Assembly (NCBI GenBank): GCA_964019415.1
Contig: OZ025873.1
Location: 2,792,982-2,856,981 of the forward strand
Direction: 5' to 3'
Length of the DNA stretch: 64,000 bases
Source: Ianthella basta
Taxonomy: Eukaryota; Porifera; Demospongiae; Verongiida; Ianthellidae
Numbering within the stretch: position 1 is the stretch's first letter; each line of letters begins with the position of its first letter. The notes beneath the pieces were generated by a model. It was not told the origin of the DNA. It was given only the letters and a program-made list of their open reading frames with translations, and did no database searches. Positions 1 to 64,000 of the stretch are shown here, piece by piece. The position numbers and the translations under genes were made by a program.

Positions 1-3000
1 ACAGAGTCAACACGCCAATGTTTAAGTCCAGCACAAACCGGGTGACAGTAGGTGGTTTAGTATCATCCAAATACAAGTCCACCTGTAAAGCTGTGCTGTT
101 CGTGCGTGGGGTGAGATCATTGTTAGCCATATCAGAGATAGCAAAAGATTGAACAGTTAAGTAAGTTGTGTTCACATCCACAGCAAGCATGGTGAGGTTC
201 TTGATGAAATTAGCATCCTCAAATGACAGCTTCACTTGTATGACAGGGTCATTAAAGCTTAAGACTTCTCCGCCAGTGAGGGTGTAGTAAGGGTCATCGA
301 TCAAGTCCACCGGAAAGCCTCCATGGAATGTGAAGGCAGTTGGAACAAAGCTGGAAGCATTCACAGTCTCAGAGAAAGTTAGTGAAAGAATGTCATCAGA
401 AAGGTCTAATGAGAACTGATCCAATGTGGGAGGAACCATATCACCAATGTATCTAGTAGCTCGCAGAGCACTAGATCCAGCCACAGGCATCACAAGCTGA
501 CCAACAAAATCAGCAAAGGATGAGGAAGTGAGTCTTATGAAGGACGTTCCTCTAGACACAGCTAGTAGGGGGCGCCTTTTTATCTCATTCAGGTCTGCAG
601 TTGATAGCTGGATCAAAGCAACACGAGATTTGGAGCCGTCAAACCCATCAATGATATAGTCATAAGCATTGATCCTTGTGCTGGTATTCAAGGAGTACTC
701 TTCATATGCCACAGTTGACGAAGTGTTGGAGAGTGACTGTAGGGTGACTTGTGTCAAATCAAGGTCCCTGATTGTCTCTGAGAATATCAGAGTAAGCAGT
801 TCACTTGTAAGATCCAACTGGAAGGACTCAAGGAATGGAGGGTCTGTATCATTGTTGAATGTCTGAGGTTGTATGGCAGACATCTCATTCAGTGGGAGTG
901 CATAACGTCCAACCATGTCTGTGATAGTGACATTGGAGGTGATCAGATACACAAAGTCTTCAGTAAAACCAATGTCTCGGAACTTCAGTTCATTAAGGTC
1001 AAATCGAGTTATCTGAATTCTCACTTCAAGGTCATCCCTGGCAGACAGAAGAGAGCCTCCAGTCAGGGAGTATCGGTGTAAGGGATCCATCACAGTGGGT
1101 TGCATCTGGAAGCTGAGCTGTGTAAAATCTAGTGTGCTGACATCCACAGTTTCATTGAAAGTCAGTACAAGTTCACCACTGTTCATGTCTAAAGCAAAGT
1201 TCAGAAGCCTAGGAGAGAGGGTATCTTCTTCAAATGTACCGGCGAAGGCATCATCTTCTGAAACCCTCACCACTGGGTTCCCATACATGTCATCTACCAG
1301 TTCTTCTGTGAAACTGATATGTGTGGTGGAGGCATTTCTCAGCAGACCTTCATCTCGTTTGATATTGTTCAGATCAAAATCAGAGAAGAAAATCCTAACA
1401 GTGAGCCCATTGGTGCTGTTAACTTGGCCATCAGTGAGTGTGTATGAGACTCCCTGTTCGCTCAGGTTCTGTGCAGACTGGAGAGTGATAGCAGTGACAT
1501 CAACACTGTCTGCATTCACTGGTTCACTGAAGGACAGTATAATGAGTTCTTCAGTTAGGTCTACATGAAAGGCAAGTAACTCTGGTGGTACAAGGTCAGT
1601 GTTAAAGTTGGTGATGTTGACCACATCACGGGTAATGGGGTTGGGATCATCAGCCAGGTCATACACGCCTTGATCGAGGATCGACAGGTATGTGTTATTC
1701 TCAGATGTGGCGAGAGACTGCAAGAGTTTGATCATGTTGAGTGCATCAAAACCAATTTGCAACAGTTGATAGGGGCCATTAGGAGAAATAACCTGACTGC
1801 CTCTCAAATTGACTCCCAAGAGGTCACCTGGTGAACTCTGAAGGACAAGTCGTGCTGGGTCTAAACTGGTGGAGTTCACTGTTTCATTGAAGAACAAAGT
1901 AATAACTTCAGTGCTCAAATCAAGAGAGAAGCTCATCAACACAGGTCCCATGTCATCTGCAGTGTATTCGCTGACACTAGCACGGAGCTGAACACTCACT
2001 CTGTTGTCTGCCATGTCTCTGATGGCAGTATCACCCACAGATAAGAAAGTGTTCTCTCTTAGTGTGGCAAGACCTGTCAAGTTCTTAATTACATTCATAT
2101 CCTCAGGTGAGATGAGGATATTCACAGTGGGGTCATCCTCAGTAAGGGCAATGGTAGAAACAGACTGCAATGTGTAGCTGGCATCACCTGGAATATCAGA
2201 CTCGAGGGTGATCCCTGTAACATTGAGGGAAGAAACATTGACAGTTTCTGAAAATGTCAGTGAAAGTAGGTAATCATTCATAAACAGGCTGAAGGACTCC
2301 AGCCGTGGTGAGGTGGTGTCTGGCGTAAAGATTCTGACTGGTAGTGGGTACGATTCGTTCCAGCTCACTGCCTGGTTGCCGAACATGTCAGCCACCGCTT
2401 CAGGTGTGATGGAGAGGAAAGTGGTTGAATAGCTCACAGCAAGCAGTGGATAGCGTTTGATGTTATCCAAGTCAATCTCGCCAACGTCCAGTTTCACTTC
2501 CGTACTTGGTTGTGACATTGTTACACTGACATTGGTGAGTGTATAGCGAATGGTTAAATTGTCATTTCGGTCATCAGAGAGGAAAGTGAACGCTGTTGAC
2601 TGCAGGGTCTGAGTGTCCACTGTCTCTGAGAATGTCAAGAACACAGAGCTATTGTTGAGGTCAAAGTCATAACTGAGCAATTCAGGTGGAGTTGTGTCAT
2701 TGACGTATTCATCAACTCCCACTGCATCCAATTCCAGTACTTCCATCACTGGATTATCAAACATATCTGTGATCAAAGTTGAAGGGAATGAGATAAAGGT
2801 AGTCCCTACACTGATGGCAAGATAGCGCTGTCTCTTGATCTCATTCAAATCATCAATGCTAAGCTGAATGGTGATGGTCGTGTTGTCTCCATAGAGGGAT
2901 AAGCCTCCAGTGAGTGTGTGTGATTGGTTGGTGAAGGCTCTCATTGGGTTACCCTGAATAGTGATAACAGTAGGGTCTAGTGAACTGTTTCGTACAGTTT

Positions 3001-6000
3001 CAGAAAAGCTCAGCACCAGAACTCCTTCATTCACATCCAAGTCAAACTCTACAAGGCTTGGTGACACATTATCTCGCAAGAAAGTATCTGCCCTCAGCAC
3101 CACTGCCTGAACTGGGTTGAAGTTCATATCTTCAATACCTCCTTCCTCAATAGCAAGGTAGGTGGAGCTGTTGTCAATGGCAAGGGAGTCAAGGAAGCGA
3201 ACTGCATCTGAGTCCACCTTGTTCAAAGTAACATTCACAACAGTTGTGTTGTCAAATGTTTGGTTGCCTCCGGTAAGTGTGTAGGAGGTTGTCCAATTCG
3301 TGAGGCTGTCCACCAGTGATATTGAAGTGATGTTCAGGCTTGGTACACTGACAGTTTCATCAAATGTCAGAGACAGAAGGTCTGAGTTCAAGTCCAGAGC
3401 AAACATCACCAGGTTGGGAGAAGTATTATCAGGGTAAAACTGGCTCACAGGGAGAGCACTCGGCAAAGCTATAGTGGAGACATTGTTAGCATTCATGTCA
3501 TCCACGAGGTTCGAGAAGACATTGATGTAGGTGGTGGCGCTGGACACTGCTAAGTCAAGCATTTGCTTGATCACATTCAAGTCAGTGACACTCATCTCCA
3601 GTGTGATGACAGTTGAGTCTTCCATGGAGCGGGTTCCCCCTGTGAGGGTATACCTACCAGAAGGAGAACCTGGTGATGAAACAAGAGTGATACCCTGAGG
3701 GCTGAAGGAGCCACTCATCACTGTCTCATCAAAGGTTAAAACCAGCTCTTCACTGGTCAGGTTAAGGGTGAAAGCAGTAAGCCGAGGCTTTGTGGTGTCG
3801 GATACAAACCCTGTGGCTTCAAAGGCAGAATCCAAAGGAATGGGAACGACAGAGTTCATGTTCTGGTCTTCTAGTGTAGTGTTGTCAAAGGCAATGAAGC
3901 TGTCTCTGGTCGAAGTTGCAATCTCTCTGATCCGTTTGAGCTCATTCTGATCAGCAACAGAAATGTTAACAGTAAGAATGATGAAATCTCTTTCAGATCT
4001 ACTTGCATTTGTAAGTTGGATCACATGGCTTGGTTCAGCTTCAGAAAAATTAGAAATGCTGCCCAAAATGAGATTTCCTGTGAGCAAGGTGGCTGCTCTT
4101 ACAGTTTCATTGAACATCAGGTGAAGCTGTCCTTGGTTCATATCCAGAGTAAAGCCATCTAGGCTTGGAGGGGTAGTGTCTGGGATGAACTCACGTGGTG
4201 GTTCAAACATGAATTCAATCAGTGATCTACCCGCTGTGTCAGTGAGTGCTTGCCTCACCGTGATGGGGACAGTAGAGAGAAAGGTGTTGTTGGCATTTGT
4301 GGCTAGATCCAGGTCTTCTTTGATGGCATTCAAGTCATCATCTGATAATTGCACCACTAGCCAAAAATGCACACCAGATATGGCATCTGTATCAGCAGTC
4401 AAGAAGTAGGGGTCTGAATCGTTCATGCTGTCACTGAAGTAAAAAGCCAGTGGATCAAAACTCATAGGCAGAACAACATCATTGAATGTCAGATTTATCG
4501 TACCCATGTTCATATCCAAAGTGTAATACTGCAGGGCAACATCAAAGGCATCAACAATGAAGTTTTGGACTCTTTCAGCAGTGGTATTGAGAACAGCATT
4601 GAGGGGGTTGCCGGACATGTCCGTGAATAGGCCCTCTGGATATGAAATGTAAGTGTTGGGCACACCTGTTGCAATAGTACGATTAAGCATATGGCGTTGA
4701 ATGAAGAGGATGTCCTCAGGTGTGAGTGTAATAGTCACAACTTGCTTCAAATCATTATCTGGATCCACATACCCCACAGTCCCATTGGACAGTGTCAGAT
4801 ACACCACGTTGGGACTATCAATGTTGCCAGCTGATTGCAGGGTGATGAGTTCAGGCTGCACTGAAGGGAGATAGATGGGTTCATTAGACATGAGAGTCAG
4901 TGTTTTGTGTGAGAAGTTGATGTCAAAATATACTAAAGTTGGGCGCGTGATGTCCGGGAACACTCTGAGTGCCTGTAGGCGATTGTCTGAGTCAATTGGT
5001 GCAAATTCTTGGTCACTAAGATCCTCAATAAGGGTAGAATCAACCTCCAAGAAAGTGGAGTTCACTGAAGTTGCAAGCAATTCGAGAGCCTTTATTTCAT
5101 TGAGATCTTGGGATGAGATGGTGAAGTTCACATAAATCCAGTTGTCCACACTATTCACAGTCTGTGCCATCAGTAGAGAATAAAATTCAGTGTCGTTTTC
5201 ATCAAACCTTGTGCTAAAGAGAGTGATGGCTGTGGGAGTGAAGTCTCCCAATCGAATGGTTTCGTTAAATGTCAACACAATATGTCCACCATCAAGATCA
5301 AAAGTGTATGCCTCCAGTACTGGGCTCTTCCTGTCACGAACGAATATGGCAGGAATCTCAAAAAGCATCACAGCATTGGCTGCTATATCAACATCTTCAT
5401 TGAGCTCAGTTGCGTAATTGTTAGCCATGTCCTTCACTACAAACTCAGTAAATCTTACAAAGCACACCTGTGGATCACCACAAAGCTCTTCCAACTGCTT
5501 TATCATGTTCAGGTCTTCAGCCAGCAAGGTAAATTCCAACTCTGTGTCACTAACTTGCCAGATAGATCCAGGCACAGAGCCTGTCAGATTCACTTCAACA
5601 TAAGGTCTTACACCATCATTGAATCCCCAACTCCTCAGAGTGATTTGGGATGGATCAAATGTACTAACATTCACTGTCTCATCAAATCGCAGTCTTACAG
5701 TCTCTGCCATGAGATCAAAGCTAACAAATTGGGCAAGAAACGGTGGGGTTTCATCGTCTACATAAAAGCGTGCCCGTTGTGGGTCAGTGACATTGATGGC
5801 CACAATTGGGAGTCCCTCCATATCTGTCACAAAGTCTGATGTGAAACCAATGAAGCAGTTGTTGACTTTGGATGCATCTGTGCATAGGTCCTGCCTTTTC
5901 AAGTTATTCAGATCAACAACATCCATCACAACCCTGAAGACCTGGGAATCACCCTCATCAACGGTGCCTCCAGTGAGTGTGACTTGTGGGTGGGGAAATA

Positions 6001-9000
6001 ACATGTCTGTGACTACAGGTAGTACTCTCATGGACGTCAGGGTGTATACACCCCCCAACCCGGTAACATTGAACATCTCTGTAACATTTCGCTCCTCAAT
6101 GGCAAAGAAAGTAGGCTCAGAGATGATGGTGATGGTGGTGACATTAAGACTAGAACGATTCAGCATCTCGGTGAAAGTGAGGAAGAGAGTCCCAGTGTTG
6201 AGGTCTATGTCAAATCTATACAGCTCTGGTCGCTCAGTGTCAGCAGTGAAGTTGTCGACTTGCTGTGCATTCGAAATGCTGTTCAGTCTCGGCACAATGG
6301 GAAGGCTGTTCATATCTTGAACAAGGTCTTCACCAAATTGTATGTATGTGTTGTTCATTGATGTTGCAATCCCTGGTCTGCGCTTGATCTCATTGAAGTC
6401 ATCTGCAGTTTCATAGAGGTCCCTTTCAAAGGTGAGCTCGATCTCTGTGAAGTTCACCATTGTCCAGTTGGCTTCGGTCAAGGTGTAGTACAAGTGAACG
6501 TCACGCACATCCACAAATGTATCTGCTTGAATGGTGATAGCTTGCGGATTAAAGGACTCCGCATTCACAGTCTCTGAGAAGTAGAAGGTCATGGTACCCA
6601 GGTTCATGTCTAGGTCATAGCCATCCAAAACTGGTGGAGTCATGTCTTCAGTGTAGTTGGTTACTTGGACACCAAATCCATTCAAAAATGGTACAACTTC
6701 ATTCTCATTCATATCTAGGACCATAGTAGAAGGGAATGTGATGTAGGTGTCTTCACGGTCACTGGCTAGGTTGAAATCACGCTTAATCAGGTCCAGGTCA
6801 TACTTGAGAATGTCTACCACCACTTCAGTCCCATTGACACTTGGTGAGCTGCCCCCTGTGAGGGTGTACCGGGTACCAGCAGTGGCTGCATCCTGGAGGG
6901 TTATCTGGGTGAACATCAGAGAGGGAACACTTACCGTTTCATCAAAAGACAAAGTTAAGAAAGCTCGATCAAGGTCAATGTTGAATCCAACAAAGTTCGG
7001 TCGTACCCGGTCCTCTGTAAAGTTCTGTGCTGGCTTGGCTTCTTCTGGTGACAGTGAGTTCAATGGGTTACCGCTCATATCTTCAATGGCACTAGGTGTG
7101 ACGGAAAGGAAAGTTGACTGCAAGCTGATCCCCAATTCCAAGAGTTGCTTCACCATGTTCAGGTCATTGCTTGTCAAATTTACTACAATAGTAGGGTCAT
7201 CCCCATAAATAGAATATCCACCAGTAAGAGTGTAGTTCACAGATTGATTCCCAGCTTGATTCTGGAGTGTAATCTGGGATGGATCAAGTGAGGTAGCATT
7301 GACAGTCTCGTCAAAGTGCAAGGTGAGGGTGTTATTGGTAAGGTCAAGCTCAAAGTTCAGTAAACTGGCATTGACTCTGTCTGGGGTGTACGTCACTACT
7401 CTTATAGCCGCTAGCTCTGTGACTTCTGTCACATTGTTGTCAAAGACGTCATTCACTGTCACATTTGTAATGGAGATGTACGTGTCATTCTCAAAAGTGG
7501 CAAGGTTTGCAAATCTCTTGATGTTGTTAAGGTCCTCCCTTCCTAGGTACACAACTGGGTCAGGGGTGAGTTCATCCATTGGAACACTTACCTTTGTGAG
7601 TGTGTATGAGGTGTTCCCACCTTGGACATTGATCAGTGTGATCTGTGTTGTGTCTAGTGTCATTGCATTGACTGTCTCATCAAAATGGAGCACAAGTTCC
7701 TCATTAGTCAGGTCTAAATCAAATGAGTTCAACACAGCCGGTGAAGTGTCAGGAACATAGAAAGGACCCATTACTTTCGTAGCATTGTCTCCATTCACCA
7801 AGGGGATGACAGCCTGCTTGTTTGCATCTTGGAAGGCTTGAGAGCTAAACGTCAACCAAGTTCTTCCTGGACGTGTTCCAATCAGTCTTCTCTTCATTTC
7901 ATTTAGATCCTGACGTGACAATTGAACAGTTACAATGGGTGCGTCTTCAGAAATCACCCTGGATGTGTTCAAACTGTAAGAATAAAACAAATTGGTGATG
8001 TTCTTAAATCGCTGGAAGGCAATGCTTGGGATGTCAACTAGAGTGGTGTTGATGGTCTCGGAGAAAGATAGCACAAGAATGCCAGTGTTCATGTCAATAG
8101 AATAGCTCCTCAGTTGGGGACTGGTGGTGTCGTTGGTGAACTGTGAAGCCCGCACTCCCGAGGACAGGGGTACTTCCTGAACAGGATTTCCATTCATGTC
8201 CTGAATCAGTTCTGGACTAAAACTGATAATAGACGTATCCACACTGGTGAACAGGAAGGAGTTGGACTTAACAACATTGAGGTCTTCTTCAACAAGCACA
8301 ATGACAATCTCTTCACCATCCTCACTCCCGGTTGTGCCATTAGTGAGAGTGTAGTAGTCTGTTTCATTATCAGTCGCATTGTAGACTCCCTGAAGAGTGA
8401 GAGCTTCAATGATGAGTGTGCTACTCTGAACAGGCTCACTGAAGTAAAGTGTAATCATGAAGGTGTTCACATTCACAGTAAAAGACACAAGTTGAGGGCT
8501 GGTGGTGTCCTCCTTGAACTTTCTAACTTGCTGGACAATTGGGTTCACGTAGTTGGGTGATAGAGCAACATCTTGCACTGTCATCTCATCAATGGTGATC
8601 CAGGTGGTGTCATTGCTGGTTGCAAGCTGACGATCCAGTTTCAAATCATCCAAGTCAGGATCATTAAATGTCACGGTTACCTCTGGTAGGTTCTCCAAGG
8701 TCTTCAGGCCCCCAGTCAAATTGTGGAAAGAAAAATCTCCAAAGCCATTATTGTGAAGGATGAGGCGAGTCAGTCTCAGTGAGGATGCATCTACAGTCTC
8801 ATCAAAATGAAGTGTCAGTGTGCCTTCATTGACATCCAGATCAAAAGCCTCCAGGTTGGGGTTGGTGGTATCTGGGATGTAGTTGCTGGCACTAACTTGC
8901 AAAGCGCTACCATCTTCAATTGGAACAATGCTGTTTCCAAACATATCCCTGACTGCATCAGCATCCAAGGTTAAGAAAGTGTCAATGTGCGAAAAGCCAA

Positions 9001-12000
9001 CTGTTCCAAGTGATTTAATTGAGTTGCTGTCATTCCTAGTAAGTTGCACAACTACAATGTGGCTGTTGTTAGACAACACCTCTCCATCTCTCAGTCTGTG
9101 AAACTCATCAGCTGTCTCATTGCCTTGCACAATAAGGGCTGACACGTTAAAAGTTTCCACATTCACAGTTTCATCAAATGTCAAGATAATCAACCCCTCA
9201 TTGGCATCAAACACAAAAGACATCAATTGTGGAGGCACTCTATCTTCAAAGAAATCAGAAGCTGGCAAGGCCATGCTGGATGAAATTGGGTCCAGGACAT
9301 TGCCACTTGTGTCCTTGATACCCAAAGCTGTGACAGAGAGGAAGGTTGTGTTGAGCGAAGTGGCCAATCCTGTCAGCCTCTTTACCTCATTGGCATCTTC
9401 TCTCGTAAGATGGAACACTACAGTGGTTGAGTTCAATTGTGTGGCATTTCCACCTGTCAGCGTGTGGGACTCATCAGTGGATGTTTCTGAACTTTGAAGT
9501 GTCCAGAAGGAGAAGAGAGCAGTACTGGCATCAACAGTTTCAGAGAAAGTGAGTGTGAGTTCAGAGGTGTTAAGGTTGAGATCAAATGAGATAAGTTCAG
9601 GAGAAATTTGGTCTGTGATATAGCTGGTAGCCATCAGAGCCAAGGAGCTGTTTCTTCCTTCAACATCATTCCTATTCATGTCCATAACAGCTCCTTCATC
9701 TATCCTGATGAAGGAGTTGCTTGCCCGAGTTGCAAGGTCACGCAATTCCTTTATAGCGTTCAGGTCATCTGTGGTTAACACAAGCTCAATCACAGGTCCA
9801 TTATCACTGATAGTACGTCCACCTGTCAGTCTGTATTCACTGTAGTTTGCTCTGGCACTCTGTAGGACAAGAGCAGAGGGCTGAAGTGTGTTCACACGGA
9901 CTGCTTCAGTGAAGGTTAGCTGAAGTCGCTCTGAATTCATGTCAATGCTGAAACTCTCCAGGACAGGTCGCGTAAAGTCCTCAGAGAAGTTCATTGCTGG
10001 TGCTACAATCACTGGTATAACTGGGTTACCACTAACATCTGTGATACTGTCTGCATGGAGTGACACAAACGTGTTGCTGACAGATGTGCCAAAGTCCTCC
10101 CTCATTTTTATCAGGTTCAGGTCTGGTCTAGTAAGCTCCACTAGCAGCGTAGCATCATTGGGATGGTTCGCTATTCCTCCTGACAGGGTGAGGTTGAAGG
10201 AGTTTTCTGTAGAACTGTGGAGGGTAATTTGAGTAACTTCCAATGTCGATACATCCATTGTTTCATCAAACACCAGCACTAGAGTGTCATTAGTGAGGTC
10301 CAAGGTGAAGTATCGCAAAGATGGTCGTGTTTGATCTGAGATATACCCAGCAGCAAGAAGTGCAGCAATATCAGTAATTTCCACAACAGCATTTGAGCCA
10401 ATGTCAGTGATAGCCATTGGAGAGAGAGTGAGAAAAGTGCTAGCTTGAGACACAGCCAGAACACTTAACTGCTTAATAGTGTTTAGGTCATCTCCTGTTA
10501 TGTTGACAGTGATCACTCTGGAGTTGGAGGAAACAGAAAATGAACCATCGAAAGTGAACATTGGTCCGCCACGGAGGATGGCAACTGGCTGGAGTCCTAT
10601 GGCAGGAACAAAGAGAGTAGTCACATCCACCACCTCGTTGAATGTCAGATGCAGCAGTCCTTCGTCCATGTCCAAGACATATGAAAGAAGCTGGGGAGAT
10701 GATGAGTCTTGAATCACCACAGAAACACGTAAAGCAGAGTCATTCACAATGGGCCTAAGTGGGTTGCCAGCATAGTCCTCTGCTGCTGATGGTATGACAG
10801 AGATGTATGTGTTTGCTGCAGAGTCACCGAGGTCAAGGTCTATCATCAACTGACTGATGTCGTCTTCAGTGAGGAGAATCTGCACTACACTTGGTTGTTC
10901 TCCTTGCACTGTTGTGGAGTTAGAACTCAGATCCAGGAAGATGTCTGATGAGTAGTTAGCTTGAAGACGGAAGCCTTCTGGGTTGACAGAATTGGCACTG
11001 ACAGCTTCAGAGAAGGATAACACAACTGACCCAGTGTTCAGATCAAGGACAAAGGAGACCACTTCTGGAGCAGTGCTATCAGAAACAAAGTTCCTTACAG
11101 CAAGACCATCTCCATTAGTGATGGCTAAAACATCCCCACCATAAGTTCCATCAATCGTGAAAGCCCTTATGGTCAAGTATGTGTCATTGGCACTGTTTGC
11201 AACGGATGTGGCCATCTTGATAACATTCAGATCTTCATTAGAAAGTGCAACTGAGACAGTGAAACCCACCTGACTCTCTATCATGCTACTGGTACTGGAA
11301 AGGGCCACTCTGTCTTCATCTGCTGACCACTTTGCATCCTGAATAATAAGTCCAGCGGAGTCAAATGATCCTACACTGACTGAGTCATCAAAAGTGAGGT
11401 TGAGTCGACCTGAGTTAATGTCTAGATCAAAGTCTCTTAGTGTTACCCGGGTGTCATCAGGGGTGTGACTTGATGCAGCCACACCCACCAACTGCAGGTT
11501 TGCATTACCAGCTGTATCCAGTACACTGTTTTCAGCCAAACTGATTACGGTGTCTGACTGGGACTCACCCAGAAATGGAGATGATTCCACAGCAACCACA
11601 TCCTCCTCTGTCAGAGCAATCACTACTTCCATTAGGCCAAACTGGCTGGAGACCATGTTAGCAACAGCACCTCCAGTCAACGTCACATTGCCTGCACCCG
11701 CTTGAGTTGAAGAAAGCGTTACTCTAGTAATGTTAAGAGATGATGGAATAACTGGTTCGCTGAATAGTAGGGTAAGTGTGTTGCTTGCAAGGTTGAGAGC
11801 AAAGGACTGCAGGCGTGGCTCTGTAGTGTCCTCTACAAAGTTCCGTACTTGCTGTCCATCAACTGCTACAATGGGATTGCCACTGAAGAAGTCCAGGTCT
11901 GTTGTAAAAAATGGTGTCAGTGACAAGAAGGTGGAGTTGCTGTCCTTGAAGTATTCTGATGACTTCAGAGTTGTTATCAAAAATGGCGGAAGGGTAAGGT

Positions 12001-15000
12001 TAACATAGCGACTGTTTTCAGATGGTTTGATGGCATTGTCAAGAGGGAACCTGCCAATGGCTGAATTGTTCTCAGTGCCATGGAGATACAGCTGTGAGAC
12101 ATCCATGTTGGCCACATCCACAGGCTCATCAAACTCAAGGAACAAGTAACCTGCTTCCAGATCTAAATCAAATGCCACAAGAGTAGGAGCTAATAAGTCT
12201 CGCACTATGTCTGTCACAATGAACCCAGGGAAGTTAGCACTAACTTCCACTGCTTGGTTCCCCACCATGTCACGAACAAAGCTGGATGTGAACCTGATGT
12301 AACAGTTCCCACGGTGGGCACACACATCAGTGGAGATCTTCAAGGAATCCAGAGATTCTTGAGACAGGGCGATCTCCAAAATGGAAGTGTTGACACTAGG
12401 CCCTGTACTGCCTTCCAGAGCCACAATATCACGGGGGTTTGCAAACAGGCTTTGAAGGTATAACGCTGAAAAGTTCAAACTGTCAACATTGACTGTCTCT
12501 GACAGCCTGAGAGTGACACTTCCTGTGATGTAGTCTAGTTCAACAAACTCAACCAACATTGGACCAGTAGTGTCAGGAATATATATTCCAATTTGGGTTC
12601 CATTAACAGGGAACACAGGATTGTCAAACATGTCCATTATAAAGTCTGAGGAGAAAGACAGGAAGCAACTTTCTGCAGCTGCACAAACCCCAAGCTGCTT
12701 CAGTCTGTTCAAATCAGCAGCACCAAATGAGATGTTTTGGATGGGAAGGTTGTTGTTGTTGCTGAAGGCTGCTCTAATGCGAAAGATGCCACTCAAAGAT
12801 TGCGGGTCATTTGTGAGGACAATTTCTGTGGCATCCAGGGTTCTCTCCTGCACAGTCTCATCAAAGGTGAGTAGAAGAATGCCCATGTTCAGGTCCAGAG
12901 TTGAGTTCACCAGCACTGGTCTCACTCTGTCAGTGTTGAATGATGAAGGCTGCCGTGCTGCTCTGCGGAACACTTCTAGAAGTTCGTTTCGTTGCATGTC
13001 CATCAACCCTTCTCTGTCTATGGCCAGATAGGTATCTGAGATGCCAGTCACAAGATTCTCAATTGCCTTGATTCCATCAATGTCCGTCTTAGAGAACTGT
13101 ATCACTAGCACTGTTGAATCATTAGAGATAATCCTGCTGTCAGTAAGGAAGTACTGAAGTGTGCCAAAATTCTGTTCATTCTGGAAGACAAACTGTGTGA
13201 CATCTACTGATGAAGCATTGATAGTTTCATTGAAAGTAAGTGTGATTGTCTCGGCCTCCAAGTCCACACTGTACTCTACTAGGAATGGCCCAGTGATGTC
13301 TTGAATGAAGCCTGAACTCCTCAGAGCAGTCTCGGGGGGGACAACCACTGCTTCATTGTCAGCCAGGTCACGCACAACCCCACGCTTGTATGACACATAG
13401 GTAGTTTCTTGGGACACAGCAAGGTCTGTTATCTCCTTGATTCTGTTCAAGTCTGAGTCAAGGAGAGTGATTACAACCCGTTGGCCTTCTGCATCACTTG
13501 ATGCATTAGCAAATCCACTCAAGGTGTGATTGGAGCCCAGGGTGCCAACTGCTCTGCTGTGGATGGTAATCCTCTGTACAATCAGAGAGCTCACTACCAC
13601 TGATTCATCAAAGTCGAGGTAAAGAATACCTCTGTTCAAATCAAATGACTGGGAAACAAGTTCAGGAGGCTTGAGGTCTGCAAACGCTCCACGGATTATC
13701 AGTGCATCGCTCAGTGGGATAGCAACAACCGGGTTGTCAAAGACATCCATTATACCATCCACACCAATGGACAAGTAGGAGGTAGAGGGAGTTGTCAGCA
13801 ACTGTTCAGAGTCAAGCTGGCGAATGGACTCTAGATCTTCTGAAGTAATGCTAATAGAAACAAATGGCGAGTCTTCTAAAGACACTTGTCCTCCTGTTAG
13901 CGTGAATGTGGTCCCATTCACTGTGGCATTTCGTGCACTGCTGAAAATGAGTTGGGTCGGATCCAATGAAGAAGCATTAACTGTCTCACTGAACTGAAGC
14001 TCCAAGACCAGAGTCCTATTTACAAATCTCAAGCTAAATGCCAATAATTCGGGGGAAACCACGTCAGATGTGTACACTCCAACTTGAAGTGCACTCTGGT
14101 GAGATATCTCTATTAGTGGGTTACCATTCATGTCCAAGATGGAGCCTTCCAGGGTGGAAAGAAAAGTGGTGTTAGCATCAATAGCTAGGGTAAGATCTGA
14201 TTTGACTGCATTCAGGTCACCGCCCTCTGTGAACAATGTCACCCGAAAACTGTTGACCAAAGAGTGGGTACTGGCATTAGTGAGCGTGAAGCGTCCCTCA
14301 TCTGCAATCACAGAAACATTATTGTCAGCCTGAAGAGTAAATCCTGCTATTGCAACTGTACTGGCATTGACTGTCTCTGAAAAGAACAGTTCAATCTCGC
14401 CAGAACTGATGTTGAAGTTGAATGAAGCAAGATATGGCATTATCATATCAGGAATGTAGCCTGTGGTGTTCAGTGCAGCAGATCTGGGTATGGGGACCAC
14501 TGCATTGCCATTTGCATCTGCAATAGCCTGGTCTGTCACACTAATAAAGGTGTCATCCAAGGAAGTGGCAAGTGGGAGTCGCGTAATCTCGTTAACATCA
14601 GTGAACGAGAGGTTCACTGTTACTACAGTTGAGTACAAAGTTAGATCCACTCTGCTGTCTGACAAGGTTACCGCTACATCACCAGGGCGACCATTAGTCA
14701 GCACAATTGCTGATGAGTTAAAAGAGGATGCCCTGACAGTCTCAGAAAAGGTGAGTTCAAGTGTATTACTGGTCAAGTCAATGGAGAACTGATCCAGGGT
14801 GGGAGCAGTTCTGTCTTGCAAAAAGGTAGACACGTTGAGAAGCTGAGAGGCATTGATCTCAGAAACCATGTTGCCACTCATGTCATCCACAAAGACACTG
14901 CCAATAGCAAGACGGACATCTGAACGAGAGGTGGCCAGGTCTGGGAGAGCCTTGATTGCATTGAGATCCTCTACAGTAAGAGTAACATTGACCTCAGTAA

Positions 15001-18000
15001 AGTTCCTTTGAGTAGGCAATCCACCACTTAGGCTGTAAGATACTACCGGGCTACCTCCATTCACCAGTGTCAGGTTCGTAAAGTCAAAAGTGTCCACATT
15101 GACAGGTTCATCAAAGAGCAGTGTCAGGGTGCCTGTGTTCATGTCCACATCAAAGGACACTAGGTTGGGAGCTGTTTCATCTGGGAACACATTGTCTGCT
15201 GGGAGAGCACTGCCCTCCAACATAGCCTCATTGCCGTTATCAGCCATATCAAGAATGGCATCCATCCCCAGCCTAAGAAATGTGTTGTTCACAGCTGTGG
15301 CAAGCTGATATAGCTCCTTTAGCACATTCAGGTCATCCACACTCAAAATCACAACTACCACTGTTGAGTTTTCAGTAGATACACTCCCTGTAGTGAGGGT
15401 GTAGGCAAGACCACCAGAAGCATTGAAATTATTCTGGATGACAATGGAGTTCACTCGCAGTGTACCAGCTGCAACCGTCTCATTGAATGTCAGGACTAGT
15501 TCTCCATTGTCCAGGTTCAGTGTGAACTCCTCCAAAATGGGTGGCTGGGCATCCTGGACCACGCTAGAAGCAGAACGGCCCACTGCAGCCAATACAGGGT
15601 TCCCATTCATGTCCTGCACACCCTCATTGGTAACAGATAAGAAGGTGTTACTTAAAGATGTGCCCAAACTGGTATCTTCCTTGATGGCATTCAAGGTTTC
15701 TCGTGAAAGCAGTATCTCCTGGAGGGCACCATTTTGGGTCACAACTGCACCTGATAGGGTGACCATGGTGGTGTCAGTGGTGTTAGTGGCAGTATTCTGG
15801 AGAGTAAATTCACCCACCTGCAAGCTAGATGCATTCACAACCTCTGAAAATGATATTACCAAGATATCACTGTCCAGGTCAAGAATGAAGGTACTGAGGA
15901 ATGGAGCTACCAAGTCTGCAGTGAAATTACTTACATCTAGGGGCATCTCAGGATCAATCCCAATGAGGTCATTGTTGAAGACATCCATCACTGCACCATC
16001 ACTTATAGAGATGAAAGTGTTATCTTCTTCAGTGGCTAGGTTGGTTAGTAGCTTGATGCTGTTGAGGTCGTCAAGGCCAAGTCGTACAACAAGCATTGTG
16101 CCATCAGTACTGACAAGAGAACTACTGGAAGTTAGGGTGTAGTTGACAGAGGCTGCAAAATCCTGCAGGGTGATGGTAGACACATCAAGAACACTGCGAA
16201 CAGTTTCAGAAAAGAACATGGTGAGAGTGTTCAAACTCAGGTCCAAATCAAAGGAGATGAGCTCTGGACTGGTAATGTCTGGACTGTACTCAGTGGCCAG
16301 GAGCACATCAATTGCAACTGAAGGATTTCCATTCATGTCATTCACAGCATCATTCTGCAGGCTGACAAAAGCTGTCATTGGACTGGTGGCAATGCGAAGC
16401 CGCTTCAGTTCATTCAGGTCCTCATCAGACAGCTTGAAGTCTACTGTTATGTCATTTTCTGTTGAAAGGAGAGCCCCACCAGTTAGGGGAAGGGAGACAA
16501 ACCCAGGCATGGAAGACTGCACCAGGTTTTGAAATGAAATCTTAGTGAAGTCCAGAGAGGATGCATTGACAACCTCAGTGAAAGTGAGCCTGATGGTAGC
16601 ATTGTTCATGTCCAAACTGAACATAATCAGTACAGGGTTGGTCATGTCACTCAAATAGCCACTAACAGGGATGGCATCCATGCTGAGAATGGCATCCACT
16701 GGATTCCTAGCAGTGTCCTGAACTGCACCTTGGGCCACTCTCAGAAATGTTGTGTCATTTGAGACTGCAAGTCCATTCATCTGTTTGATAGCATTAAGGT
16801 CAGAGACTGAAAGGTTCAGTATGAGTTGTAGCCCATTGCCTGACAGAACTTCACCTCCTGTAAGCTGGTAGGAGGCTGAAGCATTGCCCGTACTGTTCTG
16901 AAGGAAGAAACGATCAAAAGCTGTGGAGTTAGCTAACACAGGCTCATTGAAGTCGATCACCAGTAAGCCTGTATCAACACTGAAAGAAAACTGAAGTAGC
17001 TCAGGTGGGGTGGTGTCTTCCATAACGAAATCTGCTTGGATAAGGCTAGCAGCAATTGGGTTTCGATCAGCAGAGGTGTCTGTAACGGCAGCAGCAGCAA
17101 TACTGATAAATGTATTATCAACAATTGTTCCAAGATCTTCATAAAATTTCAAAGTGTTCAGGTTTGCAACAGTCAAGTTGACAGTTACAATGTAATCATT
17201 GTTTGCCTGTTTGGAAGAGGTTGGTGACAGGGTGAGGCTGTTCCCACCACTGACATTCATTGGCTGAAGGGTGATTCCACTAGGATTCAAGGTGGTGACA
17301 TCGACCACTTCATCAAATGTGAGCATCAACTCCCCACTGTTAACATCAAGAATAAAGTTGACAAGCTGTGGTCCTGTTCGGTCTTCGGCAAAGTTGGTTA
17401 CTCGTACTGCCATGCTTGAGTTGATGGACTCCAAGGATATCCCATTCATGTCCTGAATGGCATTCTGGTCTACCGCTAAGAAGGTGGAATCCCGGCTGAT
17501 TGCAAGGGAGAGCTTCCTCTGGAGGTTATACAAATCCCCTGTACCTAGCTGCAGCTCAAGGGTGAGACCATTGAGGCTGATAGTCATGGTATTCTCTGGC
17601 AGAAGGCCAGGTGTGAGCTGTTCCACCAAGTCACTGTCATTGGCACCCACACTTGCAAGGACGCTGAAAGCAGCAATGTTCACTGTGCTGATGTTGACTG
17701 GTTCAGAAAAAGTAATCACTAATACTCCAGTGTTCATGTCCAGGCCATAAGAGACTATCTCGGGGGGAATACTGTCTTCAGTCAGATTTTCAGCAGCAAA
17801 TGTGACCTCAGCCACTTCATTCCCTGCTGTATCAGTGATTGTAAAATTTTCCACAGAAATGAAGCAAGTGTCTTCACTTGTGCACAGAGAGCTGTCCAAT
17901 TTGATGGCATTGAGATCTTCAAATGAGAGCATTAATTCGACCACTGGTTCATCTGTTGCAGTAATCAGTCTACTGGTAGATAGTTGGTGGGTGGACAAGT

Positions 18001-21000
18001 TGCCGGAGGAAGTTGACTGAAGGGTGATTCCAAAGGCTAGGAATGACCCAACACTAACCGTTTCGTTAAACTCCAGAGTGATGATCCTACTGGATAAATT
18101 AATGTCAAACTGCTGCAGGAAAGGTGCTGTGGTGTCAGCCAAGTGCTGTCTGACCCTTGTGAAATCCAGTTGGGAGAGTCCTCTCGGAAACGTGGCAAAG
18201 TCAAACACTGCATCCATTGTTACTGCCAGGTAGGTGGTGTCATTACTGACTGCCAAATTCAGGAGCTGCTTGATACGATTAACATCAGCTGTTGACAACA
18301 GCACAGACACAACTGGTGGGTGACCAGGATTGATCACAGGACCCGATAGTGATCCTTCCATCACTGTATGAATCTCAGAAGGTGATGGGCTGCTGTCACC
18401 AAAGGTGAAGAATGTGAGGTTGAGTGTGGAGGTGTTTACAACTTCAGAGAAAGTAACAACCAGTATGCCAGTGTTCATATCCAGATCAAAGCTCATGATG
18501 GAGGGACGCGTCATGTCCTCAGAGAAAATTCCCACTCTCACCTGTGACGTAGCCTGTTGGTACATGTTGTTGCTCATATCTCGTACCACATCTGAGTCCA
18601 TGTCAAGGTAGGTTGTGTTCATTGAGGTAACCAGAGGGTTCCTGTACTTGAGTAAGTTGAGGTCTTCATCACTGAGTGCAATGGTTATCAGCGTACTATT
18701 TTGGCTGATGATTTCACTGCTCTGCAGCCTGTAATTGTTGCTGGACCCAGGGAAGTCCAGGAGAGTGAGGAACAGAATGTTGAAGGAATCAGAGTTTACT
18801 GTTTCCGAGAAGGTGAGGTTCAGCACTCCCTCATCCATGTCTAGTGAAAATTCAAACAAAACTGGATCTGTGGTGTCTGGTCTTACATCAAAAGCTTGCA
18901 GAGGATTGGTGACATTAAAGGGGACAGCTTGAAGGCTGGACATATCAAGAATCGTGTCTGCTGTGATAGACAGGAATGTATTGTTGACAGAGGTGGCCAG
19001 TTTGAAGAGTCTTTTGATCTCATTAAGGTCCCCATCTCCCAAGGTAATGGAGATCAGAGTGGAGTTGAGGTTGCCTGTGCCACTGCCTCCAAATGGTGGT
19101 GGGCTAAGTGAGTGGGTGTAGTCAGACTCATTGGCTTCTGGGTGTGCAAGGAGGGTGATCTGGTCCACTGCAAGGCTTGTGGCATCCACCGTCTCTGAGA
19201 ACGTAAAGTTGAGTATGCCCTCATTCAGATCCAGCGAGAATATGACCAGTTCCGGTGGAGTGATGTCAGGATATACCACACTTGCCCTTACAGAGTCCGA
19301 AATGTTGTACAGAACACCAGACATGTCCCTTACAGCGCCAACTTGGAGAAAAAGCCAAGTGTCATTCTCCTGAGTTCCAAGGTCAAGCATCTGCTTCACA
19401 GCATTTAGGTCTTCAACTCTGATAGTGAGGAAAATAACATCTGAATTCAGTGTAGAATGTGTCCCACCACCAATGTTGTACAATGAAGTTCCTGTTGGGT
19501 CACTGCGAAATTGAAGCAAGCTAGGCTCAAGGGTTGAGGCATTCACAGTCTCATCAAAGGTTAGTTGAAGCACTCCAGTATTCAGGTCAAAAGTAAAAGA
19601 CTCCAAGATGGCTGAGGAGGAGTCTGGAATAAATTGCAGCTGAAGGGCATTCTCTAGATCTTTCCTGTTGACTCTATTGCTATTGGTGTCCTGGATGGTT
19701 GCATTTGTGTGCGAGAGAAAGGTTGTGCTGGAGGAGGATGCAAGAGTAGTCCTGAACTTGATGTAGTTTAAATCTTCCCTCGTAAGTTCTATTTGCAAGA
19801 GTGCAAGATAAGGAGCACTATCTGTAATGCCTCCTGTGAGGGAATAGTGTACAAAATCCATTAACAGGCTATTTGCAGCATTCTGAATTGTGATCTGTGA
19901 GGCATCTAGCGTTGAAACAGTAACAAACTCATCGAAGGATAGCTGCAGAATGCCATTGTTTAGGTCTAATACTCCTGACTCCAGGTTTGGCCGCACCCCA
20001 TCAGGAATCACTTCCTGAGCCTGCTGGGCAGCTGTCATAAGAATGGAAAATACATTTTCTCCAAATACGTCCATCACAGCACTAGCTGTGACAGAAATGA
20101 AAGTGTTATCAACGTTTGTCCCCAGCTGGGGAATGCCCTTGACAGCATTGCTGTCTACTACCTGCAGAGGAACATTTAGTACAAAATCATCTACTGTTGG
20201 CTGAACTATGCTGGAGAGTGTGTAAGAATAGTTGGCGAGAAGCCCAACCCTGTCAGCTTGCAGTGTGATGGCATTTGCAGTTAAGGAAGATGCATCCACA
20301 ACATCATCAAAGGTCAGATGCAGAGTGGCAGTGTTCATATCCAACACAAATGACACCAGCCGTGGACTTCGAGTGTCACTGTTGAAGATCATCACCTGTA
20401 GACCTGTCGTAATTCCATCTACTGGATTGCCAGAGGTATCATCAATCATTCCCATACGTAACAGCAAGTAGCAGTCAGCAGATGATGAGCACAGTGAAGT
20501 AGATGTTTTCACCTCCTTGATGTCAGGATTAATGAGGGAAACAAAGATGGACAGTCTACTGTCATCGACATACATCACATCACCTCCTGTAAGGGAGTAG
20601 GTGATCGAGGAGCCATCGCTGAGTTGCAGCAGAGAATGGTTGAAGGTGTCAATATCCACTGGCTCATTAAAAGTGATTCGCAGTCGGTTGTCGTCAAGGT
20701 CAATCTCGCTGAAAGCTACAACAATTGGGTTAGTTTCATCTCCCAGGAACAGTAATGGCTGAGTTGCATTGGAGCCAATGGTTGTCATCTGAATAGCATT
20801 TCCAAACTGGTCATCAACCAGCACACCAGTAAATGTGATGAAAGTGTCATTTACACTAGTGAAGAGACCATCAATTGCTTTCAGTGCATTCAGATCCGTA
20901 ACACCAATGGTAAATTCCATGACAGTGCCAGTGACAGTGGAGTCCACTTGGCTGCTTGTAAGGGAAACACTTTCTGTGGCATTGTTTGAGTCATAGAATG

Positions 21001-21766
21001 TGATTGCTGTGGGTTCTAATGTCTCAAAATTCACTGGCTCATCAAAAGTCAAGGACACCCTCCCAGTATCAAGGTTTATGGTGTAGGCCTCCAATGACGG
21101 TGGGGTGGAGTCTGTGACTGGGATGGTTCTAGTGGCAGTGTCTGGATTGCTGATGTTAACAAAGATGGGCTGTGCCAAGTTACCTGCAGCGTCTTCCACT
21201 AGGATAGGAGTGAAACGTATCCAGCAAGCCCCTTGTGGTCGGCAGACTTCCAGCTGGGCCTTGAGTGTGTTTAAATCAAACACAGTAAGCTCAAAAGTGA
21301 CAGTGAGGGAAAACTCATCCTCTGTCAACACCCTTCCTGGTATAAGGCTGTAAGATGGCACACTGACATCTGCCACGAAATCATTTTGAATGGTTATGGC
21401 TGATGAGTCAAAAGTGGATGTATTGACAACCTCATCAAATCTGAGAGTCAGTCTCCCATTGTCCCAGTCAAACAGCTCAAACTGGACAAGCTGGGGACCG
21501 GTGACATCTCCCTGAAAATCACTCACCTTAGTCCCTTCAAGGTCACCATCAATTAGAAAACCTTCTGCATCTGCCACAGCACCAGTCACATACTGGAGGA
21601 AGCAATCCAGTGCTGACGTACACAGAGGGGTGCTCTTGATTGCATTTAAGTCATCTTGTCCAAAGACAACAGTGACGTTCGGGGTTAGTTCAGAGCTCAC
21701 ATCAGGTCCGCTTAGAACCGCTTGCACAACACAAAAGATTAGCAGCAGGCAGCACTGTAGTTGCAT
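1..21766 (-). CDS. Giant secreted Ig-like repeat protein, minus-strand gene (C-terminus outside window)
   Basis: One open frame runs from the ATG at 21766 to the left edge with no stop: 7,255 codons, and base 1 begins the next. The start MQLQCCLLLIFCVVQAVLSG is a clear signal peptide, so the protein should be secreted. After it come a half unit, 57 full ~125-residue units and the beginning of another. A unit reads P-x-L-x-x-F-x-L-D-L-x-x-G-x-L-x-L-T-F-x-E-x-V, a central LTGG, DLNxIK, NTFLS, D-x-x-GN and a D-x-T-P-P linker. No transmembrane segment or catalytic domain is visible. In-frame ATGs also lie at 21805 and 21823, but a strong splice acceptor at 21776-21775, eight bases before the chosen ATG, favours 21766. 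The fold is inferred as a beta-sandwich of the bacterial Ig-like kind. I do not recognise a named animal gene. An adhesive or matrix fibre is likely. Mass would be about 0.8 MDa for the visible part. Confidence 0.9.
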   Translation of the reverse strand, partial: MQLQCCLLLIFCVVQAVLSGPDVSSELTPNVTVVFGQDDLNAIKSTPLCTSALDCFLQYVTGAVADAEGFLIDGDLEGTKVSDFQGDVTGPQLVQFELFDWDNGRLTLRFDEVVNTSTFDSSAITIQNDFVADVSVPSYSLIPGRVLTEDEFSLTVTFELTVFDLNTLKAQLEVCRPQGACWIRFTPILVEDAAGNLAQPIFVNISNPDTATRTIPVTDSTPPSLEAYTINLDTGRVSLTFDEPVNFETLEPTAITFYDSNNATESVSLTSSQVDSTVTGTVMEFTIGVTDLNALKAIDGLFTSVNDTFITFTGVLVDDQFGNAIQMTTIGSNATQPLLFLGDETNPIVVAFSEIDLDDNRLRITFNEPVDIDTFNHSLLQLSDGSSITYSLTGGDVMYVDDSRLSIFVSLINPDIKEVKTSTSLCSSSADCYLLLRMGMIDDTSGNPVDGITTGLQVMIFNSDTRSPRLVSFVLDMNTATLHLTFDDVVDASSLTANAITLQADRVGLLANYSYTLSSIVQPTVDDFVLNVPLQVVDSNAVKGIPQLGTNVDNTFISVTASAVMDVFGENVFSILMTAAQQAQEVIPDGVRPNLESGVLDLNNGILQLSFDEFVTVSTLDASQITIQNAANSLLMDFVHYSLTGGITDSAPYLALLQIELTREDLNYIKFRTTLASSSSTTFLSHTNATIQDTNSNRVNRKDLENALQLQFIPDSSSAILESFTFDLNTGVLQLTFDETVNASTLEPSLLQFRSDPTGTSLYNIGGGTHSTLNSDVIFLTIRVEDLNAVKQMLDLGTQENDTWLFLQVGAVRDMSGVLYNISDSVRASVVYPDITPPELVIFSLDLNEGILNFTFSETVDATSLAVDQITLLAHPEANESDYTHSLSPPPFGGSGTGNLNSTLISITLGDGDLNEIKRLFKLATSVNNTFLSITADTILDMSSLQAVPFNVTNPLQAFDVRPDTTDPVLFEFSLDMDEGVLNLTFSETVNSDSFNILFLTLLDFPGSSNNYRLQSSEIISQNSTLITIALSDEDLNLLKYRNPLVTSMNTTYLDMDSDVVRDMSNNMYQQATSQVRVGIFSEDMTRPSIMSFDLDMNTGILVVTFSEVVNTSTLNLTFFTFGDSSPSPSEIHTVMEGSLSGPVINPGHPPVVSVLLSTADVNRIKQLLNLAVSNDTTYLAVTMDAVFDFATFPRGLSQLDFTRVRQHLADTTAPFLQQFDINLSSRIITLEFNETVSVGSFLAFGITLQSTSSGNLSTHQLSTSRLITATDEPVVELMLSFEDLNAIKLDSSLCTSEDTCFISVENFTITDTAGNEVAEVTFAAENLTEDSIPPEIVSYGLDMNTGVLVITFSEPVNISTVNIAAFSVLASVGANDSDLVEQLTPGLLPENTMTISLNGLTLELQLGTGDLYNLQRKLSLAISRDSTFLAVDQNAIQDMNGISLESINSSMAVRVTNFAEDRTGPQLVNFILDVNSGELMLTFDEVVDVTTLNPSGITLQPMNVSGGNSLTLSPTSSKQANNDYIVTVNLTVANLNTLKFYEDLGTIVDNTFISIAAAAVTDTSADRNPIAASLIQADFVMEDTTPPELLQFSFSVDTGLLVIDFNEPVLANSTAFDRFFLQNSTGNASASYQLTGGEVLSGNGLQLILNLSVSDLNAIKQMNGLAVSNDTTFLRVAQGAVQDTARNPVDAILSMDAIPVSGYLSDMTNPVLIMFSLDMNNATIRLTFTEVVNASSLDFTKISFQNLVQSSMPGFVSLPLTGGALLSTENDITVDFKLSDEDLNELKRLRIATSPMTAFVSLQNDAVNDMNGNPSVAIDVLLATEYSPDITSPELISFDLDLSLNTLTMFFSETVRSVLDVSTITLQDFAASVNYTLTSSSSLVSTDGTMLVVRLGLDDLNSIKLLTNLATEEDNTFISISDGAVMDVFNNDLIGIDPEMPLDVSNFTADLVAPFLSTFILDLDSDILVISFSEVVNASSLQVGEFTLQNTATNTTDTTMVTLSGAVVTQNGALQEILLSRETLNAIKEDTSLGTSLSNTFLSVTNEGVQDMNGNPVLAAVGRSASSVVQDAQPPILEEFTLNLDNGELVLTFNETVAAGTLRVNSIVIQNNFNASGGLAYTLTTGSVSTENSTVVVVILSVDDLNVLKELYQLATAVNNTFLRLGMDAILDMADNGNEAMLEGSALPADNVFPDETAPNLVSFDVDMNTGTLTLLFDEPVNVDTFDFTNLTLVNGGSPVVSYSLSGGLPTQRNFTEVNVTLTVEDLNAIKALPDLATSRSDVRLAIGSVFVDDMSGNMVSEINASQLLNVSTFLQDRTAPTLDQFSIDLTSNTLELTFSETVRASSFNSSAIVLTNGRPGDVAVTLSDSRVDLTLYSTVVTVNLSFTDVNEITRLPLATSLDDTFISVTDQAIADANGNAVVPIPRSAALNTTGYIPDMIMPYLASFNFNISSGEIELFFSETVNASTVAIAGFTLQADNNVSVIADEGRFTLTNASTHSLVNSFRVTLFTEGGDLNAVKSDLTLAIDANTTFLSTLEGSILDMNGNPLIEISHQSALQVGVYTSDVVSPELLAFSLRFVNRTLVLELQFSETVNASSLDPTQLIFSSARNATVNGTTFTLTGGQVSLEDSPFVSISITSEDLESIRQLDSEQLLTTPSTSYLSIGVDGIMDVFDNPVVAIPLSDALIIRGAFADLKPPELVSQSFDLNRGILYLDFDESVVVSSLIVQRITIHSRAVGTLGSNHTLSGFANASSDAEGQRVVITLLDSDLNRIKEITDLAVSQETTYVSYKRGVVRDLADNEAVVVPPETALRSSGFIQDITGPFLVEYSVDLEAETITLTFNETINASSVDVTQFVFQNEQNFGTLQYFLTDSRIISNDSTVLVIQFSKTDIDGIKAIENLVTGISDTYLAIDREGLMDMQRNELLEVFRRAARQPSSFNTDRVRPVLVNSTLDLNMGILLLTFDETVQERTLDATEIVLTNDPQSLSGIFRIRAAFSNNNNLPIQNISFGAADLNRLKQLGVCAAAESCFLSFSSDFIMDMFDNPVFPVNGTQIGIYIPDTTGPMLVEFVELDYITGSVTLRLSETVNVDSLNFSALYLQSLFANPRDIVALEGSTGPSVNTSILEIALSQESLDSLKISTDVCAHRGNCYIRFTSSFVRDMVGNQAVEVSANFPGFIVTDIVRDLLAPTLVAFDLDLEAGYLFLEFDEPVDVANMDVSQLYLHGTENNSAIGRFPLDNAIKPSENSRYVNLTLPPFLITTLKSSEYFKDSNSTFLSLTPFFTTDLDFFSGNPIVAVDGQQVRNFVEDTTEPRLQSFALNLASNTLTLLFSEPVIPSSLNITRVTLSSTQAGAGNVTLTGGAVANMVSSQFGLMEVVIALTEEDVVAVESSPFLGESQSDTVISLAENSVLDTAGNANLQLVGVAASSHTPDDTRVTLRDFDLDINSGRLNLTFDDSVSVGSFDSAGLIIQDAKWSADEDRVALSSTSSMIESQVGFTVSVALSNEDLNVIKMATSVANSANDTYLTIRAFTIDGTYGGDVLAITNGDGLAVRNFVSDSTAPEVVSFVLDLNTGSVVLSFSEAVSANSVNPEGFRLQANYSSDIFLDLSSNSTTVQGEQPSVVQILLTEDDISQLMIDLDLGDSAANTYISVIPSAAEDYAGNPLRPIVNDSALRVSVVIQDSSSPQLLSYVLDMDEGLLHLTFNEVVDVTTLFVPAIGLQPVAILRGGPMFTFDGSFSVSSNSRVITVNITGDDLNTIKQLSVLAVSQASTFLTLSPMAITDIGSNAVVEITDIAALLAAGYISDQTRPSLRYFTLDLTNDTLVLVFDETMDVSTLEVTQITLHSSTENSFNLTLSGGIANHPNDATLLVELTRPDLNLIKMREDFGTSVSNTFVSLHADSITDVSGNPVIPVIVAPAMNFSEDFTRPVLESFSIDMNSERLQLTFTEAVRVNTLQPSALVLQSARANYSEYRLTGGRTISDNGPVIELVLTTDDLNAIKELRDLATRASNSFIRIDEGAVMDMNRNDVEGRNSSLALMATSYITDQISPELISFDLNLNTSELTLTFSETVDASTALFSFWTLQSSETSTDESHTLTGGNATQLNSTTVVFHLTREDANEVKRLTGLATSLNTTFLSVTALGIKDTSGNVLDPISSSMALPASDFFEDRVPPQLMSFVFDANEGLIILTFDETVNVETFNVSALIVQGNETADEFHRLRDGEVLSNNSHIVVVQLTRNDSNSIKSLGTVGFSHIDTFLTLDADAVRDMFGNSIVPIEDGSALQVSASNYIPDTTNPNLEAFDLDVNEGTLTLHFDETVDASSLRLTRLILHNNGFGDFSFHNLTGGLKTLENLPEVTVTFNDPDLDDLKLDRQLATSNDTTWITIDEMTVQDVALSPNYVNPIVQQVRKFKEDTTSPQLVSFTVNVNTFMITLYFSEPVQSSTLIIEALTLQGVYNATDNETDYYTLTNGTTGSEDGEEIVIVLVEEDLNVVKSNSFLFTSVDTSIISFSPELIQDMNGNPVQEVPLSSGVRASQFTNDTTSPQLRSYSIDMNTGILVLSFSETINTTLVDIPSIAFQRFKNITNLFYSYSLNTSRVISEDAPIVTVQLSRQDLNEMKRRLIGTRPGRTWLTFSSQAFQDANKQAVIPLVNGDNATKVMGPFYVPDTSPAVLNSFDLDLTNEELVLHFDETVNAMTLDTTQITLINVQGGNTSYTLTKVSVPMDELTPDPVVYLGREDLNNIKRFANLATFENDTYISITNVTVNDVFDNNVTEVTELAAIRVVTYTPDRVNASLLNFELDLTNNTLTLHFDETVNATSLDPSQITLQNQAGNQSVNYTLTGGYSIYGDDPTIVVNLTSNDLNMVKQLLELGISLQSTFLSVTPSAIEDMSGNPLNSLSPEEAKPAQNFTEDRVRPNFVGFNIDLDRAFLTLSFDETVSVPSLMFTQITLQDAATAGTRYTLTGGSSPSVNGTEVVVDILKYDLDLIKRDFNLASDREDTYITFPSTMVLDMNENEVVPFLNGFGVQVTNYTEDMTPPVLDGYDLDMNLGTMTFYFSETVNAESFNPQAITIQADTFVDVRDVHLYYTLTEANWTMVNFTEIELTFERDLYETADDFNEIKRRPGIATSMNNTYIQFGEDLVQDMNSLPIVPRLNSISNAQQVDNFTADTERPELYRFDIDLNTGTLFLTFTEMLNRSSLNVTTITIISEPTFFAIEERNVTEMFNVTGLGGVYTLTSMRVLPVVTDMLFPHPQVTLTGGTVDEGDSQVFRVVMDVVDLNNLKRQDLCTDASKVNNCFIGFTSDFVTDMEGLPIVAINVTDPQRARFYVDDETPPFLAQFVSFDLMAETVRLRFDETVNVSTFDPSQITLRSWGFNDGVRPYVEVNLTGSVPGSIWQVSDTELEFTLLAEDLNMIKQLEELCGDPQVCFVRFTEFVVKDMANNYATELNEDVDIAANAVMLFEIPAIFVRDRKSPVLEAYTFDLDGGHIVLTFNETIRLGDFTPTAITLFSTRFDENDTEFYSLLMAQTVNSVDNWIYVNFTISSQDLNEIKALELLATSVNSTFLEVDSTLIEDLSDQEFAPIDSDNRLQALRVFPDITRPTLVYFDINFSHKTLTLMSNEPIYLPSVQPELITLQSAGNIDSPNVVYLTLSNGTVGYVDPDNDLKQVVTITLTPEDILFIQRHMLNRTIATGVPNTYISYPEGLFTDMSGNPLNAVLNTTAERVQNFIVDAFDVALQYYTLDMNMGTINLTFNDVVLPMSFDPLAFYFSDSMNDSDPYFLTADTDAISGVHFWLVVQLSDDDLNAIKEDLDLATNANNTFLSTVPITVRQALTDTAGRSLIEFMFEPPREFIPDTTPPSLDGFTLDMNQGQLHLMFNETVRAATLLTGNLILGSISNFSEAEPSHVIQLTNASRSERDFIILTVNISVADQNELKRIREIATSTRDSFIAFDNTTLEDQNMNSVVPIPLDSAFEATGFVSDTTKPRLTAFTLNLTSEELVLTFDETVMSGSFSPQGITLVSSPGSPSGRYTLTGGTRSMEDSTVITLEMSVTDLNVIKQMLDLAVSSATTYINVFSNLVDDMNANNVSTIALPSALPVSQFYPDNTSPNLVMFALDLNSDLLSLTFDETVSVPSLNITSISLVDSLTNWTTSYTLTGGNQTFDNTTVVNVTLNKVDSDAVRFLDSLAIDNSSTYLAIEEGGIEDMNFNPVQAVVLRADTFLRDNVSPSLVEFDLDVNEGVLVLSFSETVRNSSLDPTVITIQGNPMRAFTNQSHTLTGGLSLYGDNTTITIQLSIDDLNEIKRQRYLAISVGTTFISFPSTLITDMFDNPVMEVLELDAVGVDEYVNDTTPPELLSYDFDLNNSSVFLTFSETVDTQTLQSTAFTFLSDDRNDNLTIRYTLTNVSVTMSQPSTEVKLDVGEIDLDNIKRYPLLAVSYSTTFLSITPEAVADMFGNQAVSWNESYPLPVRIFTPDTTSPRLESFSLFMNDYLLSLTFSETVNVSSLNVTGITLESDIPGDASYTLQSVSTIALTEDDPTVNILISPEDMNVIKNLTGLATLRENTFLSVGDTAIRDMADNRVSVQLRASVSEYTADDMGPVLMSFSLDLSTEVITLFFNETVNSTSLDPARLVLQSSPGDLLGVNLRGSQVISPNGPYQLLQIGFDALNMIKLLQSLATSENNTYLSILDQGVYDLADDPNPITRDVVNITNFNTDLVPPELLAFHVDLTEELIILSFSEPVNADSVDVTAITLQSAQNLSEQGVSYTLTDGQVNSTNGLTVRIFFSDFDLNNIKRDEGLLRNASTTHISFTEELVDDMYGNPVVRVSEDDAFAGTFEEDTLSPRLLNFALDMNSGELVLTFNETVDVSTLDFTQLSFQMQPTVMDPLHRYSLTGGSLLSARDDLEVRIQITRFDLNELKFRDIGFTEDFVYLITSNVTITDMVGRYALPLNEMSAIQPQTFNNDTDPPFLESFQLDLTSELLTLIFSETIRDLDLTQVTLQSLSNTSSTVAYEEYSLNTSTRINAYDYIIDGFDGSKSRVALIQLSTADLNEIKRRPLLAVSRGTSFIRLTSSSFADFVGQLVMPVAGSSALRATRYIGDMVPPTLDQFSLDLSDDILSLTFSETVNASSFVPTAFTFHGGFPVDLIDDPYYTLTGGEVLSFNDPVIQVKLSFEDANFIKNLTMLAVDVNTTYLTVQSFAISDMANNDLTPRTNSTALQVDLYLDDTKPPTVTRFVLDLNIGVLTL
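5324..6229 (-). repeat. Two adjacent minus-gene units with insertions and cysteine pairs
   Basis: Two consecutive units (42 and 43 from the signal peptide) total 302 codons instead of about 250. The first has a long insertion before its LTGG strand and a wider cysteine pair (LCTDASKVNNCF). The second has the longer first strand (FVSFDLMAE) and LCGDPQVCF. They look like another copy of the paired-cysteine marker found in the plus gene, but their distance from the previous pair (18 units) does not fit the 23-unit rule. Confidence 0.65.
11069..14053 (-). repeat. Eight-unit block of minus gene in the same unit order as the plus super-repeat
   Basis: Counting units from the signal peptide, minus unit 21 has the insertion-type first strand (FSLRFVNRTLVLELQF), units 24 and 25 have C-x5-C loops (VCAAAESCF, VCAHRGNCY), unit 25 also has the longer first strand (FVELDYITG), and unit 28 has the QAF-like stretch (LTIRAFTIDG, then DVLAITNG). 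The spacing between these types (4, then 3) equals that between plus units 9, 13 and 16. This supports a shared ancestral block rather than independent growth of the two arrays. Confidence 0.7.
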
Positions 21767-21861
21767 GGTTTGTCCTAGTAAGCACACATTAAGAGAAGAA
21801 GGCATTGTGACATGGTGGCACATGGACAGGAATGCTTAACATAATCCATAAGAAATAGATG

Positions 21862-22004
21862 CAGACAAATAGATCGTGAGCAAAGATATAGCAAAGATCA
21901 ATCAACAATTGATTGCAGGACATTCAGCCATGTGTAGGCCAAACGTCCTGCAATCAATTGTTGATTGATTTTTGCTACGTCTTTGCTCACAATCTATTCG
22001 CCTG
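21862..22004. repeat. 143-bp near-perfect palindrome close to the minus-gene start
   Basis: The arms 21862-21921 and 21945-22004 pair with about six mismatches. The outer ends read CAGAC and CGCCTG and the inner arms read CAATTGATTGCAGGAC. The loop is about 23 bases. It lies about 100 bases upstream of the minus-strand ATG, probably inside the 5'UTR intron. It may be a very short MITE; no clear target duplication flanks it. Confidence 0.75.
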
Positions 22005-22827
22005 TATTGAACAACGTACGTAGCAATGAGCCTCTATGATATTAAGAAATAGATACTAGCTCAGGCTCTAATTCCCTGTTCACACCTACTGTATGTACTG
22101 TATGTACTGCATGGTTTAGTCCACTTCTGAATCAAAACCATGCTGTAGTATTAAACTAACTGCATACAATTAATATTATACTGTACAACTACCCCATTGA
22201 AGTGGTTCAAAGACACACAGTATGACATACACTGTACTGACCCAAGGATTGGATTGCTGGTACAGTGTAAATGGTAGAGAGGAAAAAAAATACCTCAATC
22301 CCCGGGAAATTCCTTTTGCACGAACTATCTGGATATCATTATTGCCTCCCAGATAAAGTGTATAGCTTGTGCCTGTGTTCACTACTTACTCCTTAAGACT
22401 GTTCAAACCCAACACAAGGCTACTAAGGGAGCAAAACTTGGTGGGTGTTATAGGAAGATTTGCATGTTGAGACTGATTATTATCATTATTAAACATTCAC
22501 ACATTTTGGTATAATACTTGCTTGTTAACTGTCAAACGTTATGAAATTAAGTTAATAATTGAAGTGAATGTTGCTTCTCAAGATTTTGACACTGATAAAG
22601 ATATTTGAACAGTAAGATCTGCTATTCATTTCAGCACTAGTAAGCAGGTGATAGTACATAGATAAGCTTAGGATGAATTACTATTTTCCTAGAAATAGTA
22701 TGCACTCACTTCAGAGTTGGGTCATCTCCATGGAAACCACTTGACTTCAACAAAGATGTGTCATACACAGAATGCAACACTGATGTACAATGAAGGGGAG
22801 GAAGAATTACTGATGATCCCAGCTGTC

Positions 22828-22893
22828 AACACACACAGACACACACAGACACAGCCTTGTACCTGACCCCCCCCCCCCCCCCCACACACACAC
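22828..22893. repeat. CA microsatellite and 17-base C run
   Basis: An (ACACACAGAC)-type repeat at 22828-22853 is followed by 17 consecutive C (22867-22883) and then (AC)5. This is simple-sequence DNA, likely variable in length and prone to sequencing error. It lies in the non-coding divide. Confidence 0.85.
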
Positions 22894-23149
22894 GGTTGAA
22901 TTATTAGTAAAGTACAAAATATCATACAAAAGGAAATCGCACATCTATTCAAAGTCACTGACTTGTACGGATAAACTACACAATACGAACAGTAACTGGC
23001 TTGGCGTGCAGAAGGGAGATTGATCATGTGTAGCTAGCTATCTGATCACGTGTGGCGTGATGGGGTAACTGTAGGAACAGATCGCCACATCATTGCAATA
23101 ATCATTCAATTCACGGTTACAATGCGCACACTTGACTTAAACCGGACCG

Positions 23150-23800
23150 GGCCACTTACAGCAGGCTAACGGCCGCGACTCCCGCGGGTGGAGCGCGTGT
23201 AAGCATCTCTATATACGGCTTCCCACATCCATTCACAATCAGTGGTTAGAGTCTAATCACAAAAATTGTAGGTAGATGCACCAAACAAAAGTAGAAAGAG
23301 TACCTTTTAAATATGTGCGTTCTCTCTATTCTGCTACAATCTCTGATTCACTGACGACTATTGAGCGAAGTCTGTAGTAGGAGTTGCTGTTCCGCGCTTG
23401 CAGCTTCAGTTTACGGAACTGTATTCGCCGTAATCTGGAATGCAATTTTGCCGTATACCATATTGTTTCTAAGTGCACCCAAACACACACAAACAAATAA
23501 GAGGGATTGCCATAGCAACGGTGAGACTGGAAGTAGAATATTCAGCGGGGAAATTAATCACTTCAAACTGTGCAATCTGATTGGATGAGAATACCCTCGT
23601 GCCCGCCCTTTACCCGCGTGCAGTCTCTTCCCCCGAGAAGCAAGTAGGGAAGCCTCTGCAGTGCAGTGACGTTGTTTGGCTTCGTTTGGAGCAGAACGTA
23701 GCAGAAAGTCGTTGACCGACGCTAGATCTTTTGGCCGTTTTAACCGCCAAGTGGATAAAGACTTTACGAACGCAAAGAATCAGGGCAGAGCGCCCACTTG
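23150..23800. promoter_or_regulatory. CpG-rich patch between the two divergent genes, likely bidirectional promoter
   Basis: CpG is scarce in most of the window but dense here, above all at 23150-23200 and 23590-23795. The patch lies between the two start codons. An inverted CCAAT box (ATTGG) is at about 23580, and a TATA-like TATATAG is on the minus strand at 23215-23209. No coding frame here is convincing. The first 5'UTR exons of both genes probably start here; this is inferred from position and composition. Confidence 0.45.
23209..23215 (-). promoter_or_regulatory. Possible TATA box of the minus gene
   Basis: TATATAG on the minus strand. A donor-like GTAAGTGG lies at 23159-23152 on the same strand. 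A transcript starting 25-30 bases downstream of the TATA would therefore have a very short first exon ending at 23160, then an intron to the acceptor at 21776-21775. Read on the plus strand the same place is TATATAC, so the direction is not certain. Confidence 0.3.
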
Positions 23801-24137
23801 TTGGAGGTGTGTTATGTCATGGCACATGAATAATAGGGCACTTTTCGTTTGTGCTACTTAGGTTGTCCAGTATTGGGTCCGTTTGTTGGTGTAGTTAATG
23901 ATATTCGCTCAGGCAACCATGCAAGTACACTAGTCACTGGGCGATCAGGGATCGGCCTACATTGTTGCTCGCTCACATTAACTTCAGTTGGTACATCTTT
24001 CAACAATCTCTTTATGCGAATGAAATGTCAATAGATATCATTCTTGTAAGTCCAAACGAAACATTATTGTGCACTGCACTCTTTAACTGTAGGATTCTAT
24101 CCTCGGCACCAACTACCCAAAGAAGTTTCTTCTATCG

Positions 24138-25227
24138 GTAAGTGCTACCTGCAGCATATGCTTGTGACACACAGTAGTTCATTTCCAGTCATCTGCTGTC
24201 ACTGCTATATTGTGATGACATTATTGCCGGGGTCTTGCTTACTGTTGTGTCAGTGCAGCTACAAGACGTCTGTGTTACTGTAGCTATATTGATTTCAGTG
24301 CGCTGATGTCATACGAATTGCAGTTGAATAAAGCATTAGCATTAGAAGATACTGATCACTACCATCATTCACTTCGTTTACACTAACTTTGAGGTTCACA
24401 ATATAGTTTTGGGTATTATCATTACTGTGAACAACTGGAACAATTCCAGACTTATCTAGCCACTCAGGGTTGTTCAAAAAGATCACTACTATCAATGTTT
24501 CTGGTCTGCTATGCATTGTGATCAGCTGCGTAGCTAATTCTGAAGGCAATTTGCTGTTTGAGTAAACACTGTTGACGATGTGTGATAACTAAGAGTAAAG
24601 TGTATGTAGTGAAACATGTAACACTGTTGTTTTGGCTTACCTTTAGTAGATACACACTTTGCAGCTGCCTCACTAGGCTTGTTGTTGTACTCAGATGTAG
24701 TTGTTGTTGTATTGTGTATTATTGTGTTAAGTGTCTGTCACTGTGTCTAAGTGTGACTGTTACAGCAGAAAGTGGAATATGAACCATGCATAGGTTTGTA
24801 TCCCACCTTCATTGCCAAACAGCTGTAACGGTCACACTTAGACACACAGCCGACTCTTAACACAGCAGTAAGCAACAATACTACAACAAGGACATCTGAG
24901 TGCAACAGCTAGGCAATGACTTCAAACAAACCCATGACAGCATCAAAGTGTGTATCTACTGTTCTAGAGGTAAGCTAAAGCAACAATGCTACTGCTACAT
25001 GTTTCAGTACATGCACTTTACTGTTAAGCTATATCACGCATTATGTGTCATATTGTGCTGAAAGAAAGTGCCATGTACTCAGCAGATGCATATGGTAAAT
25101 GTGTACTAATTCTCAAAGCCAGTTCAGCATGACTCACTATTGTAGTGCCTTGGGTTTGTTGTGTGCTTTGTTGAAGCTGGTGTGTGCTTGTGTGTCATTT
25201 ACTTCTCACTGGCCTACAATGTTGCAG
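24138..25227 (+). other. Probable 5'UTR intron of the plus gene
   Basis: A consensus donor, TCG/GTAAGTG, starts at 24138. An acceptor, ACAATGTTGCAG, ends at 25227, ten bases before the start codon. The 1,090 bases between hold a large imperfect fold-back repeat (24594-25022). A leader exon ending at 24137 could begin in the CpG-rich patch or after an AG at about 24092. This is inferred from splice-site quality only. Confidence 0.4.
24594..25022. mobile_element. Fold-back element (large imperfect inverted repeat)
   Basis: The left arm is 24594-24766 and the right arm 24822-25022. The arms pair over most of their length with several indels, starting AGTAAAGTG at the outer ends and ending at GTTACAGC at the inner ends, with a spacer of about 55 bases. 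It has no coding capacity, and I could not find a clear target-site duplication. It looks like an old MITE or fold-back transposon. If transcribed in the plus gene's 5'UTR intron it would form a long hairpin. Confidence 0.7.
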
Positions 25228-25237
25228 GAAGCACACA

Positions 25238-25313
25238 ATGGGGTTAGGTGCTAAGGCACTTGTTGCCTTCTTTGTCAGCCTTCTTCTGGCCAGCACAGCT
25301 GTTGCAGATGATG
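25238..25313 (+). other. Exon 1 of plus gene: signal peptide
   Basis: The ATG at 25238 opens 25 codons plus one base and ends at a consensus donor, GTAAGT at 25314. The peptide has a short basic start, a hydrophobic core (VAFFVSLLLAS) and an A-V-A cleavage site before DD. A splice acceptor (TTGCAG ending at 25227) lies ten bases before the ATG, so the exon probably begins at 25228 with a 5'UTR intron upstream. The one-base overhang needs a partner exon that starts with two bases, which is what 26386 provides. Confidence 0.75.
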
Positions 25314-28300
25314 GTAAGTATTGAGCTGTATGGTTTAAGTCTCCTCATTTTGATGTCCTCATACCATGTCAGTACTTGTACCAAGGCAATTGCTTCTACC
25401 ATGCATCTTTCACTTGCCACAGACTGACTTACAGCATATCTGTACAGTAATGTAATGTAAAGCTTCACTTTCATCCATGTGACATGTACGTAGCTTACAT
25501 GCAATAGAGTAATGCAATTTTATGCATACACATGTGCTTGTATTTATCTGTTGTACTGTTTCTATGGCAACCATTTTGTGTGGCCCTATCCTTATGAATA
25601 TGTTAGCTTTAATGTGTAGCGCTTGAATTTCGCAAAAGCTGCAAAGCGCTTGCACATGTTTCCAACCATGTTTGGTTGAAGCTGTCAAATTATGTATGTT
25701 ACTTATGTTATTAGTACCGTAGCTTTGTTTTGTTTTCTATGCGGGGCAGCTTGCAGGTATGTGCATACATTCCGACACAAATATACGTACAACAGATATG
25801 CAGAATCTGTGTAGATGATGCAGCAATGTTTAGTGCTTGCTGTGTGGCTCTTGAACACTCTTACATATGCGTATGTCCCTTGTGGTGGGTACAGGCGTAC
25901 ATGGCCCGGTCTTACGTACTAGCATCTGAAACAATGCTGTACCTGTCGTCTGGCCTTCCTGCCTGGAGTTCTATCAATTACAGTACATTTTCACTGTAGA
26001 AAATTATGCACAATGCATTGGTGCACCTGGTTATGTACAGATCACTGAAGCTTGTTGGAACGCACACTAGCCCTTAGTTTGTCAAGCTACGTAATTACTT
26101 TTTTTGTCTAGCTCAGTGACCTTGGTCATGACAATTCTTCTTTAGTAGATCTCTCCCAGAGATGCAGAATTCCAATCATGAAAAGACTTTTGCATTCCTC
26201 TTTGAATAGTATTGAAATTGTAAGGTAGATAATATAGATTATTTATATGGGTGCCATTACTTGTGTTTATGTATTTGATCATGGCTTGTCTGGCAGTTTA
26301 ATCATATTGCACGGCTGTGTGTATAAGGTGAGGTTGTTACATCAATTTTAGTTTGACATGTATTTATGTAGTATGTATTATTTAGCTCTGGCTATGTCCA
26401 CTGTAGAATCGGAGCCAACCTTGGTGGAATGGAGCATCATCATGGAGGAGGGCCAACTGGTTATGACCTTCACTGAGCTTGATCCACAACTTACGGTAAG
26501 GTGTAACAGGATCAAGGTAAGTGGAAGCAAAGACGACGAAACCGGACACGTACTTGATGATACCCCTTCGGTGCAGCTAGGAAATGAAATCGCTTGCCTG
26601 CTCAGTCGATACGATCAGAAGAAACTGAAAGACGATCCTAGCATTAATCCCGAAGTAGGTGACGCCTTTTTAGCCATTGATTCTGGTAGTGGAATACGTT
26701 TCCAATCAAAAGAATTCGTTACTGATGCATGGGTCCAAGTGGCGCTTCCAAAGGCAGAAGTTGATGCAAGTGATTTGCAACAACTTGGTATGCACAGGAA
26801 TCGTTTGCGACGTGCGACCGCAATTGAAGTGAGTGATTTTGTATTGTTCGATTTGGATTCAGGGGTAGTTACTATTGTGTTTTCAGAAGCCATTGATCCA
26901 GCAAGTGTGGACTTGACGGACATAACATTCCAGAATGACTTCAGCAATCCAAGTACTAACTACACCTTACAATCCACAACCTGCAGCAACTGTGTGAACC
27001 CCATGAACACTAGCATTTTGAATTTCACGATTACAACAGATGACCTCAATGCCATCAAAACCATCCCTAACCTCTGCTCTGAAAACACTAACTGTGTTCC
27101 AACTCACACAGCAGGTTTACTGAGAGGAAGCAATGGAACAGCTGTTGAGCCATACAACCCAGCTAACACAGGCCTCTATGGTAGCTTTGATTTCACACCA
27201 GATACTACCAGCCCCATCTTGAACAGCTTCACCCTGGATCTTTCTACTGAGCAACTTGTCCTCACTTTTGATGAGCCTGTGAATGATGGAAGCTTTATGG
27301 CAGGTAACTTCTTGCTGCAGAATGACACCTCAGGCTCAGAGTCGGTGAGCCTCATGGGTGCAACTGCTACCAGCTCTGGCACTCAGGTCAACATATCACT
27401 TGGGAGCGCTGCCAGCAGAGTAAAAATGAATGCCTTCCTCGGTACTAACATCAACAACACATACCTGAGCCTGGCAATGGGTTCTATTGCTGATGTGTCA
27501 GACAACTTAATTGAGGTTACCACTCTGCGAGCATCTGATGTGGTTGCTGACACTGTTCCTCCTGAAGTTGCCCGCTTTGTGCTAAGTTTGGATACCAATG
27601 AGGTTATTCTGACCTTCTCAGAGCCAATCAGTGCAGACACACTCAATGTATCTCTCTTCAGCCTCAGCAGTGACGGCACACTGCTTGACCTATCCCTGGA
27701 TGGTTCCACACTCAATCCATCAATGGGTGTTGTACTCTCCCTTGCAATGTCTCTTTCTCCAGCAGCCATCACTAGCCTGAAGACAAATGACACCATTGGA
27801 ACCAACACAAGTAACACTTTCCTTGTGATATCCCCGGATGCCTTTGTTGATAGCAGTGCTGTTGGCAATATGATGATATCACTGGCTGCTGCTGATGTAG
27901 TTGTGGACACCAGCTTGGCAATGCTTGTCAGCTGGTCCATTGATTTGGATGCAGCAGTTATTCAGCTAACATTTAATGATGTTGTCAGGACTGGCCCTCG
28001 CTTTCCCATTGGCATATCTCTCAGTGAGGATGGCTTGAATGAAGACTATACCCTCACTAACAGCACTGTCATGCCTCCAACTGTGGAATCAGCAGTACAA
28101 GAAGTGATGCTCTCAGAATTCGATCTGTTGTCTATCAAGGCTTTGATTGATGACGGACTTGTTTCTGGATTAAATTCCTCATACATTTTGATCCAAGCTG
28201 CAACCTTTATAGATCTGAGAGGTCAGGCTATCATCGCAGTGACAGTCATTGATCCCAGTCAAGCTGATGTATATGCTCCAGACACAGTGTCACCCACTCT

Positions 28301-31300
28301 GTCCAACTTCACTTTGGACTTGAATCTGGGCATACTGCATCTCACATTTGATGAGCCCATGCACCCAATGAGATTTAACTTTAGTGCGTTCACTCTACAG
28401 TCAGATTCAACTAACATGTCCATGTCAGTGACACTTACAGGAGGCATGCCAATGACCATGGATGGTTTTCAAAGAGAGTGGGCAGTGCCTCTACTTGTCA
28501 GTGATCTGAACGCTCTGAAGGACATCACCAGCCTGGCTACAAGTTTGAGTAATACTTTCCTCACTATTTCAGCTGGTGGAGCATACGATACATCCAACAA
28601 TGCCATCCAGGAAGTTGTTGCTATGCCTGCTACTGATTTCTCTCCAGATATATCTCCTCCTCGTCTGAGTTCTTTCACACTGGATCTCAATTTGGGCACT
28701 TTGAGTCTGACATTTGATGAAACTGTTTTGCTGAGTTCCTTCTTGTTCGAACTCAACATTACCAATGATGCAATGACTCCAACCTCATTTGTTACCCCCA
28801 CACAGACTGCAGCCGCCACCAGGCCAGAGTTCAATGTGATCATGTCAAGGCTTAGTCTCCAGACACAAATACAACTGAAGGAGGATACTAACTTGGCAAC
28901 CATGAGTGGGAACACATTCATCTTGGCTCCCAATCTTATTGTTTCAGACACAGCAATGAATTCTTATGTGGACAATGGGATGGCTATATCTGGAGATTTG
29001 GTGGAGGATATAACACGTCCTCTACTAACTGCGTTCACCGTGAACCTCACTGATGACAGTCTACGCTTCACATTTGATGAGCCTCTGAATATCTCTGAGA
29101 CCGACCTCTCCAGTTTTACTCTGCACAACGATTCCAGCACTTCTACACTCATTGCTAATGTGTCGGCCATGAGAGCATTGGAGCAGCGCTGCCTGGAGTT
29201 CGGTGACAATTGTGTCCTCCTCGTTTACTATTCCGCTGATGTGTCTAGAGCTCTCAGATTCACACCTGGTTTTGGAACTGATTCCACTAACACCTACTTG
29301 AGATATGAGGACAACGCTGTGATTGACAACAATGAGAATGGTATACTGGGTAATAGTATCGCTGTTGCTAATGTGGTTGAAGACATGTCAGGTCCAGAAC
29401 TTGACAGCTTCGATTTGGACATGAACACTGGCATCCTTACTTTGAGGTACCCTGAGGATGTGAATGTGACTGTGTTTGACCCTACCTCAATCACTCTGCA
29501 ATCATCATCAAATGGCACAGGTGCACAGGTTACTCTCACAGGAGGAATGCTAGTGAATGCCACAAACCTTGCAGACACTGTCTATGTCCGTATTGATGAT
29601 GCTGACCTCAACAACATCAAGGCCCAGGTCTCACTGGCCACTAATGCCAACAATACCTTTCTCTCACTTCAATCCATGGTCTTGATTGATGCATATGGGA
29701 ATGAGGTGGTTGAGATCCCCACCACTAATGCAGTGATGGTGACCAACTTCACTGAAGACACAACTGCTCCTCAGCTCATTGACTTTGAGCTCCGGCCTGG
29801 CCCAAACAAGTCACTAATTGTGGCTGTTGTCTATGATGAAACTGTCATGGCATCCACTGTCAACCCGATGGCCTTTACCTTGTATTCCTCCAATGACAGC
29901 ACTTCAGGGGTTGCCATTGATGGCTCTGTTGCAACAACAGACTCTGATGTGATTGAAATCACTGTACTAAGCAACGTATTGCAAGAAATTAGGGACAACT
30001 TTCCCTTAGGAGCAAATGTAAGCTTCGCCTTTCTGGAAGCTGCAAACACCTCTGCCCTGGACATGGTGGGATTAGCTGCTCCTGCTTCTGGTCGTATACA
30101 AGCTGGGAACATATCTGCTGATCTGATTCCCCCAGATATCACTGACTTCACCTTGGACCTGGACATGGGTACAGTGATCATCACATTCAATGACAACATT
30201 GATGCACTCACATTCAACACATCTGGTATTGTTCTGCAATCAGCTAGATCTTCAGCAGGATCCTCCCTACGCCTTACAGGAGATGATGGAATAGAAGCAG
30301 TTGCTAATGTGCTGACTATCACTCTGTCACAGGATGACCTTGATGCGATAAAATTGGACCCCCTCCTGGCTGTTAGTGACACCACAGTCTTCTTGGCTGC
30401 CGCTGACATTGGCATTGAAGACACATCAGGCAACATGGCAAGAGAAATCAGTGTGAATAACTCTCTCTTGGGCACTCTCATCCCTGATACCACTCAGCCC
30501 AATTTACTGATGTTTGATCTGGATCTGAATGCAAATCTCCTGCACCTGACCTTTGACGAACCTGTAGATGCTGGTACCTACAATGGCATTGGTGTGTTTT
30601 TGGCTAACAGTGCTGGCATTAATCCAACTGAAGCAGTGCTAACTGATTCTATGCCACTGGACCCAACCGCAAATGGAAGAAGACAGGTAATTCAGTTGAT
30701 GCCAGGAGATATTGAAAGGATAGCTAACAGCCGTACTGTGGCTAGGTCTAATTCCTCAACATTTGTCTACATCTTTAACAATGGCATCAGAGACCTTTCT
30801 GGGAATCCTGTCTTCCTTGTTCAGCCCATTGTTGCTATTCCTGTGACTGTGTTCACTCCAGATGAGACACCCCCAACCGTCACACGGTTTACCCTTGATC
30901 TTGATTCTGGTCAATATACCGTGGCCTTTTCAGAGTTTGTAACTCATCTGGTATCGATTGGAAGTGTTTTCACTCTTCTGAACTCAAATGTCTCTGCAAC
31001 ACAGACTTTCCCTCTGGCTACCGGGCTAGGTAGTTTCAGTGGTGGATCAAGAACCAGGAATCTGGGTGCTGATTCCAACATGCTGAAGCAACTGGGTCTG
31101 TGCTTGCAAAATGATGGAAATTGCTTTGTGGCTATCAATGCCAGCATTGTCCAAGACTTTACTGGTAGAGCGAATGCAGAGGTACCTCCATCCAATCCCC
31201 TTCCTGTCACTGTTAACCCAGACATTACTAGTCCTACACTTACAGACTTCTTTCTGTTTGACTTGATGGAGGGCTACTTTGAGATTGGCTTCAATGAAAT

Positions 31301-34300
31301 TGTGAATGCCTCCACCTTCAATGGGAGTTATGTACTGTTCCAGTCTTTGAATGAAGCAAATCCATTTCGATCTGTTCCTCTGACAGGTGCAGTTGTGGAT
31401 GAAGGGCTAGTAACTCGTGTGCGGGTGAATCTTACAACTGAGGACTTGAGTAGCATCAAAGCAGAGGCCTATGTGTGCTCCAGGAGGTACCAATGCTACA
31501 TTGCAGTACAGGCTGGGGCTATACTGGATGTTAGTGGCAACCCTTCGAGAAGTGTATCAGGAGTTAATGCCATCATTGCAGCTGATTTCACACTGGACCA
31601 GACAGGACCAGTTTTGGAGAACTACACCCTGGATCTGAACAGTGGTGTTGTAACTCTAACGTTCAGTGAAGCAGTCAATCCAGTTTCACTGGATGCAACT
31701 GCTGCCACCTTCCAGTCCCAGCTTACCTTTGACTCCTCCATCACTCTGACTGTGAATCTCACAGGAGGAAACCCAAATCCTGACGTTAGCAGTGAGCTCA
31801 TGCTTTTCTTGAATGATGCTGACCTAGACAGTTTGAAAGTTACTGATAATCTTGCTACCAGCCTTGGAAACACTTTCCTGTCCTTCACATCATCCTTTGT
31901 TTCTGACACTGCACATGAGGATCCTGGACCAAATGCAGTTCAGCCCATTCTCTCAAACTCTGCGCTTCAGGCAACCACTTTTCTGAATGACACTACTCCT
32001 CCTCAACTGAGTGAATTCCAGTTGGACCTGACACAGGAAACTCTGATCCTGACCTTTGATGAGCCAATAAGGATTTCCTCCCTCCAGAATATAAGCTTCT
32101 TTACCATCTTCTCTGCCAATTTGAGCACCTCAGAGGCTCAGCCATTGACAGGTGGTACAGTATTGAGTGATTTGGTTGGCAGCAGGGTGGTCCCCATTCA
32201 ATTGACTACAAATGATATACAGGACCTCAAATTAAATGAATTGATTGGAACAGGAGCAGACAACACTTTCCTGTCCCTTGCAGATGGTGCCGTTAGTGAC
32301 ATGAGTGGCAATGTCAATAACGAAATTGTTCGTGTCCAAGCCTCGCAATTTGTCCCAGATAGCTCTCGCCCAATGCTTCTGAACTATACTCTCAACCATA
32401 TATCAGGTGAATTACAGCTGTTGTTTGATGATGTTATCAATGTCGGCTCATTTCAGCCCTCAGCCTTTCGCCTACAGACCAACATCCGTAGATTGGTGAG
32501 TGATGATGCAACTTTCTACACTCTGCAATCATCCACCGTTCTCAGCAGCAACAACAGTCATAATGTGACAGTCCAGCTCTCTGATGAGGACTGGTTTGAA
32601 ATCAAGAGGCGCACAGTACTGGCAAGAGATGTGTCCACCACTTGGCTCACAATGCAGGCCTTTGCCTTTGATGACGTGGAAGGGGTTGATGTTCTTGCTA
32701 TCACGGATGGTAAAGCACTGCAAGCATCTGAGGTAGTGCCTGACGATGTGCCACCAAATGTGAGGTACTTTGATATTGACATGGCTAATGGAATTCTCAA
32801 TATCACATTTGATGATTTCATTAATGAAATGACTGTGATCCTCATGAGGATATACATCCAGAATAGTGCCCCAGCTGCCCCACCTGAAGCCCGAGTGCAA
32901 CTCACTGGAGGTGAGGTGCTAGTAGGAGAGAACAAGTACACTGTTACTATCCTCCTCAACAAGACTGATCTTAACAGCATCCAGCTGCGAGAAGACCTTG
33001 CTACATCAGAGAATGACACTTTCCTCTCTGTTGACAGTGGAGCAGCACAGGATTATGATCGGAATGAACTGATTGGAATTGGTGACACTGTGGCAATCAT
33101 GGTTCGTAATTTCATCAATGATTCAACACCTGTTGCACTTGAGAGTTTCAGCCTGGACCTAAATTCTGGCATCTTGTCCCTGACAGTCAGTGAGATTGTC
33201 CGTGTTTCTACCCTTGACCTTACAGCTATCACCATTCAAGGAGAACAAAATGTAACCTTGCCAAGTCCAACACTGGCCTACACACTGACAGGCAACATGA
33301 GTGTCATTACTGATTCCATTGACCCGAGCATCATCAACATCACACTTTCTTTAGCAGACTTGAATGCCATTAAGAGTCTTCGTAATGTTGCTAGTAGGAG
33401 AGGCAACACCTTCCTCTCCCTAGGAAGTACCTTTGTGGAGGATCAAAGTGGAAATCCCACAGTGACAATCTCCAACATGTTTGCTCAGCGTACCTCTGTA
33501 TATGTGCGAGATGAAACTGATCCAGTGCTGGAGAGCTTCACATTGGATCTCAATAGTGGGTTTGTGGCTTTGTCTTTCAATGAGGCAGTTGATCCTACCA
33601 CTTTTGAACCCAGTGTTGTTCAACTATCTATCGGTCAGTCATTCTTGACATACTTACCATACAATCTCACTGGGGGAAGCTTCTCAGAAGAACCGACTTT
33701 CTCACTGATTGTAAATCTTACAGAGTCTGATCTGAATGCTGTTAAAACAATCATTGGTGAGGCTACACCACCACTTTTCCCTGGTCGGGAGGTTCTTGTG
33801 AACCTGCCAGTTGGCTATATTGATGACATGGCAGCAAATCCAGCTCCAGCACAGATATCTTTGCCAGCTAATTTTGTTCCAGATACCAGTCCTCCAATGT
33901 TAGAAGCCTTCACACTTGACCTGGACTCTGGGAACCTCATCCTTACCTTCTCTGAAATTGTCCAAGGAAACACTCTCATGCTTGCCTCTTTCACACTTCT
34001 AAACCAGGCTGATGAAGGCTCTGCCACTGCAAGAACCAATTTTCCGCACACTGTTGCCGCTGACAACGGCCCTATTCAGAATATCACCTTGGATAAAGAT
34101 GATTTCACTGCTATCCAGCTTCTTAGGGACCTTGGAACAACTTCTATGAACACATTTTTGATATTTGCTAACAACTCTGTTAGGGATGCTGCAGAAAATG
34201 GAATAGTTGAAATTGATACTGGGATTCAAGGGACTGTCGTTGCTGATGAAACCAGACCTTATTTGGAGGACTTTGATTTGGATTTGGGTACAGGTATCAT

Positions 34301-37300
34301 CACCTTGGTCTTCTCTGAAGCAGTTGTATCATCTATCTTTGATGTGAGCTTGATCACCATTCTTGGTGCAGCCAATGAGTCCAGCAGCTCGTACACACTC
34401 ACCAGTGGTAGCATGGTGATTGGTGGAGACAACCACACCATTGACATTCAGCTAAGCATAACTGACTCCAATTCCCTTAAGGTTGACAACATGCTTGCCA
34501 CCTCCGACAACGACACCTTCGTTTCCTTTACAATGTTACTCACACGTGATGTGGTTGATAACCCAATAGTAGAGTTGCCAGCACATGCAGCCAAGCAGGT
34601 GCGGACATTCACTCCTGACACGGTTGGTCCCATGCTAACCAACTTCACCTTAGATGTCAATCGCGGTCTGCTTCTGCTTACCTTTGATGAAGTCGTAAAT
34701 GACACTTCCCTCAACCTTGCCATTGCCTCTGTCCTCCAGGCTCCCTCCTCCTCTGTTCGGAGGCAGCTAACAAATGACAGCAACCAGGTACAACTTGACA
34801 CAGATTTGATTGTGGTGACAGCTGCTTTGGCACCCAATGACATTGACTACATCAAAGTCCTGGATCTTGGCTTAGACCCAAACAACACCTACCTCTCTGT
34901 AGCAACTGGTGTCATCCAGGACATCTTTGGTAACCCTGCTGAACCAATTCCCGAAAGTTCAGCCATTGGAGCTGATAATGTCATTGATGATGTAACCCGT
35001 CCCACTCTCACCACCTTTGACTTTGATATGGATTCAGGAACAATCATACTATCATTTGATGAAGCTATAGATTACGAACGTGAATTTACCATCTCGAACT
35101 TTGAGTGGCTGAACGATGTAATGAATACTGGGAATAGAACCACAATTGAAGATAGTGAAGCAAGAGTTTTCATTGATGAGTTGAATGACCCCTTGCCACG
35201 GCGCAACATCTACATCTTTATGAACAACACTGAACTCAATGTTTTCAAGCAGCAGTTTATCTGCCATGACAACTCAACTTGTTTCACTACATTCCCTGCG
35301 ACAGCTGCTGCTGACTATGCTGGGAATAGTGTCAGTCCAAGGCTAGTCCTTCTTGAAGGTGGTCCTCTGGTTGTGAATGATATTACTCGAGACACCACTG
35401 GACCTAAACTGATTGAATTCACTCACTTTGATCTTGATTCAGGTCTGGTTACCCTCAGTTTCACAGAAACTGTGAACATTGCATCTGTCAACTTTTCATT
35501 TGGTTCCCTTGCTAATCGCTTTAATGATGCAAGTGATATTGCCATCATTCCTTTGACAAGAGGTACCCCTCTGAATGCAGACAATGAGGATTTCCTTCAC
35601 TTCCAGCTAGCAGATGCAGATGTATTCAGCATCAAATCTGTGACCACTGTCTGTAGAAATGACCTTCGCTGTTGGTTTCGACTGACCAATATGTTCTTGG
35701 TTGACATGTTTGGGAATGAGATTGACTCTCACCAGGCCATCGGCTTCAATGAATCTTTCCATGCCAGAAACTATTCTGATGATGTCACCATGCCAGAATT
35801 GCTGAGTTACAACTTGGACATGGACACTGGTCGCATTAGCCTCACCTTTAACGAACCCGTGGACCACACCACACTGCAACCTAGTGAGCTGACTCTGCAG
35901 AACCAAGAAGTTGGCACTGCATTTATCACCCTTGAACTTGGAGGTACCAGAATAACCCAGAACTTCTCAGATGTTATGGAGGTGATTGTTGAGCCCCGAG
36001 ATCTGATTACTCTGAAAGCAGAGAGGAGAGTTGCGACCTTGATGTCAAATACCTTCCTCAGTTTCTCCAGTCTCTTGATCACTGATACTGCTGAGATTGT
36101 TGGTGGAACTGGAAATCCTGTTGTTGCACGCAATATCTCAAATGGAGTGCAGGTCTCAGTCTTCACCAACGACACCACTCCACCTCTCCTGCAGGAGTTC
36201 AGCTTGCTGGACGTAGATGAGGGTCTGTTGAGGTTCTCCTTTGACGAACCTGTTGCCAACGAAACTTTCAACCCATCTGGGTTCTATCTTCAGTCGATGC
36301 TTGCAGGTGGCTCCAACCTCACTCTCTCAGGAGGACAGCTGACATATGTTGCAGGAACAGAGTTGACACAAGTGGAAGTTGCTCTTAATGCTGATGATCT
36401 GCGTGACCTTAAGCTGACCAGAGACCTTGGCACAAGGAGATCTGACAGCTTTGCTTTCATTGATAGTACAGCCATTGCTGATGTATCTGGGGTCATGGTA
36501 GAGGCTGTAAGCTCCTTGATGGCTCTTCCGGTGGACTCCTACTTGGGAGATGAGACCAACCCAAACCTCCTCAACTTCACCCTTGACTTAAACACTGGAG
36601 AGCTTTCCTTGACTTTTGATGATGTGATGGATGGTGGGAGCCTGGATGTGCGGGATATAGCCTTCCAAAGTCTTAACAATGACAGTTCCATTCAGTATGT
36701 CTTGACGGAACCCTCCACCGGGTCTTTGGGCGATGGCTATGTCATTGCATTCAATCTGACAATTCGGGACTTGAATGGGCTGAAAGCCATTCGTGATCTT
36801 GCCAACTCAGTCAGTGATACCTTCATCACCATGTCTGCCACCGCAATTGTGGATGTAGCCAACCTGCAGGTGATCTCAGTGACGGATGTACGTGCACTAC
36901 AAGCAGCCTCTGTGGCACCTGACACCACAAGACCTGAACTGCGGATGTTCACCTTTAACCTTGCTAATGGGGCTATGATTCTTTCTTTTTCAGAGGCAAT
37001 TGAGCCAACTACAATCATGGTAGATCAAATTGCTCTGCAGAACACGTCTAACAGCTCTGCTGACCCTACAGTTTCCTACACACTACAGTCTTTTACCATC
37101 AACACCGATGTTCCCTCTAGTGAAATCACCTTCATCCTCAGTCAACAGGACATAAACACCATCAAGGCCTTGGCTACTTTAGGCACTAATGAGAATGACA
37201 CCTACCTCACTTTCACGGACACTGCCTTTTCTGATGCTTTTGGTACTGAGATAGTGCCCATTTCTGATGATGATGCCTTCAAAGCCTCTCCTTTTCTACC

Positions 37301-40300
37301 AGACACAGTTCGACCAATCCTATACAGTTACATTTTTGACCTGAACAGTGGTGTTGTGACACTGAACTTCTCTGAGTCAATTCAAGTAGATGCATTCAAT
37401 GTAAATGGTGTCACAGTGAGAAATGGAAGAGGAGTGTCAGCTACAGTTTATCGTCTCACAGGAGGAGAATTCCTTGTGGATTCTGGAGCCCTCCTTCCAC
37501 TAAGACTGAATGACAGTGATCTCAACAACATCAAAGCCATGACTAATCTTGCCATCTCCCAAGAAACCACATTCCTAACGTTTGATCCGAACACCTTTGC
37601 AGATACTGCTGGCCAGGAGGGCATTGCAGTGGGCCCAAATAACGCTCAGCGACCCACTGAGTTCATACCAGATACAAACAACCCCACTATTGTGACATTT
37701 GACTTCGATCTCGGCTTTGGTGAGCTCACTTTGGTGTTCAATGAAACTGTCGATCCAGCTACCTTCGATCCCACAGGCCTCACACTGCAGAGTGCACCAC
37801 AACTGCCCATTGGTTCTAGACGCATCACGGGTGGAACTACCACATCCACACTTGGCACTGAGGTGATTGTGCAGCTGCTACAGGAGGACCTGGATGTAAT
37901 CAAGTCAACTGTTGGCTTTGCCACGGCTGTAGGGGACACATACCTTGCAGCTCTGAGCACTACCATCAATGACACCTCTGGAAATCCATTGGTAGAAGTA
38001 AGCACTTCTGGGGGGATCATTGCTAGGACATTTAGCAATGACTCGGTGCCTCCAGAAGTAAGAACTTTCACTCTGGATTTAAACACTGGCGATCTCACCC
38101 TTGTCTTCACTGAAAGAGTTAGAGCTGAAGATGTGATGGTGCCTTTCTTCACACTCCACGACCATCCAGTGACGAGTGTGGACAGTGTTACTCTTGCATC
38201 TGGTATGTTGACACCTTCAACTGGCTTTGCTGCTAATGTCACAATTGCTGTGGAGAACAGCATTCTAAATGCAATCAAAGCATCTCAGACTTTGGCCATC
38301 AACCGGATGAATGTTTACTTGACCTTTCAGTTTGGAGCAGCTCGTGATATTGAAGGGAATGTGATGGAGGAAGTTGCTCTGGGTAGTGCAATTGAAGGTA
38401 ACATCACCAATGATGTCTCATCTCCAGTACTGCTGGAATTTGATTTCATCTTGGTGGAGGAGCCACTAGTCATTGTGCTGTATTTTGATGAGACCATTGA
38501 CCCCAGCTCACTCCGCCTCGACCAGTTTAGTCTGACAGATGGGACTTCAAACATCTCACAGCTCAATGGAACATTTGACATGGTCTACTCCGATGCCATC
38601 ACTGTTAATGTATCAGCCGATGTGTTGGAAGCTGTAAGGCAGGCTACAGCTACTGACCCCAACCTGCCATTGTTCATTGATGTAGCAATGGGAGCAGTGC
38701 AAGACAGCTCAGGGAATGCCATTCAGGTACAGAATAATGTCACTATAGGAATGAGGAATGCTGACCTGGATCCACCCAGACTGCAGAGTGTTATCCTAGA
38801 CCTTGACACTGGCAGCCTCATCCTCAGCTTCACTGCTGATGTGTTAAGAAATGAGACCTTGATGCCCAATGTCCTCATGCTCTCTGATAGCCAGTTCACC
38901 CCAACTGATAATCTGACACTCACCAATGCCGTGGCCAGTGTGAGTGGTGCCTCCATGGTTGAAGTTACTGTCTCTACCGTTGACCTAAACTACCTCAAGC
39001 GAAACCCCAACTTTGGCACTAGCATTGCCAATACCTTTCTCTTTCATGCTGATATGCTAGTTTGTGACCAAGCTTTGAATTGTGCTAGGCTACTTGCTGA
39101 GGCAATGGCCCTCGCAGTGTTAGTACTGCCAGACAGGACCCGACCCATGCTGCAATACTACAACCTCAATGGAACAACTGGCGTGATTGAACTGTGCTTC
39201 AATGAGCCTGTGAATACCACATCTACAGATGGGAGGGAGATCTCCTTGCAAGATACAGCAGACTACCTTTCTGGCCAGAGCATAATTTCTTTGGACCCTT
39301 TGATGGAGATCGACTACCAACCAAATGGAGAGCTGGACTGTGTGCAATACAATATCACAAAGTTCTTCTCAGATGTGCGTGCACTTCCCAACCTGGCCAC
39401 TGACTATGGCAACACCTTTCTCTCTCTCACATCTGGGTTCATCCAGGACACAGCAGGGCTCTTTATTGAGGAGGTCAGAAGGAGGGATGGTCTCCCTGTG
39501 CAGACTCTCCTTGCTGACAGCATTCGGCCAATGATGACTTCCGCAGAGTTCGACCTCACCAACGGTGAACTAACCATGTTCTTTTCCAAGGCTGTTACTG
39601 CCTCATCCTTCAACTCCTCACTTGTCTCCTTTCTGAATGAATCTGGCAGTCCTATGATATATGAGCCTCTATCCACCACTGTCAGCACCAATGAAAATTC
39701 TGTTGCCTTCACTGTGGTACTCAGCAGAGATGACCTGAATGCTATCAAGTCACTTCAGCTGTGTGATTCCTCTGCTAATTGTTTCTTGTCCTTCCCAGAT
39801 GCATTGGCAGTAGACACAAACAACAGTGCAGTGTTTGGAAGACCAGTAAGCAATCCCTTACCAGTGACAGTGCTGAGCGATATGGCAGGACCAGTTGCAG
39901 TGGATTTTGTAGCTCTTAACTTCTTTGACTCATCTCTCACTCTGCGTTTCAGTGAACCTCTCGGACAGATGTTTGATGGCACCCAACTTACACTGCAGAA
40001 TTTCTTTGAGGATCCTGAAGCTAACCATACTCTGTCTGGCCTGGATGGCTTCACTGTAGATGGCTTGACTGTAACTCTTCAATTGAGGGGAATAGACGTT
40101 GCAGCTATTCAGCAGATTAGTGGTCTGTGTAGCAACAGACTTAGTTGCTTTGTTACACTGGGCCCCAACTTTGCCCAAGATCTGGCTGGAAACCCAAGTG
40201 AACCTACTGCCACTGGCATTGCTGTAGGTAACTTCTCTGTGGATGCCAGTAATCCAGAGCTGAATGGATTCACCTTGGACATGAACATGGGAGTCCTCAT

Positions 40301-43300
40301 TCTGACTTTCAGTGAGTCCGTCCTTGGAAATGAGCTAAACGTGAGGGGCTTGAGCATCCAGGCAGACAGGTCTGTTGCTATGGCAGATGTGCAACTGTAC
40401 TACCAACTCACTAGTGCTGAACTGACTTCAATAGCAGTAGGTGCTGAATTGAGCTTTCTGCTATCTGGAACAGATCTGAACAGGTTGAAAACCTTGCCTT
40501 TTGCCTCCAATGTGAACGACACATATCTTACCATTTTGGGTGGGTCCGTAGCTGACACTACAGGGAATCCAATACTGGGCATTTTGATGGATAATGCACA
40601 AATGGCAGATGAAGTGATTCCCGATGACTCACCACCAGAGGTGACTCAATTCATCTTGGATGCTAACAATGATCAGATTATTCTTACTTTCAATGAACCA
40701 GTTCAGCTGACATCTTTCAATGTATCAGGGATTGTTCTGGATTCTGAAGCCTCTCCTACCTCAAACCCCCTCCAGCTCAGCAATGGTACCATTGCCAACC
40801 TTGGCCTTGACGTGTCATCAGTGGTGATCATCAATCTTGCCCAGGCAGACTTAACCATCATCAAACTGAGACCAGACCTGGTGACCAGCATGAACGACAC
40901 ATACATTTCTTTGTTGGAAGGAACTGTACTGGACACAGTGGGCAATCCCAACAACGATTCAAGCCTCCGACAGGTGGATATGTTCACCGCAGACTCAATG
41001 AGACCACAATTGGTAGACTTCAGCCTTGACATTCAGGCAGGTCGCTTGGTTCTCACGTTTAATGATGTTGTGAATGTAAGTACTTTTGATTCATCAGCAA
41101 TCACCATTCAGTCCAGTCAGTGGTCCCAGGCAGGGGAAGTTGTCCTTCTCACTAATACTTCTGAGTCTACAAGTGCGTCAGGATATGAGATTGAGATCCA
41201 GCTGTCTGTGGAAGATCATCTAGCTCTGAGGGACAATCAGCAGGTGGCCATAAGTGCAGACACTACATGGTTGACCATGCAGGCTTTCGCCATTGATGAT
41301 GTTTTTGGTCTGGATGTCCTTGCTGTCACTGATGGAAAGGCGCTCAATGTAGGTAGATTTGTGCCAGACACAGACCCACCAATTTTGGAGGAGGTTGTTC
41401 TTGACCTCAATACTGGAGCTCTTCGCATGAGGTTCTCAGACTTGATGTCAGCTGACTCTTTGCTTACGGGCCGCATCACTCTACATGACTTTAGCCTCAG
41501 TGGAGGCCAGGCAACCAGACTTGAAGATGGCAGAACAGTTGAATTAGTTTTGTCCAATGCTGACATAGACCATCTTGTTCTGACTAGTGGGGTCAACTTC
41601 ACTGCTAGCATCAACTTCACTGCTGATCCAGGTTACATTATGGACCTCTCAGGGAACGAAGCTGGTTCGGCAAGAACTAACGTGTCCCAAGTAGTGGAGG
41701 ATGAAACTGGTCCTGTTATCCTGTCATACATATTGAACATGAATGATGGCACTCTAACTGCAACCTTGAGTGAGCCTGGTGTCAGTTCTGAATTCAGTCC
41801 CTTTTTCCTCACAATCCAAGGAGCTGAGAATATTACTGGACTGGCTGGTTTAAGATACACACTTCAGACTTCTACTTTGATGATGGGTGACTCCAGAACA
41901 TTTATCATTGCACTGTCTAATCTAGACCTGAATGCTCTGAAAGAAGACATGTCACTCGCAACAGGCCGACGGGACACTTTTCTAGCCATTTCTGGTGCAG
42001 CACTGACTGACTTCTTTGGAAACCCAGTGCAGAACATTTCAAACGAAGCAGCTCTACAAGTTGCGACCTTCATCAGGGACACTGATCCACCTGCACTCGC
42101 TTCCTTTGACTTGGACCTCAATCAAGGCACCATCTTGTTGACTTTCACCGAGACTGTCATAATTGCAGATATAGCAAGTATATCTATCCAGGATGCAACA
42201 GCTAGCACGATGGTACAACTGTCTGGTGGAAATGTCAGCTCCAGCCCATCTTCCATCCATGTTATTGCTCTAACTGAAGCAGACATTGCACAGCTGCAAC
42301 TACAAGAGAACCTAGCTGTCAGCAATGACACATCCTTCTTGTCCATCATGAGTAGTGCTATCATTGATACCAGTGGATCTAGTATTTTGCCTGTCACTGG
42401 AATTCGTGTTAGGTTGTTTACAGCAGACACAGTACCCCCAACTCTGACATCCTACAGCTTGGACCTAGACAGGGGAGTTCTGAACCTAACATTCAGTGAA
42501 GTGATCAATGTGGGGACATTCAATGGCAGCCTATTCCAGTTCTCAGCAGCAGGTTCATCTGTAGCTATCACAGAAAGCCTTCCAGTTTCTGTTAACTCAG
42601 CCACCTTGGACATTGAACTCACATATGCTGACCTGAACATGCTCAAAATGCATGTATCCCAAGTAGGTGTTGTCTTGCTGGAACACAGCAATGGAGCTGT
42701 ACAGGACATGGCTAACAACCCAATAGACAACCGTACCACTGGGCTATCACCACAACTATTTGTTCCTGACATCACTCGACCCACTGTCACAACCTTCAAC
42801 CTGGATACCAGCCTGTCTCAAATTGAGCTGATCTTTGACGAGTATGTCAACCACTCTGTGTTCGACCTCACAGCTGTGATGTTGGTTGACCAAGCTACCT
42901 CTGGAACTGCACAGATCTTTGGTCTTACCTTGAACAGCATGGTTATCAGCACCAGTGGAGATCTAGTACGCATAAGGCTTGGTGTCGATGACCAGCTTGC
43001 ACTTGCTTCCTCCAGTCCTGTTGCATCTTCCAACGACACTACCTACCTTGTACTTTTGAGTCAGGCAGCAGAGGACCTTGCTGGCAATCCATCTGTGCCC
43101 ATCCGACAACCAAATCCACTGCAAGTGAATACCTTCATTCCAGATGACAGAAGGCCCACTCTGCAGTCCTTCAACCTTGACTTCAACACAGGAGAATTGA
43201 CACTTGTGTTCAATGAGATTGTATCAGGAGCTCTTGGCACTAACGTAGAAGGAATTACCCTACACAGCAGCAGACTGCCTGGCACTCCCTCATATACTAT

Positions 43301-46300
43301 TACATCTGGAAGCACTGGAAGAGTACTGTCTGGCGATGCCACAAGCTTTGTTGTGTCTCTTTCCACTGATGATCGGAATAACTTGACAGCCATACGAGGG
43401 CTTGCTGAAGATGCCAACACAACATTCATCGCCATTGATGACACTGTGATTAGGGACTCTGTTAACAACCCAGTAGAAATGATTGCACAGGCAGTTGCAT
43501 TGCCTGTGACCGTCTTCATGCCTGACAGCATATCTCCATCTCTGGTAGGCTTCTTCTTTGATTTGGATCAAGGCACAGTGACACTCACCTTCAATGAAAC
43601 AATTGAGCCACTCTCCATACAAGCAGCTGGTGTGGTTCTCCTGAGAGATGATCTAAGCAGTGCTCCTAATGTTCAACTAGCAGGGAATGGCACTTCTGAT
43701 GAACTCGGATTTGAGGCCACCATCGAGTTGGAGGAAGATATAAGGAATCAGTTGAAAAGCTTGGATATCTGTACACTAGTCACAAACTGTGTGATCTCCA
43801 TCACTGAAATGGCTATCAACGACACATTTGGTAACCCTGTTGTACCTGTGGCTCCAACTCAGAATGTTCGAGTAAGAGGAGTAGTACCTGATGAAACAGA
43901 CCCAAGCCTGCTGTCATTTGTGGAATTTGATTTGAACCAGGGCCTTCTCACACTGAGCTTCTCAGAGACAGTGAATGTCACTTCATTCCGCCTTCAGGAA
44001 CTCATTCTTCAGGATCACTATGGGGCTTTTTCAGCTCTGGAGTCAGTGTACTCACTTACTGGTGGCACTGTGGTCACTCGTGACCACAGTAATGTGGTAA
44101 CCATCCAATTGTCTGTTGATGATCTAAATGCTATTAAGGCTGATGAGGACCTGTGCACAGCACAAGATCTGTGCTGGATCAAATTTAGCAGTATGTTGGT
44201 GCAGGACATTGCTGAGAGGAATGTTACTCCGATTCTCAATCAGACCCTTCTCAGTTTCAACCCACTTCATGCTCCGGCTGAATTCATCCCAGACACAACA
44301 CGGCCCAATCTGACAATGTTCACCATCAACCTTTCTGCAGGCACAATATCCCTCAGTTTTGATGAGACTGTTAGAGCTGATTCACTGGATGCCCAGCACC
44401 TGGTTCTTCAGAATGCCCCCGACAGTAACACATCAGTCAACCTGATCAGTTTCACTAGACCACCAGGATTCACCAATGGCATTCAGGTCACTTTTGGAAT
44501 CATTCCATCTGTCCTGAGGGAGATAAAAGCCAACCTTGCCTTGGCAACAAATGCAGCAGACACGTGGCTCTCCTTTTCATCTGCATTGATCATGGACACC
44601 AGCAGTAACCCTGTCTTCCCACGAGATAATATTTCAACTATCCTAATGGCAGGGAACTACACACCAGATGGGGAACCACCCACCCTGCTTGGTTTCAATG
44701 AGTTTGATTTCACTGCAAAGACCGTCACACTAGAGTTTTCCGAGCCTGTGAATGAGTTTGCCATCAACTTCACTGGTATTACCTTCATAGCAGCACCTGT
44801 TTTTGGCTCCTTCAATTATACCCTTACATCTGGTACAGTAATTAGCACTGCTGTGGATCGGACACAAGTCACTTTTGAGCTAACTGCTGCTGACATCAGG
44901 GGAATCAAATTGCTGTTTGATAACTTGGCAACTGAGAGGGCTGACACCTGGATCAGCTTTACTGCTGCCTCCTTCCAAGACACTGCAGGTAACTCCATCG
45001 TGGAGGTGGCTGTGGATAATGCCATCCAGGTTACAAACTACATAACAGATATAAACCGGCCTCAGTTACTCAGCTTTGACCTTGACTTGAATGAAGGTTT
45101 GCTAATCTTCACATTCAATGATGTGATTGACTATATGACAGTTGTACCTACGGGAATTACAATTCAGGATGCTGCTGACCAACGCGTGGATTTCATTACC
45201 CTCTCAGGAGGTACTAGCAACCCACCCAATGACTATGTAATCACTTTAAATTTGTCTAGAGACAGCCTTGACAACTTGAAGGCTGTAGCAACCCTTGGAA
45301 CAGATGTGAACAATACTTTCATTGCATTGGATGCCAGTGCCTTCCGCAGTGTCACCAACTTCCAGGTCATCACAGTTCTACCTACTGAGGCAATCCCGGC
45401 AAGTAGCATTACACCAGATGTCATCAATCCTGAAGTTGAGTATTTCACATTCAATGTAAGCACAGGGCTCCTTGCAATCCAGTTTACAGAAGTGATTAAC
45501 TCTACTACTTTCCGTCAGACACGGGTGACCCTGCAGAATGCGACAAACGATGCTCCACTTTCACGCTCTCTCACAGGAGGCACTAGACTGACAAATGAGC
45601 CTGCAAGTAGACTGCTCTTCAGATTGAGTGAGAATGACTTAAATTACATCAAGAGGTTTGACACGTTTGGCAACAATGCAAGTAACACATTTCTTGCAGC
45701 AGAGAGTGACACGGTACTGGACATGAGTGGAAATGAGTTGGTTGCCATTCCTACCAGCAGAGCTATTCCAGCTATGTCTCTGTTTGAGGATGTCACTCCA
45801 CCTGAACTAGTTGCCTTCAACTTGGATATGAATGTCGGCCACCTAACTTTGAGCTTCACTGAGACCATCAGTACGCCTTCACTAGATGTTTCCAGGTTTA
45901 TCATACAAGGCGAAATGACAGCAAGTCTTGCCAATTTCTACCAACTGACCAACAGCAGCACTGTCGTCACAAGTGAGCACAGCAACACTGTTCTGGTGAT
46001 GTTAGGAGCTACTGACCTCAATGCAATCAAGGCCAACCCTAGCATTGCTTTCAATGAGAACAATACCTTCTTGAGATTTGAAGCCAGAGCAGTATGTGAT
46101 AGAAATGATCGCTGCATTAGTAGCCTTCCAAATGGAGAGGCTGAGTCTGTTGGGATGTATGTGGCTGACACCAACCGACCTAGCATTACTGGATTTGATG
46201 TGGACCTCAGTGACAGCACTCTCACTTTCTTCTTTAACGAGACAGTGAATGCCACCAGCTTCATTTCTGACTCCATCCTCCTTATGAATACACCAAACAA

Positions 46301-49300
46301 CCGCAGTGCCCTGTTCCAGATGCGTCTCACTGGTGGCACTCCCCTCAGTTCCAATGGGGATACCATCCGGTATCAATTAGGGGAAGATGATGTGAACCTG
46401 ATTAAGGCTGAAATCCAGCTCTTCTCAACTGAGGCTAACTCCTTTGTTGCTGTAAGTGCAGGTGGAGTTAGGGATGTCCAAGGAAATCTTCTTGTGGAGA
46501 TTCCTACAGATGATGGCTTGAGAGCTGGCACACTATCTCCAGATACAGTCAGACCAAGCCTTAGGGAGTTTGTCCTTGACCTCAATGCCAACACTCTAAT
46601 CCTGACCTTTGATGAAACTGTTAGAGGAACTACTCTCAGTGTTGCATCTATTGAACTCCACTCTGACATGGCACTGTCAATGAGCACTATTAGCCAAAGA
46701 CTTTCTGCAGATGGTGTTGAAGTCACTCCTGAAATTGGTTTCACCCTCACTGTACAACTGAGTACTGTAGACACCAATGCCTTGAAAGCGAATCCCAACC
46801 TTGCTGTTACGACAGCCAACACCTACCTCACCCTTGAGGCTGATGCTATTACCGACATGGCTGGGCAGAACATCAGTGCCATTACAACACCTGTGATGGC
46901 ACAAGATGTAATCCCTGATCGCACTTCACCTCGACTGGTCAACTTCTACCTCACCATGCCTGACCCAGTGCCCCCTGTCTACCTGGTACTTGAGTTCTCT
47001 GAGACTGTACGTGCCAGTTCACTGCAAACTGACCAACTGACTTTGCAGAATACCAGTGACACTTCTGGTGTGTTCTACACTCTACAGACTAGTATGTTGC
47101 GGCCTTTCCAAGTTGACTCGTTCATCTTGCAGGTCGAGATCAGTGCAGCTGACCTGGATGGACTGAGAGCCATCCCCCCTATTGGCCAGACTATCAATAG
47201 CACTTTCATCAGCTTCCCAGAAATTACAGTACAGGATATGGCTGCCCAGCTTGTAGAGGCTGTGAATGATACAGCAGCTCTGATGGCATCCGCTGTGGCA
47301 GACTTCATCCCACCACAGCTGACTGGATTCACATTTGATCTCGACCAATTGCAGATCTCACTGACTTTCAGTGAAAATGTGAAGAGTTCTAGTCTGATCA
47401 TTAGCAACCTACGTATTCTGAATATGGATGGCAGCATGGATTATAATCTCACTGACAGCACAGTAGGGGACAGTCTGGATAGTGTTGCTGTTATTTCTCT
47501 GTCAAAGACGGATGAAATTATTCTTAAGAACACCATTGGTTTAGCTGATAGCAACACCACCACGTATATAGCCCTCCCTGTGGGATCCATTGAAGACATT
47601 GCTGGTAATGGAATTGAAGATACTCTGAGCATGGTGACCACCTTCATCTCAGACACCACATCCCCCAGGATTATGACCTTTGACATTGATTTTGAGACCA
47701 TGGTCATCACACTGACCTTTGATGAACCTGTGAATGCATCCACTCTCGATGTTCGACACATGTCATTGGTGAACATGCAAGCTTTCTTTCCAACATTGTC
47801 TTTCTCTTTCACAGACATTGCCAATACAACCACACAGAATCACAACACCCACCTCTCATTTGCTCTTACGGATGAAGACCGAAATGCATTGCAAGCCATT
47901 GTAGGTCTTGCTGAGGATTCCAGTAATACATTCCTGTCTGTTGATCCAGAGGCACTGATGGACAACAGTGGGAACATGGTGCAGAGAATACCTGCTTGGC
48001 AGGCACTTGCAACACAGACTTTTGGCAATGACACTGTGAACCCAGAGCTGCTATCCTTCTCCCTAGACCTGGACACAAAATATTTTGTTCTGACCTTCTC
48101 TGAAACAATTGATGCATCTACTTTTAACTTCAGTGCTATGTACCTCTCCAGCGGTTTACCTGGTGAAGTATTTTACATCACAGAGACTGCCCAACCCACC
48201 GGACTTATGAATGTGCTGAGAATACGCTTAGCTACTGGTGACTTCAACCATCTTGTACTCAGCCCAGTCTGCTCAAGTAACACCACATGTTTTATCTCAG
48301 CTACAATGGGGGCAGTGCTGGATACAGTAGGCCTCCCCCTGACAGAAAGCACTGGTGTCCGTGTGTCTGAATGGTCCCAAGATATGACTAGACCCAGACT
48401 AGCAGAGTTCAGAAGGTTTGATGCAATCAATGGCACCATCACTGTGCTCTTTGATGAACCAGTCCAATCTTCAACTTTCAACGGCTCTGGGATCACTCTT
48501 CACTCCTTTTTTGCCGATCCCGCCTCCAGCCTTTCACTGAGTTATACATCAGCTACCTCTCCTGATGGAGTCTCTATCACTTTCAATATTGCTTCAGAAG
48601 ATCTTGAGGCCATCAGAGCAGACAATCAACTCTGCACACACAGGGGTGACTGCTACCTTACTGTCACTGAAGGAACTGTCCTTGATATTGCAGGGCTGCC
48701 TAATGAAGAGGCTGCCCTTGGAAGTCCAAGTTTAGTTGTGACACTGTTTGACCTGGATGTTGTTAGTCCTGTGCTTGAGGGATTCTTGTTTGACCTCAAT
48801 TCTAGTCAGGTTGTGTTGCAGTTCAGTGAGCCTGTGTCTGTGGATTCAGTTGACTTCACTGCTGTCACCATCCAGGAAGCACAGGGTGCTCTTTCCACTG
48901 TGCTCAGTCACACACTTACTGGAGGCACCTTGCTAAACACTTCACCCAGCACATACCTGAACTTCTCACTCACCACGTTGGATCTCAACTACATGAAGAT
49001 GAATGATCTTGCCTCTTCTATCAACAACACATACGTTTCCATTACAAGTTTGCTAACAACTGATTTAGCCTTCACCCCCAACTCCATTACAGCCCGACGT
49101 CCTGAAGCTGCTCTACAAGCGCAGGTATTTGTGGGGGACACTCATGGTCCTCTCCTGCAGTCCTTTATCCTTGATCTGGACCAGAATAGAATTGTTCTCA
49201 TGTTTGATGAACCTGTACGGACTGACTCAGTGGACCTGTCTGGCATCACTATCCTTCCTGACACCTCTTCAATGCCAAATACTTCCTTCACCCTCACTCG

Positions 49301-52300
49301 TGGTACAGTTCTGGAAACAAACATGTTTGAACAAACTATCACCATTCAGCTCATCAGAGATGACTTCTCTGAGATTAAGCTCAACAGTGGATTGGGAAAC
49401 ACTGAAAATGACACCGTGGCTATGGTGACTGCCAACTCCTTTCTTGATGTCTCTGGTGTGTACAACTTGGAGCAGACATTACGTGCTGACAGAGTTGTAC
49501 TGGACCAAACCAGGCCTGCATTGGACTACTTTGTTTTTGATATCGAGAATGGTGTGATGAACCTAACTTTCACCGATGTGGTTGTGACGAGAACATTCGA
49601 TGCCACAGCTTTCACCCTCCAGAATGCCAGAACTGGGACACAAAGAATCACTCTGACAAATGGTACAAGGACAAGCAGCCCCAATGGCTACCAAATTTCT
49701 GTTGCATTCTCTTCAGATGATCTCTTGAGGCTGAAGCTTACACCTGGCCTGGCAAAGAACATCAGTAACACCTACCTCACAATGCAGGCCTTTGCAATTG
49801 ATGATCTTCAAGGATTAGATGTGTTGGCAGTCACCGATGGGAAGGCTTTCCAAGCTTTGGATTATATTCCTGATGAAGCACCTCCAGTCCTCATTGCCTT
49901 CGATGTAGACATCACTGCAGGGACACTGACCTTCTCTTTCAATGAAGCAGTCAACCGCTCCACCTTTGTTGCTTCCTCGCTTACCATTGCCTCCGATACA
50001 AGTGGGACTTCTGGATACACACTCACTTCCCTGGAGTCTCTGGAGTTGTCATCAGATGCTCAAACTGTGGTTGCCATGTTCTCCAGAAATGACCTGAATA
50101 TCATCAAGAATATGACGGACATTGCCACATCAGAAACAAACACAGTGCTCATAGCTGACTTTGGGTGGGTCCAAGACCTTGTGGCCAACAGGGCTGAGCA
50201 CATTGCAGGTGAGGCAGTCAGTTCCTTCAGGAATGACTCCGTAGCACCTATAATCCTCTCCTACACACTGGACATGAATCTAGGTCAGCTGGTCCTCTCT
50301 TTCTCAGAAACAGTGCGCTCTGATACAGTCAGTTTTGGAGCATATTCCCTTCAGCCACAGTACAACTCCACACTCATCCCTACAAGAGTTCATACACTCA
50401 CTGATGCAACTGTTCAGTCACAAGCACTGGATGTGGTTGTCATCGACTTCAGAGAAGCTGATATCTTTGCAATCAATGAGATCCCTGAACTTGCCACTAG
50501 TGCTATGACCACCTTCATCTCAGTGCGGCCTAGTGGTGCCTCTGACACAGCTGGCAATGCCATTGATGAGATTTTTATTGGAGCTGGCCTTGTGGCTGAT
50601 CGGTATATTGCTGATTCAATTGAACCCAACCTCTTGGAGTTCACGCTCAACCTTGATGAAAACATCCTCTCACTAACTTTCGATGAAGTTGTTCGCGGCC
50701 AATCCATTAATACATCTGGGATAACCATTCAATCAACTGCTAGAAGCAGTGGTGCAACCATTTCACACACACTGAGTGGAGGCACCCCAGACGATGTCTT
50801 TGCCTTGGTGGTCAATGTAACCCTCTCCCTGGCTGACAAGGCTGTGCTTGATTCAACTCCAAGACTTGCAGAGTCTTCCATTAACACCTTCCTTGCAGTT
50901 AGTGCTGGTGCAGTCCTAGACACCAGTCCACTGAATGGTGGCAATCCCCTGGTGGAAATACCAACCAGTGCTGCCCAGCGAATCTCTGAGGAGGTTATCT
51001 TAGATAGCACTCCACCACGTCTTCTAGGGTTTGTCCTCAATCTCTCAGATATCAGCATCACTCTGACCTTCTCTGAGTACATTGATGTCAGTCTAATCAA
51101 CTTTGAAGGTTTACGGGTGGAGAACAGGGCCAGTGGCGCTTCTGTGTCTGAATCCCTCACGAACTCCCTGCTGGCTGAAGGGCAAAACAACTCCAACATC
51201 ATCCGAATTAAACTTGACCCTCTTGACTTCAAGTCAATCCAAGAGGAGGCACCCAACATTGCTACATTTGCTGGCAATACCTACCTGAGGATTTCCACCA
51301 ATTCCATCACAGACCTGAGTATGAACATGTTTGTGGAAGACACTCTTGCCCAACAAGTGACACAGCTGGTGGCAGATGAGCGCCCACCAGAATTGATCTC
51401 CTATGTGCTGAGTAAGGGTCTGAGAAGATTGGTTCTGACTTTCTCTGAGCCTTTGTTGTTCAGTTCCATTAATTACAATCAACTGATGCTCAAGAACAAT
51501 GTTAGCAGCATGGCATTTGGCATCCCAAACACGGTGAAGTCTGCCGAGGACCTCAGCCCAGACGGTACTATTCTCACTATCAACATTAACACCACAGACT
51601 TTGACAACCTTAACGCCAATGATATTGCCACTCTTGTTAACAACACCTTCTTGTTCTTTAGTAGTGCATTTGCTGAAGATCTGGCAGAAAATAGGATCAT
51701 AGCCATACTCAACTCAGAGGCACAGCAAGTCCAGGAGATTGCAGATGACCAGCTTCCACCAAGCTTAGACAGGTTTACTCTTGATTTGAACACCGGAATT
51801 CTTCAACTGGATTTCACAGAAACGTTGCTGGCTACCTCCTTCAATGTGAGTGGTTTGGCTCTTCAGAATGCTGTCAGCTCTCCAAGTAGGACTATATCTA
51901 TTGCAAGTGTCAGTACAGTGATAGTTGGTCCCACAGTTACACTCCAACTGACTTCTGAGACCCTTAATGCAATCAAGGGTGAAAGCAGCATTGGCAACAA
52001 CAGGCAGGACACCTTCATCACCATGGAGGCCTTTACTGCTGAGGATGTGGACAATATGCGAGTTGTTCCCATCCTAAGTTCTGCAGCATTGGCTGCATCG
52101 TTTGTGGAGTCAGACACCACTGGGCCAACACTGGATGGCTTTGACATCAACATGGACACTGGAGATGTGGTGCTGTCATTTTCTGAACTAGTTGTGACAT
52201 CATCTTTCGTGACATCATCTCTAACGCTTCAGTCGGCTTCCAACAGTTCTGCTGTATCCGTTAGCCTGGCATCAGCCACATTCACACCATCTAGTGTAGC

Positions 52301-55300
52301 CTTGCCACAAGTCTCAATTACCTTGCCAATGAATCTTTTGAATGACATCAAGCGAGTTACCTTGTGCAGAGATAACAGTACCTGCTACATCACGTTTTTG
52401 GCAAGCATAGTCCAGGATGTCTTTGGATTTGACAATACTGCACGCACTAGTGCTGACGCAGCTATGGTGGTGAACTTTGTACCTGATAGGACCTCTCCCA
52501 GTTACAGCACTGTAGACCTCTTTGATCTGGACAGTGGAGTGCTTAACATATCCTTTGACGAACCACTGAATGAAGCCAGTTTCAACTTCTCTCAGCTTTA
52601 TGTACAAGACACTGTGACTGAAGGACCTACAACAGTTATGGTCAGCCTTGAAAACTCCACCATTGTTGATCTGGTTGATGGGCGGTACTCCTTCCAGCTC
52701 ACTGAGGAGATCATCACTGCCATCAAGAGGGAACAGACGCTATGCACTCGACAAGTAGACTGCTTTGTACGATTTGCAGCTGGCTTTGTAATGGATGTGT
52801 TTGACAACATGGTGACACCTCTTGATGATTCAGCATTGTTCAACTCACTGCCTGTGATGTTTGTTAATGACATGAGGGACCCTAACACTACTGGTTTCTC
52901 TATAGACCTGAATGCAGGACGGTTGACTCTATTTTTTGATGAAGTAGTGGAGGCTAACACGTTCCGTCCCACTGAAGTTACTTTTGTACCTTCTGTGAAT
53001 GCCAGTGTGTCAGAGGGGGTTACCTTGACAACCACAAATGTGATTACTAATGAAATAACAGATGAGGTCATTATCACACTCTCGGACATTGATGTACAAG
53101 CAATCCAGGCCAACTTGGATCTGGGCACCACCAGAGAGAACACGTTCCTCCTCTTTTCTTCAGACATGATAAGGGATGCTGCTGGCCGCTCGGTGATACC
53201 TCGTCTAGAGGGAGATGCACTACCAGTTACCGACTTCATCCGTGATAATGTTCCGCCCACTCTTTTGCAGTTTTCAGCTATCAACCTCAATTCTGGCACC
53301 ATCTCTCTCTCATTTTCAGAGCCCATGCTGGAAACTGTTGTGGATGCTATGAGGGTTGAACTCTCTTCAGAGCAAAGTGGAGGCACTGTGCTGAACCTAA
53401 CATCCTTCTCCAATGTCACTGGTCAGCAGTCAAGGACTCTTTTGGTTCTGTCTATTAGTGAAGAGGACTTAAGGGAGATCCAGAGGAGATCTGATTTAGC
53501 ATTTGACCAGCAGTCCACATTTGTCAAGGTGTACCAAGGTGCTTTCTTTGATGTTGCAAACAATCCTGTGGATGAAAGTGCGCGTTTGCCTGCACCTGCC
53601 TACATTCCAGACACCACTCCTCCTGTGCTGCTCAACTACACACTGGACTTGAACCAAGGTGTCATATTGTTCACATTTAGTGAAGTTGTGCGTGACACCA
53701 CTTTGATGGCAGCAGAACTCACCATATTCAACTCCAATGCAACAGTTGTATCCTCAACAGAGATGCTCCAACTGAGTGGGGGTGTCATTCAGAATGGCCC
53801 AAGCCACACACCAGAGCTGAGGCTGGATGAATTTGATCTCAACTTACTAAAATCTCTGGACCAACTAGCCACCACAGTGGATGACACTTTCATATCGTTT
53901 TCGAGCTTGTTCATCCGAGATATGGCCCAGCCTGGCATCCAAGTGATAGCTGTGACACGACAACAAGCTGGTGGGTACATTGATGATATCATTGGGCCAT
54001 CCCTACTCTCCTACACCTTCAACCTCTCCAGTGGGGTTGTTGTTCTAGTCTTCTCAGAATATGTTAACAGCAGCAGCTTCCAGCCAACGCAGATCACCAT
54101 ACAGAACTCTGACAACTTGCTGGACCCAGGCTTTGATCGTCTTACTCTTACAGGTGGATCCCTGCTTCCGGCTTCCTCCTTGCAAGAGATTGTCCTCCAG
54201 TTGGTACCGGAGGACATTGATCACCTTCGCAGCACAATGGGAATTGCCGAAGTACTGAGCAACACCTTCCTTTCAGCCACAGAGAATCTTGTTACTGATG
54301 GTGCTGGTAACCTTTTCCAAGCCATTCCAGCTATTTCTGCAAGAAGAGCATCTAATTTCACTCTGGATACTACCCCACCATCTCTTGTGTCCTTCAGTTT
54401 TGACCTAAACAAAGGTGTTCTTGTACTGACCTTCAATGAAGCTGTAGTGGAAGACTCTTTCCAGCCCACCCGCATTCTCCTCACAAGCCCTGCAGGTAGT
54501 TTGTATATGGTACAAGACGCAACATCTGAGCCAGTAGATATCACCACCATTCGAGTTCAGTTGAGTCAGTTGGACTTGAATGAGATCAAAGCTGACACTG
54601 AACTGGCTCTGTCTAATGACACCACTGGAATATTGCCACAGTATGACCTCATCAGGGACAATAGCAACAATTCACTCTTAACTTCATCCATTGCTGTCTA
54701 TGCAAGCACCTATGTCGGTGACTCTGAAAGACCTCTGTTACTAGGGTTTGTGCTGGATTTGACTGCAAGAGCACTTCTACTTACCTTCAATGAGACCATT
54801 GATGCTAGAAATATAACCTTCTCTGAAATCTTTATCCAGAACAGGGCAGAGGGTGGCGGAGACAGGATATCAATTGACACCAGCTTTACCAACTCGCCAA
54901 ATGCCCCAGAAATCATGATCACCTTTTCCTTGCAAGTTATAAGTGCCATAAAAGCTAATGTAGTGCTAGGCACTGAAGTGGACAACACCTTTCTTTCTTT
55001 CTCAGAAACTGCATTCCGTGATCCCTCAGGCAATCCAATTATTCCTGTTTCATCAAGAAATGCCTTCAGGGCATCAAACCACACTGCAGACTCAGCCCCT
55101 CCAGTACTGCTAGCATACACAGTGGACCCAAATGATGACACTTTGACTCTTACCTTTGATGAAGTTGTTGATGCTACCTCATTCAACTTCTCCCAGTTCA
55201 CGCTGTTCTCTGCAGATGATGTCAATGCTACTGAATACACTTTGAATGGAGGCACTGTCTCTGCTGTTAATGACTCTGTAGTGACAATCACATTTGATTT

Positions 55301-58300
55301 TGATGACATCAATGCCTTGAAGAGTGATCCCACTATTCTGATATCTGATGAAACCACTTTCCTCATGCTGGGATCAGGTGCAGTGGCTGACACTAATGGA
55401 AACATCTTTGTGGGTACGCCAAGGATCCAAGGGACTTACATTCCTGATACTACTCCTCCAGAGCTCATACGATTTGATGTCCTGATGCAAGGAGGAACAG
55501 AGCCTCTGGAGATTGTTCTGCACTTCTCAGAAGCAGTTGCTGCTGATGTCCTTACAAGTACTTTGCAACGAATCAGGCTGCAAAGGTCAACAGTTTCTGA
55601 TGCAAGCACTGATGTTACACTCAGTGGTGGATTTGTGGATGTAGGCAACATGGTCGACATTACCATCACGGTGGATGCAAACGACTTAGCAGACATGCGC
55701 AGCAGACCTCCCCTCTGTCAGAGTAATGCTACCTGCTACCTCGATGTTAGTAGCTCACTTGTGTCTGATACTAGTGGTCAGCCAATGCAAGTCCCCATCA
55801 CTCCTCTCAGCCCCAGCCTGTTCACCGCTGATTTGGTTAGGCCTCGGCTTCTTCGATTCTCATTGAACGTTGACAATGGCTTGCTCAACCTCACCTTTAG
55901 TGAAGCAGTGAATGGAAGCACACTGAATCCATCAGGCCTGTTCCTACAAGGAGCTGTAAACAACAACACCTTCTCACAGCAGCTAGTAAACAGCACGGTG
56001 GAGACGTTGACAGTGTCTGACGAGATATCTGTCATCGTCAGTGCACAGGTACTGGACACAATGAAGGTGTTACCAGAACTTGCATCCAGTCCAAGTACCA
56101 CTTTCCTGTCCCTTGATGCTGCTTCAACTGCCCTGAGAGACATTGCAAACAACTTGGTTGATGATGTGCCATCTACCAGTGCTGTTATGGTTACAACATA
56201 CATTTCAGACATGGTACCTCCCACTTTGGTATCCTTCAGTGTGAATATGAATGATGGCACTGTTGACTTTGAGTTTAATGAAGCTGTGGACATAAACATC
56301 ACTATACCTTCACGCATCACCTTTACAAATGCAGATGGATCCTCCTCCTACACACTGACTGGGGGCAGCAGCAACCAGCTGTTTGCCTCTTCCTTCACCT
56401 GGGAATTCACTGCTGAAGACCACAACCAGCTGAAAGCACGTTCAGACCTTGCCACTGATAGAACAAACACCTTTCTCACACTGCAACAAGGTGCATTCTC
56501 TGATGCTGCAGGAAACCCCATTGCCCCATTATCTAGGGTCCCTGCAACTGGGTTTATCAAGGACGTTGGCCGGCCAATACTTCTGACATTTGACATGAAC
56601 ATTGATCAGTCCATCCTTGTGTTTCATTTTGATGAAACTGTCAATGTGTCATCTTTGATGGTATCAGAGATTTCCCTTAGTGATGGAAGTGGTGTAAGCT
56701 ATGCACTGAACACAAGTGTCTCTAACCAAGGGCCAAGTCCAGATGTCACTGTGTCCATCTCATTTGATGACTTGAATATTCTAAAAGCAAGACGAATCTG
56801 CCTTACCAACATCACTTGTTTCCTGACCTTCAGTGATGCCCTAATTGAGGACATGGTCAATGCCACTGTCATTCCACGGTCACTTGTCCCTGTTGACATG
56901 TACACAGCAGACCTTTCCTCACCTCAACTGGCTGCATTCATGGAAATAAACCTGATACAAGGAACTATTACACTAGAATTCTCTGAAACTATCGATTCAT
57001 CAACATTCAATCCAACAGGTCTTAGACTGCAGTCTTTGTTTGTAAGGGAGCAGTTCACTAGTGAACTGAACATCACCAATGGCACACTACTCACTGGAGA
57101 TAGCACCACAGTCAGGTTCGAGTTGTCGCCTACTGATTTCACTGCTCTTCGTGACAACCCAGAACTCTGTGACAGACGTGCTCACTGCTACATTGTTGCT
57201 GATTCTTTCACTGTTCAAGATGTATCAGGGCTTGATCTTAGCCCTGTACAAGAAGTGTCACCAGGATTCATTGCACAAGCCTTCATCTATGATTTCCTCA
57301 TGCCAGAGCTGTTGCACTTCGACCTGGACATGAACATTGGCCTCCTGACTCTGGAGTTTTCAGAACCAATGTCAGTGGACTCTTTCCAATATGAAGGCAT
57401 TACACTTCTCTCGTCTGTCAATGCTACAGCTGAGGAGAGATTCACTCTGGTTACAATGGATGTGTTCACAAACAGCACCAACGGGAACATGCTAGTCACT
57501 ATCTACATTCTACCTCCATCCTTGAATGACCTGAAAGCACGCAATGTGGCTAGTGCAAGGAACAATACATACTTGAGCATCCTTTCCACTGCTGCAACAG
57601 ATGCTGCTGTTGAGCCAAATCAGGTGTTGAGTATACTGCCATCGTCACCTCAGGCTGTGAGGGCCTACACTGGGGACAGTACACCACCACAGCTTGTCCG
57701 CTTTATGGTGGATCTGAATGACAACTCAATTACGTTCAGTTTTGATGAACCAGTTCTGCCTAGTTCTGTTCTCGTGAATCAAATAGTCATCTCCAACTCG
57801 TCCATTGACCCATCTTTCAATCACTCCCTCACAGGAGGTGTGGTTCGAGAGAGAAACATGGCCACCTCCACTACCATCACTATTGATTTGCTACGAGATG
57901 ACATCCAGGCTCTTAAGAGCATGGTAGGTTTTGCAGGCAATGAGAATGAAACATACGTTGGCTTCAGCATGGGAACATTTGAGGATACCAGTGGCAACCG
58001 AATCAACCCACTGTTTGGACACCAGGCCTTCCTCCTCACACCTGACTCCACTCGAGTGATGCTGCTCGGCTTCTCTGTGAACATTGATGATGCGACACTA
58101 ACCCTAACCTTTGATGATACCGTTCAGAGTTCTTCATTAGATGCCAGTGCAATTGCTTTGCTGAATGGTGTGTCTGCCTCAGAAGATAACACTGTGCGAC
58201 TGTCTAAACTGACCCGGAGCAACAGTTCAGATGGATTCGAGACCACTGCTTATATCCATTCTTCTGACCTCCTCAAAATCAAATCTGCGGAGAATGTTGC

Positions 58301-61300
58301 CAATGAACTGAATGACACCTACATCACTTTCCAGGCCTTTGGCATCCAGGACACAAATGGTTTGAATGTTTTGGCTGTCACCAACGGTAGTGCCATCCAA
58401 GCAAACAGCTATGTTGGTGACTCCTCTCCTCCATCTCTGATCAGTTTTGATCTGGATCTTAACAGTGGCTCTGTTAGACTCACTTTCAATGATTTCGTGG
58501 ACGTCTCAACATTTATCCCATCTGCTGTGACATTGCACTCATCATCTGTGGCTGGACTCCCGTTCACCTTGGCTACTGATGGTGTTACACGATCAGTTGA
58601 TGGATTTTCCCTTGAAGTACAGCTTACATCTGATCTCCTTGACTCCATTAAAGGGGAACCTGCACTAGGGAATTCTTCAGCAAATACATTTGTGTCAATG
58701 GAAGCAGGAGCAGTAAAGGATCTGGCTGGAAACAATGTGACTGCCCTCTCTACTCGCTTGCCTGCAAGTAGTGTAGTTCCTGATGCCTCTCCACCTGAGA
58801 TTGTGGCCTTTGAATTGGATCTGAATGAAGGAATTATCACATTCAACTTCTCTGAGATTGTGCAGGTCTCTACTTTGGACTTGCAAGGATTTTCTCTGCA
58901 GCCAAGGATTGACTCATCCCGAGTGCCAGGTCAGATACTGACTTTCAATCCTGGAACAGTTCTTGAGGTATGCTCTGCTGTCACTGCCATGTAGTATATG
59001 CTGCAAGATGCATGTTCCCTGATTTTTGCATTGTGTACATACATGTGTCAGCATACTGCACATGATTTGAAACTGAGTTTCTACTTACAAGCTTATCAGA
59101 ACACATACTGTACAAAGGACTAAGTGGTTAGAGGAAGTACGTATCCTCATAGAGACCTAAGCATTCCATATTTGCCTGTGGTGATAGCGTCTTTGTGTAA
59201 TATGCCAGACATGGCCATCTGTTGAGATTGGGTGCTTTCTCATGACAAATAATGATTCAGGAAGGAAGTGACACAGTAATATGTATTAGTGCACAACAGC
59301 AACAAATCTGAAAGATGAGCTTCCCTAGTTGATTTTGTTTTTATTATGGACATGGCAGTGTTTATCCTTGTAGATACGTATTTCTGTCTCTGTATGCAGT
59401 ATTTCCAATTCTTGAGGGTTTGTGTGTGCATGTTTGCCCATAATTTTGGGCATATTTTCTGGTTATACGTAAAAGCCTACAGTACTTTTGGGTTGGTTGT
59501 CCTAACCGGACATATGCCATCGGTTATCAGTTAGTGACCTGGTGACGTCATTATCGCTGCTACAAGTCTAGTTGAAGCAGCGGCGTTTGGAACACAGAAG
59601 ACTGGAATAAAGCGTATTCGAACGATTTAAGGCAAAGAACGGTGGGGATGTTTCTGTACCGAGAGGAAAACGCCTCCACGATAAGGGAACAGACAGCGCG
59701 GGGGCTAAACAGACTCGTACCGATCGCATGCAACGATTTTCTGTAACCTGCATTTCAGACCACTGAAAAAACTGTCAAATCACGACCAGTTGGTGTTTCA
59801 AGTCACCCGCCTTTACCACATACCCTGAATCTCCTGTACACCGTCCTCCTATGGAATTGGGTGTACTAAAGGTCACGTAAAAATGACATCACTAGGTTGA
59901 CAATTGATAACCAATAACCGATAGCAACCATCCGGTCAGGACAACCGACCCAAATAGTACTGTATCCTTAGAAGCTTGTGTATTTTGTGCCTTGTACAGT
60001 GATACATAGCTGTAAGAGTACACATACATCTTCTTTGTCCTCATTCAGGTATCTAACAGCAATGTTCTAAATGTTCAGTTCAGTGAAGAAGACCTCAATG
60101 CCATCTTTGCTATTTCCCAGCTGGCTCTAGAGGAGACATCCACATATTTGTCAGTGGTAAACACCAGTGTGCAGGACATTGCTGGGAACTACCTCACACC
60201 TATTGTAGTCACCAGAGGCCTCAGAGCTTTCAGAGTTATTCAGAACAGGAGGGTGCCTGAGTTGATGATGTTCAGCCTGGACATGGCAGTCGGACAGTTG
60301 AACCTGACTTTCTCTGAGACAGTTGTGAGAAGTTCTGTCCAGTTTGACCAAATCACCATCCAAAGCGACATGACCTCAGACAACATCTCTTACACCCTCA
60401 CAAGAGGCACTGTACTTGGCAACACGGAGTCACAGGTGCTTCAAATAGACCTTGACGCAGTGGACTTCTTTGCACTGCAAAAGACCTTGGATCTAGCCAC
60501 TAGCATGGACAACACCTTCCTCTCCATCACCAATCTCTCGGTACTAGATGCCCAGGGGCAAGGGGCAGACCCTGTACCTCCTAGCAATGCTCTACAAGTG
60601 AGCAGATTCATTGCAGATAATTTGCCTCCAATGCTCCAAGGTGCTCGCTTAGACCTAAACAGTGGACAGCTCTTCCTCACATTCAACGAGGTTGTCAGTG
60701 GCTCTTCCATGTCTGATCTCAGCAACATTATTCTGCAAAATAATGCAACCTCGCCATCTATTTCCCTACCAATTGAGGGAACAGTTCAAACTGACTTTGA
60801 TGCCACCCTAGTGATCCAGTTGTCCACAAGTTATCAGAACATGTACAAGAATGAAACTGAAATTGCTACAAGCCCGGCTAACACGTTTGTCTTTCTTCAA
60901 AGAATGACAGTGACAGATGTCAGTGGAATTGCCAACATTGAGTCCACCAGTGGGCTTCGTGTAGATCCAGTGGACCCAGATGAAAGTGGACCAGAACTGC
61001 TCAACTTTAGCCTTGACCTAAACATTGGAGAACTTCGGCTCACATTTGATGAGGTTGTCAATGCAAGTACCTATGAACCAACTTTCTTCACAGTTCAACG
61101 CAGCAATGTGAGTGCTGTAGGTGGCTCTGCTCTGCAGACCAGCTTCCCACCTGGCACCAACAATGATGTAATAGTGGTGACATTGACAGAAGCAGATCTC
61201 AATGAGCTAAAGTCTGATGTTTTGCTGGCAACATCTGCAGCAGACACATTTCTATCAGTCTTGCGAGGAGGCATCAGTGACATGTCAGGTAATCCTCTTG

Positions 61301-64000
61301 CTGCAGTGCCACCAACTTCAGCCCTACCAGTTATGCGTTACACTGCTGACACCAGCCCTCCCTCCTTGGAGTCCTTCGATTTAGACCTAAACTTTGGAAT
61401 CCTCTCACTGACTTTCAACGAGTATGTTCGAGACTTCACTCTAGACCTTACAGCCATCACCTTTGCAAACATGAGAGACCCTGCTACAGCTGCTACTGTG
61501 ACCCTCAGCGATATGGATACCATGGACAATAACATCATGCATCAAGTTGATGTGATCACTTTGCAACTTTCTGATGAAGATCTCAATGCATTGAAATCTG
61601 AAACAAGAGTGGCTGTGGCTACGAATACCACCCTGCTCTCTGCCACCAGCAGTTTGATTCAGGATGGAGCAGGAAATCCATTTGATTCTATCCCCATTAC
61701 ACGGGCCCGTTCTGTGAACATTTTGATGCCTGACACTACTGCACCAGTTCTGCAGACATTTGACTATGATGTAAATACTGGTGTGATAGTCTTCCATTTC
61801 AGCGAAAGCATTCTGTCAACTTCACTCCTCCTTCGTAGCATGATCCTGCAGGACAGTGCCTCAGGTGAGGGCCAGTTTCTACAGCTGGACAATGTGACTG
61901 TGCCTGAATCAAACCCAGCTGATGTCAGCGTACTACTGAGTAAGGAAAACCGGGATGAGTTGCAGAGACTAAGGATCTGCATTGCACGTACCAACTGTTT
62001 CCTGAGCTTTCCTAATGGAACCTTCACTGACACCAGTGATGTGCCTGGACCAGAGGTACCAAGAAACAATTCACTGATGGTTGATGAGCTGATAGTAGAT
62101 ATGACTGTCCCACAGCTGGACTCATTCCTGCTGTTTGACCTCGACTCTGGCATCCTCACCCTATTGTTTGATGAAACGATTCAAGTGGGTAGCATTGATC
62201 TCTCCAGCTTGGCTCTTCACCAGACAAACGATGACACACAAGGGTACTCGTTGACTTCTGGGTCAGTTCTAACCAACGATAGTACCATGGTGACCATCCA
62301 GATTTCTGACAGGGACTTGAATGAGATTAAGAAACGGGACATTTGCCGCTCACGAGGACTCTGCTGGGTGAGGCTTTCATCAACATTTGTGCTTGATGTC
62401 ACCGGAAACATGCTTGATCCTATTGTGCCAAGATCTGATGTGTCTCTAACAGAAAGGGCTGATAGATTTGTGGAAGATATCACCAGTCCCAATCTCATTT
62501 CATATGACCTGGATATGAACCAAGGCAGGGTAACTCTGAGGTTTGATGAACCAGTGAATTTCTTCTCAGTGGACCCTACTCAACTGACCTTCAGCAGTAA
62601 CCGCACAGAAGGCTCATCCTATCAGCTGACTGGAGGAGATCGTGTGACTGCTGGGAATGATGTTGAGTTTGTGTTTGACCTTATTAGCAATGATCTCACT
62701 CTGCTGAAGGCAGCTACAGATTTGGTGATTTCAAGAGCAACCACCTACCTCAACTACACGGCAAGCTTGGCAGTGGATCTCTCTACTCTGCGCAACCAAG
62801 TGAATATTTCAGACCTTGAAGAAGGCCTGCTGCAGGTGACAAGCTACACAGCAGACATGGTTAATCCTGAATTAGTGGACTTTACCAGGCTGGACATGAA
62901 CACAGGAAGAATCCAGTTAGAGTTCAGTGAGCCAGTTGAAATCAGCTCTTTCACACCATCCTCTGTCCAGCTCCAATCTGCTGCTGATGACAATGCAATG
63001 GGCACAGAAACATTTACACTAACTGGTGGTGTACCCAGCTATCTCAGTGATGAGAAGACTAGAGTGGAAGTAGTGTTCAGCATGTTGGATTTGCAGGACA
63101 TAAAGCTCATGGCCAACCTGGCCCGCCAAGAGTCTACCAGCTTTATTTCATTTTCAAGCAGTGCCCTCACTGACACAGCTTCTAACCCTATTCGCTCTGT
63201 TTCTGCCTCATCAGCTGCAGGCGTCAGTATATACATCACAGACAGCACTGGCCCACAGCTAACAGACTTCACCCTTGACATGAATAGTGGTATGCTGACA
63301 TTGTTCTTCAACGACATTGTGGATAGTGGTCTCATTACATACGAGCAGATCACATTGCGAGCCAACCGTGATCCTTCTGACACCATCAACCAATACACCC
63401 TCACTGGTGGTACTACCCCCAGCAGTGATGGGTATGTGGTGGTTGTTCAACTGACTAACACTGACCTGAATGCCATCAAGAGGATCACTGGTCTTGCCAC
63501 AGAACAAAACAACACTTTCCTAGCCATCACAGCCCAGGTAATACGTGATGTTTTTATGAATCCGGTGATGTCTGTCATTCCAGAAAACAGTGTGCCTGCT
63601 GCCAACTTTACTGAGGACATTACTCCACCTGTGCTGGACAACTTCTTCTTAGACATTGATCAGGAGGTGATCACTTTCTCCTTCAGTGAAACTATCAATG
63701 TTTCATCTTTCCAGGTGGATTCCATTACCCTGCAGAGCACCATGACAGGTGGTGTTTCGTATATGCTCACCAATGGCACACTAGTACCTGAGGATGCTGC
63801 TGATGTGGTAGAACTGTCTCTTACCACAGCTGAAATCAATGCAATCAAACTTATTCCAGGCCTGGGCACAGATGCTACTAATACATACATCTCTTTCCCC
63901 AATGGAACAGTCAATGACATGTTTGACAACCCCATAGATGCAATCTTGTCTACTAATGCAAAGATGGCCAGCAACTTTACACCAGATGTCACACGACCAG
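25238..64000 (+). CDS. Giant secreted Ig-like repeat protein, plus-strand gene (C-terminus outside window)
   Basis: Spliced model: exon 1 25238-25313, exon 2 26386-58967, exon 3 60049 to the right edge; together 12,203 codons plus one base. Exon 1 encodes a signal peptide (MGLGAKALVAFF, then VSLLLASTAVA, cut before DD). Introns are phase 1 and phase 0, and both junctions keep the frame inside recognisable protein. The mature protein is 98 full ~125-residue Ig-like units (numbered 0 to 97 here) plus the start of another, with nothing else visible. Units differ strongly between neighbours but match every 23 units. Cysteines are rare and come mostly in close pairs. N-glycosylation sequons are abundant, often NNT or NDT just before F/Y-L. 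The conserved Asp residues in LDL, D-x-x-GN and the linker could bind calcium, which is inference. The visible part alone would exceed 1.3 MDa. No named gene is recognised. A long extracellular fibre for adhesion or matrix is the best guess. Confidence 0.9.
25314..26385 (+). other. Intron 1 of plus gene (phase 1)
   Basis: The donor is GTAAGT and the acceptor TTATTTAG ends at 26385. Joining G (25313) to CT (26386) makes an Ala codon and gives ...VADD-A-LAMSTVESEPTL..., leading straight into the first Ig-like unit. A stop at 26349-26351 prevents the large frame from extending further left. The other nearby AGs (26350-26351 and 26370-26371) have the wrong phase for exon 1. The 1,072 bases hold no element or gene that I can see. 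Confidence 0.75.
26826..35402 (+). repeat. 23-unit super-repeat, copy 1 (units 1-23)
   Basis: Begins at the first unit with the one-residue-longer F-x-x-F-D-L-D-S-G strand. Markers: insertion-type unit 9 starting at 29769; paired-cysteine units 12 (31101-31124) and 13 (31476-31496); an LTMQAFAFDD-type unit 16 (ATG of MQAF at 32652); paired-cysteine unit 23 (35262-35282). Length 8,577 nt (2,859 codons). It is preceded by signal-proximal unit 0 (26386-26825), which corresponds to the last unit of the later copies. Confidence 0.85.
35403..43901 (+). repeat. 23-unit super-repeat, copy 2 (units 24-46)
   Basis: The same marker order recurs: FTHFDLDSG and C-x5-C in unit 24 (cysteines 35652 and 35670); a longer first strand in unit 26; insertion-type unit 32 starting at 38424; paired-cysteine units 35 (39762, 39780) and 36 (40128, 40146); the TMQAFAIDD unit 39 (41277); paired-cysteine unit 46 (43770, 43788). 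Length 8,499 nt (2,833 codons). Confidence 0.85.
43902..52496 (+). repeat. 23-unit super-repeat, copy 3 (units 47-69)
   Basis: The same order: FVEFDLNQG and C-x5-C in unit 47 (44154, 44172); longer first strand in unit 49; insertion-type unit 55 starting at 46929; paired-cysteine units 58 (48270, 48288) and 59 (48633, 48651); the TMQAFAIDD unit 62 (49782); paired-cysteine unit 69 (52365, 52383). Length 8,595 nt (2,865 codons). Confidence 0.85.
48633..48653 (+). other. Cysteine-bounded RGD loop in unit 59
   Basis: The codons read C-T-H-R-G-D-C. RGD is the classic integrin-binding tripeptide, and a loop closed by a disulfide is a favourable way to present it. The equivalent loops in units 13, 36 and 82 are CSRRYQC, CSNRLSC and CDRRAHC, while the matching minus-gene loop is CAHRGNC. 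The motif may therefore be a chance form of a generally basic loop. Integrin binding is inference only. Confidence 0.5.
58968..60048 (+). other. Intron 2 of plus gene (phase 0), carries a MITE
   Basis: The donor is GAG/GTATGC and the acceptor TTTGTCCTCATTCAG ends at 60048. The join ...FNPGTVLE-VSNSNVLNVQFSEEDLNAIF... restores a normal unit (unit 87) between its LTGG-equivalent strand and its DLNAIK motif. Of the 1,081 bases, 483 (59480-59962) are a terminal-inverted-repeat element. The rest is plain AT-rich DNA. No other unit in the window has an intron at this place. Confidence 0.9.
59480..59962. mobile_element. Non-autonomous Tc1/mariner-type MITE in intron 2
   Basis: The element begins CAGTACTTTTGGGTTGGTTG and its last bases are the reverse complement of CAGTACTATTTGGGTCGGTT, so both ends begin CAGTA and are flanked by TA (59478-59479 and 59963-59964). 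This is the usual target duplication of Tc1/mariner elements. The inverted repeats match for about 75-90 bases with scattered differences. The interior is richer in CpG than the surrounding intron and encodes no transposase. A full TGACGTCA palindrome lies at 59543-59550 inside the left arm. Confidence 0.8.
60049..64000 (+). other. Exon 3 of plus gene (runs off the window)
   Basis: The exon is open in the frame set by the splice and ends the window inside a D-V-T-R-P linker. It completes unit 87, encodes units 88 to 97 in full and reaches the first residue of unit 98. Units 92 and 93 carry the recurring C-x5-C pair (cysteine codons at 61978 and 61996; 62344 and 62362), so the 23-unit order continues across the intron. 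Confidence 0.88.
62110..64000 (+). repeat. 23-unit super-repeat, copy 5 (start only, units 93-97)
   Basis: Unit 93 opens with FLLFDLDSG and carries C-x5-C (62344, 62362), as units 1, 24, 47 and 70 do. Unit 95 has the longer first strand (FTRLDMNTG), as in units 26, 49 and 72. The window ends before the remaining markers could appear. Confidence 0.8.

Follow-up and report, generated by a model that had tools for sequence, protein, structure and literature searches.

A 23-unit higher-order repeat with two related five-unit cassettes per block in a predicted secreted Ig-like array of Ianthella basta

In a 64,000-nucleotide stretch of Ianthella basta DNA (hereafter the window), a plus-strand gene carries a 23-unit higher-order repeat in at least four full copies, which lies mostly in one 32.6-kb exon. 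Within each block, two five-unit cassettes that are related to each other stand 11 and 12 units apart. A paralog on the minus strand has these cassettes too, in unchanged order and at different spacings, and the block copies are old. Higher-order repeats in coding DNA are generally recognised by DNA similarity, whereas this one is readable in the protein alone. The two divergently transcribed paralogs are predicted, from fold and secretion predictions, to encode giant secreted fibres of tandem Ig-like beads of ~124 residues. The explanation that we favour, with somewhat better than even confidence, is ancient block duplication mostly within one exon, followed by selection that held the marker cassettes, in a secreted Ig-like fibre with interaction sites. 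Coordinates are collected in Table 1.

Table 1. Coordinates of the two arrays, their blocks, cassettes and predicted exons within the window
Feature	Coordinates	Strand	Basis or details
Paralog array, divergently oriented; 7274 codons and 58 counted units, frame still open where window ends	2..21823	-	ORF, HMM units
Third, weaker paralog cassette, insertion in first unit	4175..6229	-	score 5.5; next best elsewhere 2.83
Paralog cassette B, m24-m28	11075..12919	-	score 13.1
Class-9-like unit m21, three units ahead of cassette B as in plus array	13673..14053	-	with u9, u55, 89/81
Paralog cassette A, m0-m4 (m0 = half unit)	19997..21730	-	score 9.4
First coding exon (predicted) of plus gene, encodes signal peptide MGLGAKALVAFFVSLLLASTAVADD; donor GTAAGT	25238..25313	+	in-phase splice to 26386, stop-free
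Coding exon of 32,582 bp holding degenerate unit 0, units 1-86 and start of unit 87	26386..58967	+	open frame; acceptor TTTAG, donor GTATGC
Block 1, units 1-23	26826..35402	+	2859 codons
Cassette B, units 12-16	30873..32747	+	score 14.0, cross-score to A 6.4
Cassette A, units 23-27	35001..36926	+	score 9.9, cross-score to B 7.9
Block 2, units 24-46	35403..43901	+	2833 codons
Cassette B, units 35-39	39528..41372	+	score 14.9, cross-score to A 4.4
Cassette A, units 46-50	43536..45422	+	score 9.1, cross-score to B 3.6
Block 3, units 47-69	43902..52496	+	2865 codons
Cassette B, units 58-62	48042..49877	+	score 16.8, cross-score to A 5.1
Cassette A, units 69-73	52125..53990	+	score 8.1, cross-score to B 4.6
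Block 4, units 70-92, contains the 1,081-bp intron	52497..62109	+	2844 codons
Cassette B, units 81-85	56574..58424	+	score 14.9, cross-score to A 6.8
Second intron, phase 0, 1,081 bp, interrupts unit 87	58968..60048	+	GTATGC...TTCATTCAG; frame and unit resume at 60049
Next exon: remainder of unit 87 through unit 97, leaves window	60049..64000	+	open frame, unit tiling
Cassette A, units 92-96	61744..63621	+	score 8.9, cross-score to B 4.5
Block 5, units 93-97 (its first five)	62110..63990	+	unit tiling

The predicted signal exon of the plus gene (25238-25313) is separated by a 1,072-bp first intron from the exon starting at 26386, and the joined frame of the signal exon and both later exons is stop-free. 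Secretion is predicted from this splicing together with the signal-peptide character of MGLGAKALVAFFVSLLLASTAVADD, which was judged by eye; the bead fold likewise comes from prediction. On the other strand, the neighbouring ORF continues without a stop for 21.8 kb or more. The observed/expected CpG ratio is 0.26 and 0.27 in the two coding arrays, 0.55 between the genes and 0.62 in the second intron, and such CpG-poor coding DNA with introns of ~1 kb would presumably fit an invertebrate animal with gene-body methylation.

An iterated HMM gave 98 matches that tile the plus protein and 60 that tile the minus ORF. The plus matches comprise one degenerate unit 0, which was excluded from every offset test, and 97 clear units (1-97), whose length averages 124.0 residues (sd 4.0, range 111-134, 96 units measured) and varies with class, that is, with position in the block (p = 0.008). 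A structure predicted for one unit reached a pLDDT of 96.8, and one for three units a pLDDT of 95.3 with a pTM of 0.85; the alignment for the latter took in 93 of 144 windows. The nearest folds to the one-unit model include bacterial Ig-like domains (TM 0.54-0.58, all with E > 0.001), among the fold matches being the S-layer protein SbsC (TM 0.57, E = 0.009) and the thermostable esterase 3doh (TM 0.54, E = 0.0014). Profile A1 was built on 58 of the 158 HMM matches. Big_5 matches 11 of the 58 scanned units, weakly and below its cut-off of 23.6 bits (best E = 0.0045; 17.8 bits for a 2000-residue stretch and 16.9 for the first unit). Big_5 and SbsC, both bacterial Ig-like, are the nearest matches by profile and fold, although the former stays below its cut-off in the stretch and the unit scored in bits and no fold match reaches E = 0.001, and the domain family of the plus array is not named by Pfam above cut-off in the 58 units scanned. 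Neither Ig-set nor FnIII is among the 19 Pfam families matched by these 58 of 158 units, and on that ground the titin family proper was rejected. A PDB sequence-profile search gave three weak matches (best E = 0.022, across 41 positions), and 17 weak NCBIfam families, each in one unit, were read as chance. The three-unit model also matched Chlamydomonas FMG1B (E = 5e-9), but this was not taken as kinship, as the match has a TM of 0.21 and stands amid many unrelated tandem Ig/FnIII structures. Across 12,028 plus-unit residues there are 250 N-x-S/T sequons and 103 lysines. Acidic residues are conserved at unit positions 21 (E/D), 97 (D) and 120 (D), a sequence pattern that suggests calcium between beads.

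The preliminary description had counted ~125-residue units in a register of 23, and both count and register hold: the class-1 units (1, 24, 47, 70 and 93) begin at 26826, 35403, 43902, 52497 and 62110, and the four full blocks have the codon lengths already given for them (Table 1). When all 97 plus units were compared against one another at offsets 1-89, with unit-level means subtracted, the proposed excess of similarity appeared at offset 23 (z = 12.85) and again at offsets 46 and 69 (z = 9.92 and 6.61); the next-best offset was 11 (z = 3.16), and the maximum over 300 permuted unit orders was 4.94. The best partner lies at a multiple of 23 for 38 of the 97 units (3.3 expected), and a multiple of 23 is the best offset in 14 of 15 sampled 11-unit stretches, with 58 narrowly above 23 in the first stretch. 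A quick tree of the 97 units also groups equal-position units and not neighbours, as had been anticipated, with same-class cherries at 11 of 37 (mean 1.27 and maximum 7 in 5000 shuffles) and neighbour cherries at 1 of 37. Class labels require 64 changes on this tree, compared with 82 and 85 for control labels by 22 and 24; block labels require 60, a figure which, having fewer states (5), is not comparable with that for class. Against the main reading, units 1-5 show no excess similarity to units 93-97 (mean -0.01); for each of the nine remaining block pairs there is an excess, of 1.03 to 2.4. No unit was seen to have been gained or lost since block copying.

The marker types recur largely as described. 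The longer first strand is present in all class-1 units, the insertion type in units 9, 32, 55 and 78, the QAF...VLAVTDGKA type in units 16, 39, 62 and 85 (less exactly in 85), and the second longer strand in units 26, 49, 72 and 95, with unit 3 lacking it. The C-x5-C pairs listed for units 12/13, 35/36, 58/59 and 81/82 are broadly borne out, except that unit 12 has C-x6-C; the earlier list omitted C-x5-C in units 23, 46, 69 and 92, and stray pairs occur in units 33, 52 and 78. The further claim that each position has kept its own identity is clear for the marker positions but fails for 10 of the 23, which are individually indistinguishable: positions 1-5, 9, 12-16, 18 and 23 singly reach p < 0.05, and positions 6, 7, 8, 10, 11, 17 and 19-22 fall short of it. 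Class memory is 5.0 sd in class 16, 4.1 sd in class 13 and none in class 19. The whole block was copied, and most beads have since nearly lost their class identity.

Plain units retain this memory as well. Offset 23 still gives z = 6.7 after classes 1, 3, 9, 12, 13 and 16 are dropped, and when the cassette classes and class 9 are all set aside, the twelve classes that remain give z = 4.1, with a same-class excess of permutation p = 0.0003 (76 pairs). We also built a more careful tree of 46 of the 155 units (34 plus, 12 minus), with a bootstrap that has not settled, in which classes 13, 15 and 16 are single groups and the class-15 and class-16 clades also include minus units. Five of the eight tested classes (1, 4, 9, 12 and 23) are not single groups, which counts against the main reading; the eight together need 12 changes, versus a shuffled mean of 24.6. 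These observations bear on the idea that independent beads became alike at regularly spaced functional sites with no duplication at all, an idea that would suit the concentration of signal in the marker classes. Since plain units by themselves show offset 23, since indels are shared (the class 9 insertion, and an extra residue common to classes 1 and 13), and since class clades contain nested paralog units, we regard such convergence as extremely improbable.

The copies themselves are old. Same-class pairs are 29.6% identical (158 pairs), versus 26.6% for other pairs, and four-fold codon sites at same-class identical residues agree in 674 of 2043 cases (33.0%), versus 31.4% expected from other pairs (overall p = 0.058, permuted unit order), meaning that these sites are almost saturated with a trace remaining. 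Together these values indicate that block copying was ancient and, because four-fold sites keep almost no memory of it, that the remaining position identity is old and probably held by selection. Class 16, for instance, is the most conserved at 38.5% protein identity but agrees at 36 of 122 four-fold sites (38.5 expected), and such identity without codon memory points to selection and not to recent copying. The plain classes 11 and 8, whose protein identity is not distinctive, behave differently: class 11 (units 11, 34, 57, 80) has codon agreement at 37 of 72 sites (23.0 expected; p = 0.025, corrected for 23 classes) and class 8 (units 8, 31, 54, 77) at 45 of 100 (corrected p = 0.079). Some plain units in class 11, and perhaps in class 8, may therefore have exchanged sequence later, which counts against the main reading. 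At the DNA level, self-comparison of the 64 kb (E = 1e-3) gave 22 matches, 19 of them coding, of 32-117 bases; three of the 19 join same-class units, all of class 16. TRF, with a longest period of 500, found no array of units. A satellite-type or recent coding higher-order repeat of the NBPF kind was rejected for want of high DNA identity between blocks.

The Cys pairs in classes 23/1 and 12/13 imply a recurrence every 11 or 12 units, and cross-class similarity is highest for class 1 with 13 and class 12 with 23. In the careful tree, whose bootstrap has not settled, a 98/95 clade unites class 16 with four of five class-4 units, m4 and m28, and an 89/81 clade unites class 13 with four of five class-1 units and three minus units. 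We found a five-unit cassette starting at plus units 12, 23, 35, 46, 58, 69, 81 and 92, in two forms, A (classes 23, 1, 2, 3, 4) and B (classes 12-16), with a spacing that alternates between 11 and 12 units at all eight sites. All remaining plus windows score at most 2.78, and all remaining windows of both arrays at most 2.83. Scores of cassettes on their own classes are partly circular, because classes are defined by position, but cross-scores are free of this circularity: the A sites score between 3.6 and 7.9 when matched to the B profile, and the B sites between 4.4 and 6.8 when matched to the A profile. Given the 4/16 and 1/13 clades and the top cross-class pairs 1/13 and 12/23, the 23-unit block reads as a doubled half-block of 11+12 units. 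Growth by copying ~8.5-kb blocks, as first proposed, stands as the best account of the period (14 of 15 stretches; signal kept in plain units), but the 23-unit block does not look like the primary unit. Two results count against the main reading here, namely that a modest half-period signal (z = 1.7 and 1.4) remains in the offset test once the Cys classes are left out, and that degenerate unit 0, which lies outside the cassette scan, resembles no class, including class 23.

The minus-strand paralog retains the cassettes in another arrangement. For the 97-unit offset analysis, minus fragments of 78, 62 and 17 residues were removed, and for later minus analyses the split m42/m43 was merged and the 17-residue m59 removed. 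Period 23 was not found in this array by the offset test, its best offset being 18 (z = 4.01; 95% shuffle level 3.94, shuffle maximum 4.62). Its cassettes follow the order of the plus array, with starts 24 and then 18 units apart; cassettes A and B are separated by 19 other units here as against 7 in the plus array, and cassette B and the next cassette by 13 as against 6, so the number of spacers is not fixed between the two paralogs. Units m21-m30 align ungapped to classes 9-18 (16.96 versus a maximum of 11.41 in 300 shuffles), and when gaps are allowed, the path that minus units take through the order of classes scores 33.1 (maximum 27.0 in 60 shuffles). On its own, m0-m4 scores 9.37, above the 95% shuffle level of 7.03 and below the shuffle maximum of 10.55, and the third cassette on its own falls below the 95% shuffle level. 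In the careful tree, m1 joins two class-1 units (93/80), m4 belongs to the 4/16 clade, and m21 groups with two of the four class-9 units; m25 lies in the 1/13 clade outside class 13, m27 inside class 15 (92/80), m28 inside the class-16 clade (97/84), and two members of the third cassette in the 1/13 and 15 clades. Counting against the main reading, m0 pairs with m3 (90/46) and m24 sits beside a class-4 unit (93/51), neither with the classes expected. Because the paralog has the same cassettes in the same order, the A and B cassette identities probably arose before the two genes separated. Plain units are more alike in the minus array (mean score 132) than in the plus array (102), as if the minus-array spacers were later-added. 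The minus array (21503-21823) starts as a half unit directly after a signal-peptide-like stretch, and the second intron of the plus gene cuts unit 87 at about the same point of the bead, which hints that the minus array start arose at an old mid-unit intron.

The same measurements can be read in two further ways. Block copying alone might have made the period of 23, with divergence ending unequal exchange and the cassettes having no special function; this would be in keeping with the class memory of plain units and with block codon lengths that are no tighter than random, and selection cannot be proved from one locus. This passive reading is possible but in our view unlikely, given how uneven class memory is from class to class, that several marker classes are kept in the paralog at different spacings, and that top protein identity without codon memory in class 16 suggests constraint. 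Alternatively, the number of units between cassettes could be selected to match a periodic partner, as proposed for the A-band of titin, with the paralogs having different pitches. The exact 11/12 alternation at eight of eight plus cassettes despite almost saturated codon sites would suit such a molecular ruler, as would the confident placement of neighbouring beads in the three-unit model. We consider it very doubtful, however, as spacing varies within the paralog, block residue length is no more constant than chance, and the partner is only hypothetical. A test for selection on block length itself failed, since codon lengths vary as in random unit order (P = 0.36), which leaves contour-length selection without support and also counts against the main reading.

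Within our preferred explanation of ancient block duplication and selected cassettes, an 11/12-unit block would have doubled into the 23-unit block, selection after copying would have kept the marker cassettes while most other beads drifted as spacers, and the register would have been kept because diverged copies ceased unequal recombination. As the least certain step, the cassettes might serve as periodic interaction or cross-linking sites on an adhesive or extracellular-matrix fibre, in a titin-like manner. Our readings of age and selection are based on one locus, as the prokaryote and viral collections searched gave no relative from another species. That docking cassettes sit at gene-specific pitches (~11.5 beads versus 18-24), set by insertion or copying of inert spacer beads, is a speculation that we think quite unlikely; if true, it would mean fibres with genetically encoded binding-site spacing, and extracellular rulers that evolved apart from muscle rulers. 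A register kept despite near-saturated codon sites, together with a paralog bearing the same markers at other spacings, makes the pair of arrays a natural test case for asking which beads are important in a giant modular protein and whether selection acts on their spacing.

Titin is intracellular and mixes Ig and FnIII domains, and its gene has many exons, whereas the units of the plus array all belong to one sequence family, its gene has a predicted signal peptide, and the greater part of its four blocks falls in a single exon. The repeats of nebulin are short modules that bind actin. With its excess at a fixed offset and its grouping of equal-position units in the tree, the plus array belongs to the titin/nebulin-like kind of super-repeat. 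Passages of PMC10665226 describe titin super-repeat domains that are alike at equal positions, recursive duplication, and conservation at two positions (1 and 7), and a passage of PMC5648799 describes thick filaments shortened by deletion of two C-zone super-repeats. The likeness to the titin A-band, as far as these passages describe it, lies in a giant beta-sandwich chain, equal-position resemblance, surface clusters conserved at few positions and zones of differing repeat length (PMC10665226, PMC5648799). For nebulin, the portion of PMC1553488 that we draw on presents multi-domain expansion as common and reports a copying unit of seven domains, revealed, as here, by autocorrelation of unit similarity at a fixed multi-domain offset; chicken nebulin has 44 exons with the same exon pattern per block of seven, whereas the plus array is mostly one exon. 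NBPF/Olduvai 3mers, in the corresponding part of PMC9584774, are tandem coding higher-order repeats at the DNA level, expanded in humans, whereas the plus array is almost invisible in DNA. The plus array departs from these super-repeats in its predicted secretion, in being built from one domain family, in its nested structure and in lying mostly within a single exon.

Searches for relatives covered viral contigs (with one unit, the class-16 alignment and a closer five-unit alignment), prokaryote genomes (with the latter two alignments) and phage and plasmid proteins, and none returned a relative; Foldseek against viral models gave no match at E <= 0.001. As the collections searched are of prokaryotes and viruses only, this absence says little for an animal-like gene. 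In the open PubMed Central subset, judged by search listings, nothing fits such a protein or exon.

Several minor features of the window were also observed. Rfam (gathering threshold) and tRNA searches of the 64 kb were empty. The coding exon at 26386-58967 runs uninterrupted for 32.6 kb, though the introns of the plus gene are ~1 kb. MITE-like palindromic inverted repeats lie at 21859-22007 and 24590-25026 between the genes and at 59478-59964 in the second intron, with arms that are 82%, 68% and 82% identical, respectively. Finally, the motif RNRLRR, which we take to be a furin-like site, occurs at 26796-26813, between degenerate unit 0 and unit 1.
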